Shown here: piece after piece, positions 1 through 64,000 of the stretch
Layout: each line of letters starts with the position of its first letter
How positions within the stretch are numbered: position 1 is the stretch's first letter
Assembly (NCBI RefSeq): GCF_014839805.1
Contig: NC_051119.1
Span: 8,239,245-8,303,244, forward strand
DNA from: Manduca sexta
Lineage: Eukaryota; Arthropoda; Insecta; Lepidoptera; Sphingidae
DNA: 64,000 nt
Direction: 5' to 3'
Program-made: the position numbers and the translations under genes
The notes under the pieces: model-generated
The model's database searches: none
The model's input: the letters and a program-made list of their open reading frames with translations, nothing else
Told to the model about the DNA's origin: nothing

Positions 1-1594
1 GGGAAAGAATTCCCAGACCAACAACTCCATCAGTTTCGCTGTGTGAAATCGAATTTTTTCATTCGGTTTTTCGTATGCAATTTTTCGTACGAATAATGGA
101 GGTCTGTTGACAGCGACTGGTTCGGGCCACACATGGAGATAATTTCGTATGTAAACGTGCGACTCATTAGTCAGAGTAACTCCAGTTATTTAAATATTTC
201 ATTTTGTAGAAGAGCCCAGAAAAAAAATTGAATAAGTACTCCATAATAATGACTAAAATAGTATGTGAAGGTGTGTGAAGATATTATGTGGTTGTTAAAT
301 GTAACGCCATAAGTTGCTGTATGGTCTGGCATGCAGACAAAGTGCTGTCTTTTTGTGTTTTATTCGGCCACGATATGATCCCACTGCACCTGATGGTAAG
401 TGGACTATGATTCAGGCAGTTTACCGTACTGGTTATATTTTATGATTTTTTCGAATCGAAAAATAATCGAGGTGTAATTTGACTTCTGTTCCTAATATAT
501 CGAAAATCACCATTTACTAAAGTATCAGATAAGAATACCTACGAAATCTAGGATACGATAATAGTGTCTGTCATTACCTACCTTTTTAGAAAAATATGCG
601 TTAGCTTTATATTGTTATGGTTTTAGGTAAAATGAACAATTCCTTAAATGGACGACTTAATTAGAGGTAGCTCTCATTTTAAGCTCATTCAATGATAATC
701 AAACATGACAACTGAATCCCTTACGTCATAATGGACCGAAATATAATAACGGACATAGGTCTGATAATTTCGGGAGTAAATGAAGAAATAATTTAGTACA
801 AAGGTCAATTGCTCAATCGGTAATGTCAAATATAACAAGACCTCACCCACACTGGATCATCCCAACAAATGGCTTTGTAAGATAGATCAAGACAAATTAG
901 ATGATTGTGAACATATACACTAGATAAAAGAAGATAAACTGTTTCTCTTATCAGATTATCTACAATCTCATACGTGATATGGTAAAGTGGGTCTTATATC
1001 ACTGCAATTAACCACAATTTACAACAGCAACCAGAGAGATTACAGGAAAAAAACAATGTTGTTTTAGCAAAAATTACTTGAAAGAATATACTGATTTTCA
1101 TCTTGTACCTACTAGATATCATTCTACCGAGATTTTTCTCGATAACGTCTTTCTAAAATTTATTTTATGAATCTAGGTATCCTCCATTTAACAACAGTTG
1201 AGACTCAACACGCTTCACAATTTCATTTTGGTGCGCGAGTTTGGAAAACTATCCAATGATATCTTGGATAATTAAGTAAAATCTTGGAGTAATTCACGAC
1301 TCTAAAGATTTGTTACTTCTTATTACATCTACACTTTGTTCTGTTGCAACGCAAGACCCATTAGCAAGGCCAGCATAACAACAAATTAACCCAGTATAAA
1401 CCCTATACATAACAAATGACGCTCGCATGATTCGGACAGTGTTCAGGTCTAACTCGGCTACAGCCGCTGTCAGATGATTAATACGCGTCGCGTTATTGAG
1501 GTGTGATAACCTGACGATTTCAAACGATACGATACGAACCGATCGGTGTACAAACAACTGTGTTTTTAATTTAGTAGTATTGTAGTTTAGAATC
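1..1594. other. Non-coding DNA upstream of V1
   Basis: No coding exon or RNA gene is visible. About 355-410 holds a minus-strand end fragment (CACTGCACCTGATGGTAAGT) of the repeat family that begins with a TATATTTTATATCC motif elsewhere in the window. A TGATAAC GATA-type site lies about 90 bp before the V1 start codon, and another (CTCGATAACG) about 450 bp before it. The rest is unremarkable AT-rich sequence, presumably intron or promoter of the same transcription unit. Confidence 0.5.
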
Positions 1595-1715
1595 ATGTTT
1601 TTGGATATGAGGGAAATTGTTTTCTTGTTTTTTGTGATCATTGTTCTTCTGTTGGTGTTTATGTATCTGCAAATGTGTGATATCATCATTGGGAGATATA
1701 TCTTCAGAGTGTTTA
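1595..1715 (+). CDS. Alternative first exon V1, membrane anchor
   Basis: This is a 121-bp open exon: 40 codons plus one base, ending at A|GTAAGT (phase 1). The peptide has a short N-terminal tail (MFLDMRE), a membrane segment at about residues 8-25, then a tail with basic residues R34 and R38 that ends RVF. The ATG is the first in frame after a stop and has A at -3. Continuing past the donor gives a stop within a few codons and nothing protein-like, so splicing is expected. Length, single membrane segment and splice phase match the other exons of the array. The function of the product is unknown because the downstream exon is not in the window. A chance ORF is the alternative, but the combination of features makes that unlikely. 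Confidence 0.72.
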
Positions 1716-1798
1716 GTAAGTACATTATGTTCCACTGAGTTTAGTACATTTTATACAGTATTATTGTTACCTGACTATATTACACTATGCTTACAATA

Positions 1799-1876
1799 GG
1801 TCGATCTGAAAATCTTTGGGAGAGGCCCATGTTCAGCAGTGGACATCCTACGGCTGATGATGATGATGATGATTAC
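1799..1876 (+). repeat. LINE 3' tail with (GAT)n
   Basis: This short fragment carries TTCAGCAGTGGACATCCTAC followed by GGCTGATGATGATGATGATG, the typical end of a lepidopteran non-LTR element. A second copy lies at 46,070-46,143. No reverse transcriptase coding remains. Confidence 0.7.
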
Positions 1877-2499
1877 ATACACTGTATTAAAATTAGAAGA
1901 TGCTAAACCTTCACTGAACTTGGTCTCTGTAAAGATTCAAATAGTCATTGATACTTCAAAATTTTGCTGTTAGACTTGTGTCTGATTTTAACCCTTGAAG
2001 CAACAGAAGATTGTTTTAAGTTCTCGTGTGTAAGTATGTTTGTATAGGTATGTGTGTGAGTGGCATCGTAGCTCTCAAATGTATGCAATTATTTCGATTC
2101 AGACTTTTGTTTGAAAAATGATCAAAAATATGATATAATTCAAGAAAATTAGTTAATAATACATAAACACTAAACCTTACTCATAAAAGTTACACAATGT
2201 TCTATCATATTATATTTTTTATCACCTTCATGCCAACCACAATGATACGAGAGTACAAGAGACAACGCAATGATTAATGTTTATAAGTGATACGGTTCAA
2301 TTTAGAATGTCAATGCATGACAGATAATTTTTTAACACATTTTTCACTCGAACTTTAATAACAACGCATTTCTAATATATTAATAAATCGTATATAATGA
2401 TACAATACAATCAATTATCACGATTAGGTATTGAAGTAGGGGGAATTTGTTTTTGAACTAAAGTTAGTAATAATAACCCAGACTAGGCTTGTAGATTAA

Positions 2500-2830
2500 A
2501 CCCGATAATTCCTCGAGGCAGTGGCGGCTCTATACGACGCGAAGCCCCAGGCGAAAGCAAAAAGAAACAGACGCGAAGCCCCGGGCAGAGTAAAAAAAAA
2601 CGTTCCCCTGTTTTAACAATTTTGTCGGTAAGAACGTAAAAATTAGGTCCTGTGAGGCACCACGCGAGGCCTCTGTAAGCGCGAGGCGATTGCCTGGTTC
2701 GCCTCCCCCAAAGGCCGTCTCTGCCTCGAGGAACAGTTAGGCCTAAAGGTTCGCAAATCAGGCGTAGTGTGTTCTTCGTCAAGGTTAAAGTGTATTGGCA
2801 AAACGGTTTCTTCCCGCAAAAAGTAATATG
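2500..2830 (-). repeat. Unclassified interspersed repeat
   Basis: This stretch is more GC-rich than its surroundings. It contains CAGTGGCGGCTC near one end and two near-copies of GACGCGAAGCCCC about 36 bp apart. The minus strand is open for 131 codons, but the translation is low-complexity and shows no recognisable domain. It is best read as a DNA-transposon-type or LINE fragment rather than a gene. Confidence 0.4.
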
Positions 2831-3014
2831 ACAAATGTGGAATGCCATCTCGTATTGTACCAATTTAAATTTCAGCACGTCAACAGATTGTAATCTTTAT
2901 TTGCCATAACGATGGCAAGTATGTAGGGGCATGACTAGTAGCTGCTATTTTGGTTTTATTGCTTTGAATAGAAAAAACTTCACTATTTAATAAAGTATGC
3001 GGCTACATACTGAT

Positions 3015-3295
3015 CTATCTATACTATTATATAAATCTGAAGAGTTTGTTTGAACGCGCTAATCTCAGGAACCACTTGTTCGAATTGTTTTTTTTTAGTT
3101 TTGGATAGCTTATTTATCGAGGAAGGCTATAGGCTATATAACGTTACGCAATGCCCTATAGGAACGAAACATCAATGAAAAATGATTTAAAAAGGGGGAA
3201 TATTTTTAATTCCCTTGCAAGCTTCCGTTGCGTTCGCTGATTGAACGGTTAAAGTTACGCAAAATATATTTATGACGGAATTGTTCCCCGTACAA
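3015..3295 (+). repeat. Helitron-like short element
   Basis: It starts with the TCTATACTATTATATAAATC type of end and has the internal GAACGCGCTAATCTCAGGAA block. Relatives lie at 5.8, 40.5 and 49.3 kb. It is non-coding. Confidence 0.5.
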
Positions 3296-3317
3296 AGTAC
3301 TAAAATATGTAATAATA

Positions 3318-3540
3318 TATATATTATAAAACAAAGTCCCCCACCGCATCTGTCTGCCTAGCTAAACGCGATAAACTTAAAAACTACTCATCGGATTTCG
3401 ATGAAATTTGATATCGACATAATTTGAGACCCTGAGAAGTACTTAGGCTACTTTCTATCTCGGGAAAATATAAAGCGGAATTTTATCCCGCAAAAACTTT
3501 TGCTTGCGAGCGGTGCCGCGAACAAATCCCAGTATTTATG
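3318..3540 (+). repeat. Helitron-like short element
   Basis: It contains TATTATAAAACAAAGTCCCC and a body related to the elements at 29.8, 34.8 and 36.6 kb. It abuts the previous element and is non-coding. Confidence 0.5.
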
Positions 3541-4204
3541 TAAAAATAAGAGATCCCATTTTGTTTTTATCAAACGCTAATGTTGACTCGAATATGTCTT
3601 AGAGCAAATGAGAATTCAAAAAATCTTCCACCCAAAGTAATGCCGCTGTGAGTTAAATGTAGGCATTGGTTACATTTTACATACTTACAGTTACCTGCAT
3701 CAACTCTCAAATAAATTCTGGAACGTGAATAACTGCGTTACCTGACAGTAAGTGGTCACTTTCATGCAAAAACACCTTCAATTGACAATTATTATTCATA
3801 GTTGTTTTGGGTAGACACAGTCATTTCATATCGATTTATGCGCCTGACCGTCTTTATAATGCAAATTCTCTCTCGATACAATATATAATGCATTATAGAA
3901 TATTTTAGGAGACGTCGCGTCGTAAACATTCAATATATTACAACTAGTCAATACACTTTGAATTTGCAGATGACCAACCCCCGCAGTCCCCCGTAACCAC
4001 GAAGGCTGTCTTTGGAACGTCAGGAAAAAATTAAAATATTAAAACCGCGATAAAATCCGAAAAATAGTTTATTTGAATAGTCAGTCTTTATGTATTTTTG
4101 TAATCAAGAACAATTTTAGTCTTAAATAGGTAGCTTGGGGCTGCAACAGTATTGCATAACCTTTGTAGGTACAGTAAACAGACAAAATGCCCAACGTCGT
4201 ATTC

Positions 4205-4516
4205 GCTTCTTATTGGTGGTAGGTCTCTCATATGTGAGATTCCGCCTGGGTATGTACCTACCACCGCCTATTTCTGCCGCCAAGCAGCAGTATGTAGGCA
4301 CTGTTGTGTTCCGGTTTGGACATTATAGCCAGTGTAACTACTGGACATAATAAGACTTAACATCTAATGTGTCAGGATGGCGAGCCCAATGAAATATCAA
4401 ACAATACTGTGTAATTCAAGAAGTTGGTTGGTTTTTCTACTAGTTATGAGCGGTCGTATTGCTAACCATCAGGTGAACGGCAAGATCGTCTTGACATTTA
4501 AAGCAATAAAAAAAAG
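4205..4516 (+). repeat. LINE-tail/SINE family copy 1
   Basis: It runs from TTGGTGGTAGGTCTCTCATA through CCAAGCAGCAGT and ACTACTGGACATAATAAGAC to an AATAAAAAAAA tail. It resembles the 3' part of BMC1-type lepidopteran LINEs. Six further copies lie in the window, all on this strand. Confidence 0.7.
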
Positions 4517-5204
4517 TCGTACGTCATCGACCAGGCGTAACAGAGTGCCTGACGAGCACAATGTCAAGAAATCTCAGCTTAAGATGTCCCCTTGGGAACG
4601 ATTTTCTGATACGTGCAGTTCCTGACTGGTGAGAGGTGTTTCATTCACATTTCAATTCATTCATATTATGTCGGATCGCCGGGCTAAACGACGTCCTTCT
4701 ACCCACACTCATCTCAGTTATATTTCCATTACGAAAAAATGAGTTTCGTCCAATAAATTTATAGTGAATACATAAATACACAATCTGCAAGCATGAGCTA
4801 AGATAGTCGGAATCCAATACTTACGATGATAAGAATTCGATAAAGAATATAATTGAATATCGTATCTACTTCCTTGAAATAAAAAATATGTTTTTTATCT
4901 CGTCACGACAATGCCTAGTGGGCCTGGCAGTGAGCGCAGTGTGTCAAAATGTTTACTAAAATTAGATGTCGGCTTTACAATGATACCGGCTTACTTATTA
5001 GATGTACAATCAGCCACAAGAGTAGCTGTATAAATCCAAAATTTCAAACGGTCTTTAAACTTCTGTATCTTCTTATCAACAATAGCTTTTTCTTCACTAA
5101 AATTAACTGCATAGGATTAACTTTATTTTATAAAAAAAAGAATATTTAGATTTAAGTTAATGTGTAATGCATTTTGAAGTTTTGAATGTGTTCAGATAGG
5201 CCAT

Positions 5205-5450
5205 AACATCACTGACTTTTCTAAAAATATTATGTGTGTATTCTTTGTGAATTATCGTTTGCTTTAACGATGAAATAAACATCGTAAGGAAACTTGCATA
5301 CCTGAGAAGTTCTCTATAGGGATTACAAGGGTGTATGAAGTCTATCAATCCGCACTAGGCCAGCGTGGTGAACTTAGGCCTAATCCCTCTCAGTAGTAGT
5401 GGAGGCCCGTGCCCAACAGTAGGACAGTATATACAGGGCTAATATATATG
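5205..5450 (+). repeat. tRNA-like SINE family, 5'-truncated
   Basis: It holds the body and 3' end of the SINE that is complete at 58,198-58,528 (TGTGTATTCTTTGTGAATTA, then AATCCGCACTAGGCCAGCGT). The tRNA-like head is missing or degraded. Confidence 0.7.
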
Positions 5451-5824
5451 TAAGTGTTATGATTTGTAAAATAAATAAAAATATTAGACACGAAAGATGT
5501 CGCTTGTTTATTATAAGAATTATTTCTATAAGTACACATCCAGAAGCTTCTATGTTCTATGTTGATGGGCTTCTTTTTCCGCACTTAGCCCGAAGCAAGT
5601 CGGGCCGTTGTGCGTATTAGACGCTTCTACAATATCGGCTTGACAAATCTAATTAGATCTAATCGAGTGATGTATAGAAATTCTTTACACGTAATTAATT
5701 CGAAGATAAATGAATTAATTTGTAATTAAGTAGATAATTACAACAACAAAATTACCAGATGGTAAAATATAATCGTATGCGAGACTAGAGAACAGTACGA
5801 ATATTTCTTCTGCTAATTAACATT

Positions 5825-6022
5825 TTTATTTATTTACTAGCTTTTGCCTGCAGCTCCGTCCGTGTGAAAATGTCTCTTTGGATAAAAGGTAGCCTATAGC
5901 ACTCAAGAGTAATATAGATTTCTATTAGTGAAAAAAAAAATAAAATCCGTCTAGTAGTTCCTGAGATTAGTGCTTTCAAACAAAGAAACTCTTCAGCATT
6001 GTATATTAAGTATAGATTTTAA
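5825..6022 (-). repeat. Helitron-like short element
   Basis: This is an inverted copy of the family. ACTAGCTTTTGCCTGCAGCT is the complement of the GCTAGT end, and it closes with TTAAGTATAGAT, the complement of the TCTATAC end. Confidence 0.5.
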
Positions 6023-6419
6023 ATTTGACATTGCGTACTATGATTATAGAAGAATTAGACATTCTTGATTTTGTTAATAAAGTATTAACATTAATTTATA
6101 TTTATACTCTTAGATTTCGGCTTTATATTATAGACACTATAATTATTGGCCTAAGGGCTACTTAAAATATCTTAAGATGGTTGTCACTGAACGCAGTTTA
6201 ATGCCATGGAGGATATTTAATCTATAGTGGAGTGAATTTAATTTTGGAGTATCATTCAGAGGCCTTATTCTACGCCACACGTTATTTTTACAATGCGTAA
6301 CAAGCACGCAATGCACCGCGTCGCGTTTAAGATAACAGAAATTGTCATACAAAATACCATTCCATACTAATTTCACGAAGAAAACGTAACACGGCCGTGT
6401 TACGAGTTAACACGGTCAT

Positions 6420-7245
6420 CTATACTCTATACTTATAATAAATCTGTAGAGAGGTCAATTCTGTACATGAAATATATTTCCAAAATAACTATCAGGGGGT
6501 GATTAGGGATCGATACTGATGCCAAAAATGCAATTAGTAAAATTTTTGTCTGTCTGTCTGTATAACCGTTATAGAAACAAAAACTACTCGACGGATTTAA
6601 CGAAACTCGGTACAATTATTTGTCATACTCCTGAGCTGGTTATAGTATACTTTTCATCACGCTACAATTAATAGGAGCAGAGCAGTGAAGGGAAATGTTG
6701 GGAAAACGGGAGAAGTTACTCCATTTTTTAAGCTTCCGTCGCGTGTGCAACCTTAATGGTTAAAGCTACACAGAAATCATGTATGACGGAAATGTTCTCC
6801 TTAAAATTATGTAAAAATATCCCACGACAGCATATGTCTATCTTTTATGGTTGACTCACAATAACACGTGTAACTCCCGATAGCTTAGCAGTTCGAAGTT
6901 TTCTCATTATATTTGTCTACTCTTACGTTTATAACACTCTCAGTCATCCCTAATTAAAAAAGTTAACGTTATTAAATATTCCATAAAAAAGAATCGTACA
7001 AATCGGTATAGAAACACCAAACTTATACATGAAATACGCAAATAATAAGCCATCACGCGTGAATACTGAATCATGCTATATGCTTCCTTCGATTTCACCA
7101 GGATCCCATCATCAGACTCTGACCGGACAATCGGACCACCTGCATACCACCATACAATAAAAAAACATCCCGACAAATTGAGCACCTCCTCCATTTTTGA
7201 AGTCCGAAATCCACCCGGGCGAAGCTGCAGGCGGAAGCTAGTATA
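6420..7245 (+). repeat. Helitron-like element, long copy
   Basis: It begins TCTATACTTATAATAAATCT and ends CAGGCGGAAGCTAGTA. A near-identical copy lies at 52,764-53,442 but breaks off before the last 170 bp or so, so both insertions look recent. A (TCTG)n tract lies near 6548. It contains no coding sequence. Confidence 0.6.
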
Positions 7246-7599
7246 GAATAAAGCCCCAATTATATAAAACATTTGCTACTTACTATCAACTTTTGATTTG
7301 TCCACACTGTGGAAAAACATAAAGGATTAAGAACAAACGATCATTCTATAAAATCGCCGAGTGTTTTATCCAAACCCTGCGGTATCTAATTAATCCATAT
7401 CTATCAATTTGTAGATAATGATTATCGTGCTCACATGTCATAAATTTTGGCGTTCCTTCGGCTGAAAAATGGTTTTAGTAGTTTTCACAGTGCGTTCGTT
7501 GAGCTATAATTATCCCTATATTCAGTGAGCTATATTATTGGTCTTAGTAGTTTTTTAGTGGTGTCTTGAGCAATAAATCTTTATTCAGTTAGCTATATT

Positions 7600-7852
7600 A
7601 TATAAAACTCGCTATTCCCGTGGCTTCACTCGCGTGGAAGTCAGTATGTCACATTTCCCCGCATAAATCCCGACCCACAAGATTTTTTACAACGGCACGA
7701 TCATTTTAATAGTAATCTTTAGAATTCATTAATTATAATTGCACTATCTTTTAGTAGAAACTCTACAAAAATCCGGTCAGTAGATTTTGAGAAAATCGAT
7801 CACATACAGACAGACAAATAAATCTAGTTGTATATACCTATTTCGTTTCATG
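7600..7852 (-). repeat. Degenerate Helitron-like element
   Basis: It contains the CGTGGCTTCACTCGCGTGGA and CCGGTCAGTAGATTTTGAGA blocks seen in related elements. The edges are unclear. Confidence 0.4.
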
Positions 7853-7974
7853 GCATGATTTAACCGTTACGAAAGATGATATTAATGTATGAGTCAACAA
7901 TCAGCATGGATGTTAATAAAAAAATAAATTGTACGGAACTCTACACTAAAATTCGTCAACAATCCCTATTATTT

Positions 7975-7980
7975 CGATAA
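7975..7980 (+). promoter_or_regulatory. CGATAA motif before V2
   Basis: TTTCGATAAAG lies 65 bp upstream of the V2 ATG. The motif matches GATA-factor sites and recurs before many of the array exons. Single sites are weak evidence; the recurrence is the argument. Confidence 0.35.
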
Positions 7981-8039
7981 AGCGCATGCAAAAACACAGT
8001 GTTTAGTGTATACGTTACTTTCGAGGGAGACAGTGCAAA

Positions 8040-8130
8040 ATGGAATACACACTGTTATTTTTACCGTTTGTGGTTATGGTTGTGGTTTACGCGGGAACTT
8101 GCGTGTTCCTGCATTGCTGCGAGTTATTCA
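8040..8130 (+). CDS. Alternative first exon V2, membrane anchor
   Basis: This 91-bp open exon has 30 codons plus one base and ends at A|GTAAGT (phase 1). The start context is GCAAAATGG, close to the insect consensus. Only three residues (MEY) precede a membrane segment at about residues 4-24 (LLFLPFVVMVVVYAG...CVFL), followed by HCCELF and the donor. There is almost no N-terminal tail, so the exon encodes little besides an anchor. An ACAGTG initiator-like motif lies just before the ATG, and a CGATAA site lies 65 bp upstream. A CTCF-like site lies about 540 bp downstream. The downstream partner exon is not in the window. Confidence 0.8.
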
Positions 8131-8593
8131 GTAAGTCATTTATATGTTTAGTGTTTATTTCCATTTAGATGCATTGAATGGTTTGTTAGCTTGGTCGTTA
8201 GGGAAATTATCAAAAGAACATGGTTTGCATTTTTATTCCAAGGTTCATTGTTAGTGTAGTTTTAGCTGTTTAATTTGTAAATATATAATTTGTAAGTAAG
8301 TTTGAAACTTTAGATTGAAGTATGACACATTTTGAAATTGATTGTGCACACATTTATTGTGCAATCAAAATAAAGATTTATGATTTATGAATCACCTCAA
8401 CTTACAGGTGTTTAAAATCTACGTTGATTTACGTGTGATAAGAAAGAATTTATTTTAAATATTTACATTTTAAGTACAATTACAGATGTAATTGTCTATT
8501 TAGTTCCAAATATTTAACTATGTAGTTTAAAGTATCGCAAAAGCCAAAAGCTATGAATAATTTTAAATACGTATTATTCAATTTATGTGTTAA

Positions 8594-8686
8594 GCGCCAT
8601 CTCTTTTTATACGACGGTAACAGATAATATTTTTCTCTATAAATTTGCCAAGTAAAATAATGTTATACTATCTCACTAGATGGCGC
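8594..8686. promoter_or_regulatory. Convergent CTCF-like motif pair
   Basis: GCGCCATCT at 8594-8602 faces AGATGGCGC at 8678-8686. The right-hand site, TCACTAGATGGCGC (8673-8686), matches the CCASYAGRKGGCRS CTCF motif at 13 of 14 positions; the left one matches only in the core. The pair could instead be the ends of a small MITE. Confidence 0.4.
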
Positions 8687-8689
8687 AGA

Positions 8690-10062
8690 ACTAAGTTGCG
8701 TTTCGCGATATCTTTGATTTATCTAATTACTAGTTGCAAGCAAAATCGTATGTGTGAATATAGGTATATCTCAGTTTTTATACTCTTCTAGATTCATATT
8801 CCTGTAAAACAGAACACGCGCGACGCTTATGGCCCATTTCCCCCGTGTGTTCCCTATCCTCAACTTACCCTTCTTGTTAAAAAATAAAGCTTATTATTTT
8901 TTTTAATATCTACTAGAAACGGCCATTATTTTTTAAAATAACATCACAAGATAGTTTTTAATCAAGATTAGAAACTATCGCGATGCAGATTAGTAATCAG
9001 TGCACTGATGGGGAAATTCTTTATCAACAAAATTATTGAATCATAGTTGTTATCGCGCGTTATGCACACAATACGTAATTGCCGCTGTGCCGGGCTCGAG
9101 ATAATTTAACACGTAGTGACGCGTAAAACTATCTAGAGACCAATAGTAACAAACATAAAAAATACACGTCGTTGAAAACCTCCTCCTTATTTAAAGTCGG
9201 TTAATAAATCGAACTGGTCAGGCTGTAGCGATTTATTTTTACTATTAGTAGAATTTTCGGGTCTCTTTGAGTCTTGGTACTGGCACTTTGTTCATAGAAA
9301 GTATTGAACTATTTAGTAAACGAAGATTAAGTTGATACTTAAGAGCTTGTTCTCAGCTGAATCTGCTATTAAATAAAAAAAATCTGCTATGAAAATCCGT
9401 CACGTATTGATACTTCAAATATAATTTAAGCTGATGGTAATTTGGGTTTATTAAATAACGACTGTCTTAAGATATTAACATTAATTTGACAGCATCCAGG
9501 TTGATATCGCACTTCAGATATATTAACGGCTCTTAGTAGCAGCTTGAGGTCTAAAAATGTGCCCGATAAATGGCAATAGGTTCGCACCCTATTACAAATA
9601 TAGGACCTAGACCCGGCAGAATGTGTAATATGAATGTTTTTGGTAGTACAGACCACACGAACATAGGCGAGACTTAACGAATATGGGTCCTACACTCTTG
9701 TATTTGGCTGTTCTCGTGTATTATTGGCAAGAGTGTGACGCTGGCTTTATCGTGACAATTTACAATAGTACGCAAATATAAAATTTCAGTTTGATTTGTC
9801 GCATTATACGCCTTATTTATTGTGATAATAAGTGATGATATCACCAACATGCATTACAAATATTTGTCAACAAAACATGTTTGTCATTGTAGTGTCATTT
9901 ACATGAGTGCACTTTAACACTAACAAGAAACCTAAGTCTAGACGTGGTTTATGATAACATCTAAAACAAATTTAATTCCGTATCAGATAGGCTTGGAATA
10001 ACATATAGATACGATCATTATGAATAAGAAAATTAATTATTATAAACATCGATATACAATAA
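8690..10062. other. Intron-like DNA without a recognised feature
   Basis: No exon, RNA gene or clear repeat can be made out, except a weak match at about 9555-9660 to the tRNA-derived SINE complete at 14.03-14.30 kb (TGTGCCCGATAAATGGCAAT). Confidence 0.4.
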
Positions 10063-10456
10063 CATTTTGACATTGCGTTACTAAATGAAACCACATTCTC
10101 GTCTTCACCTTTGCTGACATTGTGCCAAAAATCATCAATTAATAACTAATATTTGCGAGAAAAATCCAGATTTTAGCTTTCTGGATTTTTGATCATCTTG
10201 TAGTTTAATGCGAATATGGCGTGTGCATGGATGTATTTCTGACTGAAAGTATGATGTTGCCACTACAACGAATTCTCTTAGAGTAGTAGTAGTGGCTTTA
10301 GGGCGCTTAATATTAAAATGACTTTTTATTAATATTTATTTTGTTCGAAAACTCACACTTTTTTATTTTACATCTTCGGCTCACGTAACTTATTGTAAAG
10401 TGTTATTTTCAAGTAGATAAGTATGTGGTTTCATTTAGTAACGCGATGTCAAAATG
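10063..10456. mobile_element. MITE with 34-bp terminal inverted repeats
   Basis: CATTTTGACATTGCGTTACT at 10,063 continues for 34 bp and is matched at 33 of 34 positions by the reverse complement of 10,423-10,456. A second inverted pair (AAAATCCAGA / TCTGGATTTT) lies inside at about 10,160-10,190. There is no ORF. Confidence 0.65.
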
Positions 10457-11159
10457 ACGCTGTATATTAACTAGATTCCGCGTTCCGAACATTCATTGTG
10501 TTCAGCTGAATTTAACTGCAATCCATTCAAATTGACTTTAGTATGGTTAATATTAGCAGCCTGTGACTGTGTACGGAGTGGCGCTTATGATGTAAAAACT
10601 CGAATCTAAGTGTAAACTTGAATTGGAATAAAAAATATTAGGTAAATAAATGAAATTATTTGTTGTTCAAGTGAATAAATAGGTTATAACAGTGACCTTT
10701 TGGTTGCCATTTTAGTTCAGATTTTGAACAAATAGTTTGTATGGACGTTCGTGTCTATAGAATATACGTCAAATATAATAAATATGAAAATAATTGCAAG
10801 GTCTAAGCAAGGGCCCTAATACATAAAAAAGGTCCCCGCCGGCCCAGTGTGTAACACACTTCACCAAACCAACCCTAATGGAAGAAAAATTGTTCCCGGT
10901 TAAACTCTTTGATAGGTAATATGGTTAATTAATGACAGGATCCTTAAATAAGAGTCAGGGTCCGAGGGCCCCAAGTCCCAAGGATGTTGGCGCATTGCAC
11001 TCCCTAGCCCTTCAATAAGTGCCTGTGTTTTGCTTTCATGATTAAACCATAAAATCTATTGATCAATTTTTCTGTTCCTTTACTTATAGTACGATGAGAA
11101 AGCAATCCATCAGACTAGATCAGATGCAGGACCAACTGCTTTTCGTATTCTATTATTTT

Positions 11160-11478
11160 ACTGGTGGTAGGTCTCTCATATGTGTGAGTCCGCATGGGTA
11201 AGTACCACGGACCACCGCAATGTCTATTTCTACCGCCAAGCAGCAGTGTTTAGTCACTGTTGTGTTCCGGTTTAAAGGACATTGTAGCCAGTGTAACTAC
11301 TGGACGTAATAAGATTTAACATAACATAATGTCTCAGGATGGCCAGCGCGGAGGAATAACAAACAATACCTTGTAATTCAAGGTGTTGAATGGTGTTTTT
11401 ACTTTTTATGGGCAGTCATATCGCTTACCATCAGACGAACGGCAATCTCGTCTCGTCATTCAAAGCAATAAAAAAAAT
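11160..11478 (+). repeat. LINE-tail/SINE family copy 2
   Basis: This is a near-complete copy from GGTGGTAGGTCTCTCATATG to CAAAGCAATAAAAAAAAT. It carries an AATAAA in the sense direction of the exons. Confidence 0.7.
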
Positions 11479-12108
11479 ATGTATGTGGTATCATCACATC
11501 ACTGAGTAATAACCAAGACCGCAATATGTTCAGCTAAATTGATTCCACGCGGTTGATCATTCTGTTTCAATTCTGATGCAAGTCTCAGTATATTTACCGC
11601 GGCACCGTACATCTGTTTAAACTACGAGATATGTAAATATAGTTGTTAAAACAAACTCGCTGATAACAGAAACTATTATGAAATAGCATTATGTCACTAT
11701 ATGGGGTCCATATAAGAACAGGTTTACAAAGACTACTAACAAAATACCATCTTGAAATGATACTCAACGCTTTGTTGTTTAAAAAAATGTGACTAATAAC
11801 AACTCGTCAAGCCAGCCTAATGGCCCAACGAGTTTAGAATTCACTAAACTCATCCGGTGCGCACGAGTTATTAGTGTTTAATGGTAATGTCGCGGTCACT
11901 ACACCCGACGGACCGTTGCAGTCTATTCACGGCCAGGTGAAATCACAACAGTGGATGCGAGGCTTTAGCTTACTTTATCAATGAAGCAAGCGACAGATAA
12001 CGCGGCACGTACGAACATATAGCATCCGCAGTCTTAGCAAAACATCCGTCGGTGTCGCGGCTATATAATTTAAATTTTAAAATTAGAACAACGATTCGGT
12101 TTATTTTT

Positions 12109-12114
12109 TTATCG
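12109..12114 (-). promoter_or_regulatory. TTATCG motif before V3
   Basis: TTATCGG lies about 90 bp upstream of the V3 ATG. TATAAATA and TATAAAAAA stretches lie closer to the start and may act as core promoter. Confidence 0.3.
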
Positions 12115-12202
12115 GTTTATAGATATTCGATTTATAAATATGTGTTAATTTTTTTATTTGTATTGTGACTATTAATTTATAACTATAAAAAAGACTTTAA
12201 AA

Positions 12203-12344
12203 ATGGAGAGCCAGAACCTGACAGAAACAAAAGAAGAATTCGAAATGCCAAACAGTAGTAAAAGAATGATCGGACTGTTGCCTATGTTTTTGTTAGTTTT
12301 AATCGTAGTTCTGAGGATATCGTGGACGTTGTACAAGAGTTTCG
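12203..12344 (+). CDS. Alternative first exon V3, long-tail anchor
   Basis: This 142-bp open exon has 47 codons plus one base and ends at G|GTAAGT (phase 1). The start context is TAAAAATGG. Unlike most of the array it has a 21-residue polar, acidic N-terminal tail (MESQNLTETKEEFEMPNSSK) before a membrane segment at about residues 22-37; R38 and K45 follow. The tail holds two N-glycosylation sequons (N5-L-T and N17-S-S). With the acidic tail and basic residues after the segment, this favours an outside N terminus and a cytoplasmic C terminus. That topology is inference from the positive-inside rule. The next exon lies 14 kb further on. Confidence 0.8.
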
Positions 12345-14021
12345 GTAAGTGTTTATTTATGTTTGATCATTGCATGTATTAGCTTCAGATAGTTTTGTTT
12401 TTTATATAAAATATTGTTATTATTGAATCTCACTACTATACATGTTTATTAGACAAACCATCAAACCACTAGGATAATCTTTTAAAAAAGAAATATTTCC
12501 ACTTGTTCGTTTTGAACTAATTTATACCGTTTTTTAAATCTTTACAGAAAAAGCGGGACGTTATTATTTATTATGAGTTTAAGGTGCGTTTGTGTATCAG
12601 CGTGTCTGTTTATTTGTGTATTTATGTCTTTCTCTGGCGTCGTTGCTTCCCAACGAATGCATTGATTCTGATGCATTTTTTTAATTAATCTCATCGTATT
12701 CGTGCTGCCGAAACTTAATAACAAAATAATGTTGGTAGATATAAGTAATTTCTGGAAAGTAAGTTACCGAACATCCTCACTTTAATGGTTTGCCTAAAAC
12801 TAATGATTTGTAAATACATGCGATGCTATAACTAAATTATTTACGTATAAGATAGTGTGGCCGAATATAGCCCGGTTCGTAATGTAGCTCACCAACCATT
12901 CTTTTATTTATAATTTGAGTTGTATTATCAAAATATACGCGATTTTTAGCAGTTCTTTTATTTTTCTATTTTATGACATTTATATTTTTCTTTATGAAAT
13001 TAAGTGGGCCATCAGGAGCTTTGTTGCTTACCTTGTAAAATATTTGAGATATAATTAAAATAAAATATAACTTAGTTTAAACAACTTACATGTTGCAACA
13101 TACACAAACGCATAGCTTTTGTTGATGTTGAATACATAATCCATTTAGCTGTATAATTTTCGAATTATTGTTTAAGATTTTAGATCAAGGAATCTGACAT
13201 TCTGAGTAAAGGTCAGGTCAAAAGTACCTAAAACCGACAGGAATGCATGAAAAGATTAAGTTATGAAGTTGGAGGAAGCGAGATAAGTATGCCAGAATCG
13301 TGCAAAGTGGCAATCCATAGTCTTTGCCTATCCCTATGAGATAGAGGCGTGATACTATGTATGTATCAAGGAAGGTTATTGATATACAACCTGGACTAAG
13401 ATTTTAATTTAGTGTCATTCTGATTGACAATTCGCCAGCTTAATAGTTTAAAATAAACCTTCTGGAACAATTGATTTGTATTGGTTGAGGAGTTTTTGAA
13501 AAATTATTATTATTTTTGCCATTAAATTATGAATTAGTCAAGACAAAGTATGTTTTTCTATTATTTCCTAGAGGCAAAAATCCATAGTACATATAGATAT
13601 GATTCTAGAACTGTTAAATCACAATCATTCTAAACTAAAACATTTGAATAAATTAGGAAAGTATATGAAAGAAATAATAAATTTTATCGCCATATCTATG
13701 ACCCTAAAACCTATAAGATAATGATAACTTTGTCTTTTTGTTAAACTCGTTTGAATTAGGGTTTGAGATAGATTTAATGTTTATCATAAAGGAAAATCTA
13801 AAACCTAAATATACGGAGAAATACCTATATCTTAAAATATCGTACCATGTTTAAAATGACCATTAAGGAACATAAAGGAATAAAAACACAGACTTACAAA
13901 AAAGCAGATCTTCCAATAGCCGTTAGTGCCATAATTGTTTGTTTTTGTTGTTCAAATATTCATAAAAAAGCCCCACGTTTGCAATATTGTGCAATACTTA
14001 ATATGCTATTTTAGTGTTGTT
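12345..14021. other. Intron-like DNA, no feature recognised
   Basis: This is AT-rich sequence with no coding exon or clear repeat. An AAAGTAAGTT at about 12,757 follows a short ATG ORF, but that ORF is not hydrophobic. Confidence 0.4.
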
Positions 14022-14030
14022 TCTAGAAAC

Positions 14031-14301
14031 ATACATACATACATACATACATAACATCACGCATTTTATCCCCGAAGGGGTATGCAGAGGCGCAACTAGG
14101 GCACCCACTTTTCGCCAAGTATGTTCCGTCCCATGATGTGATAGGGGGCGAGCCTATCGCCATATCGGGCACAAATTCCAGACTCCGGGCTGATACTGAG
14201 CAGAAAACCCCAAATATCACTTTGCCCGACCCGGGATTCGAACCCAGGACCTCAGAGTGCTATTTTACCGGACGTGCAATACAACTACGCCACCGAGGCA
14301 G
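14031..14301 (-). mobile_element. tRNA-derived SINE with target-site duplication
   Basis: On the minus strand the element starts with a tRNA-like head: GGTGGCGTAGTTG (box A type) and GGGTTCGAATCCC (box B type). It ends at the left in a (CATA)n tail at 14,031-14,052. TCTAGAAAC flanks it on both sides (14,022-14,030 and 14,302-14,310). These marks show retrotransposition of a SINE, not a working tRNA gene. Confidence 0.8.
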
Positions 14302-14604
14302 TCTAGAAACAATGTATCCAATTTTATTTTTGTTAAGCTAGTAAATAAAATCCCTGATTTTAATAGAGGGCCAATTTGATTTAATTAAAAGAAAAGTTCA
14401 CGTCTCCGTTTAAAAAATATATATTTATAATCTAGGAAATGGATTATACCATCTATGTGTAACTAGTTTTTGCGTGCGGTTTCACCTGTATTAGACATGG
14501 AACAAAATGTTTAGTTACTCCATGAAAGTCCTATACCTAGGATTGAATGGTTTCAAAGATCATGCAGATAAATGGACACAAATAAAGTAATCGATAAAAT
14601 ATTT

Positions 14605-14910
14605 GTGGTAGGACTCTCATATGTGAGAGTCTATTGCAGTCTATTCAGTCGTAATGTCTATTTCCGCCGCCAAGCAGCAGTGTGTAGTCATTGTTGTGTT
14701 TGGGTTAGAAGGACATTGTAGCCAGTGTAACTACTGGACATAATAAGACTTAACATCTCATGTCTCAGGATGGCGAGCGCAGTGGAATACCAAACAATAA
14801 TTTATAATTCAAGGTGTTGGATAGTATTTCTACTGTTTATAGTCGGTCGTATCGCTTCCATCAGGCAAACGACAAGCTCGTCTCGTCATTTAAAGAAATA
14901 TACAAATAAA
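14605..14910 (+). repeat. LINE-tail/SINE family copy 3
   Basis: It carries the same body as the copies at 4.2 and 11.2 kb, with the tail altered to AAATAAATAATA. Confidence 0.65.
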
Positions 14911-16205
14911 TAATACTTTCAATTTATAGGATAGGAAAATACTTCTTTGTTAAACCTACCGTATGCAGCGACGCTACGCGCTATCCAAATATAAACTTAA
15001 ACACTTGAGTTTTTCATTTATTTATACAAATTTTGCAATAACAATAAGTTGTAACAGGACAAAAATTGGTTCCGTAATTTGTATTCGGTATAAGTATTTA
15101 GTTATGCGTTGCATTTTAAAATTTAAATATGTGTACTGTTACGTTCTTTTGTCTCCATTTTAAACATCGTAATTGTCCTCAACGTATTTTCTGTATTTAC
15201 GTTTTTTGGTACGAGTTCGTGCCCAAACACATGTACTTATACTATTTGTAGACGACTGGACTAACTTCATTCATTTTTAGACTTTTGGGTACATTAAATG
15301 GTTTCTGGGATTAATACCCTAAATTTAAAAATAGTTTGATAGAAGCCCTGTGGAGTTGCAGAAAAAAGTTGTGTTAATCGTATTTTTAAAAGCTGTCTTT
15401 TCGAGATAACTCAAATAGAAAAAAAAATTAAGCATCATATTTCGGCAATATGCTATATTTATTTTGGTTGTTTAAAAATTATAATAATTTGGATATTTTT
15501 TCAATAAATACCTCTAAGATTATTGACTCCGTGCACTCCTTCGTTTTAAAGTATATATGATTTTAATATGTAAACTGCACTAAATAGACAATTAAATAAG
15601 GAATATTTTCAACAAGACATAAAATTGTTGTTTTACAGAAAGTATTTGTAAATCTATGCATTTTCTCGTATCTCATGCGCTGTAAAAGTATGGATAGAAT
15701 ACTCAAGGCCGTTTGCTCGAAGGAGAGCTTTAACTGCACGTAAAATTTAATAATGCAAACATTTAAATTAAAAAATATACATTAAAGTTCCTTTCGAAAT
15801 TCGAATGTGTTAAGCAAAAATATAACTGTTAGTAATAAACAAAAAATCCTTCGAGTTATTAAGGAAGACAATCTATACAAATATATTTGATTGTGTTCTG
15901 TTTTATACCTTTTAAAAATAAAAAAAATCAATTAATACTAGCCAGCACGTACAAAAGTAACTAAAAAATATGCCTTCACAATAATTGCAACGTAATCGCC
16001 AATTAAAAGTCATTTGCTTCCAGACGGATCGGATTTTTGCTAAGCGATAAACTCTTAAAAACCAGTTCTAGAACGTTAATACTTAAAATTCCGGTTCTAG
16101 TTTTAGAAAAGATATTAACTTTGCATTTATTTGTGTTAAACTTGTTGAATTCTTTTGATAATTTCACAACTGTTGATATACATTTTGTTTATGTACTTAT
16201 ATACT
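14911..16205. other. Intron-like DNA, no feature recognised
   Basis: This is strongly AT-rich. No membrane-anchor exon with a donor was found on either strand. Confidence 0.4.
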
Positions 16206-16515
16206 TACTTATTCCGTTAGCTCAGCGACCTAAAGTGAATCTTGGTTTCCGAAACGAGTCCGCCAACTATCCCTGTCCTGTACCAGCTCTCGACAGTTAA
16301 GGTTCTTATAATTATAGTCCCGGATCTTGGAGGATGCGGGAATATCCTGCGCTTCTGGAAGGAGTTTGACTGGCTAGACCCATAGTCGGCATCACAGGCA
16401 CAACGGCCCGACCTACTACGGACTAAATGCCGAAAGAGCCTTAGGAGAATTTTATTGAGGTGGGCCATATCTGGAGAACGCGGCCTCCGCTCACCTGTCA
16501 TCATCATCATCTTTT
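16206..16515 (+). repeat. LINE 3' fragment ending in (TCA)n
   Basis: This GC-richer block contains CCGGATCTTGGAGGATGCGG and GAACGCGGCCTCCGCTCACC, then TCATCATCATCATC. It looks like the 3' end of an RTE- or R1-type non-LTR element. No intact reading frame is present. Confidence 0.5.
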
Positions 16516-17029
16516 CGAGCCCCGTGAAAAATAATTTATGTGTTTTATGAACCGGACGTCTCAGTAGTCAAAGTTGCGTTAATAATAAGTTGTGTATTTG
16601 AAGCCAAGTTTGAATTTGCCTCCCTCTGAATTCTCCGCGCAGGGCATGGGCCCCGGCTGGCCTCCAAGATCCGGGGCTGTATAATTATACCGTTTTTACT
16701 GATAAAGTGTATGTTGACCTGGTGTGTTGGAGTATAAAAACAATAAAAAATAATCGGATATGAATCTGTTACCAGTTAAAGGGCAATTTTAAAATTATCA
16801 ACAAGTCAAAACAAATTAAACGCGATGACATTTGCGAAGTCTTTTTGTCTTTACGCAAGACAAACTGAGGACTTCCTGGTTGTTTATTTTTATTTGTTTA
16901 ATTCAGAATACGATATCAAAAATGCGACATCAACAGAGTGCAATACACGATTGTACCACATTACAATGCGTATTAGGTGGTACATTATACTTACCTACAC
17001 TAACTTTATGTATATTTATATTAATACTA

Positions 17030-17302
17030 GTTGACCCGACAGACGGTGTCCCGTCTATGAATTTGCAGCGCGCATTCTGTCAATCGCTGACATTTATTTC
17101 AAACAATTGACAGTTATATAAATTTAATATTTTCGTTAAATTTTATAATTTTATGCGCAATTTTTTGAATTTTTTCTTTCTTAAGAACCTTCTGCTGACA
17201 ATAACAAACACAACAAAAAAAATAGTGAAATTGGTCCAGCCGTTCGCACGTGATGGCGTGACCAAGGGAAATAGGGATTCATTTTTATATATATAGATTT
17301 AA
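17030..17302 (-). repeat. Helitron-like or RTE-like short element
   Basis: It runs from ACTAGTTGACCCGACAGACG to TTTTTATATATATAGATTTA. An opposite-orientation relative lies at 24,625-24,840 (GACGTCTGTCGGGACAGCTA). Confidence 0.5.
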
Positions 17303-17397
17303 GAAGGAAAAGTTAGCTTGTAGGTTTTGTAGGAGCTAATCTCTGGAAAAACTGAACCGATTTTGGAAATTCTTTTACTAAAAGGAAACTATAAATA

Positions 17398-17417
17398 AAA
17401 ATATATATATATATATT
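17398..17417. repeat. (AT)n microsatellite
   Basis: This is a short run of AT dinucleotides. Confidence 0.8.
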
Positions 17418-17884
17418 GAAAAATATTTTGATAGCATAAAAAGTGAATGAGCACAGGTAAAAGCGGACATACGGAGCGACATAGCCGTGAAATAACGACC
17501 AAGATCCTTAAGTGAAGAATAAAAATATAGGAACCTGTAATATATTACATAAGTGATAAAAAAATAACATTCATAACTCTTTACGTAGGGAGTTAATTCT
17601 GAAACCACCAGCAGCAATAATCGCGTTATCTATATTTTTTAAATTATGACCACTTTTTAAAATTTCCTATGAAAGAAGAACATGTAAACTGACAAGTGAA
17701 AGACTGATTAGCAATTATTATCGTGCTGACCTTACCTGTCCCTCATTGCATCTGAATAACAATGTGAAGAAACTATAAATAGACTTTAAAGGTAGATCCT
17801 AATATGGTTGCAAATTATATTTACTATGAAAGGGTAACCGAACCTCGTATTGTTTAATGAGACATTGTAATAGTCATTCTGAGA

Positions 17885-18098
17885 TCACATGTTCCGGTTT
17901 GAAGAACATTGTAGCTAGCGTAAATACAGAGCATATTAAGACTTAACATCTCATGTCTCAGGATGGCGAGCGCAGTGGAATACTAAACAATACTTTGTGA
18001 TTAAAGGTGTTGGTTGGTGTTTCTACTGTTTATGGGCGGTCGTATTGTTGATGGTATCAGGCAAACGGCAAGCTCGTTTTATCGTTCAAAGTAATAAT
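17885..18098 (+). repeat. LINE-tail/SINE family copy 4, 5'-truncated
   Basis: It starts inside the family at the GTTCCGGTTTGAAGAACATT block and ends with GTAATAATAAAAAATC. Confidence 0.65.
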
Positions 18099-18869
18099 AA
18101 AAAATCATGTATAACGTTAACATTCCCGATTATAGAAAGGTGTCTTATGTTCGGCCCCTAGACATGATCTATCTGAGTGCCAAATATCACAAACCTGATC
18201 AACAGTTCCTGCGTTTTCTAATATGTAAATGTCTCTATAAGATACGTTTTTATCAAAGTCAGAAGGATTTATTGCTTGAGCGAACACAGTCCTATCAGAT
18301 GGAGGTCATATCGCAATTCGAAGACAAGTAGTGTCACCTACAGCGGTTAGCCAGAGTAATCTAGTACCGTTTGCTACTACGATCGTGTTTTTGAAAAGAG
18401 CTACACCGGAGGGTCTTACCCGTTCTTCTCTGGTGAGAACTGCTTTCCGAACTGGTAGTAAATTTGATATCGACGGAATCTAAATAATGTAAATAATCTA
18501 CACCATTTTACAGGTTCAAATGAATTATTTCATTTAATTTTGTTAGGAATATGTAAACGTCTTTTTTAACGTTCCGGTTTCTTCAAGAGTACTGTGGTAG
18601 AGTCAAAAGGTGAAATTTTCCGAAAAGGAACCCGACACAACATATAGGTACTAATAAACATGAATGCGGTTTGCAAATCACTCTAAAATAATAAGACTAA
18701 ATAAATTCTCCGTCAAGAGAATCTGACAGGTATTGAGTTATATATTATATCTTTCGCCACTACTGTTGTATCAAATATATATTATCCGTCCAATGTTATG
18801 TGATACGTGCTGTAGGATTGCAATATCATAATTGTATAAAAAACGTTAATTTATTTTATACCCATAATA

Positions 18870-19140
18870 TCCGCAGGTTCAAAACGCAAGGGCATGCGTC
18901 TCTGTCTTTTCTAAACTTATGTGTGTATTCTTTGTGAACTATCGCTTGCTTTAACGGTGAAGGAAATCATCGTGAGGAAACCTACATATGTGAGAAGTTC
19001 TCCAATTTCGATGGTATGTGAAGTCTACCAATCCGCAATAGGCCGGCGTGGTGGACTTACACCTGATCTCTCTCAGTAGTAGAGGAAACCCGTATCTAGC
19101 AGTGAGACAGTATATAGTAATGGGCTGATATAATTATATT
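18870..19140 (+). repeat. tRNA-like SINE family copy
   Basis: It begins at the box-B-like CCGCAGGTTCAAAACGCAAG and runs to GACAGTATATAGTAATGGGC. The head upstream of box B is lost. Confidence 0.65.
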
Positions 19141-19157
19141 AAGTAATGGAATCTGAA

Positions 19158-19300
19158 GCATTGAATTTGTGCCCGATATAGCGATAGGCTCGCCCTTATC
19201 ACATCATGGGACGGCATACATACGACGGAAAGTTGGTGCAACAGTTACGCCTCTGCCTACCCTTTCAGGAATAAAAAGCGTCAATGTACGTGTGTGTGTC
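19158..19300 (+). repeat. Partial tRNA-derived SINE (14-kb family)
   Basis: TTGTGCCCGATATAGCGATA and the following CTCGCCC...CATCATGGGACG block match the body of the SINE at 14,031-14,301 in the opposite orientation. It ends in a GTGTGTGTG stretch. Confidence 0.55.
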
Positions 19301-19561
19301 AAATTATTCAATTTAAACAATAGTCAATAAAAACGTCATCAAACAATTATCGTTAGTCACTTTCATATTGCATGCGATGGTCGTAAAATATTGAGTTTTA
19401 GCAGTCTAGCACGTGCTAGCGTTACGAGTGTTATGCGTGCAGCGTGATGGCGTAAGATGTTGCGCAAACCGAGGTTACGTGTTAGCGCTTTGTACGAGAC
19501 CGTTTATACTATCGCGTTTAGATATAAACTGGCGGTCATAATTAAAAAAAATAATTTTGCT

Positions 19562-19690
19562 GTAGTAAGATATATTTTATATCCGTCCGGATAGTGACCA
19601 CCGTACACAAGTGGTTAAAACCCGCCATAGTGGCCGACGTGTGTCGCGTTCCGGTATTAGTTAATGTATATCTGGTTTCAACAGAACGGG
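19562..19690 (+). repeat. TATATTTTATATCC repeat family, partial
   Basis: It starts TAAGATATATTTTATATCCG and continues through AACCCGCCATAGTGG to the ATCTGGTTTCAACAG block. It belongs to the same family as the copies at 21.6, 36.1, 45.2, 50.1 and 57.4 kb. Confidence 0.6.
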
Positions 19691-19719
19691 ATAATAGTAA
19701 ATTAACACTCCTTATTTGA

Positions 19720-20735
19720 TTAATTTCTTTATTTCTGTGTTCTCAGAGACTTGACTACCTTCACTACTTGAGGTAATACTGGCAAGAAAATCTCATGGCG
19801 AACTTCTAAATGTCTATAACTGGCCTGATTTATTGGAACCGGAGCAATCATTTCAGACCTTACTTATTCCATAAAATTATGACTGTTTGAAAGCCTTGCC
19901 TATAAGTTACCAGATTCTAAATAGCTATAACTGGTCTTATTTAAGGTATAAATAATTTTAGACCTTACCTTTCCACAAGATTGTAGCTGTTCGACAGCCT
20001 TATCTATACATTATTAATATCAGATATTAAGGCCCTCCCTGAGCAAGCGGTCATGTGCATTCGTACCATACGGCGCACAAGTGACGGGCGGGAATATGTT
20101 AACACGAATAATTTCTTTAAAATACAATTCTAGGTGTTTTTGAAAATGTTCAACTATCAAAATGTTCCTTATTGAATTGTTTACCTAATGTTGGTTGCTA
20201 ATTAATATGTATTATTTACGGAGTGATGCACGGATTTAAATTTAGTTGCATGTACATTATAAAATGAATTAAACAATATTCCCATTATAAAATATTTAAT
20301 ACAATGGAAGTATAGATAATATAATGTAACACTTCTTTCTTTTTCTATATGTATTTTAAATTTCGAATAGATAGCTTCTATAAATACGGTAAGCGCGCCT
20401 TTTTATGAAGATTACCTTAAAAAATATGTTTACATCGCAATAATTCACATGACCCACATTTTATATCAAAACATTCATAAAATCATGATTTATGATTATA
20501 AAATAATAGATAAATAATTGCAAATACTGAAATACATCAGTAAATGCGGTCAAGATAACCTTATTGGTGTTTATGTTTATTTGTTTTGAATAAACCTTTG
20601 TTATTTATGCCTACTTTTATATCTATATATTTTACTGCTTTTCTTTATATCTATGCAATGCGTATTTCAATTTTTTATTAAAAATAGTTCTTAATCTTAT
20701 CTTGCTTATTACAGTACTTAATAAAATCTTTTATT
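19720..20735. other. Intron-like DNA, no feature recognised
   Basis: A 14-codon ATG ORF at about 20,348 is followed by GGTAAGC in phase 1, but it is hydrophilic and not counted as an array exon. Nothing else was seen. Confidence 0.4.
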
Positions 20736-20739
20736 ATTG

Positions 20740-21262
20740 TTAAGTATTCAAACTTTGTGAATTATCGCTTGCTTTAACGGTGAAGGAAAACATCGTGAGG
20801 AAACCTGCTTACCTGTGAAGTAGTCTATAGCAGGGGTGGCCAACCGGTCGATCGCAACAACAAGTCCAGTCGATCGTGGCAACAAGTACAGTCGATCGTG
20901 GCAAAGCAAAAATATAAATAAGTAGAACAGACCGCGCAACATACCTAATCACTAACTGCTGCACGCATCGTTTTGTATCATTTTTAATCAAAATAATAAT
21001 AAATTGTGTACTACACTATGTTGTTTCATTTAAGATTTCAAGATGTATGTAACTTGGTAGATCGCACAGAGTATCATCAGTGAAAAGTAGATCTTGGGTC
21101 TTACCAAGTTGGCCACCCCTGGTCTATAGGAATTTTTAGGGTGTATAAAGTCTACTAATCCGCACTAGGCCTGCGTAGTGGACTTAGGCCTAAACCGTCT
21201 CAGTAGTAAAGCCCCGTGCCAAGCAGTGGGACAGTATAATACGGGGCAGATATTATTATTAT
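20740..21262 (+). repeat. tRNA-like SINE split by a MITE
   Basis: The SINE body occupies 20,740-20,830 and resumes at 21,122-21,262. The two parts join cleanly once the insertion is removed. This gives the order of events: SINE first, DNA transposon later. Confidence 0.75.
20831..21121. mobile_element. hAT-type MITE, 291 bp, 8-bp TSD
   Basis: The ends CAGGGGTGGCCAAC and GTTGGCCACCCCTG are perfect inverted repeats. GTCTATAG is duplicated on both sides (20,823-20,830 and 21,122-21,129). An 8-bp duplication with CAGGGG ends is the hAT signature. Inside, CAGTCGATCGTGGCAACAAG-like units repeat, and there is no transposase. Confidence 0.85.
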
Positions 21263-21564
21263 ACTAAGTAATATTTTGAAGATGAACCGCACGATCGGGA
21301 CAGGTGAACCACTTTGTGGGTAAACAAAACTGATAAGTTCAACCTAGGTTACATACGAAAAATATTCAAACAAGGACATTGCAAAAGATAATTTTGTTTT
21401 AAACATCTGTATGACCTTTTAGCGTACGCCGAGGTCATCTCAAACAATTCTAGGAGACTAATAAATTCAAGTCAAGATGTTTTGTTAGCAAAAACATTAA
21501 TAGCCTAATCATGTACCTATGAAGTAAAGATGAGTTTGTGGCTTTGCAATGTCAAATTTTGCTG

Positions 21565-22145
21565 GTGGTAGGATATATTTTATATCCACCCAAATAGCGA
21601 CTACACAATATGTTAAAACCTGCCACAGTGGCTCACATAAGTGTGTCGCGTTCCGGGATCAGCCTGTATAAATCCGGTTCAGATAAGCCGGCATAATTAT
21701 GTCGACTGTCGATATGCGACTACACAATATGTTAAAACCTGCCACAGTGGCTCACATAAGTGTGTCGCGTTCCGGGATCAGCCTGTATAAATCCGGTTCA
21801 GATAAGCCGGCATAATTATGTCGACTGTCGATATGCGACTACACAATATGTTAAAACCTGCCACAGTGGCTCACATAAGTGTGTCGCGTTCCGGGATCAG
21901 CCTGTATAAATCCGGTTCAAATAAGCCGGCATAATTATGTCGACTGTCGATATACGACTACACAATATGTTAAAACCTGCCACAGTGGCCCACATAAGTG
22001 TGTCGCGTTTCGGTATCAGCCTGTATAAATCCGGTTCCAACAGGCCGGCATAATTGTGTCAACTGCCGAGGGGTAATCTCTCGCCAGTCGACATTCAATT
22101 GTACCCCACTTACCATCAGGTGCAGTCACACTGCCGTGCCTAGAA
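21565..22145 (+). repeat. TATATTTTATATCC repeat with 4 x 119-bp tandem array
   Basis: The family copy starts near GGTGGTAGGATATATTTTAT. Its middle is tandemly amplified: CTACACAATATGTTAAAACC begins at 21,601, 21,720, 21,839 and 21,958, an exact 119-bp period. The first three units are nearly identical; the fourth diverges and runs into the normal family 3' end. Confidence 0.85.
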
Positions 22146-22829
22146 AAGAAATTACCTTGTCTACGAGTGAAAATAATCACACTAATTGCTTCTCTATTTA
22201 CCCCTACCCCTGTTGAGATAATAGGTGTGAATATGTGTAATGAGATACCACACGATGTCACTTGCTAAATACTCTTTAAAGTAAAGACGTGTTGTGCTCA
22301 TAACACGCTCGTGCGTGACACGTTAAGACAATCGGCTTTGTGACAAAACATTATCACATGTATCCGTAAAGGAGAAGATAGAAAGTTAAAGTTAATAAAT
22401 TTGTAACAAGCCAATGTCTGTACAACTACATTATAAATAATGAAGAAAAATTAATATGAGGGTTTATAATAGAGCAACAAAAGCCAAAATAATTTTGAGA
22501 ATTTTTGTTTGTCTATATATTTCTACATTATCACGGCGAATACTATTTGAATAACACACGGCGGAATGTGGGTGCACATCTCTGCCTACCCCTTCTGCGA
22601 TGTATGAAGTGTGTGCATGTGTGTGTATAATCCCAAGAATAGTGTTACCCAAATAACCCATCTTTTTAACGTACCCATAAAAGATAATTAAAATGGACAA
22701 ACCTATATACATTTGTACTCGCGAACTTATCTTTGTGAATCATTGTACGGTTATCAGTGATAAAACAGTATTAACTATACAAACCAGACGCTAAACTAAT
22801 AATGGTCTATAATGGCCTTTAACTAACTA

Positions 22830-23045
22830 GAAGTAATGCTTGCGACTCCGTCTGATTGAAAAAAGTTTTTCTGAATCAAAGTCCCATTATGTACATTTCC
22901 CGATAAGGAATGGCTTTAATACGTTAATCCAGGCTTTGATCTATCAGTGTACCAAATTACATCGAAATCTGTTTAGAAAATTTTTGTCTTTTTAGTCTAA
23001 ACATTCAATATCATCACAAACAAAAAAACACACAGACTCCTTAAT
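22830..23045 (-). repeat. Degenerate short element
   Basis: It contains AATTACATCGAAATCTGTTT and related blocks of the short Helitron-like or RTE-like elements. The edges are uncertain. Confidence 0.3.
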
Positions 23046-23084
23046 GGATTTAGATAAAATTTGGCACACAGACTATAATATCAG

Positions 23085-23395
23085 GCGTGTATTATAAACT
23101 GTCTCACTGCTGCACGGGCTTCCTACTACTAAGAGGGATTAGGTCTTAGTCCACCACGCTAGTCTATCGCAGATTGACAGACTTCATATACCTTGAAAAT
23201 TCTTACACAATTTCTTGGGTATGCAGATTTCCTCACGATGTTTTCCTTCACCATTAAAGCAAGCGATAATTCACAAAGTATACACAAAACTTTAAAAAAG
23301 TTAGAATTGTATGGCCTTGGGTTTTGAACCTGCGGCCATTCGTCCCGGCTGTCTATTCCACTTCCAACTAAGCTATCGCTGCTGGAGATAGGCCA
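23085..23395 (-). repeat. tRNA-like SINE family copy, inverted
   Basis: This is a near-complete inverted copy, from GTGTATTATAAACTGTCTCA to the complement of the head at CTAAGCTATCGCTGC. Confidence 0.7.
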
Positions 23396-24624
23396 TGCTC
23401 TACATTAATACACTGGCTACTTTTAACCCAAAAAATTAGAAGACCGCTTAATCCAGATGACATTAAAACCGCAGTATGTAAATAAAACGCTCAAAACTGC
23501 ATGATATTTATCTAAAGGATGAACCTAAGAGGTTTTAAATCATTTAAATGAGATTATTTATGTAAGTATTTTTAGCATATAGATAAAGTCATATGACCGC
23601 AGTATCACATGGTGCATATCGGTAATTTGTCTCAATAACACTTCAAAATGGATATAGTTTCGGTACTTTGTGTTTGATAGTGGATCAACGATATACGTCT
23701 TAAGATTTGTTTTACTAACCGACTTCAAAAAAGGAGGAGGTTATCAATTCGACTGTATGTTTTTTTTTGTGTGTTTGTTACGCGATTACTCCGCCATCCG
23801 TGGACCGATTTTCAATATTCTTTTTTTGTTCAAAAGTAGATACTTCTCAAGTGGTCCCATAGTCACTAAGTCAAGATGTGATTATTGGATTTTGGATAAA
23901 TCGAAGGCAACGCTTAAATTTTATAGGCCCACACATCGCTTTTCGTAAATTTTATGAAGTAACTTAAATACTTGCGTATGGTAATCATCATCTTATGTAG
24001 CCGAGCTGATGATGGAAGGTACAACTCCTTAACAGTAAGGAGTTACTCGAAGAGGCATCGACTGATTTAGTAAAAAAAAAATTATGTTTGAAAGGGCATT
24101 TGCCATTTGGTCTCATGATTATTACGTACACAAAAATAATTAAACATTACCTATATACTGGTTACCAATTTCGGAGTCGGTGCCTAATAAAAATTAAACA
24201 TTAGTCATTAAAGTTGTTAGTTAAGCTAGATAAATACATGAACAAATGTACGAAACCAATTTTTGTTTGATCCTCCCCCCTTTTGAAGTAAATTTAAAAC
24301 CCGACGTGACGGTTACTTAGCATTCGCGCTTCGCACATTTTTAGCCAAGGCCAAACATCCGCAAGTTCCATTAACATTATCGGTGCATCTATATATTTTG
24401 ACATTGTTAATATTCATGGGCAAAAGCGATTACACAGAATCCGATGACCTACTTGTTATACTTTTTGTTTACCTTGCACTTTCTAATTGTAATGTTTCCA
24501 AGAAAATAGACTGAGATTAATGGCTTTGCATTATAATATCTGTAACAAAGCGGAGCGACTGCAGGTCAGATAAAATGTTTTTTTTGTATCCGTTACGAGT
24601 TATCTTTGTTATAGTTTATTTTTA

Positions 24625-24840
24625 TCTATATATAAAAATGAATCTCTATTTCCCTTGATCATTGCTTCACGCGTGAACGGGTGGAACAATTTTGCTTCTT
24701 TCTTTGTTGTGTTAATTATTGTCAGGAGAAGGTTTTTAAGAAATAAAATAAAAAGGAAGTTAAGGAACATTAGAAAATTTAAGGAAACTTAACGACAATA
24801 TTAATTGTACATAGACAGGACGTCTGTCGGGACAGCTAGT
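24625..24840 (+). repeat. Helitron-like or RTE-like short element
   Basis: It runs from TCTATATATAAAAATGAATC to GTCTGTCGGGACAGCTAGT. It is the mirror of the copy at 17.03-17.30 kb. Confidence 0.5.
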
Positions 24841-26510
24841 AACACCAAAATAGACTATAAAAAGAAACTTAGAAACTGCGGAATGGATTTTATATAATCC
24901 AAAATTGTCTATTCAGAAAAATATTATGCTAAAGCTCTTTCAGCAAATGAAACCGGGGCCGACATCTTGTACTACTCAAAATTTTTAGTTGTAAACGACC
25001 TTTATACTTGAAGTTAAAACGCCTCCTTAGTTCATTACTTTGCTGTGGAGGGAAATGGACAATTAATATTTCCAACTCCTCCCTATCTTTCTATTTGATT
25101 AATTTCGTTGCGGGATAAAGACAGATTAGTTTTCCCTGAGACTCGCCGAGCTTCATCGCTCGGTGTCATACAATGCCACTGCCGATCCTGGCTTACAGGA
25201 GTTGTAGTGGCGAATGTGATGGCGGGATAATTGTCTACCCAAAATTTTCAGAATTTGATTAGACAATGAGCGCTTGACATTCTAATTAAACACATCGCGG
25301 AAGCCTGCCGTGTGTTCGCGGAAAACAAACAGTAAAACATGGTTTTCGTTTTAACGTTCGTTCCGTATATAAAAAAATGTTTGTCTCAAAATCTGTTTAT
25401 AATTAAACTAGTTATTAATACGATCTAAAGTACTAACTGTTACTAAACTAACTACATTTACTAATCCGTCGTGACTTATCTAAATTAACGAAGAAGAGGT
25501 GAAATAATTGAAACTTTTATTCCAACACTAAAAAATATTTTAGCAAGGCGATCCTCCTAATAAAATGGCGTACTAAGCATATATTTAGAAGCTATTCATT
25601 TGGTTTTTTAGTACATATAGAAAAACAAATAAACATCGTATTTCTAGAATATGTTATTGATGATATTGTTTAATTAATTTTATGACAAAATGTACACATC
25701 ACTTTAATTTCCAACCAACACTCTTAAATAAACTATATAATAAAGAATATTTTGGTATAACACAATTTCCAAAAGACCAAAAATTTATTTTAAAGAAATC
25801 ATTCATAATTCTTCTTCATCCCCTACAACTCGTGCGCCATTAATTAATAGAAATGCTCAAGGCAGTTTGCATAGCGGAGAATCTTAATAAGAAGCTACAT
25901 TACACTGGTAAGGACTTATTAAATAATATTGACTATTTTATCCTTGGAGTATTATAAATTGCAAAGAGCGAGCATAATGCGTAATAATTGACACAAATGT
26001 ACTCAAATTGTTTTTGTTTCATAAAATTTTACTAAGGTGCAGTAAACGTCACGCTCATTGAATTTCCACAATAAAAAATTCGTTAAACGAGTCCAGAACA
26101 ATACATTTATTTTATTTTATTTAAACTTTATATACAGTAAATGTATACAGGTGGACTTAATGCCTGAGGCATTTTCTAACAGTCAACATTTGGGTGATGC
26201 AGAGATGAGACAATGTACATTGCGACTAGAGTTTTTCTAGATCTCAAAGAAGAGAAATTATTGCCTTCACATTTCTATAGCTATGTATTTATTTAAGGAT
26301 ATTTCTATACGATTAAAAAATCCATAAAAATATCCCTTGTTATAGAAAATAGTACGTACGAAAGACAAAGAATTGCAGTAACCAAACGTCGTATAAGTAT
26401 TAACCATATGATTATGAATTAAGTATTATTAAAACTTCAATGAATGACGCCTACTCAAACACATTAACTAGCTATGAGGTAAATCTAATGGGGCTGATAA
26501 AAATAATCGA
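24841..26510. other. Intron-like DNA, no feature recognised
   Basis: No exon with a donor was found. Short hydrophobic stretches (for example after the ATG at about 25,339) are not followed by a splice site. Confidence 0.4.
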
Positions 26511-26512
26511 GT

Positions 26513-26518
26513 CGATAA
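26513..26518 (+). promoter_or_regulatory. CGATAA motif before V4
   Basis: GAGTCGATAACAG lies 264 bp upstream of the V4 ATG, further than for most exons. That would fit an untranslated leader exon in between. Confidence 0.25.
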
Positions 26519-26781
26519 CAGTTTCGTGGTCATTTGAGTAAAGTGTTGATACCCACCGTGCTTAATTCTACTTACTTATAGACTAAAGTGTGCTGTTCCC
26601 TTCAACGAAGAACAAAAACAAGTAGTAAAAATATTTAATTTTAAAAGCGACTCTTTATATTTTTGTGTTCCATTTTTAACAGTTTTTTGCCAAATTTTTG
26701 TATCTTCTAACTCATTCATAAATTATATAAATTAATTTATTTTAGTTTATTGATACAATATTAATTTTGCAGTATATAGAA

Positions 26782-26930
26782 ATGGATGAAAAAGACCCCG
26801 ATGAATTATTGGAAGAAAAAAACGATATAATTAGATCAGTGTGGATCAGATTAATTGTCATTCCGCTCAGCGTCACGTTGTGCGTTCTCTTATATCTGTT
26901 GTACAACTGCCACAAAACTAACAAAGAAAT
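26782..26930 (+). CDS. Membrane-anchor exon V4, phase exception
   Basis: This is an open exon of 49 codons plus two bases ending at T|GTAAGT. An acidic tail of about 20 residues (MDEKDPDELLEEKNDIIRSV) precedes a membrane segment at about residues 24-41, followed by NCHKTNKE. It looks like an array member in every way except that its splice phase is 2, not 1, so it cannot join the same acceptor in frame as the others. ATTAATTTTGCAG at 26,760-26,772 is a plausible acceptor nine bases before the ATG, so V4 may be an internal or second exon. If the intron were retained, a stop follows at once (codon after ATG of the donor), giving a 50-residue membrane peptide. Confidence 0.5.
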
Positions 26931-27383
26931 GTAAGTAATTTTATTTAAATCTTATATAATAATAATTAATAAGGTACTTTCCTATGTTTGATTGCGCACA
27001 ATATTTCACATGTAACAGGAAATAATAGTAAAAAAAATTCTTATGTGAAATCACCATCAAAATTGGTTGAAAAATGAAGCTGTTATTCATATTTTAAATA
27101 TTTAAAAAAAGTAGGGGTGTATCACGCTATTTCTTTCCCACGCGTGCAGCGTTATGGCCTGTGACAGTTGGTGACGTCACACTTTGCTATTACTATTATT
27201 TGGCAGCTACCTCTTCTGCAACATTACAAAGCTTTATAACTTTTTTAATCATGTGTGGATTTTGAAATTCTTTATTAGTTAGGCTAATGAGGTGGAGCTA
27301 ATTGTTTTCACTTAAGGGTTATCGGTAATGACTCGGGGGCTATTCTTAGGAAGAAGACATTAATATCTCATACATAGATCACA

Positions 27384-27547
27384 TTTTCATCCACGAAGAT
27401 GCGCCCCACCACCTTTGGAGCGGTGTAAGGGAACTGATCAAGGCACTATCCCCGACGCTGTCTATAGTAATGCGTTTGCACTTATACTTTTCACGTACTC
27501 TGTAATAGATTAGGGAAAGTAGTAGTGTGCATCTTCGTGAATGAAAA
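27384..27547. repeat. Short inverted repeat, MITE-like
   Basis: TTTTCATCCACGAAGATGC (27,384-27,402) is matched by the reverse complement of 27,529-27,547 with one mismatch. There is no coding sequence. A small fold-back element is the simplest reading. Confidence 0.5.
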
Positions 27548-28200
27548 GATATGTATCGAAGATGCTTGTCTGAAATATGTTTTGATTATATAATAATAAT
27601 AAATTCCCATCTTTACTGCAATAGTCCCTGCACCTTGCAAGCGCTATCTTTGGCTGTATTTCCTCCATAAGTACGAAAGAGAGAGTACTTGCAAGATATA
27701 TAAACCCCAACTAGAGTAATGTATCTTAAAGGGGCCTCTACGTATTGGATCCATGTGCCCACGCAAGCCTTCCAAAAGGACCGTCCCTTATGTCGTGATT
27801 TCCCGCAGGAAAAATACATTATAATAATAATATCAGCCCTGTATTATACAAACGTCCCTCTGCCGGGTATTAATGGAAACATATTCGGCTGTCGCGCGTT
27901 TGAGCATACATTGCCGCCATACACCAACAAAGGTATTTCATGCTATTCTCATGCTCGAACAGAAATGATAACATTAAAGTGGTTTCAAATTTTTGTACTT
28001 TTATATCGGTACTGGTTTTACAAAACGGGCCAAGGTGAAATGAAAATATAAAAACATTAAAAATTAACTGTTGGTGTTAAATACTTGTGGCTCACAATCA
28101 CGATTTACAAAACATAAGTGGTTAGAGTACATGGTATACACATCAGTTTATTTTTACTTAATAATATACAGTTTGTTACATAAAAAAGTTCAAAATGCTT
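27548..28200. other. Non-coding DNA, possible repeat remnants
   Basis: A 110-codon open frame spans 27,719-28,051 but shows no domain or splice signal. A short piece of the tRNA-like SINE end (ATCAGCCCTGTATTATACA) lies at about 27,831. Nothing here is supported as a gene. Confidence 0.35.
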
Positions 28201-28234
28201 GACCTAGGAATTAAGAACATTGATCCACACCACA

Positions 28235-28257
28235 CGATAAGCCAGGACAACTTATCG
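28235..28257. promoter_or_regulatory. Two GATA-type motifs before V5
   Basis: CGATAAG at 28,235 and TTATCG at 28,252 lie in opposite orientation 160-185 bp upstream of the V5 ATG. Confidence 0.35.
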
Positions 28258-28417
28258 AAATTCAAAATAGAACACCGCAAGCATCAACGAAAGCTTTAAA
28301 AACAACATTATCTCCAAGAATTAAATAATGTAAACAGACGTAAATGTACACAATTCTTTTGATAATACTCCTTGCTTCATACAATCGTACGGTGTCTGGT
28401 AAACATTACGTACGACA

Positions 28418-28529
28418 ATGCGCATCGAAAAGTTTGAGCTAATTTGTGTCCTCCTACTGCCTATTATAAGTTGTTTGGTGTATTTCATGGTTGTTATTGG
28501 GATTTATTTGAAGAGCCACTGTGTTGCTA
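28418..28529 (+). CDS. Alternative first exon V5, membrane anchor
   Basis: This 112-bp open exon has 37 codons plus one base and ends at A|GTAAGT (phase 1). A seven-residue charged tail (MRIEKFE) precedes a membrane segment at about residues 8-31, then KSHCVA. The start has A at -3. The 3' half of the exon with its donor is repeated twice more downstream (28,632 and 28,774), evidence of local tandem duplication. The coding part of copy 2 is conserved as IVIGFYLKRHCVA, while copy 3 has lost its donor. Confidence 0.8.
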
Positions 28530-28895
28530 GTAAGTAGATTATTTTTTTTAATAAGTATTAAATTAAAGTACTTACTAACTGATCTATTAGTCGGTTGAAT
28601 AGTAATTTAATTATATTTTTCCTATTTTCAATTGTTATCGGGTTTTATTTGAAGAGGCACTGTGTCGCTAGTAAGTAGATTATTTGCTTCAATAAGTATT
28701 AAACTAGTAATACTTACTAATTGATCTATTAGTCAGTTGAATAGTAATTTAATTTTTTTTTTCCTATTTTCAATTGTGATTGGGATTTATTTCAAGACGC
28801 ACTGTGTTGCCAATAAGTGATTTTTAGTTATTAAGTAACCTTACTTACTAACTGATCTAATATTAGTAGGTTGAATAATTATTTTCAATGTGTTT
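28491..28895 (+). repeat. Three tandem copies of the V5 3' half
   Basis: Units of about 141 bp start at 28,491, 28,632 and 28,774. Each begins TTGTTAT or TTGTGAT and holds the last codons of V5, the splice-donor region and about 90 bp of intron (for example CTGATCTATTAGTC). Copy 2 keeps A|GTAAGT in frame. Copy 3 reads A|ATAAGT, a broken donor. Copies 2 and 3 have no ATG or obvious acceptor in front. Confidence 0.85.
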
Positions 28896-29007
28896 TCATA
28901 TTTTCAAAAATCCTTACACTTTTAATTTTTGTTTTTATTTTATTTACACTTTTTACACATGCATCAATGGCGAAGGTCCATATAACACGATTCCTATCTT
29001 CCCTTTA

Positions 29008-29312
29008 TGTAGAACTAGCGACCCGCCCCGGCTTCGCACGGGTGCAATGCTGATACTAAATACACTACAGAAAAACTGTGAACGTTGTATATAAAAACAT
29101 AGCGGCCCGCTCTGGCTTCGCACGGGTATAACATAACAAAATAACAGTATTTCTCCACTATTTAATGGATGTTATTATTATACATATAAACCTTCCTCTT
29201 GAATCACTCTATCTATTAAAAAAAACCGCATCAAAATCCGTTGCGTAGTTTTAAAGATTTAAGCACACATAGGGACAGAGAAAGCGACTTTGTTTTATAC
29301 TATGTAGTGATG
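29008..29312 (-). repeat. Short element with CGGCTTCGCACGGGT
   Basis: ACTAGCGACCCGCCCCGGCT starts a familiar lepidopteran short repeat. A second GGCTTCGCACGGGTATAAC block lies 95 bp further on. It ends near TTTGTTTTATACTATGTAG. Confidence 0.5.
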
Positions 29313-29559
29313 ATGTAATTATCATTAAAATGATTTGCAGACCGCATTTATGTATATGACTACCTATATGTTCTGTCGGGTTCCCTTTCAGACAATTAAA
29401 CCTTTCACCACTGCATGGTATACAGGCGGACACATTATTTTTCCTTTTAACCTATTCCAGTCTGTTGCAGAAAGGACTAGCTTAATTTTCGTGTCTAGTT
29501 ACTTTTCTGGTATCAAGTTTCACTCCCCCTAAAAAAAGTAATCCTAGCAAAACCGTATT

Positions 29560-29772
29560 AATTGTCTGTTGTTGGTGTTGTCCTGATTAGACTCCAGGAC
29601 CTATCAGCCTACAGTCACTATGTTACCACTCCCTCCACCTTTCCGTATCCCATCCCACATATCCCATCCTCTCCCTAATCTCCCTTCAGGCCCCTGCAGT
29701 CGTTAAGCCGGGAGATTCCAGTATCCCATTCTGTTTTCCCTGATGTTGACTGTAGGATGGCTTAACCCAAAA
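29560..29772 (+). repeat. Repeat related to the 44.4-kb element
   Basis: CCTGCAGTCGTTAAGCCGGG and the following block up to TTGACTGTAGGATGG match 44,399-44,470. It is pyrimidine-rich in its first half. Confidence 0.45.
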
Positions 29773-29819
29773 AAGAACTATGCTGCCATTAGAGTTAACC
29801 AACTATTACTCATATCTAT

Positions 29820-30022
29820 ACACATTATAAAACAAAGTCCCCTTTTCTGTCTGTCTGTATGTTATCGATTTTCTCAAAATCTACTGAACGGATTTTTATG
29901 AAATTTGGTATGGAGATAGTTTAAGACCCTGAGAACGTTATAGGTTACTTTCTATCTCTGGAAAATATATAGCGGGACTTTTATCCCGGAAAACTCCTTC
30001 ACGCGGATGAAGCCGCAAGCTA
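29820..30022 (+). repeat. Helitron-like short element
   Basis: It runs from ACATTATAAAACAAAGTCCC to GCCGCAAGCTAAAG. It is closely similar to 36,558-36,762. Confidence 0.6.
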
Positions 30023-30029
30023 AAGATAG

Positions 30030-31880
30030 TTGCATATAAATATAATTAAATATTTAAATACATTTTTATTTATTTCTGGGGTTTTATCCAGCAAGGACAT
30101 GTCAACACTTCTTATTATTTATTTTAAGCAGTAATTTGAACTACTAACTAAAACCTTGAACATTATCTCATGTGCAGGAACTAAATTTCTCCTCAAAACG
30201 TCGCAAGGTCAAGTGACGTATGCTTACACGTAATCAAGGAACAGTATAATTATATACTTTGTTTAAAACCATAGACATTAAACAGTATAGTTATAGACCG
30301 GCGATCAGGATCAAATTTGTGCTCCAAAAATTATTATTAGTAATACATTTTTGTCTTATTTCAAATGTTCGTGTAACAACATGTCACACAGTCCTTTGAT
30401 AAATACAAAAATAACACATTTATATGCTAATGTGCGCATTCAAAACGTACAAATCATGATTTGGAAAAAATGAGAATAATTTTACATTGGTGTTATGCTA
30501 TTTGAGTTGATTGAGTAACCATCACGTAAGCGCAATTTTTTGTGTAATAATCTTCCGAATGTCCGCTCTATAATCTTAAAACTCTTTGTTATGAACACTA
30601 TTCGTAATAAATCCTATAATATACATTCGCAGGGTCCTTTAAAAATGTCAAGATCCAACTAACATTCCACTACTATCTATAGCTAAGTATTATTTAGTCC
30701 AGCTACACATCTCTATCAGTCTTACTTATAAACTTATTTTAGCGTTAATGGTGGTTAAGAATTGCTTAAATAGCTGTTGAAAACATCACCGGCTCCTAGT
30801 TTAAACCTTGTTAAGAAGCAAGATGGTTGGTTTTTCACTTACAGCTGATCGAATAAATTTGTATTTTAACTAAGCATGCTTTGCGAAGTTTTTATAAGTA
30901 AGACTGTATGTCTCCTGGTATTGCAGATGTTTATAGGCGTCGCGTCGGTGAACTGTATGCGCGTTTGCCTCTTAGAACATTAAAAAAAAACTTCAATTAT
31001 TTATGAATATGGCCTTGTGTGGATTCTAGAACATTTCACACATATATCTAAGTAAATACTAATTGTTAGTTATTTGATATCTTGTGACTATAATAACTGC
31101 TTATTACGGTTATGTGTGATAGTTAATATTGCATCATATTCTGATAGCGCATTGTTCTTCGTTTACATGCGCTGTGTACATTATTATGTAAGAGATATGG
31201 TTTACCTTAGTTCAATAATAAATCATCGCCTATCGTCGAAAGTTGAGATTATTCTGTTGTTTTTCAATAGTAACAAGCTTGCATACCAAATTCAACAAAG
31301 AATAACGTATTTACAAAGAGTCTGACCCAATTTCGCAGTATTTTGGATTACAATAATTTTAATTATGCCCTGGTAATTGATATAGCAGTAAATCAAAAAA
31401 AGCGGTTATACTCTATTACATTGTAAACCAGGTTATGTTTTTGTTTTGGTTTAATTTACTCCTTAAGGAGAAGGCAAAGGCTCCCAGCCATACAGCCTAC
31501 TAGATTATGTTATCGTAATTACTGCAGTTTGTTATTTTTTTTTATTTATTTATTACGGGAAACAAGTCCATTGAGCCCCTGTATGTTAAATAAGAAAATA
31601 CATTTGTAATTTACGTAGATGCATGAAACCTAGACAGGAAGAAAGTTTGTTTAATGTACATTTTAAATCAGTAATAAAGAATAAGCCGCCATTGTCTTAC
31701 TCCTGTCACAATTGTCACGGCAGAATTATATAGAGGTAGGAAGATATTTGTTAATGTTTAATTTTTTTAATTCTTTAATAATATGATATGTCAATAGGGT
31801 CATTGACTCCTAAGTAGATCTCATTGTAAATTTAGTCAGCTAGATATCACCGAAAATACATATCAGTAATAATATAGTAT
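30030..31880. other. Intron-like DNA, no feature recognised
   Basis: No array-type exon is present. The 83-codon open frame at 31,074 has no donor and is not membrane-anchor-like as a whole. Confidence 0.4.
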
Positions 31881-31881
31881 A

Positions 31882-32203
31882 ATCATAATAGGAGCCCTGT
31901 ATTATATACTGTCCTACTGTTGGGCACGGACCTCCTCTACTACTGAGAGGGATTACGCCTTCGTTCACCACGCTGGCCCAGTGGGGATTGATAAACTTCA
32001 CACACCATCAAAATTCCTAAAAAAAAATTCTTAAGTATGCAGGTTTCCTCACGATGTTTTCCTTCGCTGTTAAAGCAAGCGATAAATGACAAAGAATACA
32101 CACACATATTTTTAAAAATTCAGGGGTGTGTGCCCTTGGAATTTGGACCTGCGGACATAGGTCTCAGCAGTCCATTCCACACCCAAACTAGGCTATCGCC
32201 GCT
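31882..32203 (-). repeat. tRNA-like SINE family copy, inverted
   Basis: This is a near full-length inverted copy. It runs from GTATTATATACTGTCCTACT to the complement of the head at CTAGGCTATCGCCGCTC. Confidence 0.75.
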
Positions 32204-32395
32204 CTATCAGTAACAATGCATTATGCTAATTGAGCTCAGATATGGATAATCTTTTGTTTGTTTTTTCTTCGGTGTCTTTGTTTATTTTTTAAGCATTTGT
32301 AATTGGTACTAGCTATCTACAGACTACATTTATGAAATTATATTGCTTAGATAGTTATTTTATTGATACGCACGCCAACGACCTCGACTCTGTCA

Positions 32396-32409
32396 CCGCC
32401 ATCTAGTGC
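32396..32409 (-). promoter_or_regulatory. CTCF-like motif
   Basis: On the minus strand GCACTAGATGGCGG matches CCASYAGRKGGCRS at 13 of 14 positions. It lies about 930 bp upstream of V6. Binding is not shown; a motif search with a real position matrix would be needed. Confidence 0.4.
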
Positions 32410-32634
32410 CTCAAAATAATAACTGTCGCCACTCGTTAGTAACTCTGACGTGCCCATTCGTCATTTAGTAGCCGTGGGGTGTATAAAGAGTTGTTAGTGT
32501 ATCTGATATGTTAATTTGTTACTTAGTTTTCAGATAAAATTAATAAAAAAATTGACAATTTTATTGTTAATGTCGGAATTAATAGTTGTTTGACGATAAA
32601 TCTAGTTAAAACAATTAATATGTACTTCTATATC

Positions 32635-32850
32635 TAGTACCAGCATTAGCTAGCGACTTCACATGCGTGAATTTTTTTTCCGTGACTAAAGACCGGCTTT
32701 ATATTTTTCTAGGTCAAAAAGTATAGCGCACAATACTAATGTAGCATCCTATTAGTGTAAACATTTACAAAATCGATTCAGTAGTTCCTGAGATTAGCGC
32801 GTTCAAACAAAGAAACAAGTTCTATTGGTTGATATATTAGTAGGTATATA
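32635..32850 (-). repeat. Degenerate Helitron-like element
   Basis: It contains CTAGCGACTTCACATGCGTG and AGTTCCTGAGATTAGCGCGT, complementary to blocks in the elements at 3.0 and 49.3 kb. Confidence 0.45.
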
Positions 32851-32967
32851 TTGTCAGTTTTGTTACCTAGCTTAGCTTAGACACTTTTTATTCTTTTTCT
32901 ATAATCAAAATTGTGCCTAGAAAACCTGCTTAATATGTATTTATTTGAATATATAGAATGAATTTTC

Positions 32968-33025
32968 TCGAAGGTATGTGAAGTCTACAAACCCGCATTA
33001 AAATAACGTGGCTAAAAGACCTATC
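32968..33025 (+). repeat. tRNA-like SINE fragment
   Basis: GGTATGTGAAGTCTACAAAC followed by AACGTGGCTAAAAGACC is a decayed piece of the SINE 3' part. Confidence 0.4.
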
Positions 33026-33204
33026 CATTTACCTATCCCCTTTAATAAAGATATGCCTATCAGTTTATTATTATTCATAAAAAGTAATAATATTATTCTA
33101 CTATCAATAGCTTTATTCGTTTATTAACAGCTAAATCCACCTGTTTGTGAGACGCCATAAATGAGTGCGTCTGAGTCTAGCCTTAAATCCGGACCAGCCA
33201 AATC

Positions 33205-33228
33205 TTATCGTTAATTCGTAACCGATAA
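33205..33228. promoter_or_regulatory. Two GATA-type motifs before V6
   Basis: TTATCG at 33,205 and CGATAA at 33,223 lie in opposite orientation about 115-135 bp upstream of the V6 ATG. Confidence 0.35.
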
Positions 33229-33340
33229 ATCAATGTATCAGATTGCCTCATTACAAACATCATATTAATCTCTACCTTCGCGAATAGTGATCAACTTCCT
33301 ACAATTTTATTAAGTGATTTATAAAAAATATTTGGAATCA

Positions 33341-33425
33341 ATGAAGATGCAAATTTATTTAATAATTGTAGTTGTGTTCTTAGTGGGTATTACGTTGTAT
33401 ATAATCGAAGTGATTTGGGGAAACA
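33341..33425 (+). CDS. Alternative first exon V6, membrane anchor
   Basis: This 85-bp open exon has 28 codons plus one base and ends at A|GTAAGT (phase 1). Four residues (MKMQ) precede a membrane segment at about residues 5-22, followed by EVIWGN. A TTATAAAAAATA stretch lies about 20-25 bp before the ATG. The start context is the weakest of the array (T at -3), and a second in-frame ATG lies two codons later. The short anchor followed by a Trp resembles the N terminus of microsomal enzymes in general shape only; no family is assigned. Confidence 0.75.
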
Positions 33426-33949
33426 GTAAGTCATTTTTATTTATTTTTCTCACGACTTCTTTCTAGTAGGCCGTGCCAATGTTATTTCTCAAACTACAGC
33501 AATTATCCTCACTGTTTTACTTGTGATGAAAATAATAATTCATTTATTTTTATTTTCACTTACAATGTTTTACATATATCTTTGTGTACGCTGATTTTCG
33601 TAATTCGTATATAATATGTAGAAGAGCTATAGTAACTGACATTCGAGTGTGAAATTTTGGAATTCTTTGATTTCGTATCACTATTGTATATTCTGGTAAT
33701 GGCACCTAACAGTTGTTATAGGATCTTGTTGGAATTTTACTTTTGATTTTCTAATTAAACTTGTGTTCAATAGAATCAGCAGGCCGTAATGACATGCTGC
33801 TATATAATTTCAATAATTTGTTTACTTCACAGATTTTTTTAATATAATTCAATCTATAGCCTGACCAATGAAATAAATAATGTCGCTATGTTGTGGTAAA
33901 ATATTAAACTAATTTTTTTTACTGGCATCTTTAATATTAAAACCAAAAT

Positions 33950-34400
33950 GCAAAAGTGGCGCCCAACGAGATTTTATTTTCTTGGTCTAGCTATACTTGA
34001 TTTTTGATTTACGAGTATTAAGTTCATATGTTGAATTAGAAAAGTATGAATTGTAGGTAAAGTCGAGATCACATGTTCCTCCCCCTCTCCCGCTTTAACA
34101 ATAACATAGAGCAGAGCGTAATTGAGCGTACGGATATTAGGAATGGAATTGGTGAATTCATTCGAGTTTCGACATACGGGAATGTCAACACTTAGGACTT
34201 TGCTTGTTTTACATTTGGCAACTTCTTTAGAATCTCTAGAGGGGCACAGCTGCCACTCGCTGCCTTCCCTGTGCGACGCCCTTGCTGTTAGATACAATAT
34301 ATGCTGTTGCTACGCACCTAACTCTCGTCAAGGGTATCTGTGGACGCGTCCTTAATGCGCAAAAGAGGATCACTGTACCTTAACAGATTACTGTTTTGTA
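33950..34400. other. Possible retroelement remnant
   Basis: TGGCGCCCAACGAG (33,957-33,970) resembles an LTR-retroelement primer-binding site. The minus strand is open for 107 codons over 33,974-34,297. No LTR pair or pol motif is visible, so this is only a suspicion. Confidence 0.2.
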
Positions 34401-34769
34401 ATAGTACAAAAATTTTTTATGTAAAATAATAGCGGATGACTGAAAAAACATCGTTTTTCGTTTTTGCATCTAAAAAGAATACTCTACATAAGACATACAG
34501 TGTGTTTCCGCATTCAGTTGGATAATTCCTTACCCCTAAAAGCCCCCATAATATTTTGCCCATCCATATTTCCCCCGTGGCGTTAAAATCCCCCCAAGTT
34601 TGAGTCAAACTTCTCATACAGCAACTTCGATCGGCGTAATGTTATAAGTGGTATGCCCGTGTAAATGACATGTGATGTAAAGTACTGGGTCCATTCATGT
34701 TAGATAATTTGACTTTATATTACAGGTTTCATTGTTCAGTGTTCACGTAATCATGAAGGACATAGCTAC

Positions 34770-35005
34770 ATACAACACTAGATTTTGCTCGCGGCTGCGC
34801 CCGCGTAAAAGAGATTTTCGAGATAAAAATCTCGCTATATATTTTCCCGGGATAGACAGTAGCCTATGACGTACCCAAGGTCTCTAAATATCTCCATAAT
34901 AAATTTCATGGAAATCCTTTAGGTAGTTTTTGAGTTTATCGCGTTCAGACAGTAGACAGATGCCTGTCTGTAATGATGGGGACTTTGTTTTGTAGTATAT
35001 CTTTT
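34770..35005 (-). repeat. Helitron-like short element, inverted
   Basis: ACTAGATTTTGCTCGCGGCT to GGGGACTTTGTTTTGTAGTA is the complement of the family seen at 29.8 and 36.6 kb. Confidence 0.55.
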
Positions 35006-35249
35006 AGAACTTTGGAAGAGGAACACCATACATGATTGATAAGTAACTTTAATCATTAACGCAGCGCACGCAACAGAAGCTCTAAACAGAATAAAATTCT
35101 CCTGTTTTTGCAACATTTTTCATTGATGATCCGCTTTTATTGGTCATAGCGTGACATTGTATTGCTTATAGCCTTTCTCGATATATTGACTATCTAACAC
35201 TAAAATTATTTTTCAATTCGAACCAGTAATTGGTCTCTGTTTGGTTTTA

Positions 35250-35533
35250 CTGGTGATAGGTCTTTCATATGTGAGAGTCCGCCTGGGGAGGTACCACCGC
35301 AATGGCTATTTCTGCTGCCAAGCAGCAGTGTATAGTCGATGTTGTATTCCGGTTTAAAAGACATTTTAGCCAGTGATATATAATAAGACTAAACATCTGA
35401 TGTTTAAGGATGGCGAGCGCAGTGGAATACCAAACAATACTTTGTAACTCAAGGTGTTTTATGGTGTTTCTACTGTCGTGTCGCTTACCATCTGGTGAAT
35501 GGCAACCTCGTCTCGTCATTCAAATAAATTTAA
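35250..35533 (+). repeat. LINE-tail/SINE family copy 5
   Basis: It runs from TGGTGATAGGTCTTTCATAT to CATTCAAATAAATTT. AATAAA lies in the sense direction. Confidence 0.65.
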
Positions 35534-35826
35534 AAAAATCTGCAAACTTCTATAAGCTAATATATCCTATAGTAGAGCTCCAATCTATCGTTACGACGTG
35601 TTCTTACTAATTTAACTCTGTTGCACTAACATTAACTGGAACACTTAACATATTTAATCGCATTCAATCAATTTTAGACTGAAAGAATTAATATGCGCAA
35701 TAAAAATACGACCATATTCATTGGGGAATTCTGTTTAAATTCGTGCGTTTAACCGCGATGAACTGCATGACACTAATCCACTGGAGTCTGAGGCACTAAC
35801 TCAAATCTAATCGTTATAATTGTAAT

Positions 35827-35850
35827 CGATAAACTTGATGTACACGATAA
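35827..35850 (+). promoter_or_regulatory. Two CGATAA motifs before V7
   Basis: AATCGATAAAC at 35,825 and CACGATAACT at 35,843 lie 91-114 bp upstream of the V7 ATG. Confidence 0.4.
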
Positions 35851-35940
35851 CTAACAGACATCGTATTAACGTTTGCCGTAGTAATCCATTTTATGGTTGG
35901 TTATAATAAAACAATTTAATAGTTGTGAAACAGTGTAATA

Positions 35941-36019
35941 ATGGAGGTTACTTTACTCATTTTCATTTTGTTCCTAGTGGCTGTTATTATGTATAGTGTC
36001 GAGTTCTTGTGGCGATTCC
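35941..36019 (+). CDS. Alternative first exon V7, membrane anchor
   Basis: This is the shortest exon: 79 bp, 26 codons plus one base, ending at C|GTAAGT (phase 1). The peptide is MEVT, then a membrane segment to about residue 20, then EFLWRF. An ACAGTG initiator-like motif lies about 10 bp before the ATG. Two CGATAA sites lie about 100 bp upstream. The base carried into the next codon is C rather than A or G, so the junction residue differs from that of the other isoforms. Confidence 0.8.
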
Positions 36020-36084
36020 GTAAGTTTATGATATTTGCATTTTAATTTTCTTAATGGAATTCATTTAGATTGTCTAAATAGTTA

Positions 36085-36243
36085 TAGTGGCTCACGTAAG
36101 TGTATCGCGTTCCGAGATCAGCCAGTGTATATCTGGTTTCAACAGGCCGGCATAATTATGTCGACTGTCGAGGAGTAATCATCTCTCGTCAGTCGACATT
36201 CTATTGGACCCGACTCCACTTATATACCTTTGCCGTGCTGTAA
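36085..36243 (+). repeat. TATATTTTATATCC family, 3' part
   Basis: It starts within the family at ATAGTGGCTCACGTAAGTGT and contains the hairpin-forming GTCGACTGTCGAGGAG block. Confidence 0.6.
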
Positions 36244-36554
36244 TAAAAAACAAATTGTTTTGTAATACATGCGTCATGAATGAAGAAACCTTCAAAATTG
36301 GGGTTTCCTGCAACTTAAGCAGTTTATAGTTTGCCAAAATGTTACCCGATTATTCATACGAAGACCAATATTTAATACCACCTATTTTTTAGAAACCAAT
36401 AGCCAATCTTTGATAACATTAGATAACATTATTGACTGGAATGCTTTCAATGATTGCTAACAAAACTGACAACTTATAAAGACAATTTATCAATTATGAT
36501 AAATAATATCAAAATTAGCGAAACAAGATAACCATAAATGAACCCGATGGGTAA

Positions 36555-36765
36555 TCTATACATATTATAAAACAAAGTCCCCTTTTCTGTCTGTATGTTA
36601 TCGATTTTCTCAAAATCTACTGAACGGATTTTTATGAAATTTTGTATGGAGATAGTTTAACACCCTGGGAAGGTTATAGGCTACTTTCTATTCCGGGAAA
36701 ATATATAGCGGGAGTTTAATCCCGGAAAACTCCTCGCGAGGGAAACCGCGAACAAAAGCTAGTAA
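36555..36765 (+). repeat. Helitron-like short element
   Basis: It runs from TCTATACATATTATAAAACA to GCGAACAAAAGCTAGTA, with both ends intact. It is closely similar to the copy at 29.82 kb. Confidence 0.65.
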
Positions 36766-37004
36766 GATTATAGTTTTTAATATAATTCGTTCTAATACTA
36801 TCCAAAAATCTCGCGAGGAAACCGGCATATATAACTCTCCCTAGATATTTGAGGTATTTGAGGCCTGTCATAAATCTATACAACGTGGTGAAAGAAAAAC
36901 TTCTACTGAGAGGCTTAACGTCCCTGATATCCTATTGGAACTCTAGCCCACCAGTGGGACGAATATAACAAGTCTGATATAATCCTACTTATATCCCCCG
37001 TGTT

Positions 37005-37262
37005 CTTTTTTATTACGGGCACTACAAAGTGCCCAACTGCACCTGATGATAAGTGGATTGGGGTCCGATAGAATGTCGACTGACGAGAGTTTGTTACCCC
37101 TCGACAGTCGACATAATTATGCCGGTCTGTTGGAATCGGATATACTCAGGCTGATCCCGGAACGCGACACACTTACGTGGGCCACTATGGCGGGTTTTAA
37201 CACATTGTGTACGGTGGTCACTATCCGGGCGGATATAAAATATATCCCAACACCAGCAAATA
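37005..37262 (-). repeat. TATATTTTATATCC repeat family, inverted
   Basis: This is a near full-length inverted copy. It runs from the CTGCACCTGATGATAAGTGG end to GGATATAAAATATATCCCAA. Its 100-codon open frame is a by-product of the repeat. Confidence 0.7.
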
Positions 37263-37936
37263 AAACTCGTCAATGTAATATACCGATTCAAACTTGTTTT
37301 TTAATTTCCTATCGCAAACTTATTTCGATAATACTAGATTTCTACTAAGATATAAATGTTTTTCAGTAAGCACTTTGTTACTATGTCGAATTTATAAAAA
37401 TCACAATTATTAGTCACTTCTTAATCAGATTTAGCAGGTAATTTGTTTATTTTCCGTAGTCTGATGGTATATTGAAGCATATCTTGTGACGTATATCTCT
37501 GGTATCTTAACAGTAGGTATATTATATTTTAATGTCACTCACCTTCTAATGGTATAGAGGCATGTATAGGTAAGGTTGTAATTTGCCCACAAAATAAGTA
37601 TATAAGAAGTTTCTATGGGTTGCTTACCGTTTTACACCTGAATTGGTATATTTAATTAAATAGGTGCCTACATATTCCATTACCTTTTCCGTATGTACAA
37701 AATTAATAATAATTTAAAGTATGTAACAATTTAATTTTCAATCGAAGAAAATATTAGAATTAAATGCGATACTTGCGCAGACAATATAAATTGATTAACA
37801 ATACAATTTGTGTTAATTTCAATTGTTTTAATTTTTATAACAGATTATAATTTTATTTATTTTCCATAACTCTTTTTCAATTTATGTTATAATTATTATC
37901 TATTATTCTTAATGATTTGTCGCAAACATTGCGTTT

Positions 37937-38011
37937 CGCCATCTAGTTATTTACTGTAGAACTATAACATGTTTATTTGTGGCTATTGCGTTGTCACAAA
38001 ATAGATGGCGC
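37937..38011. promoter_or_regulatory. Convergent CGCCATCTAG / TAGATGGCGC pair
   Basis: The two facing cores lie 65 bp apart. Each matches the CTCF motif at about 11 of 14 positions. The arrangement resembles the pair at 8594-8686. A small MITE is an equally good reading. Confidence 0.3.
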
Positions 38012-38629
38012 TTTAAAGGTAATATATGAATAAGGTTTATAAATGGTGAGAGTTGCTTTTTATGTTTTATGCAATGATTTCAGATAAAAAAAAATGTTTA
38101 AACTTAATCATTGTAAATGGGAAATTTCCGTTAGTTTCTTAGATTTTCTCCACGCAGGTTTTACAAAATTAGTTTGACGCTTAAACGCCTACAAAATTAA
38201 TATGAGCAATATGTTTTACTTACCTATAATAAAATTTGCTATAACGAATCTTAAAGTACGAGGATAACATGATAATAATTTACTTGCATAAAAATGCAAT
38301 TTCACGAGCCAACAAAAACCGTAATATGATAGTTTTATTGACGTCACAGTTAATTAAAAGTACTTCTCTAAACAATATTTTCGCTTAATCTACTTTAATT
38401 TCGTAAAATATACATCGACAGGATCACAAATTTTAAACATTTTATTGTCAAATAAACAAAATTCCTTAACCATTATAAACAAGTAATATTTTTGACGTAA
38501 TGTGAAACTTGTTAACCTTTGAAATGAAAAGAAAATGTGATGTTATAGCAACTATTTGTGTATGACGTCTGTAAAAAATTGAGGTTATGGTTACATCAGG
38601 ATATTTATAATTCTGCTGCAAATATAATA

Positions 38630-38922
38630 TAATATCAACCCTGTTACATACTATCCCATTGCTGACCACGGGCCTCCTCAACTAGATTTGGCTTTAGTCC
38701 ACTACGCTGGTCTTTTGCGGGTTGGCGGACGTCACATGCCCCTTATAAAAAAATTCTCAGGTATGCAGGTTACCTCGGGACATTTTTCTTACAGTTAAAG
38801 CAAGGGATAATTCACAAAGAATACACACATAAATTCAGAAAAGTCAGATGTGCATGCTCTTGCGTATTTTACGGACATTTGTTTCGGCACTCCTTTCCAC
38901 TCACGACTAGGCCGCCGCAAAT
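38630..38922 (-). repeat. tRNA-like SINE family copy, inverted
   Basis: This is a diverged inverted copy. CATACTATCCCATTGCTGAC marks the 3' end and CACGACTAGGCCGCCGC the head. Confidence 0.65.
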
Positions 38923-39117
38923 ATTGTAAAACCATCTCAATTTATACAACGACAGCACACCATGACAACAGATATTCAGTTAAATGCGTAAATCCTAACT
39001 CGACCTTGGCTAATCACAATTGCCATAAAAAAATCCCAAATCATTGTGAAAAGCTAAAGGACATAAAAGCAGATTATTAAACTGACTTTGACGTCATCGT
39101 GGCTCCATATCCCATAG

Positions 39118-39124
39118 AGATAAG
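39118..39124 (+). promoter_or_regulatory. AGATAAG motif before V8
   Basis: The canonical GATA site AGATAAG lies about 120 bp upstream of the V8 ATG. Confidence 0.3.
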
Positions 39125-39242
39125 ATATATCGCTGAAAGGTTTTATTAACATATCCACATATGCCTCGATACGCAATGTTTGGAAGACGCGAAGTATTCA
39201 CATAATACAATAGTATTTATTTAATATATTTAGTGATTAAAA

Positions 39243-39345
39243 ATGGTTGCTTATACTTTACCTGGGTATTTATTCCTGCCGGGTATCATTTTGTTTTTAA
39301 TCTTGTTTCTGATATTGACACGGTTCACACTTCTTCAGTATTGCA
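39243..39345 (+). CDS. Alternative first exon V8, membrane anchor
   Basis: This 103-bp open exon has 34 codons plus one base and ends at A|GTAAGT (phase 1). The start context is TAAAAATGG. The tail MVAYTLPGYLFLPG, with two prolines, leads into a leucine/isoleucine-rich membrane segment at about residues 9-25, then TRFTLLQYC. It is the most uniformly aliphatic segment of the array. A MITE lies about 110 bp downstream in the intron. Confidence 0.8.
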
Positions 39346-39452
39346 GTAAGTAAAGTTTTTTGTCTTGTAGCAATTTAGTACCAAATAGATCTAGTGATAG
39401 CGTGGTGTAGAATCGGCTTCGAATACGTAATACTTACACATATATTGACATA

Positions 39453-39724
39453 CCCCCTTATTCATAGACGTTATTTATCTAAGGATGGAGTATACCTGTG
39501 ATAACAGTTCTGTTTCTCAGTGCTGACGGCATGGCAGCCTTCGCAGTGAGTAGACATAAGGCCGTTGTGATTGGCTAATATTGAGATACAACTTGAATCT
39601 AGTTGGCTCTCAGATAAACAAAGCTGGATATACAGCAAGCTGTCAGATAAACAATGCTGAGAAACAGGCTTGTTATCACAGTAGTGATCCGTCCTTAGAT
39701 AAATAACGTCTATAAATAAGGGGG
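39453..39724. mobile_element. Fold-back MITE, copy 1
   Basis: CCCCCTTATTCATAGACGTT and its complement at the right end (CGTCTATAAATAAGGGGG) form terminal inverted repeats of about 33 bp. Sub-terminal parts (GCTGACGGCATGGCAGCC) are shared with the copy at 63.23 kb. There is no ORF. Confidence 0.75.
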
Positions 39725-40494
39725 TTAGTGTTTATTCATATGTCGGTTGGCATAAACTGTTTGCGCAGACTCGACTGCCATATACATTCTGACGTCATAT
39801 TGTCCCCTAATCGTTGATGTCCCATCCTTTCCCTGTAACCGTCTTGAGCCGAGGTTTGTATCCCGTTAGTGGGTAGCCCTCGCATGGTCACTTAATTTTC
39901 AAGGGTTGCGAGCGCCTAAAGTGCGCACCCGAAAGTCCGGTGTATTTGTATAAGCCGACCCTAGTCAGGCTAACAAACGTAAGTTGTAAAAAAAGAACCT
40001 GTTTTATTGTCGGGTTCGAAAATATTGTCTGTTGACAGCGCCTATTCCCCTCTCCCTTCGTCTCTGGGGTAGAACATCAGTCTATTAGACGTAGAAAATA
40101 ACTTAATTAAATAATTTGTGTAATTGTAGGTCGTAGGCGACTCCGTCTAGATAAATACTTACTATATTTACATATAAATGCAAAAGTAACTCAGTCTGAC
40201 TATTTTAAGAGCTGGACACCTCAACAGATTTCGATGATTATTTTATGAACATAATTTAAGACACTGGGAAAGGTGTACACTTTTTATCCTGGGATAATAT
40301 ATAACGAGATATATCCTGAATTTTGTTTTTCTACACCCGGTAGGTGATTATAAAGTTAGTCTATATAGGCTATCATGCAACATGATGTAATCTTTGGTTT
40401 TGATCTGAAAGATTGTATGTAATTCAGTGCGTATTATCAAGTTTAACGTCTCAAAATCGCACGCTGTAGTGCCTCGTAGTAATTTCATCTATAC

Positions 40495-40682
40495 TAATAC
40501 ATAAAGCAGATGAGTTTGTTCGTTTGAGCACGCTTATTTTAGAAACTACTAAACCGATTTAATTTTTTTTTCACTAATAGAAAACAACATTACTCTTGGG
40601 TGCAATGAGCTACATTTTATTCAAAAATATTTATCCCATAAAAACATTTCACGCGAGCTGTGCCGCAGGCTCAATCTAGTAA
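40495..40682 (+). repeat. Helitron-like short element
   Basis: It runs from TCTATACTAATACATAAAGC to CCGCAGGCTCAATCTAGTA. Confidence 0.55.
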
Positions 40683-40867
40683 TATAATGATGGAAATATT
40701 GTTATCGCATAATAAAAATAAAAACTTCCGATGACCCAACATTGGAGTAAAGTCGGGATAATAATCACCCATCCAATAGCAGAATATAATGCGCTATACC
40801 ACGTGTTTAAACCAACCAATTGGGGACCTACAAAGTATTCGTAGTTTATGGAAACTACAGCCGCAAT

Positions 40868-40873
40868 CGATAA
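40868..40873 (+). promoter_or_regulatory. CGATAA motif before V9
   Basis: GCAATCGATAATAA lies 56 bp upstream of the V9 ATG. Confidence 0.35.
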
Positions 40874-40923
40874 TAATTTAGTTATTAAAACGCTTTGAAA
40901 CACATAACATAATAATTGCTAAA

Positions 40924-41014
40924 ATGAAACAAGACGCTGCATTAGTGTTTTCTATGGTGGTCGCTTCTTTGTGTTATATGGTCCTCAAGTTGTGCGTCTG
41001 TCTCTATTGGTATA
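40924..41014 (+). CDS. Alternative first exon V9, membrane anchor
   Basis: This 91-bp open exon has 30 codons plus one base and ends at A|GTAAGT (phase 1). MKQD is followed by a membrane segment at about residues 5-21, then a cysteine- and aromatic-rich end (KLCVCLYWY). The start has A at -3. Three cysteines (C17, C24, C26) lie in or next to the segment and could be lipidated if cytoplasmic, which is speculation. Confidence 0.78.
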
Positions 41015-42170
41015 GTAAGTATTTTGACAATAAATGTAATGTTTTTTACTGCACCTGGTAACTGAAATAGGTTTAGATAGAGCGTTGAGCTACGAGAAAT
41101 GATTGTTCTTCGCCAATCAATACAATTATGCTGGCCTGTGTGTAAAGAAAAATATACAAAAACTCAAAATAAAAACACTACTGGAAAGGTGAAAGGAAAG
41201 CAAAATATGTAATTTTGTTCACTTGGAATTTATAGGTATTCCAGTTAATTTGGTTCAAAAACTAATCTAATTAATCGATTTTAAAAACATTTCTTTGAGA
41301 CCAATTTAAAAATATATTATTTTAAATAAAAAAAAATCCAAATTTGTTCATAAATGACTCAGCTCTGAGGAAACAAACATTAAAAAAATGCACGTCAAAT
41401 TAATAACCTTGTCCTTTTTTTAAGTCTTTTGACAAGTTGTCGTCATTTTAAGAATTTGGCTATTTAATTAAAAAAATTCAAGTCTGCTAGAGAAGTCCAG
41501 GCAGACGGAGTTGTTAGCACAACTGGTACATTGATTACTTATAGATCGTTTTGTAAATAAAAATTTAAAACATATTGCGGTTTTTACGTCACGAAAAAGA
41601 CTGTGGATGCGCGTAGTCGCAGCGAACTATCTAGCCATTATTACCGGTTTCGATCGCATATCTTTTATTCTTTACCTACGTAAACTTAGCAGAATGTCTA
41701 TCAATTCTATGGGACAGTCCATGTGACCATCACACCGTGTGTACCCTGTCTTGAAAACGAAACTGCACCTCATAAAACAATTCTAAAAATTTACATAATC
41801 AAAATTGTAATAATATACTTTATTTAAATCTTCATCTAATATTTGAACGAACCTGTAGTTGCCTATTTTTTCTTATCATACAATAATATTTAAGTCAGTT
41901 ATTTCAAACGTTCATGATGATGGTTAGGTCATGCCCATTATCCAATTGACATGCGACCTGTACACAGTTTATTGAATCATGCGGGCGGGTCCGTTGTTAT
42001 TGGGATTTCCACAAGCGGCCGGGAATATTATGAAATACCCAACAATATTGTAGAGATATTTTAAAAGCAGGCACGGGTAAGTAAGCCCATTGTACGTCGA
42101 GGTAGGCGGAGTAATATCAAAATCTATTTCGACCTTACTTTTTTTTGTACTTGCACGCCAAAGTGACCGA
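41015..42170. other. Intron-like DNA, no feature recognised
   Basis: This is AT-rich sequence without exon, RNA gene or clear repeat. Confidence 0.4.
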
Positions 42171-42174
42171 TAGT

Positions 42175-42352
42175 AAATAGAGTGGGGTCCAATGGAATAT
42201 CGACACAATTATGCCGGCCTGTTGGAGCCGAATGTGTACAGGCTAATCCCGGAACACCACTTACGTGGACCACTATGGCGAGTTTTAACACCTGGTGCAC
42301 GGTTGTCGCTATCCAGACGGATATAAAATATATCCTACCAAGCTACCACCAA
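42175..42352 (-). repeat. TATATTTTATATCC family, inverted
   Basis: It contains CGACACAATTATGCCGGCCT and ends with GGATATAAAATATATCCTAC, the complement of the family 5' end. Confidence 0.65.
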
Positions 42353-42474
42353 CAAACAAACCGACTGTAGGGACTCGGAGGAGAGTGAGGAGGGTGGAAG
42401 AATGGAAATCCCTTTAGTATGGGTGGAGAGATAGGGTAAATGTTCGCGTTTTAACTTTCAATATGAATTTACAA

Positions 42475-44324
42475 CCATGAGGCATACATTGAACTGTGTG
42501 CCTTGGACCGCGAGACAAATGTCTCCCGTGCATGGGCGTGCATTCGGTGTGAACAGTGCACAAGAATTGCCTCTGGGTGCAAATAATGAATTACAAAATT
42601 GTATAATATAGTTGCGCAGAATTATCGTCATCTTTTAGTAGCAGTGTCGTTGTATCAGCTATCAATGTGAATAATATTTTGATGTCGATAACAGATCGGA
42701 CAAAACCAATGTGGGTTTTTCTAGTAGAGACAGGAAGCTGATTATTAAAATTGAGTAATACTTTTCACTAAGACAAGGGGTTCATATATTAAGGGGCCTG
42801 TAGAGGCAGGAGCGCTATTTGAGATCTATTATGAGATTAATAATGCAAGCTATTATACAATAAATTTTATTTTGAATGTTTTTAATGTAAATCAAGCAAC
42901 AGGGGCCGTTTTGTTATGTAAGCAGAATTGTAGTATTTTAACCCTTCTTGTCTCCCTTGTCATCAAATGTAAGCAAAAGTCTAACCCCTCTTCCATGCTT
43001 ATATAAAAATAACATAATGTTTACAAAATCTGTTGCAATCTATTGATTGTTATGTACAAAAAAATAATGAAGAATATATTTACTTACATAAATATAGATG
43101 ACGTAATCATTGTTCAGACTTCTCATTCCCCTTATCAACGAAAATAAGAAAAGCATAGACCCCCCTCCCTCCACAGGAAATCCACTGTTCAATTTATGCC
43201 TCCACTAAAGATTTCTAGTCCGCATATTAAACTAATTAATTAATAATTTCTAACGAAAATAGGTTTCACAAATTGGCTATCAATAAAAAAAATACTCAAT
43301 TACAATCGACAACATCAAAACTAATGAAAAAAGATCTCATGTCGATTATTCTGGAATGTTTAATGAACAAAAACATGATCTTTATAAGGTCCCATTACTA
43401 ATGAGACGCATTGGCTCCGTTACATGAGTCACTATGAGCCGTTTACTTGCAATCTCTTATCAAGTTTTGCAGGCGTTTTCCATTGAACGCAAACCCTTGT
43501 CGGATTCTAATGATATTGGTTACTATTTGTAGGTAGATAGGTACTAGTTCTGCGTACTTTTTTCATTGAAAACCGTCTCTTACTCCTATGGCATTGAAAA
43601 CACCGTGTACTTCAAATTAATCCTGAACGCGTTTTCCAATGATGTTAGTCGAAAACGATTGTATCAAACTAAATGGGTCTACATGAATACGTAAAGGCTC
43701 GTTCAGATACTACTTTTTTTTTTACTGTGAGTGAAATTGTAGATGATTTTTCTTAGAAGTTTCGAAAGGCAATATTATGGCAGTAATTTTTTTGTTGAAA
43801 ACTAGGGATAATTATTCTGCATTTCTAATGTATTTTGAATTGGGCTAGGCTTTCCACAAAGGCCATAGTTAAAAGTGTAAACAAATGCACGGTCAGTACT
43901 TAATTGTTTTATTTTGGGTTTGTAATTGGCTTACGTAATAAAGAAAGACAATCCGAACAGACTACAGAAAAGGGGCAGGTAAAGGCCACACTATCCTTTT
44001 TTACCCTTCATTATTTGAAATACATAACATTTTTTTTATTACTGGTTTCACCTCCATAAACAATTGAACTTGTAAGAATAGACAATACTTAGAGAAAAAA
44101 CGCTATTTGAATTGAAACGCACAAGTCTATCTTCCTTGTTACTCTATAACCTCAAAGAAATATAAATATTTTTTTAGATAAACACAAAAAATTCAATAGG
44201 CGTTGCTGGTTAAAATGTATCCCCCGAGCTAATTCTTGCTCGGTCTCCACACCGAATGCACGCCCATACACGGGGGACACTTGTCGCGGCCCTAGGTATA
44301 CAGTTAAGTGTGTATACCTCATGG
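42475..44324. mobile_element. Long inverted-repeat element, about 1.85 kb
   Basis: The 76-bp arms at 42,475-42,550 and 44,249-44,324 are imperfect inverted copies (core ACCGAATGCACGCCCAT on one side and its complement on the other). Weaker purine/pyrimidine-rich similarity extends outward to about 42,365 and 44,470. The interior holds no intact ORF. This may be a non-autonomous DNA transposon or two inverted copies of one repeat. Confidence 0.45.
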
Positions 44325-44379
44325 ATCATTCACATTGAGGCATATAAGAGTTTACGAACATATCCTGGCCTTCTCCCCT

Positions 44380-44472
44380 CCTTCCATCTTCCATCCAAGC
44401 CCTGCAGTCGCTAAGCCAGGAGTCTCCAATATCTCACTCGCAGGTTTCCCTCGGTGTTGATTGCAGGGTCCG
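44380..44472 (+). repeat. Repeat shared with 29.6 kb
   Basis: CCCTGCAGTCGCTAAGCCAG and the following block match 29,690-29,762. Confidence 0.45.
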
Positions 44473-44557
44473 ATACAAATAAATACCATTAAATATAGAG
44501 TTTAGTCTTTACAACATCATTAAATAGAATTACATTAAAATGAGGTCAATAATTACT

Positions 44558-44835
44558 GATGGTAGGTCTCTCATATGTGAGAATGCGCCTAGGTAGGTAC
44601 CACAGCAATGTCTTTTTTCTGCTGCCAAGCAGCAGTGTATAGTCACTGTTGTGTTCCGGTTCGAACATTGTAGCCAGTGAAACTATTGGACATAATGGGA
44701 CTTAACATCTCAATCAAATCAAACAAGAATTTGTAATTCAAGGTTTAGGATGGTGTTTCTTCTGTTTATGGGCAGTCGTATCGCTTACCATCAGCCGAAC
44801 GGCAAGCCGGTTCCGTCATTCAAAGCAATAAAAAA
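44558..44835 (+). repeat. LINE-tail/SINE family copy 6
   Basis: It runs from GATGGTAGGTCTCTCATATG to AAAGCAATAAAAAAAATACC. The AATAAA tail is intact. Confidence 0.7.
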
Positions 44836-44965
44836 AATACCATAAACCTACCGCGTTAAGACTGAAGCCGACATATTTTTCAAGGGCTTAGATACGCCTG
44901 ATTTAATCCTCGAAACCTAACCTTCCTACATTCGTAGATTAATGTAATTTATTGATAATTTAATC

Positions 44966-44973
44966 GATTGATA
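44966..44973 (+). promoter_or_regulatory. TGATAAG motif before V10
   Basis: TCGATTGATAAGTC lies about 70 bp upstream of the V10 ATG, with TTGATAAT just before it. Confidence 0.35.
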
Positions 44974-45037
44974 AGTCTCCACACTGTGTCGTGTCCTTAT
45001 TATTCATTAGTATTGAATGTGCAAATAATAGTGTACG

Positions 45038-45143
45038 ATGGAATCAGTTGGTCTTCTTATTTTGTTAACAACTTTACCAGCTCTTATGATGTTCGTGGTT
45101 GTGATGATTGTGATGTCGTGTATATCTCTCATAGATTGGTTAG
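45038..45143 (+). CDS. Alternative first exon V10, membrane anchor
   Basis: This 106-bp open exon has 35 codons plus one base and ends at G|GTGAGT (phase 1), the only GTGAGT donor in the array. MES is followed by a long hydrophobic run from about residue 4 to 32, rich in methionine and valine (for example MMFVVVMIVM), then DWL. It has a proline at residue 14, so it could be two short helices or one kinked one. The start has A at -3. Confidence 0.78.
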
Positions 45144-45192
45144 GTGAGTGCTATATATAACTTACATTGCCTACTTACTAAATATTTGCTGT

Positions 45193-45402
45193 TGGTTGGA
45201 TATATTTTATATCCGCGCGGATAGCGACCGCCGTGCAAAAGCTGTTAAATCTGGCATAGTGGCTCTTGTAAGTGTGTCGCGTTCTAGGATCAGTCTGTGT
45301 ATATCCGGTTCCAACAGGCCGGCATAATTGTGTCGACTGTCGAGAGGTAATTACTTCTCGTCAGTCGACATTTTATTGGACCTAATACTTTGCTGTGCGC
45401 GT
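45193..45402 (+). repeat. TATATTTTATATCC repeat family
   Basis: This is a near full-length copy beginning GGTTGGATATATTTTATATC, about 50 bp after the V10 donor. Confidence 0.7.
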
Positions 45403-46069
45403 ATACAAAATAGTTTAGTGTTACATATCAAATTTAGGCTGTGAACTTTCTTGTGTCCCTTTCAAAGGTTATGTCTTTGAGATATAAATTAGAGAGGGGT
45501 AAATTCTTGTAAAATGTTATCAATAGTAATTTAATGAAGATTTTTAAGAGCCCCCAGTGTTTGATAACCCAAAGGAAGGTCAACTCTAGGCACCGCCGGT
45601 CGTAAAAATCAAGTGTTTCGTTGCATTAACTAACATTTCAATGCGTATATATAACTATAAAAGGCTATGTTTAATATAACACTTTTCTTATAATATATTA
45701 CAAAGTTTGAATAAATCAAGAATAAAATAATTTCAATATACTTAATATTTAGACAAAAAACAAAATTTTATCATTTCCAATAATGCCTACCTTATACTAG
45801 TATTATCATTTAATTATATATATTAAAACATTTACACGTATTAAATACTTACTGAATATCTATTATGGAAAAAAATTATCAATAGAGAATTTAATCCATT
45901 ATATCTAAATTCACTTCAAATTTAAAGCATTCTACACAAATATAATATAGATTGAAAGTAGAATGTTCAGGTTAAAAGGCTTGTACCATCATAATATTAA
46001 TAAATAGAATAATATTACCATAATAATAATCTTATAAAAGTCGTAGGAGGTGGCTAGATGCGGCTTACA

Positions 46070-46143
46070 AAAGGTCGACCTGGAAACCTTTAGGGGAGGC
46101 TCATGTTCAGCAGTGGACATCCTATGGCTGATGATGACGATGT
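46070..46143 (+). repeat. LINE 3' tail with GAT repeats
   Basis: TTCAGCAGTGGACATCCTAT followed by GGCTGATGATGACGATG is a sister of the fragment at 1799. Confidence 0.7.
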
Positions 46144-46204
46144 TTAATAAATAAGCGGCATAAATAAGATTGGACTGCTGAGTACCACTACTCAAATGTC
46201 CAAA

Positions 46205-46490
46205 GATTCAAAACCTAAGAATAAACTTCTGCGATGTTTCTAAAGTTAGATAAGAATACACATATATGTATTCTTTGTGTATTATCGCTAGCATTACCGA
46301 TGAAGGAAAACGTCGTGAAGAAACCTACATATTTGAGAAGTTCTCCATGAGAATTCTATAGGTGTGTGAAGTCTGTTAATACGCCCTAGGCCAGCGTGGT
46401 GGACTAAGGCCTAAACTCTCACGGTAGTACAGGAGGCCCGTGCTCAGCAATAGGACAGTATATAATACAGGCCTAATAATATTTATTATA
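46205..46490 (+). repeat. tRNA-like SINE family copy
   Basis: It starts at the box-B-like AAAGATTCAAAACCTAAG and ends at CAGTATATAATACAGGCC. Confidence 0.7.
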
Positions 46491-46499
46491 TTATAGCAT

Positions 46500-48040
46500 C
46501 GATGTTTCCTTACCATTTGCCATCATATAAAATATGAAGTTTAAACTCTTCACTGTTAAGTGCAGACTTAAGTGGCATTGATTAGTCCACTTTATATTTA
46601 GTAGCTATATACCTTAGATATATATTCCTATTCCGTGTGTGAGGAAGCGTAATATCGCTTACCGATTTGTAACTTCTTTACCACGTGTTAGATTCAAGTC
46701 ACGCAACCTATATAGCGCACCTGCGCCCGCGCACCCATGTAGGGAGGGCTGTAAAAGCGCAAGACTGAGAGAGGGGGTCTGTCATCTAGCACCATAATGG
46801 ACACTAACTGTACATGTGCTGTATTTTGTGCAAATACGTAGAGCCACGCTGTAGATATATTTATCTATAACATAAATAAGCTTAACTGTAGCCCTATCTA
46901 AGAACCCAACGCGAAGTCAGCTTCCTGTTGCATTTCGTATGATGGCATTTTTGGAGTCCTAACTTCTTTGACCCATGGTTAGGCGATATCATTTCCTTTA
47001 AAGAAACAGCGTCTAATAACGAGACTCATAGCGCGAATATTTTGCGAAACACTGAAAGTTTATTAAACGTATAGATACCGTCAAACAACTTGACCCATCG
47101 CTTGTAAATGTCCAGGGGGATGCGCACGCGCCGCAACGCGCGAACTATTGGTAGATGGACATCTTTTGCCCCCTGCTCCCCGCTGGATCCCCCCCTATTA
47201 GGTCAAGTATATCAGCATCTATAACTAACGAAAATTTTAAAATAGTATGTTCGCTTTTCAAATTTGTAACATGTCGTTCGCGTTATTTTTTGAAATATCA
47301 AATAATCTTATCGTGATAAGATTATAAAATTTCCGATATAAATACCACATCCTTGTTGTTACGGAACTAGCCTTGCATTTAATGCAATTAAGAGTTTCAT
47401 ATCACAATGATAAGTGAGCAAGAGTCCATCAAATATAGATAAGATGTCAATTGTTACCCAAATATCATAAAATAGTTTACGTTTCTGTATTATTATAATG
47501 TGAATTATCGAAAATTTGTAACTTAAGAAAGATAAAGTGAAGTTACATTGTAAACAATAAATAATACCCATCAACACAACAATGTTTGAACCCATGATAA
47601 GATTACATTAATCTCTGTAAAGTCCTCTGTTTAGTGAAAGTTGCATCTCCTATTTCCAAGATAAGTACATGCAAACAGACATACAGATAAACAAATAATG
47701 CGTTTAGGTTTTATAAAATATTTTTTACCAGTATATGAAATCAGACGAAGATTATTAAATGCTTGTTTCATGGATATAATAAACACAAATTAAATTCTGT
47801 CACATTTTTTAACATTTCAATTTCTTATTTTTCCAAAAAAAAAACTGTCCGCATACCCCCTCTTCATACAACTGACACTAGCACCATTCCGATGCAGTAA
47901 CTTATAAGTCGACTTCGCCACGTGCAGTGGACAAGCGCAAACAAGTGCACGGAGACCTCACTCGTTAATTTCTAATGTTCGCGCCGCACGCACAATGAAA
48001 GGAACGCGCCACGTACTAGCAATATTTTATTCTCTTATTT
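46500..48040. other. Intron-like DNA, no gene recognised
   Basis: A CpG-richer patch at 46,690-47,170 (TGCGCACGCGCCGCAACGCG) stands out from the AT-rich surroundings but has no repeat or exon that I can name. The rest is featureless. Confidence 0.35.
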
Positions 48041-48048
48041 ATAATATA

Positions 48049-48066
48049 CGATAAGGTTCCGATAAG
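48049..48066 (+). promoter_or_regulatory. Two CGATAAG motifs before V11
   Basis: ACGATAAGG at 48,048 and CCGATAAGTT at 48,059 are direct repeats 11 bp apart, about one helical turn. They lie 35-52 bp upstream of the V11 ATG. Confidence 0.45.
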
Positions 48067-48100
48067 TTACCGACTGAATTTCTTGTCAATCGATCACAAA

Positions 48101-48197
48101 ATGGATACGGTAGCGTCGGTACTCACCGCCGTGTTCTGCATGATGTGTGTTTATTTATTTTGGATGTGGTTCTGTTTGGGACGCTGCGTTTTACAAA
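48101..48197 (+). CDS. Alternative first exon V11, membrane anchor
   Basis: This 97-bp open exon has 32 codons plus one base and ends at A|GTAAGT (phase 1). The start context is CAAAATGG. MDT is followed by a membrane segment at about residues 4-26 rich in aromatic and sulphur residues (CMMCVYLFWMWFC), then GRCVLQ. It has two CGATAAG sites one turn apart just upstream, the clearest promoter-like motif arrangement in the array. Confidence 0.8.
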
Positions 48198-49014
48198 GTA
48201 AGTTATTCATTATGTTTAAATAGTTAAGAACTATTTCTGCATATGTTATTTGTTATTTTTGAGTGTATTTACAAATTGACATTATTCAATGAACTATGAC
48301 GGTAAAAAAAAATTATTGTAAATAAATACAATTAAAATTGGTGTTTGATGTTCAACAGTAAATTAACAGACATTAGTCCAAACATATTTAGTTAATTTGA
48401 CTGCTTTAGTAAATCGCACCTTGATAATTAAAATGTCGCGGTAATTACAATAAGTCGATGTTGCATTCGATAGTTTGTCACTTTTCAAATGTTGTGGTTT
48501 ATAGTCAATTTAATATTTTTTTTTAACTTGCGTCATTGTTATTCTAAAGGTGCGAAATAACTATATTATTTTGTATTTGTCTTTGTATGAAGGAAATAGG
48601 TTATCTATCAAAGTAAACAATTTAGTAAATGACTGTCCATGATTTTGTTTTTCTCCAAATTATAAGTCGAACAGCCATTATCAGTACTTAAGATAGGGCC
48701 AATTATATTTGGCTTTCTAGTCAAAATTTTCCATTCCGGTGTTACTATGACACTGTTAGTTGGCAAAATGTTAGAAAGAGATAAAAAATATAAAATAATT
48801 TTGGGCATGCTAAAAACTTTTGAAAGTTAAATATAGATAGTGCATAAACTATGCTATACCTAACCCAAGATATAGGTATAATAATCTTTCTGAAATATAA
48901 TCTCTTCCGAAAACGTTTAATTTTTAAAATTCGAACTTGTTGTTCTTTTGGCAGTTGCCCGTCATTGCGCTGTGTCATTCATAGTAACGTCGACCGATAA
49001 GAATATCATGTACT

Positions 49015-49029
49015 AACGCCATCTACTTT
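49015..49029 (-). promoter_or_regulatory. Weak CTCF-like motif
   Basis: ACGCCATCTACTTTT on the plus strand is the complement of a core AGATGGCG with about 11 of 14 matches to the CTCF motif. It lies about 820 bp after V11. Confidence 0.2.
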
Positions 49030-49294
49030 TCAAATTAGGAATTTCAAGTTAAAATACCAAAACTACTAAGGTGTGAAATCGGAACTATATAAATACTTAG
49101 TAGCTACGCATGGAGCTTAAAAGTAGAATAAATTAAAAACGAGGAAGTGTCAAGTAATTGTACTTTCATTCTATGTGTCATTAAAATATATAAATAATAA
49201 TAGATATACATATAAGTGTCTTAGTAAGCCGAAGGAGGGGTTGCCCCGCCTATAACCGAGAAACAATATTATAGTGTCAAATCTATTATACTTA

Positions 49295-49665
49295 CTATTA
49301 TATAAAGCTGAAGAGTTTGTTTGTTTGTTTGAACGCGCTAATCTCAGGAACTACCGGTTCAAACTGAAAAATTCTTTTTGTGTTGAATAGCCCTTTGTGG
49401 AGTGCTATAGGCTATATATCATCACATTATGACCAATAGGAGCGGAGCAGTAATGAAACATGTTACAAAAACGCGAAAAATTTATTAGTTTTGAGAGCTT
49501 CTGTTGCGTGCGCTGCGTAAACGGTTAAAGTTATGCAACAACGATCCTCTTAAAAATTTCACTTAAAGGGAAGAACATAGGCTTCCGGGAAAATATATAA
49601 CGTGACTTTTATAACGGAAAACTATAGCCCGAAAAACTTTATAACGCGGGCAAAAGCTAGTAAAA
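49295..49665 (+). repeat. Helitron-like short element
   Basis: It runs from ACTATTATATAAAGCTGAAG to ACGCGGGCAAAAGCTAGTA. Confidence 0.55.
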
Positions 49666-49779
49666 TATAAAAGTTTATTCTCACTAGGTATCAGATTTTA
49701 TTTTATTCACAAGGCAATTCTATTTAATACCAACATAATGACAAATAATATCGTATTATATAAATCATTCTTAATTTAT

Positions 49780-49934
49780 TAAGGGCCTATATCAGAAGTT
49801 TTTAGTAAATTTTATTTGACAGTAATCGTATAAAATAGCTAGGAGTATAGATTAGAGTTTGAATTTATATTTCGTCAGCTCATGCATTTCTTTTACGAGT
49901 TGAATTAACTCGGAATTTGTAGAATAGGCCCTTA
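49780..49934. mobile_element. Short MITE with AAGGGCC ends
   Basis: TAAGGGCCTAT and ATAGGCCCTTA face each other 155 bp apart. There is no ORF. A similar end (AAAGGGCCTATC) lies at 63,882. Confidence 0.5.
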
Positions 49935-50054
49935 GTGTCACCAATAGAAATGTAAGGTTTTTATTAATAAAATTATAGTATTCATTACATTTATGATCCG
50001 ATTACGGAGCTATTAGACATCTGATGTGTTGTGCTTCGTACAGTGATCCAGTTT

Positions 50055-50262
50055 TTGCTGGTGGTAGGATATATTTTATATGTTAAAACCCGCCATAGTA
50101 GCCCACGTATGTGTCGCGTTCCGGGATTAGCCTGAATATATCCGGTTCCAACAGGCCGGCATAATTGTGTCAACTGTCGAGGGGTAATCTCTCGTCAGTC
50201 AACATTCTATTGGACCACACTCCACTTACCATCAGGTGCAATGAGGTCACTATACCGTGCAC
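50055..50262 (+). repeat. TATATTTTATATCC family, internally deleted
   Basis: GGTGGTAGGATATATTTTAT is followed directly by the GTTAAAACCCGCCATAG block. About 40 bp of the usual 5' part are missing. Confidence 0.65.
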
Positions 50263-50914
50263 GTACTTATTAAAAATAATTGAGACCCAAACACCGACTC
50301 TTACTCAATATCTTTTGTTTTTTCCCGGCAGCATATATCCTGTTATTGTGACATGACCATTGCACGTTTTTGAACGTATAATATAAAAACCTTTCCAATG
50401 AGTTGAGTTACCGAAAAAGCTTTTTTTATTGAACAAGATATGCTAAACCACGTTCTACGACTAAGTTGCCATTAAAGCTGATTGCAAATAGCCTGCTCAC
50501 TATTACAAGGTACTATATTATATTTTCTTAAAATATATCACATGGTCCCGTGTCTTAGTCAGTAAATAATCCTTAAAGAAAAATAAAGGGGAGGAACCAT
50601 AAATTATTGTCTTGAAATTTTTACTGACATGAAAATATTTAATTTAATTTTTCAACATGCATAAAAATTTACACAGTACCTTCTAACATATAAAGGCGCA
50701 TGTTTTGTAATACAATCTAGTTATGTTTTATGTATATATTATAAAATTATGTAAAAAGAAATTGAAATCTGTTTTGCGTCTTAATTAAATAAATCAGCGA
50801 ACTCTTATGGCCTATTTCTTTAAATCACGTACCTTGCATTTTCTACTTTAATACAATTACATTACGTACGTACACGAATGATAATTAATATCCGTTATCA
50901 ATAGATACTAAGCT

Positions 50915-50920
50915 TTATCG
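50915..50920 (-). promoter_or_regulatory. TTATCG motif before V12
   Basis: CTTTATCGTAC lies about 120 bp upstream of the V12 ATG. GTTATCAATAGATA lies 20 bp further up. Confidence 0.3.
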
Positions 50921-51041
50921 TACATATAAGTTTCATATCGGTCCCGCATAAATTACGTACGTGGCTAATCATTTGTTGTTTTATTATAGCATAACTAGCA
51001 CGGTGTTATATTTTTTTTATTATTTTTTTAATGTTTACAAA

Positions 51042-51132
51042 ATGACGAATAATTTGGCCGGTGTATTGGTTTTTATGATATTAAACATATTGTTGTTTTG
51101 GGTGATTTACGCTGTTGTTGTGAGATATTTTG
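51042..51132 (+). CDS. Alternative first exon V12, membrane anchor
   Basis: This 91-bp open exon has 30 codons plus one base and ends at G|GTAAGT (phase 1). The frame is open back to 50,961, but the only in-frame ATG is here, in ACAAAATGA context. MTNN precedes a membrane segment at about residues 5-27, then RYF. The upstream open stretch is rich in Tyr and Phe from T-rich DNA and is probably leader. Without splicing the frame ends four codons after the donor. Confidence 0.78.
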
Positions 51133-51559
51133 GTAAGTTTATGTGAAAAAATAATATTGTGATTCCTTTTGATCTGCCATGAAGGCTGCAAAGTCTACGA
51201 AATGTCAGGAGAAAACAATAATATAATTCACCGCGATTGAATTCGTAGTCTTATTTCAATAATATTGTCAATATTTTTTTGATTTTCGAATGCCGTGTCA
51301 ATTTCATATTAGGTATGGATTGCTTGTTTGTTCTTACACTCGCGTCTTTGTAAATATTTTTTGACTAAAATTATTTCTGTATATTGATTGTCTTTGTGTG
51401 ATATAAACTTCATTTTAATTCCGTGATTTATGGTCTATTATTTAGTTAACATCACAAATTTTCACATTAATGTCATTATTAGAATATGTACTTTTGTAGT
51501 TACTTGGGTTTGTTATTTTGCCCAATATCATGGCTCAGGTATTCCATTATAACTCACTA

Positions 51560-51750
51560 GTTTTAACCGGCGTGAAAATGTTTGACTAAGATAAAAATCC
51601 CTTTGTTTTTGCGGAATAAACCTATAGCACTCAGGAGTAATGTACCTTTCTGTTAGTGTAAATCAAAATCGGGTCAGTAGTTTTAGAGATTAGGGTCTAC
51701 AAACGAACAAATTCATAAACTTTTCCTCTGTATAATATTAGTATAGATAG
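51560..51750 (-). repeat. Degenerate Helitron-like element
   Basis: It contains CCTATAGCACTCAGGAGTAA and ends TATTAGTATAGATAG, the complement of the TCTATACTAATA end. Confidence 0.5.
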
Positions 51751-52012
51751 TTAATCTTTTTTGTGAACTGCGAAAAGTTTGCATCTTCGCTTATTTGATA
51801 CAAGCATAAACATGCATTTAAAATATGCTATACAAAATACTAAAACGTCATAAACAACTGTAGTCAATAATAAAATAAATGCACCAATTGTGTTGTTTTT
51901 CTTTGCGATAAGACGAATTTATCGGCACATCGGCCGCGAATCTTATACTGATTAACTAATTTCGTCGAATATTATATTAATTGCTTGACCTGAATTAAAA
52001 ACTTTGATATTT

Positions 52013-52305
52013 ACTGGTGTTAGGTCTCTCATATGTGAGAATCCGTCAGGTACCACCGCAATGTCTATTTCTGCCGCCAAGCTGCAGTGTGTAGTCACTG
52101 TTGTGTTTCGGTTTAAAAAACATTAGCCAGTGTAACTACTGGACATAATGAGACTTAACATCTCATTTGGGCTGCGAGAGCAGTGGCATACAAAACAATA
52201 CTTTGTATTTCAAGGTGTTGGATGGTGTTTCTATTTTTTATGGGCGGTCTTATCGCTTACCATCAGGCGAATGGCAAGCTCGTCTCGTCATGCAAAGCAA
52301 TATTA
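52013..52305 (+). repeat. LINE-tail/SINE family copy 7
   Basis: It runs from GGTGTTAGGTCTCTCATATG to CATGCAAAGCAATATTATAA. The AATAAA has decayed. Confidence 0.65.
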
Positions 52306-52443
52306 TAATATATAATAATACATAATAATCCCACTAAAATATACTTTAATATGTAACCGTTTATTTTCCAAAAAAAATTGTGGTTTGGAGGCTTTTTATA
52401 TCCTAATAGCTAATAGATATAATGCAGACGTACTATATATTGA

Positions 52444-52762
52444 AGCGGTGATAGCCTAGTTGGGTGTGGAACGGACTGCCGAGACGAATGTCCTCAGATT
52501 CAAAACCCAAGGGCATACATCACTGATTTTTCATAAATTATGTTGGTATTATTTACAACTTGTCTCTTGCTTTAATGGGAAAGGAAAACATTGTGAAAAA
52601 CCTGCATATCTAAAAAAAATCTCTTTAGGAATTTTTAAGGTGTGTGCAGTCTACCAATCCGCACTAGGCCAGCTTGGTGAACTGAGGCCTAATCCCTCTC
52701 AGTAGTGGAAGAGGCTCGTGCCCAACAATGGGACAGTATATAATACAAGGCTCATATTATTA
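52444..52762 (+). repeat. tRNA-like SINE family, near full length
   Basis: AAGCGGTGATAGCCTAGTTG starts the tRNA-like head, and the copy ends at CTCATATTATTAT. A Helitron-like element follows directly. Confidence 0.75.
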
Positions 52763-52763
52763 T

Positions 52764-53442
52764 CTATCTATACTTATAATAAATCTGTAGAGAAGTCAAT
52801 TCTGTACATGAAATATATTTCCAAAATAACTCTCAGGGGGTGATTAGGGATCGATACTGTTGCCAAAAATGCAATTAGTAAAATTTGTCTTGTCTTGTCT
52901 GTCTGTCTGTCTGTCTGTCTGTATAACCGTTATAGAAACAAAAACTACTCGACGGATTTTAACGAAACTTGGTACAATTATTTGTCATACTCCTGTGCTG
53001 GTTATAGTATACTTTTCATCACGCTACAATTAATAGGAGCAGAGCAGTGAAGGGAAATGTTGGGAAAACGGGAGAAGTTACTCCATTTTTTAAGCTTCCG
53101 TCGCGTGTGCAACCTTAATGGTTAAAGCTACACAGAAATCATGTATGACGAAAATGTTCTCCTTAAAATTATGTAAAAAATATCCCACGACAGCATATGT
53201 CTATCTTTTATGGTTGACTCACAATAACACTTGTAACTCCCGATAGCTTAGCAGTTCGAAGCTTTCTCATTATATTTGTCTACTCTTACGTTTATAACAC
53301 TCTCAGTTATCCCTAATTAAAAAGTTAACATTATTAAATATTCCATAAAAAAGAATCATAGAAATCGGTATAGAAACACCAAAGTTATACATGAAATACG
53401 CTAATAATAAGCCATCATGCGTGAATACTGAATCATGCTATA
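52764..53442 (+). repeat. Helitron-like element, 3'-truncated copy
   Basis: It is near-identical to 6420-7075 but lacks the final part with the CTAGTA end. It includes a longer (TCTG)n tract at about 52,895-52,922. Confidence 0.65.
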
Positions 53443-54336
53443 AGGATTATTTTTGTATATATATAAGGTCGCGAACGCACAGGCAGGCGGCTTGCTTGGC
53501 ACCTAGTTATAAATATAATATATGTTGCCATTTATCCTCAATAACAAATGTATAGGAAAATGGTTCTGGGAATATCCAATTAATTGTTACGCAATAAAAT
53601 TATTTTATTCATCTGTGCTAGTAAAAGTAGTGTAAGTAACATTACTGTGATATAAACTTAAGTCTGTAGGTAGGTTCATCCGTTTTCTAGTGGAAACTGC
53701 TTTCCGAATTGGCGGTGGAATCATAATTTTGTGGGATCTTATTAAATGTTTAACATTTTATGAGTTCATATAATAATAATCTTTCTAAAGATACGTGCCT
53801 CATGTCAGGGGTGGGATATACTCTGCGAAATCTTGATTTAGTAGCTGTGTCCCTGTCTTACATGCATGTATGATACACTACTTTATTTCTGAATAATATA
53901 GATACTATATTTTGATTTCTAGGAAGCTATTTTATAACAAAAAAGGAGTCGCGAACAAACGCTAGTTCAGGTGACAGGAAATGAGCTGACTCACTACTTC
54001 ACACTTACTTCATATTTCTAAGGAAGTGCATCATTCATAAGGGTGATTAACTAAGTAATTATTATGAATTACTTATAAGTAATTGTCCCAGGGGGGAAAG
54101 GGGTTAATCAGTAATTGCTAATAACGAAATACAAGATAAAAATCTACCTAAATTTCTTACAATACAAATAAAAGTGACTGTAGAAAGGTGTCATAACTAG
54201 TTCATTTCAATTATCTATTACGCAATAAATCTCAATATTATCATCTAGTGTCAAAATGTTGAAAACGCGCTTTTATGGAGTTTTAAGTTCAAGTTAATGT
54301 TATTATTATTTATCACGTGACTTACTATTAAATTAA

Positions 54337-54640
54337 AAAAGGCTATAGCCTAGTTGAGAATCGAATGGACTGCACGAGACGAATGTCTGCTGGTATAAAA
54401 CCCAAGGACGCGCACCTCTGGCTTTTCTAATGTTATGTATGTATTCTTTCTGAATTATCGCTTGCTTGCTTGAAACATTGTGAGAAAAGCTACATAACTA
54501 AGTAGTTCTTTACAACAATTTTGAAGATATGTGAAGTATGTCATTCCGCACTAGGCCAGACTAAGGCCTAATCCCTCTTAGATGTAGACGAGGGCCGTAC
54601 AGCAGTGGGACATTATAATATAATATAAGCTTGATATTAT
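54337..54640 (+). repeat. tRNA-like SINE family, diverged copy
   Basis: GGCTATAGCCTAGTTGAGAA is the head and AGCAGTGGGACATTATAATA the end. It is more diverged than the 58-kb copy. Confidence 0.65.
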
Positions 54641-55037
54641 TCTTACTATTGTGCAATGTAAATCGTATTAGAACACCTATTACGCGGCGTCTATCTGTCT
54701 GCGTATCCTTTAAAGGTTCTTTAATCTTTTGAATTGTGATAGAAAAATCATTATTTTTTTTATAAGGTACTATGGCGAATTTTAACAAAAAGAAATATAA
54801 ACAAACATAGCACGGAACCTTAGGTGCATGAGCTGGACTTGTCCGGAATTTTTATTGTTAGTACTTACTTAATAAATAAATTTAACGAACTAAACTATCG
54901 GATACGTTTAATAAATCGATTTGATCGATATTACGAATGTGACCCGAATAACAGTAATTTTCTTATAATAGAAGGCCGGCAAATGCCAATTAACTAATGC
55001 CAATGATTATTTACAATGCCTCAGGTATCGTGAATGC

Positions 55038-55614
55038 CCGCCCTGTGGACTGGGGGCGTTTGGAGAATTCCACCACGGTATCCCCTGCCTGTCGTAAAAG
55101 GCGACTAATAGGGGCCATGGGGGGGTCGCCGGCGAGCAGCAGGGGGCTGTCGGCCGCTGGTGAAGGTTGTGCATGCTTAGCACATTGTGGTGACCCCCGG
55201 GATGGACGGCAGTGTGTAGTTGGCCTCATGCTGCCGTAGACGCCGAGGGCGTCCTTCGGTGCGCGGGGGCTTCTGAGCCCCCCACCCATAGGAGACGGGC
55301 CGCAAGGCGGCACCGCGCAGGGGCGGCTGCGGTCGCAGACTAGACACTTCAACGTCAGAGGAAGCCCGCAGCCGTCCCTAATGCGCCGAAGAGGGCCACC
55401 GCGGAGTTTTAGCTGGTAGGCCGTGCATAGGTTAAGTTGTATATAGGGTTAGGGACTCGGCCCGGCGGTCGCCGGAAAGTCGTCATCAAATCCGGGCGGC
55501 TGAACGCCGGGCCGTAAGGCACGGCTACCCCAGCATAACCGCTCAGTCACCCCCCACGAAGGCTGGGCGGTAGTAATAAGGCACTTTCTCCGCGAAACCA
55601 AAAAAAAAAAAAAA
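55038..55614 (+). mobile_element. 5'-truncated non-LTR insertion, poly(A), 14-bp TSD
   Basis: This GC-rich block of 577 bp contains TTCCACCACGGTATCCCCTG and CTGTCGTAAAAGGCGACTAA, typical of lepidopteran LINE 3' untranslated ends, and finishes with 15 A residues. GGTATCGTGAATGC flanks it on both sides (55,024-55,037 and 55,615-55,628). It looks young. Its open frames on either strand are by-products of its GC-rich composition. Confidence 0.85.
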
Positions 55615-55827
55615 GGTATCGTGAATGCAATGCATCCTTTGAATAACGGAATTGGCATTGCTGTTTCAGAATAAAAGACCGCATTTCGTCATATAACTGT
55701 TCACAAAAATCTGAACCAATATCAATCACATTGACAGCATATAACGCTACAAAATATGTAATTAATGTTTTAAATAAATGATCGTTTTGGGTTTTACTAT
55801 ACCTAAAAAGAACATAAGGTCAGGAAG

Positions 55828-56022
55828 CCATATTCCATCTATAGAGGCGAATCCGTCTTTTTGCGATTACGCGAGTTTTATTCGAAAGACAACTTCGATA
55901 GCCATATAAATAAGAGAATCAAACAATTCTCTATTTAGCTATACCACCATCAAAACTGTCCTTCGATTAGAACTCCCGTGATTGCAAAAATACGGACATA
56001 CCCTCGTAGACAGAATAGGGCC
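55828..56022. mobile_element. Near-perfect fold-back MITE
   Basis: CCATATTCCATCTATAGAGG reading in from the left pairs with the complement of CTCGTAGACAGAATAGGG at the right. The arms are about 90 bp with scattered mismatches and almost no loop, so the RNA would form a long hairpin. It has no ORF. Confidence 0.65.
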
Positions 56023-56517
56023 CCGTGACTTTACTATTTTAATATTTCAAATTGTATTTTTTTGAGCTTGTAACACTTTATCATTTTTAATTTCAATGTA
56101 TAATAAAAAATAATTACATCAAATTTAAAATAACAAAAACACATCTAAGTAAAAATTACTACCCACACAATGTAAGATTATATTCTATGGGACCAATTCC
56201 TACATTATCTACAAACTACATAAATACATGGATTTATTCAAAAGATGCTCAGTTTTTGCTTTTTGAATCATTAAAAAAATTATCCAGATTAGATTGCGAA
56301 GTTGGTAAGCGCGTAGATTATTTAAAAAAACGATATATATGGATATCTACAAAATCGTATGACACATAGATAAACACATATACATAACTTTATATATAGA
56401 GAGAAATAATGGCGATAAATTGTTGAAAAAAGCTTATAAAAGGAACACGGACATTTTACTTTTTATCTATAAGTAGAATGTGCAAAATAAAAACCCGTTG
56501 ATAAGTTAAAAATATGT

Positions 56518-56543
56518 CGATAACGGCCATTATCCTTTTATCG
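56518..56543. promoter_or_regulatory. GATA-type motif cluster before V13
   Basis: TTGATAAG at 56,498, TCGATAACGG at 56,517 and TTTTATCGTATG at 56,536 lie 95-140 bp upstream of the ATG. A TATTCAGTGT initiator-like match at about 56,601 lies about 35 bp before it. Confidence 0.4.
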
Positions 56544-56637
56544 TATGGATATATTATAGCTTTAGTCATTTTTTAATTAGTTTCGACCAATCAGTACGTT
56601 TATTCAGTGTACAGGAGAATTTAGTGATAAATTCAAG

Positions 56638-56719
56638 ATGTACTATCCTTCACCAGCTTTTCTGTTTTGGGTGACCTTTCTTTTGGTGTTAATAGTTATT
56701 GTTAGTTTCAGATCAATGA
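56638..56719 (+). CDS. Alternative first exon V13, membrane anchor
   Basis: This 82-bp open exon has 27 codons plus one base and ends at A|GTAAGT (phase 1). MYYPSP is followed by a membrane segment at about residues 7-24, then RSM. The start has A at -3. A TTCAGTG initiator-like sequence about 35 bp upstream and a GATA-type cluster about 100 bp upstream fit an own promoter. A CGCGCCATCT core lies about 50 bp after the donor. Confidence 0.78.
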
Positions 56720-57387
56720 GTAAGTACAATTTTATTTTCAAAGTCGTTTGTTTTTTTGTATTAAACCGATCGCGCCATCTATGAAGGGATTTCGGAATTA
56801 ATGTAAATATTTCACAGATATCGTCATCCTTATTGTACCCATGTCGTGTCACGAATAGTCTTCTGGGATAGTAAAAAAAAACACTATTACAATTCCAATA
56901 CAACCTTTATGTATAGAAAGGAAGATATAAAAAACTGTGATAGTAAAACATTATCATAATTATGACGTAGTTTATAACAAAGAATTATTGTTTTTTATAA
57001 TATATAAACTTTCCATGCAGTGGTAGCAACATTAAGCCTTTATTCTTATTGATTATAGCGCAAGCTGTCTGTATGTTTCATTGCCACGTAGTAATTTATA
57101 TTTGTCGAAATAGATATCGTTTATCAAGGTCCACTGACGGCCACAACTAACAACTATTAGTTAATACTTATCTAATACCCGAATAACATTTGGATGAGAA
57201 ACAGGGACAAAATATATTATCTATTATCAATATCGCTTGCGATTTTTCGATAAATGCGAAGTGTTACTAAATTTACATTACTTTTAAGCATTCATTGATA
57301 ACATCTATGCCTAATGGTAATGATTTTGAAACTAACGGAACTCGGTTGACAGTTTTAATTGCGGTTTTATGAAAATTCCTTAAGGTT

Positions 57388-57608
57388 TGCTGGTTGTAGG
57401 GTATATTTTATGTCCGCCTGGATACCAATCACCGTATACAAGGTGTTAAAACCTGAAATAAGCACAAGTAAATGTGTTACATTCCGAGATTAGCCTGTGT
57501 ATATCCGGTTCCAACAGGCCGGCATAATTGTGTCAATTGCCAAGGGGTAATCTCTCGTCAGTCGACATTCTATTGGACCCTACTTACCATCAGGTGCAGG
57601 TCAATTTG
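57388..57608 (+). repeat. TATATTTTATATCC repeat family
   Basis: This is a full-length copy from TTGCTGGTTGTAGGGTATAT to TACTTACCATCAGGTGCAGG. Confidence 0.7.
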
Positions 57609-57903
57609 CGCGCACGTTAAAAAATGTACTGAATATTCTTGGTAATTGGTACGTCTACTAAATCTAGATAATTGTGGATGTTTTGTGTTGCTAATTTAGT
57701 TTATTTAATGTTCCATTGGTATTTACTGTTTTAAAGAAAGTTTGTATATCGCTTAATACGACGAATAACTTTAGTAATAAACGGCCCAAAACACTATCTT
57801 TAGATCGATTTTGAAAGTAAGCCAATCAGAATAAATCATTTGTAAGCATATCAAACAAATTGACATGATTGGTCCGTTTTCATAGTCAATCCGATGATAA
57901 TGC

Positions 57904-57988
57904 TTGGGATCTGTAACTGATATCGGACTTTGTTTTGATAATCGTTTAATTAATGTTTTAATAGTTTTAATATTTGTGTTATGTATAA
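57904..57988 (+). pseudogene. Possible decayed array exon
   Basis: The frame reads ...CFDNRLINVLIVLIFVLCI, then A|GTAAAA in phase 1, just where an array exon would end. There is no in-frame ATG between the preceding stop (57,898) and the hydrophobic run, and the donor is weak. It may be an array member that lost its start, or chance. It lies between V13 and V14, so the position fits. Confidence 0.25.
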
Positions 57989-58197
57989 GTAAAATTAATG
58001 TATGCGAGCAGGGAGGTGCAAAGGGCTCATGCACCCCCCTGTCCAGAAATAAATCACAAAAATATAAGTCACTGAATAAATCTGCAACAATGGGAACTAT
58101 CAACCACAGAGGTTTTTTTATGATAACACTTTAATAAACCCGCGTAATACGAATTTAAAAAAAAACTTAATAATATTATGTAGTATATAATAGTGCG

Positions 58198-58528
58198 AAG
58201 CGGCGATAGCCTAGTTGGGTGTGGAACGGACTGCCGAGACGAATGTCCGTAGGTTCAAATCCCAAGGGCACACACCTCTGACTTTTCTAAAATCATGTGT
58301 GTATTCTTTGTGAATTTATCGTTCGCTTTAACGGTGAAGGAAAACATCGTGAGGAAACCTGCACATCTGAGAAGTTCTCTATAGGAATTTCGAAGGTGTG
58401 TGAAGTCTACCAATCCGCACTAGGCCAGCGTGGTGGACTAAGGCCTAATCCCTCTCAGTAGTAGAGGAGGCCCGTGCTCAGCAGTGGGCAAGTATATAAT
58501 ACAGGGCAGATATTATTATTATTATTAT
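58198..58528 (+). mobile_element. Full-length tRNA-like SINE with 14-bp TSD
   Basis: This is the best copy of the family. It has the head GATAGCCTAGTTGGGTGTGG (box A type), GTAGGTTCAAATCCC (box B type), a SINE body and a (ATT)n tail. TATATAATAGTGCG is duplicated at 58,184-58,197 and 58,529-58,542. Confidence 0.85.
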
Positions 58529-59571
58529 TATATAATAGTGCGTAGGTGCAGATGCACTTTGATAAAACTAATCTTTGGGCGCCCATGGATTTATGTGTAA
58601 TAATCGGAAAAAACCGGCCAAGTGCGATTCGGACTTGTGCACCGAAGGTTCCAAATTTGTAGCTAAGGTATCTATGTATATTAAGTAGGTTCGAACTTGA
58701 CAAACGTAACTTTGCCGTTCGAAAACTTCACACAGTTATTACACCAATGTGAATAGTAAGTTTGTAATAGTAAATTCCCTTTTTTCTTATTAAAGTTCAT
58801 AATTAAGGTTTTCCTTACATTGTATCATGCCAAATTTCCTGTTTCTACGTCAACGGGACTTACCCTATAGGTTTTGATTCTCTTGTAAAATCACAAAATT
58901 TGTGGCACAAAAGGTAAAATCTTTTCTCCTTGTCTTAATTGTTTGTTGTTTTCACAGCTAAAAGGGACTGTAGGCATGAGTTTTTGATATACTCGTAAAT
59001 TTCAACTTAATTCTACGGGTTTCTAAGAAAAATATTTGATAAATACAAAAGGACGGACGGACTCCAAAATGATTCCTTTTGAAGTGAGAAACCCTTAAAA
59101 TATTAGTGCAGTTTTTTATTATATTCGAGTACAAAGTACTGACATATCATGAAGAGGAAAACGAACGTCGCATGATCATTTATAAATATGTCGCATATCA
59201 AAATAATCTTTCAGATAAATTCGGATATTGATTGATATTGTAAGTTTAAACGAAAGTAAATTTTATTCTAACTACACAAAACAGAAATTCGTAAAACATC
59301 AGATTTCGGGCACGTAACTGAATATTCAGATTGAAAAGATTTATTACATAAATAAGATCATTTTGAAGCAACATAACGTACTGGTGGAAAGTGTTAGTTA
59401 AAATGTAAAAAAAAAAATACTGAAAAAGAGATTACCGTGATGTTTGTGACCAAACATAACTGCGTGATCAAATCATAAAAGTAACGAACTGTTTTGGACT
59501 TCAAAACAACATCGTTTTAAGTGTACCACGAATTTGTCGAGTATGCTTACATAATTTGGCCATTTGGAAAA

Positions 59572-59710
59572 ATGCCTCCATCTGCAGAAGATTTAGATAT
59601 GAGGTCTGAGGAAAGCAATGTATCTATCACGGCGATAGCATACATTTCTGTCCTCTGTACTCTTTTATTGATGTCCTTTGTCATTATGTGCATCAAGATG
59701 GCGCATTTGG
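59572..59710 (+). CDS. Alternative first exon V14, long-tail anchor
   Basis: This 139-bp open exon has 46 codons plus one base and ends at G|GTAAAT (phase 1). The frame is open back to 59,521, but this is the only ATG before the tail, in GAAAAATGC context. An acidic tail of 18 residues (MPPSAEDLDMRSEESNVS) holds the sequon N16-V-S and precedes a membrane segment at about residues 19-41, then KMAHL. The donor is one base from GTAAGT. AAGATGGCGC inside the last codons resembles a CTCF core but is also coding. Confidence 0.78.
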
Positions 59711-61424
59711 GTAAATATATTTCTATTTAAACTCTAGCGAACTCAATTAGTACCAAACCTAACGTCTTTTACTAAAATGTGAGTTTTATCATCATCTACG
59801 TGTAATGAAATTGTGGTTTCCAATGTACTTTCAAATCAAGTTACGTTTAATGGCTTTCGTCATTGTTTGATATGAAGAATAATTAAGAAACATTAGTTTG
59901 TCATAAATTGGCTTCACGGTACGCGCATTAATATTACATTTACAGACATTACAATTGACATGACAAGTTGTGGTTAAAGACAAATTAACAAGCAATGAAA
60001 TTACATTAAATACTGATTGATAATGTATTCATATATAGTATTTGATGCACCATCTAACCATCCTAAAGAGCCACTATTATATGAATATGCCATTGCTGTA
60101 TTTTACAACAAATTTTAAATTTTGACTCAGAAAAACCATTTCTTTTTACTACCTAAAGGACACCTTTAGCCAGACCGGACCTGGCGTAAGCTAGGCTTAA
60201 ACGAATTAAGAGAAATTTAGATACATTACATCGACAATAAATAGAAATTTCTTTATATTAATCACTCATTCGCTAATCTACTGCCAAAACTACGATTAAA
60301 AAGGATTATTACGGTTTGGATAAAGTTCGCTCCATGTCTGGCAGAAATAGCCAAAGTTTTCGGCCTTTTATTTCTGTATTTATATCTAAAGGTTTTTAGC
60401 TTTTGCCTGTGAATCCGTCCACCAGTAAGACTTTTCCAAGACCTCTTATTCTCATTTATCCGGAATGAAAGGTTGTCTCTGTGCTAATCCAGGAAATCGC
60501 CTATCTATATATCCAAATCTGTACAAATATCTGTTCATATATTAACATTAAATAGGATCATAATAAATACAGTGGGAACAGCAAGCCACATCTTCTGTGA
60601 ACTTATCAGACGATTCAATCAAACGGAATCTAATCTTAATCCGGCTCGTCAGAATGTGGCCAATGATTGTCTTTGTTTCTGAAGGTATGAAAGAAAATAT
60701 ATTTATAAATACGTCCGTGTTTAAAACATTGTTAAACAAAAACGAAGCAACAATAGAAATATTAAAATTTATGGGCAAATGCAAAATAAATCAACAAGGA
60801 AGATAGAAGAAAGCACCAGCGGTTCAGTTATATTTGGTATTTAGGCTGGATCTGTTACAGTTATAAATAAAATTGAGGTTTTATCAATAATAAACCATTT
60901 TTGGCTTTTACCTGCTAAACTAATGTCAAGGTCATTTGCTAAATTTTATAGCTAAACTTAGTATAGAGCGTTCACTGTTTGCTAGACTAACACTTGAAGA
61001 GCCTCCTATTTACTTCCATGGGTATAAAACATCTCAGCCCAATCCGGGTCAAAAATATTAGTAAGTAAAACTAGTGTACATTTTATATGAGTTACAACGT
61101 TCTTATTTTAACTCTCGCCGCCTAATCTAGACGACTGTCTGATATCGAATGATTTCGATATGATAACGAAAAAGCACACTCAAAATATTTTCTAACTGGT
61201 TAGTTGGTGCAAAATTATGGTGCCGAGTGCTTTCAAGATGTATATTACAATATCAGTACTTCAGTAATTAGAAATACGGTTCAACATTCCATTAATTTGT
61301 TTAATCAAGTTATTGTGAGTGCATTAAAGCAGCGACGCTCGACTTTTTTGCTCGACAAAGAAGCAACGAGTGTCCTTGAAAGTGATAATCTTTTCATTTG
61401 ATAAGTGAAATCACGCTTACAACC
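59711..61424. other. Intron-like DNA, no gene recognised
   Basis: Open frames of 60-69 codons at 60,597 and 61,204 show no domain, membrane anchor or donor. About 60,385-60,540 holds decayed short-element sequence (TTTTAGCTTTTGCCTGTGAA). Two TGATAA sites (61,161 and 61,399) lie upstream of V15. Confidence 0.35.
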
Positions 61425-61614
61425 ATGTCTCCTATATACGGACATCCGTCTTATGAGTTCGATAGATTTGAAGAGTATTCTCATCCAGATGATTACATGC
61501 CGAATCAGGACCAGACGAATCTGACGCAAATGGCTTTCTGGTACATGATGGTACTGATAGCTATGCTGCTTCTGTGGCTTGTGCTGTTCTTCTGCTTGAG
61601 GATCATAGCACTGA
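61425..61614 (+). CDS. Alternative first exon V15, longest tail, weak donor
   Basis: The homologous exon end gives 63 codons plus one base at A|GTTCGT (phase 1). A 35-residue tail rich in Asp, Glu, Tyr and Pro (MSPIYGHPSYEFDRFEEYSH...) holds the sequon N32-L-T and precedes a membrane segment at about residues 36-58, then RIIAL. The start context ACAACCATG is good. The donor is far from consensus; the next GT (TC|GTATAA) would be phase 2. If unspliced, the frame stops five codons on (SSYKY then TAA), giving a 68-residue membrane protein. V15 may be weakly spliced, or on its way to decay. Confidence 0.6.
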
Positions 61615-62560
61615 GTTCGTATAAATATTAATTTTATGACGTAAGATGCCTAAAACTTTGTAGAGATCATTTCGTCTTCAGCATTAAGGGGATAGCTCGA
61701 ATGGGACTATACTAGTGTCAAAAACAGATGTAAAGTGGGTTTCTCTTGTTTTGAACGAGATTTTTAAAGACCCAAAACATATTTTTGCTTTAACAGTATC
61801 AATTCCTTTGGCATTATCTATGAGTACATCCGTTATCGATTACTTAACATTAGCTTCTCGACTTGGTCTTTTTTCGGTCTATGTTGTTAAAATTTTTGTT
61901 GGTTTTGAAGAAAGTTTTTCTGATATGGTTCATCTTAATTTACAATGTGTTCTTTAAAAACTAAGGTCGTGTTATAATATAACAAAGCCAATTTGCCTTC
62001 CTTTATAAATTGATATTATGGGATGTGCCTCTGGAGATTTGCTCTTAGCACGAATACTCTATGTGAAAATGACATTCAGGTGCTATCTAGTTGACTAATT
62101 ACATGAGTATAGATCTGCGTTAGACAATTCGTCTCACTTAAATGACTAATCTCTACCACAGTAACAACACTATAAACTCAATATTTTATGCTGTACGATA
62201 TATACTGTGCTATTTTTTTCTTCTTTTACACCATTTTAAAAACAATTATGAAATATATCTGAAAATTCCCGCGTATTTATGTCAACAAGTTACAACAATC
62301 GTCACTTTTAAAACGTCATTATATAGATAAGATATAATTATAATTAATTTAAGATCGTCAAAAAACAATTAACATGTGTCCATTGAGAAGTTATTAAACT
62401 GTTAGACCATTATTGACATTTTGTCGCGCAGTTTCAGTTCAAATTTAGAACAGCTTTTAACTTTTTCTATGTTTTTTTTGGCCAGTAATATGACGTAACA
62501 AATTTATACAATAACCGTTAACCAATAAATACATATTATGGTGTCTATTAATATAACACA
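61615..62560. other. Non-coding DNA between V15 and V16
   Basis: Open frames at 61,715 and 62,142 (80 and 62 codons) show no recognisable domain and no array-type donor. No repeat was recognised. Confidence 0.35.
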
Positions 62561-62778
62561 TTGATAATTACATCAAGTGTCATAAATATTTTATTCAGTT
62601 TACAATAAGTTATCAGAAAGATAAAGGGGTACCACCTATACTTAATTTGTATTACGTTTAATCAATACTTCTCTGTGTTTATCAACGCTAGGTCGTGTTA
62701 TGTGTGTGCCTACGTAAATAACGAAATAACGTATTCCAAAATGCTAAATTAACAGTTTTTTTTGTGAAAAATAACGTT

Positions 62779-62929
62779 ATGGAATCTCAAACTTCTTCGG
62801 TAAATATTAAAAGTTATCAAGTGGTCTATCAGAATTCGCTCGCAGATGTTATTTGGTCTATTCTCAGTACAAGCACTACATTCCTTCTTATTATTTTTAT
62901 TGTGACTTGCATCCGCGTATTGATATTAG
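62779..62929 (+). CDS. Alternative first exon V16, long-tail anchor
   Basis: This 151-bp open exon has 50 codons plus one base and ends at G|GTAATG (phase 1, weak donor). A 23-residue polar tail (MESQTSSVNIKSYQVVYQNS) precedes a membrane segment at about residues 24-45 containing TSTTFLLIIFIVTC, then RVLIL. The ATG has G at -3 and G at +4. TTGATAATTA, GTTATCAG and AGATAAAGG lie 155-220 bp upstream. It is the last exon seen before the window ends; the constant exons should lie further 3'. Confidence 0.72.
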
Positions 62930-63232
62930 GTAATGTATTATCATAATTTTTCATTAATTTGTAGATAAAATCAAAGCGAAAATCAAAATTATCAATTTCA
63001 CTTATATTAATCAAATTTATCTTATTTTAGGGATTAATTGTGTAAACCGCACCTTACATTAACATTGTTTATGAATAATTTTACATTAAAATTATTTGAG
63101 GGAGTTTCCCTCATTCGTATTTTATGGAAAAATGTTAAATTTGAATTATTAAAGCTTCTTATTTTAGCAATATCAATATAAAAGTAGTAAAAGTGGTTTA
63201 CGTACTATTCATAAAAATGATATAAATACTTA

Positions 63233-63492
63233 CCCCCTTATTCATAAACGCTTTTTATCTAAGGACGGAGTAAAGCTGTGATAACAAGCCTGTTTCTCAG
63301 TGCCCAACGGATCTGAGAAATAGACATAGGGCCGTTGTGATTGGTTATTATTGTTGTATTTCAATATTAGCCAATCACAACGGCCCTACGTCTACGCACT
63401 GCGAAGACTGCCATGCCGTCAGCACTGAGAAACAGACTTGTTATCACAGCCTTACTCGGTCGTTCGATAAAAAACGTTTATGAATATGGGGG
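63233..63492. mobile_element. Fold-back MITE, copy 2
   Basis: TACCCCCTTATTCATAAACG at the left and CGTTTATGAATATGGGGGTA at the right are terminal inverted repeats flanked by TA. Inside, GGGCCGTTGTGATTGG and CCAATCACAACGGCCC form a second inverted pair. It is related to 39,453-39,724. Confidence 0.75.
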
Positions 63493-63554
63493 TAAGATGA
63501 TTAGACAAGATCTCAACAACTATGTTATACGTCACTACTAAGTGTTGTTTTTGT

Positions 63555-63792
63555 GCGATAAAGTGACCCCTCTGTGCCTGATGGTAAGTGGATTGGGGTC
63601 CAATAGAATGTCGACTGATGTGAGATTACCCCTCGGCAGTCGACACAATTATGCCGGCCTGTTAAAACCGGTTATACGCAGGCTGATCCCGGAACACGAC
63701 ACACTTACGCGTGCCACTATGGCGGGTTTTAATACCTTGTGTACGGTGGTCGCTATACTGGTGGCTGTAAAAAATATCTTAACCCCAGCAAG
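63555..63792 (-). repeat. TATATTTTATATCC family, inverted
   Basis: GCCTGATGGTAAGTGGATTG marks one end and CGGTGGTCGCTATACTGG the other. The GGTAAGT here is part of the repeat, not an array donor. The 93-codon open frame is a by-product. Confidence 0.65.
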
Positions 63793-64000
63793 TGTTGCTC
63801 GCGGATCCAAAACAGTGGAATAATTATAGTCTCGATATAATTTTTTCCGAATAAGAAATGTCTATCTCATACTCCAGTAAAGGGCCTATCTGTGTATTGA
63901 ATTCCATCAATTCCCTTCAGAAGTATTTGCGTTTACTTCTTACAAATATGTTAACCAATTTTGGCTCTTAAATTAGTAGGAAAATAATGCTTAAGTTGAG

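What the first reader, a model, noticed from the sequence alone, without database searches (positions are those of the whole stretch)
1595..62929. Array of about 16 alternative first exons, each a membrane anchor with the same splice phase
Sixteen short ATG exons on one strand, spread over 61 kb, each consist of one membrane segment and end at a 5' splice site. Fifteen are in phase 1 and 12 have GTAAGT; 13 have A at -3. No coding body follows any of them. This is the layout of a variable-first-exon cluster (as in mammalian UGT1 or protocadherins), but here the variable part is almost only a membrane anchor. The constant part must lie 3' of the window, and the array may extend 5' as well. Standard gene finders would miss exons this small. 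I know of no described lepidopteran locus of this type.
Basis: partly seen in the sequence, partly recalled or inferred. Interest (0 to 1): 0.92.

Follow-up and report, generated by a model that had tools for sequence, protein, structure and literature searches.

The report
Moth gene with interchangeable membrane anchors
In the tobacco hornworm moth, one gene offers about fifteen alternative starting pieces, each a different membrane anchor, all joined to one shared tail that probably recruits the cell's protein-disposal machinery; other moths and butterflies have relatives of it, and the papers searched did not describe it.

Summary
The array is real. All 16 single-membrane-segment ATG exons are at the stated places on one strand. 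Twelve have GTAAGT donors; shuffles give 0.73 such exons and the other strand none. The window is Manduca sexta, gene LOC115455920 ("uncharacterized"). The constant part starts 127 bases past the window edge (64127-64252), with a last exon from 66229. Joined to these two exons, 9 of the 16 give annotated Manduca proteins letter for letter. Eleven of 16 have close counterparts in other Lepidoptera, joined to the same tail. One exon (26782) is out of frame and probably not a member. I saw no 5' extension.

The tail holds two conserved PPxY motifs, ligands of Nedd4-family ubiquitin ligases, laid out much as in Drosophila Commissureless. The anchors are predicted N-out, C-in. A paired YGATAA element, 16-20 bp apart, lies just upstream of seven exons. 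Best reading: a promoter-selected set of membrane adaptors sharing one Nedd4-recruiting tail, the anchor setting cargo or address. The gene layout rests on sequence and public gene models, not on reads seen here; the function is inferred. I found no paper on this locus in the searches made.

The parts
1595..1715 (+). variable first exon, membrane anchor, phase 1, GTAAGT
   Evidence: splice product equals annotated protein P0008 (LOC115455920 X5); counterparts in other species
8040..8130 (+). variable first exon, phase 1, GTAAGT
   Evidence: equals P0001 (X9); counterparts
12203..12344 (+). variable first exon with 21-aa outer tail, phase 1, GTAAGT
   Evidence: counterparts in other species; no identical protein among those listed; predicted length 164 fits the gap for X3 (inference)
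26782..26930 (+). membrane-segment ORF, phase 2, GTAAGT; probably not a productive member
   Evidence: out of frame with exon 2, no counterpart among the listed proteins, no YGATAA within 250 bp upstream
28418..28529 (+). variable first exon, phase 1, GTAAGT
   Evidence: equals P0005 (X6); counterparts
33341..33425 (+). variable first exon, phase 1, GTAAGT; prediction only
   Evidence: splices in frame; clusters with 35941
35941..36019 (+). variable first exon, phase 1, GTAAGT
   Evidence: equals P0004 (O3G_MSEX002854)
39243..39345 (+). variable first exon, phase 1, GTAAGT
   Evidence: equals P0006 (O3G_MSEX002854)
40924..41014 (+). variable first exon, phase 1, GTAAGT; prediction only
   Evidence: splices in frame; no counterpart among the listed proteins
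45038..45143 (+). variable first exon, phase 1, GTGAGT
   Evidence: equals P0002 (X7); counterparts
48101..48197 (+). variable first exon, phase 1, GTAAGT; largest cluster
   Evidence: equals P0003 (X8); cluster of 19 sequences from 19 source labels, Manduca included
51042..51132 (+). variable first exon, phase 1, GTAAGT
   Evidence: counterparts; no identical Manduca protein among those listed
56638..56719 (+). variable first exon, phase 1, GTAAGT
   Evidence: counterpart in Pectinophora; no identical Manduca protein among those listed
59572..59710 (+). variable first exon, phase 1, GTAAAT
   Evidence: equals P0009 (X4); counterparts
61425..61614 (+). variable first exon with 42-aa outer tail, phase 1, weak donor GTTCGT
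   Evidence: counterparts that reach the constant part at the same codon; predicted length 180 would fit X1 (inference)
62779..62929 (+). variable first exon, phase 1, GTAATG. The constant exons it and the others join lie beyond the window, at 64127-64252 and 66229-66452 (+) in extended coordinates
   Evidence: equals P0007 (X2); counterparts; constant exons
28235..28257 (.). paired YGATAA upstream of 28418
33205..33228 (.). paired YGATAA upstream of 33341
35827..35850 (.). paired YGATAA upstream of 35941
44953..44974 (.). paired YGATAA upstream of 45038
50879..50920 (.). three YGATAA upstream of 51042
56499..56543 (.). three YGATAA upstream of 56638
61383..61404 (.). paired YGATAA upstream of 61425

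Best explanation
One gene (Manduca sexta LOC115455920) has a tandem array of about 15 alternative first exons, each probably with its own promoter. A transcript starting at any one of them splices, in phase 1, to the same two constant exons (SHOWN for nine exons at the level of sequence and public gene models; PREDICTED in frame for six more). Each product is a protein of about 143-180 residues with a short outer tail, one membrane helix set by the chosen exon, and a constant cytoplasmic tail with a basic stretch and two PPxY motifs (SHOWN as sequence; topology PREDICTED). INFERRED: the constant tail recruits Nedd4-family ubiquitin ligases through their WW domains, as in Commissureless, and the variable helix and outer tail choose the membrane partner or compartment. 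Promoter choice would thus decide which membrane proteins a cell removes or sorts. INFERRED: a paired YGATAA element helps mark these promoters.
For: Layout: 9 of 16 predicted splice products equal annotated proteins; the constant exons match once each in the genome, 3' of the array; no further consensus exon in 100 kb on either side. Conservation: 11 of 16 exons have counterparts elsewhere in Lepidoptera; both PPxY motifs in 124 of 125 full proteins. Topology: the inner flank is more positive than the outer flank in 125 of 125, though the inner flank includes 12 residues of the basic constant part. In the four long-tailed exons the membrane segment is better kept than the tail in 15 of 15 comparisons that I chose, e.g. 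12203: 16 of 19 against 10 of 21. Mechanism by analogy: Comm's PPCY and LPSY start nine residues apart and are needed to bring Nedd4 to Robo1 (PMC12101832); here PPKY and PPSY start eight apart, and APPSYEEVV resembles Comm's GLPSYDEAL (PMC5578492 passages). Upstream element: 9 YGATAA pairs against a control mean of 0.09.
Against: No read, cap or binding data were available, so promoter use and Nedd4 binding are untested. No Pfam family passes its cut-off in the 10 proteins with scores shown; among 66 members the best E-value is 0.00034 in the 25 families shown. The Comm model's matches in this genome do not include this locus. A helical-face pattern of conservation, expected for a partner-binding helix, was clear in 1 of 7 exon groups. 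In the six short-tailed groups compared, anchor identity to the chosen counterpart varies widely, from 4 of 19 (45038) to 16 of 19 (1595). 33341 and 40924 have neither an identical protein nor a counterpart in the lists. Motif learning found nothing better than shuffles; other words (CGTAC, GTACAC) were enriched too; the YGATAA pairing was noticed before it was tested, and two of the 15 exons (39243, 59572) have no such site within 250 bp.
Confidence: 0.62

Rival explanations
1. The cluster is real but the anchors are interchangeable: the many first exons exist to place one adaptor under many promoters (tissue, stage), and the helix only has to cross the membrane.
For: All 125 anchors are hydrophobic helices (minimum hydropathy 1.95); the 16 Manduca anchors share about 13% identity in one register; some exons are poorly kept even between counterparts (45038, 28418); a shared upstream element points to promoter function.
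Against: Single residues inside the membrane segment are kept exon by exon (e.g. YLFW.WFCFG in 48101, PF......Y...C....CC in 8040), and the anchor is better kept than the outer tail in the four long-tailed exons.
Confidence: 0.17
2. The variable helix is itself the effector, a micropeptide-like regulator of channels, transporters or receptors, and the PPxY tail only sets the protein's own turnover.
For: Small single-pass proteins can act by helix-helix contact (recalled, general knowledge); conserved Cys, Tyr and Trp inside several helices.
Against: The constant part is conserved well beyond the PPxY cores (30 invariant columns in 66 sequences), more than a bare turnover signal should need.
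Confidence: 0.15
3. The exons are first exons of separate small genes.
For: Most have A at -3 of the start codon (13 of 16) and YGATAA sites upstream (13 of 15).
Against: No coding body apparent between exons; nine public proteins use one shared tail; the tail matches once in the genome.
Confidence: 0.01
4. The pattern is chance or an artefact of reading ORFs.
For: Membrane-like ORFs do occur by chance (one search lists others on both strands).
Against: 12 against 0.73 expected, none on the other strand; identical proteins and counterparts in other species.
Confidence: 0.005

Closest known systems
Clustered protocadherins and mammalian UGT1 (variable-first-exon clusters; recalled, plus the start of one listed abstract on Xenopus cPcdh, PMC4978886)
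   Same: Tandem variable first exons on one strand, one splice phase, shared constant 3' exons
   Different: There the variable exon is a large ecto- or catalytic domain; here it is 26-63 residues in Manduca, mostly a membrane anchor, and the constant part is a PPxY tail
Drosophila Commissureless (PMC12101832; PMC5578492)
   Same: Short single-pass protein, cytoplasmic PPxY then [L/P]PSY[D/E]E motif, start-to-start spacing 9 there and 8 here, Cys near the inner end of the helix in 5 of 7 exon groups examined
   Different: No variable-exon cluster is described for Comm in the passages read; Pfam Comm is below cut-off where scores were shown; no Robo or Nedd4 link shown here
Other PY-motif membrane adaptors: C. 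elegans PYT-1 (PMC12377508), vertebrate PRRG4, yeast Rcr1/2 (PMC5578492); WBP1 (Pfam name only)
   Same: Membrane anchor plus PY-motif tail; weak Pfam matches of some members to WBP-1 (14 of 66), RCR (6), TMEM52 (5), Comm (4) at E up to 1
   Different: No variable-anchor cluster in the passages I read
Insect Dscam and Gr loci with alternative exons (recalled)
   Same: Insect genes with many alternative exons
   Different: Dscam varies internal Ig exons by mutually exclusive splicing; Gr loci vary most of a receptor; neither varies only an anchor

Membership tests
Variable-first-exon cluster | Tandem alternative first exons on one strand in one splice phase | tested here: met
   15 of 16 in phase 1, 16 of 16 on +
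Variable-first-exon cluster | The exons join the same constant 3' exons | tested here: met
   9 of 16 products equal annotated proteins with one tail; six more splice in frame by prediction; tail matches once in the genome; read-level junctions not seen
Variable-first-exon cluster | Each variable exon has its own promoter | tested here: inconclusive
   YGATAA sites within 250 bp upstream of 13 of 15 exons; no cap data
Variable-first-exon cluster | Variable exons maintained as distinct counterparts across species | tested here: met
   11 of 16; order in other genomes not seen
Commissureless family (PF15957) | Pfam model above gathering score | tested here: not met
   4 of 66 members match at E up to 1, best 0.001, bits not shown; P0068 16.4 bits against 27; this locus not among the 4 genome matches
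Commissureless family (PF15957) | Short single-pass protein with two cytoplasmic PY motifs in the Comm order | tested here: met
   124 of 125 proteins with both motifs, topology predicted; Comm layout from PMC12101832 and PMC5578492
[quoted passage not shown]
   Cys kept in at least 90% in 5 of 7 exon groups (48101, 8040, 1595, 61425, 59572), not in 12203 or 51042
PY-motif Nedd4 adaptors | PPxY-dependent binding of a Nedd4-family ligase | not testable with these tools
   motif present; no binding data
PY-motif Nedd4 adaptors | Recruits a membrane cargo for ubiquitination or sorting | not testable with these tools
   none

The most novel reading that the evidence does not exclude
Moths and butterflies have a gene-encoded choice system for membrane-protein removal: one Nedd4-recruiting tail with a menu of 15 or so membrane helices, each the recognition part for a different receptor or transporter, and each cell type selects its helices by promoter choice through a paired YGATAA code. 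It would be the protocadherin layout applied to ubiquitin-ligase substrate adaptors.
Probability: 0.33. Interest if true: 0.92.

Novelty: new variant of a known kind. Interest (0 to 1): 0.8.

Why it matters
Variable-first-exon clusters are known for vertebrate adhesion and detoxification genes (recalled). Here the same layout diversifies mainly a membrane helix in front of a likely ubiquitin-ligase adaptor tail. Matching proteins come from hawkmoths and silkmoths, noctuids, Galleria, Pectinophora, tortricids and butterflies (species names; family placement recalled). If the helices choose cargo, the gene offers a ready-made panel for asking how a transmembrane helix specifies what a Nedd4-type adaptor removes. 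For Comm, a 2017 paper says it is not known whether the association with Robo is direct (PMC5578492 passage). Public records name the gene "uncharacterized" or "hypothetical", and two relatives TOX4-like and Mediator subunit 15.

Tried and rejected
Searching 13 concatenated exons as one query found nothing at E up to 10: probably too little sequence per exon. Splicing the exons directly to exon 3 was my first model; it missed exon 2, which the annotated proteins then showed. Motif learning on the upstream regions gave no motif better than shuffles; k-mer and pair tests did, among many words tried. TATAAA was not enriched; TCAGT was weakly enriched at 300 bp only. Helical-face periodicity was significant in 1 of 7 groups. 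The Comm model gave 4 matches in this genome, none over the cut-off and none at this locus (best E 0.029, stops inside). PDB by sequence: 0 matches. NCBIfam: one sub-threshold match in 4 proteins. Pfam also gave weak matches to Atrophin-1 and SARAF (11 of 66 members each), which I take as proline-rich or membrane-segment noise. The structure job had not finished and is not used. Separate small genes, chance and a 5' extension were considered and rejected. One search also gave weak tblastn matches outside the 16 exons (best E 1.4e-4 at 33454, the rest 0.002 or weaker), which I take as chance. An earlier count said 12 of 16 exons have orthologues; one search gives 11.
Full report
Observation. 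A scan for ATG, a membrane segment (19-residue hydropathy of at least 1.8) and a GTAAG donor found 12 on the + strand and none on the - strand; 30 dinucleotide-preserving shuffles gave a mean of 0.73 and at most 4. Fifteen of 16 end in phase 1, 12 of 16 have GTAAGT and 13 of 16 have A at -3 of the start codon. Between the exons no coding body is apparent: in sequence not repeated within the window the + strand has 20 open frames of at least 210 bases and the - strand 35. About 14.4 kb of the window is repeated elsewhere in the window; of the 16 exons only 28418 overlaps such a repeat, a local tandem one.

What it is. The genome of the window is held. I fetched 100 kb on each side. The same kind of scan found no further phase-1 GTAAGT anchor exon there; some frames with other donors or phases occur on both strands, e.g. 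phase-1 GTGAGT at 154441 and GTAAGG at 106830, both far beyond the constant exons. That scan does not list 61425 or 62779, whose donors are weak, so it could miss others like them; tblastn with 116 variable parts from other species found no strong match outside the array. Downstream I noticed a terminal exon from 66229 with PPSYEEV. A protein search with a provisional product then returned Manduca sexta LOC115455920 isoforms (X2, X4-X9) and two O3G_MSEX002854 proteins, which revealed a further constant exon at 64127-64252, 127 bases beyond the window. Exon 3 is coding to 66452, with the stop at 66453-66455. Joining each window exon to exon 2 and exon 3 reproduces nine annotated proteins letter for letter: 1595, 8040, 28418, 35941, 39243, 45038, 48101, 59572 and 62779. 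By length, the unseen isoforms X1 and X3 would fit 61425 and 12203 (inference). Exon 26782 is out of frame. Each constant exon matches once in the genome. A profile search gave 291 matches at E up to 10; the 120 listed are lepidopteran or unnamed. Four proteins from an unnamed source are full spliced products whose longest contigs are 1.1-3.1 kb (P0014, P0015, P0024, P0034). That is shorter than the genomic span in Manduca, so they probably come from RNA (inference). Four others from that source are partial, without a variable part (P0012, P0013, P0051, P0061).

Conservation. Among 132 variable parts (116 from other records, 16 from Manduca) single-linkage clustering gave 32 clusters. Eleven Manduca exons share a cluster with other species: 1595, 8040, 12203, 28418, 45038, 48101, 51042, 56638, 59572, 61425 and 62779 (59572 and 61425 fell in one cluster). 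Five do not: 26782, 33341, 35941, 39243 and 40924, of which 33341 and 35941 pair with each other. Tblastn gives the same eleven. I take such counterparts as orthologues; gene order in other species was not seen. Counting identical proteins and counterparts together, 13 of 16 exons have outside support. Up to 16 different variable strings per species were listed (Pectinophora, Helicoverpa armigera), near-identical variants included.

Protein anatomy. All 125 proteins with a full constant part (9 of them from Manduca) have a membrane segment with hydropathy of at least 1.95. The inner flank, counted with 12 residues of the basic constant part, is more positive than the outer flank in 125 of 125. 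Forty-two have an outer tail of 12 residues or more, and 19 of the 125 have a sequon in the outer tail; sequons also occur in 125 of 125 constant tails, so they prove no topology. PPKY is present in 125 of 125 and PPSY in 124 of 125. Thirty columns are invariant in 66 aligned sequences. In the four exons with long tails the membrane part is better kept than the tail in 15 of 15 comparisons with counterparts I chose; in the six short-tailed groups compared, anchor identity runs from 4 of 19 (45038) to 16 of 19 (1595); between the 16 Manduca anchors it averages 13% in one register. Residues kept in at least 90% sit inside the helices, but a one-sided pattern is clear only for exon 8040, 1 of 7 groups.

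Upstream element. CGATAA occurs 12 times within 150 bp upstream of the 16 starts against 1.7 in window controls, and 14 times within 200 bp against 3.15 in shuffles, 0 of 300 reaching it. Other words, such as CGTAC and GTACAC, were enriched too. Over 250 bp and 15 exons there are 30 YGATAA sites in 13 exons, with nine neighbouring pairs 16-20 bp apart (tested as 14-21) in seven exons. Two thousand control sets from the 264 kb, repeats not masked, gave a mean of 6.4 sites (maximum 17) and 0.09 pairs (maximum 2); random placement of the same sites gave 1.4 pairs, 0 of 5000 reaching nine. The 250 bp after the donors hold 8 sites and no pair; the five further upstream bins hold 3-10 sites each and one pair in all. 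Motif and spacing were seen before they were tested, and it is unknown whether other Manduca promoters share them.

Mechanism. PPxY motifs are known ligands of WW domains of Nedd4-family ligases. In Drosophila Comm, PY motifs PPCY and LPSY (residues 220-223 and 229-232) are needed to bring Nedd4 into a complex with Robo1 and to send Robo1 to lysosomes (PMC12101832: abstract, one section and passages read). Comm is a short protein with one membrane domain and an extended motif GLPSYDEAL, further PY motifs lying before it; outside the motifs conservation is low even among insects (PMC5578492, passages). C. elegans PYT-1 is another such adaptor (PMC12377508, passages). The tail here, PPKY and then PPSYEEVV eight residues on, matches that layout. 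I therefore propose a set of Nedd4 adaptors with exchangeable anchors. Ligase binding and cargo choice are inference. It is not filed as a Comm member: the Pfam model stays below its cut-off where scores were shown, reaches 4 of 66 members weakly and finds nothing at this locus in the genome search.

Novelty. Literature searches for alternative or variable first exons in Lepidoptera and insects, for the gene identifiers of five species (0 papers) and for PPxY or PY adaptors with Lepidoptera showed no description in the titles and abstract starts listed. Searches listed only part of their matches (25 of 57, 15 of 703, 12 of 6,453, 15 of 21), and the library lacks most subscription papers. The parts are known kinds; the combination appears new.

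Noticed in passing
28491-28907: A 142-bp tandem duplication (2.4 copies) starts inside exon 28418 and copies its 3' part and donor; the copied donor at 28670 has no ATG frame of 12 residues or more before it, an apparent dead duplicate of a variable exon.
   Followed up: partly
26782-26930: A membrane-segment ORF with a perfect GTAAGT donor but in phase 2; unspliced it ends at the TAA of the donor, and splicing to exon 2 shifts the frame. Possibly a decayed or regulatory exon.
   Followed up: partly
61614: Exon 61425 ends at a very poor donor (GTTCGT), although counterparts reach the constant part at the same codon; it may be losing function in this species.
   Followed up: partly
21597-22069: Four near-identical 119-bp tandem copies.
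   Followed up: no
window coordinates -3993 to -2870 (L012): Pieces of a mariner-like transposase (by eye) upstream of the array.
   Followed up: no
P0062, P0112: Relatives of this gene carry probably misleading names in public records (TOX high mobility group box family member 4-like; putative mediator subunit 15).
   Followed up: no
P0086, P0093, P0107, P0109 (Helicoverpa armigera): Two gene identifiers (LOC110379324 and LOC135118625) carry near-identical isoforms, perhaps a recent duplication or an assembly duplicate.
   Followed up: no
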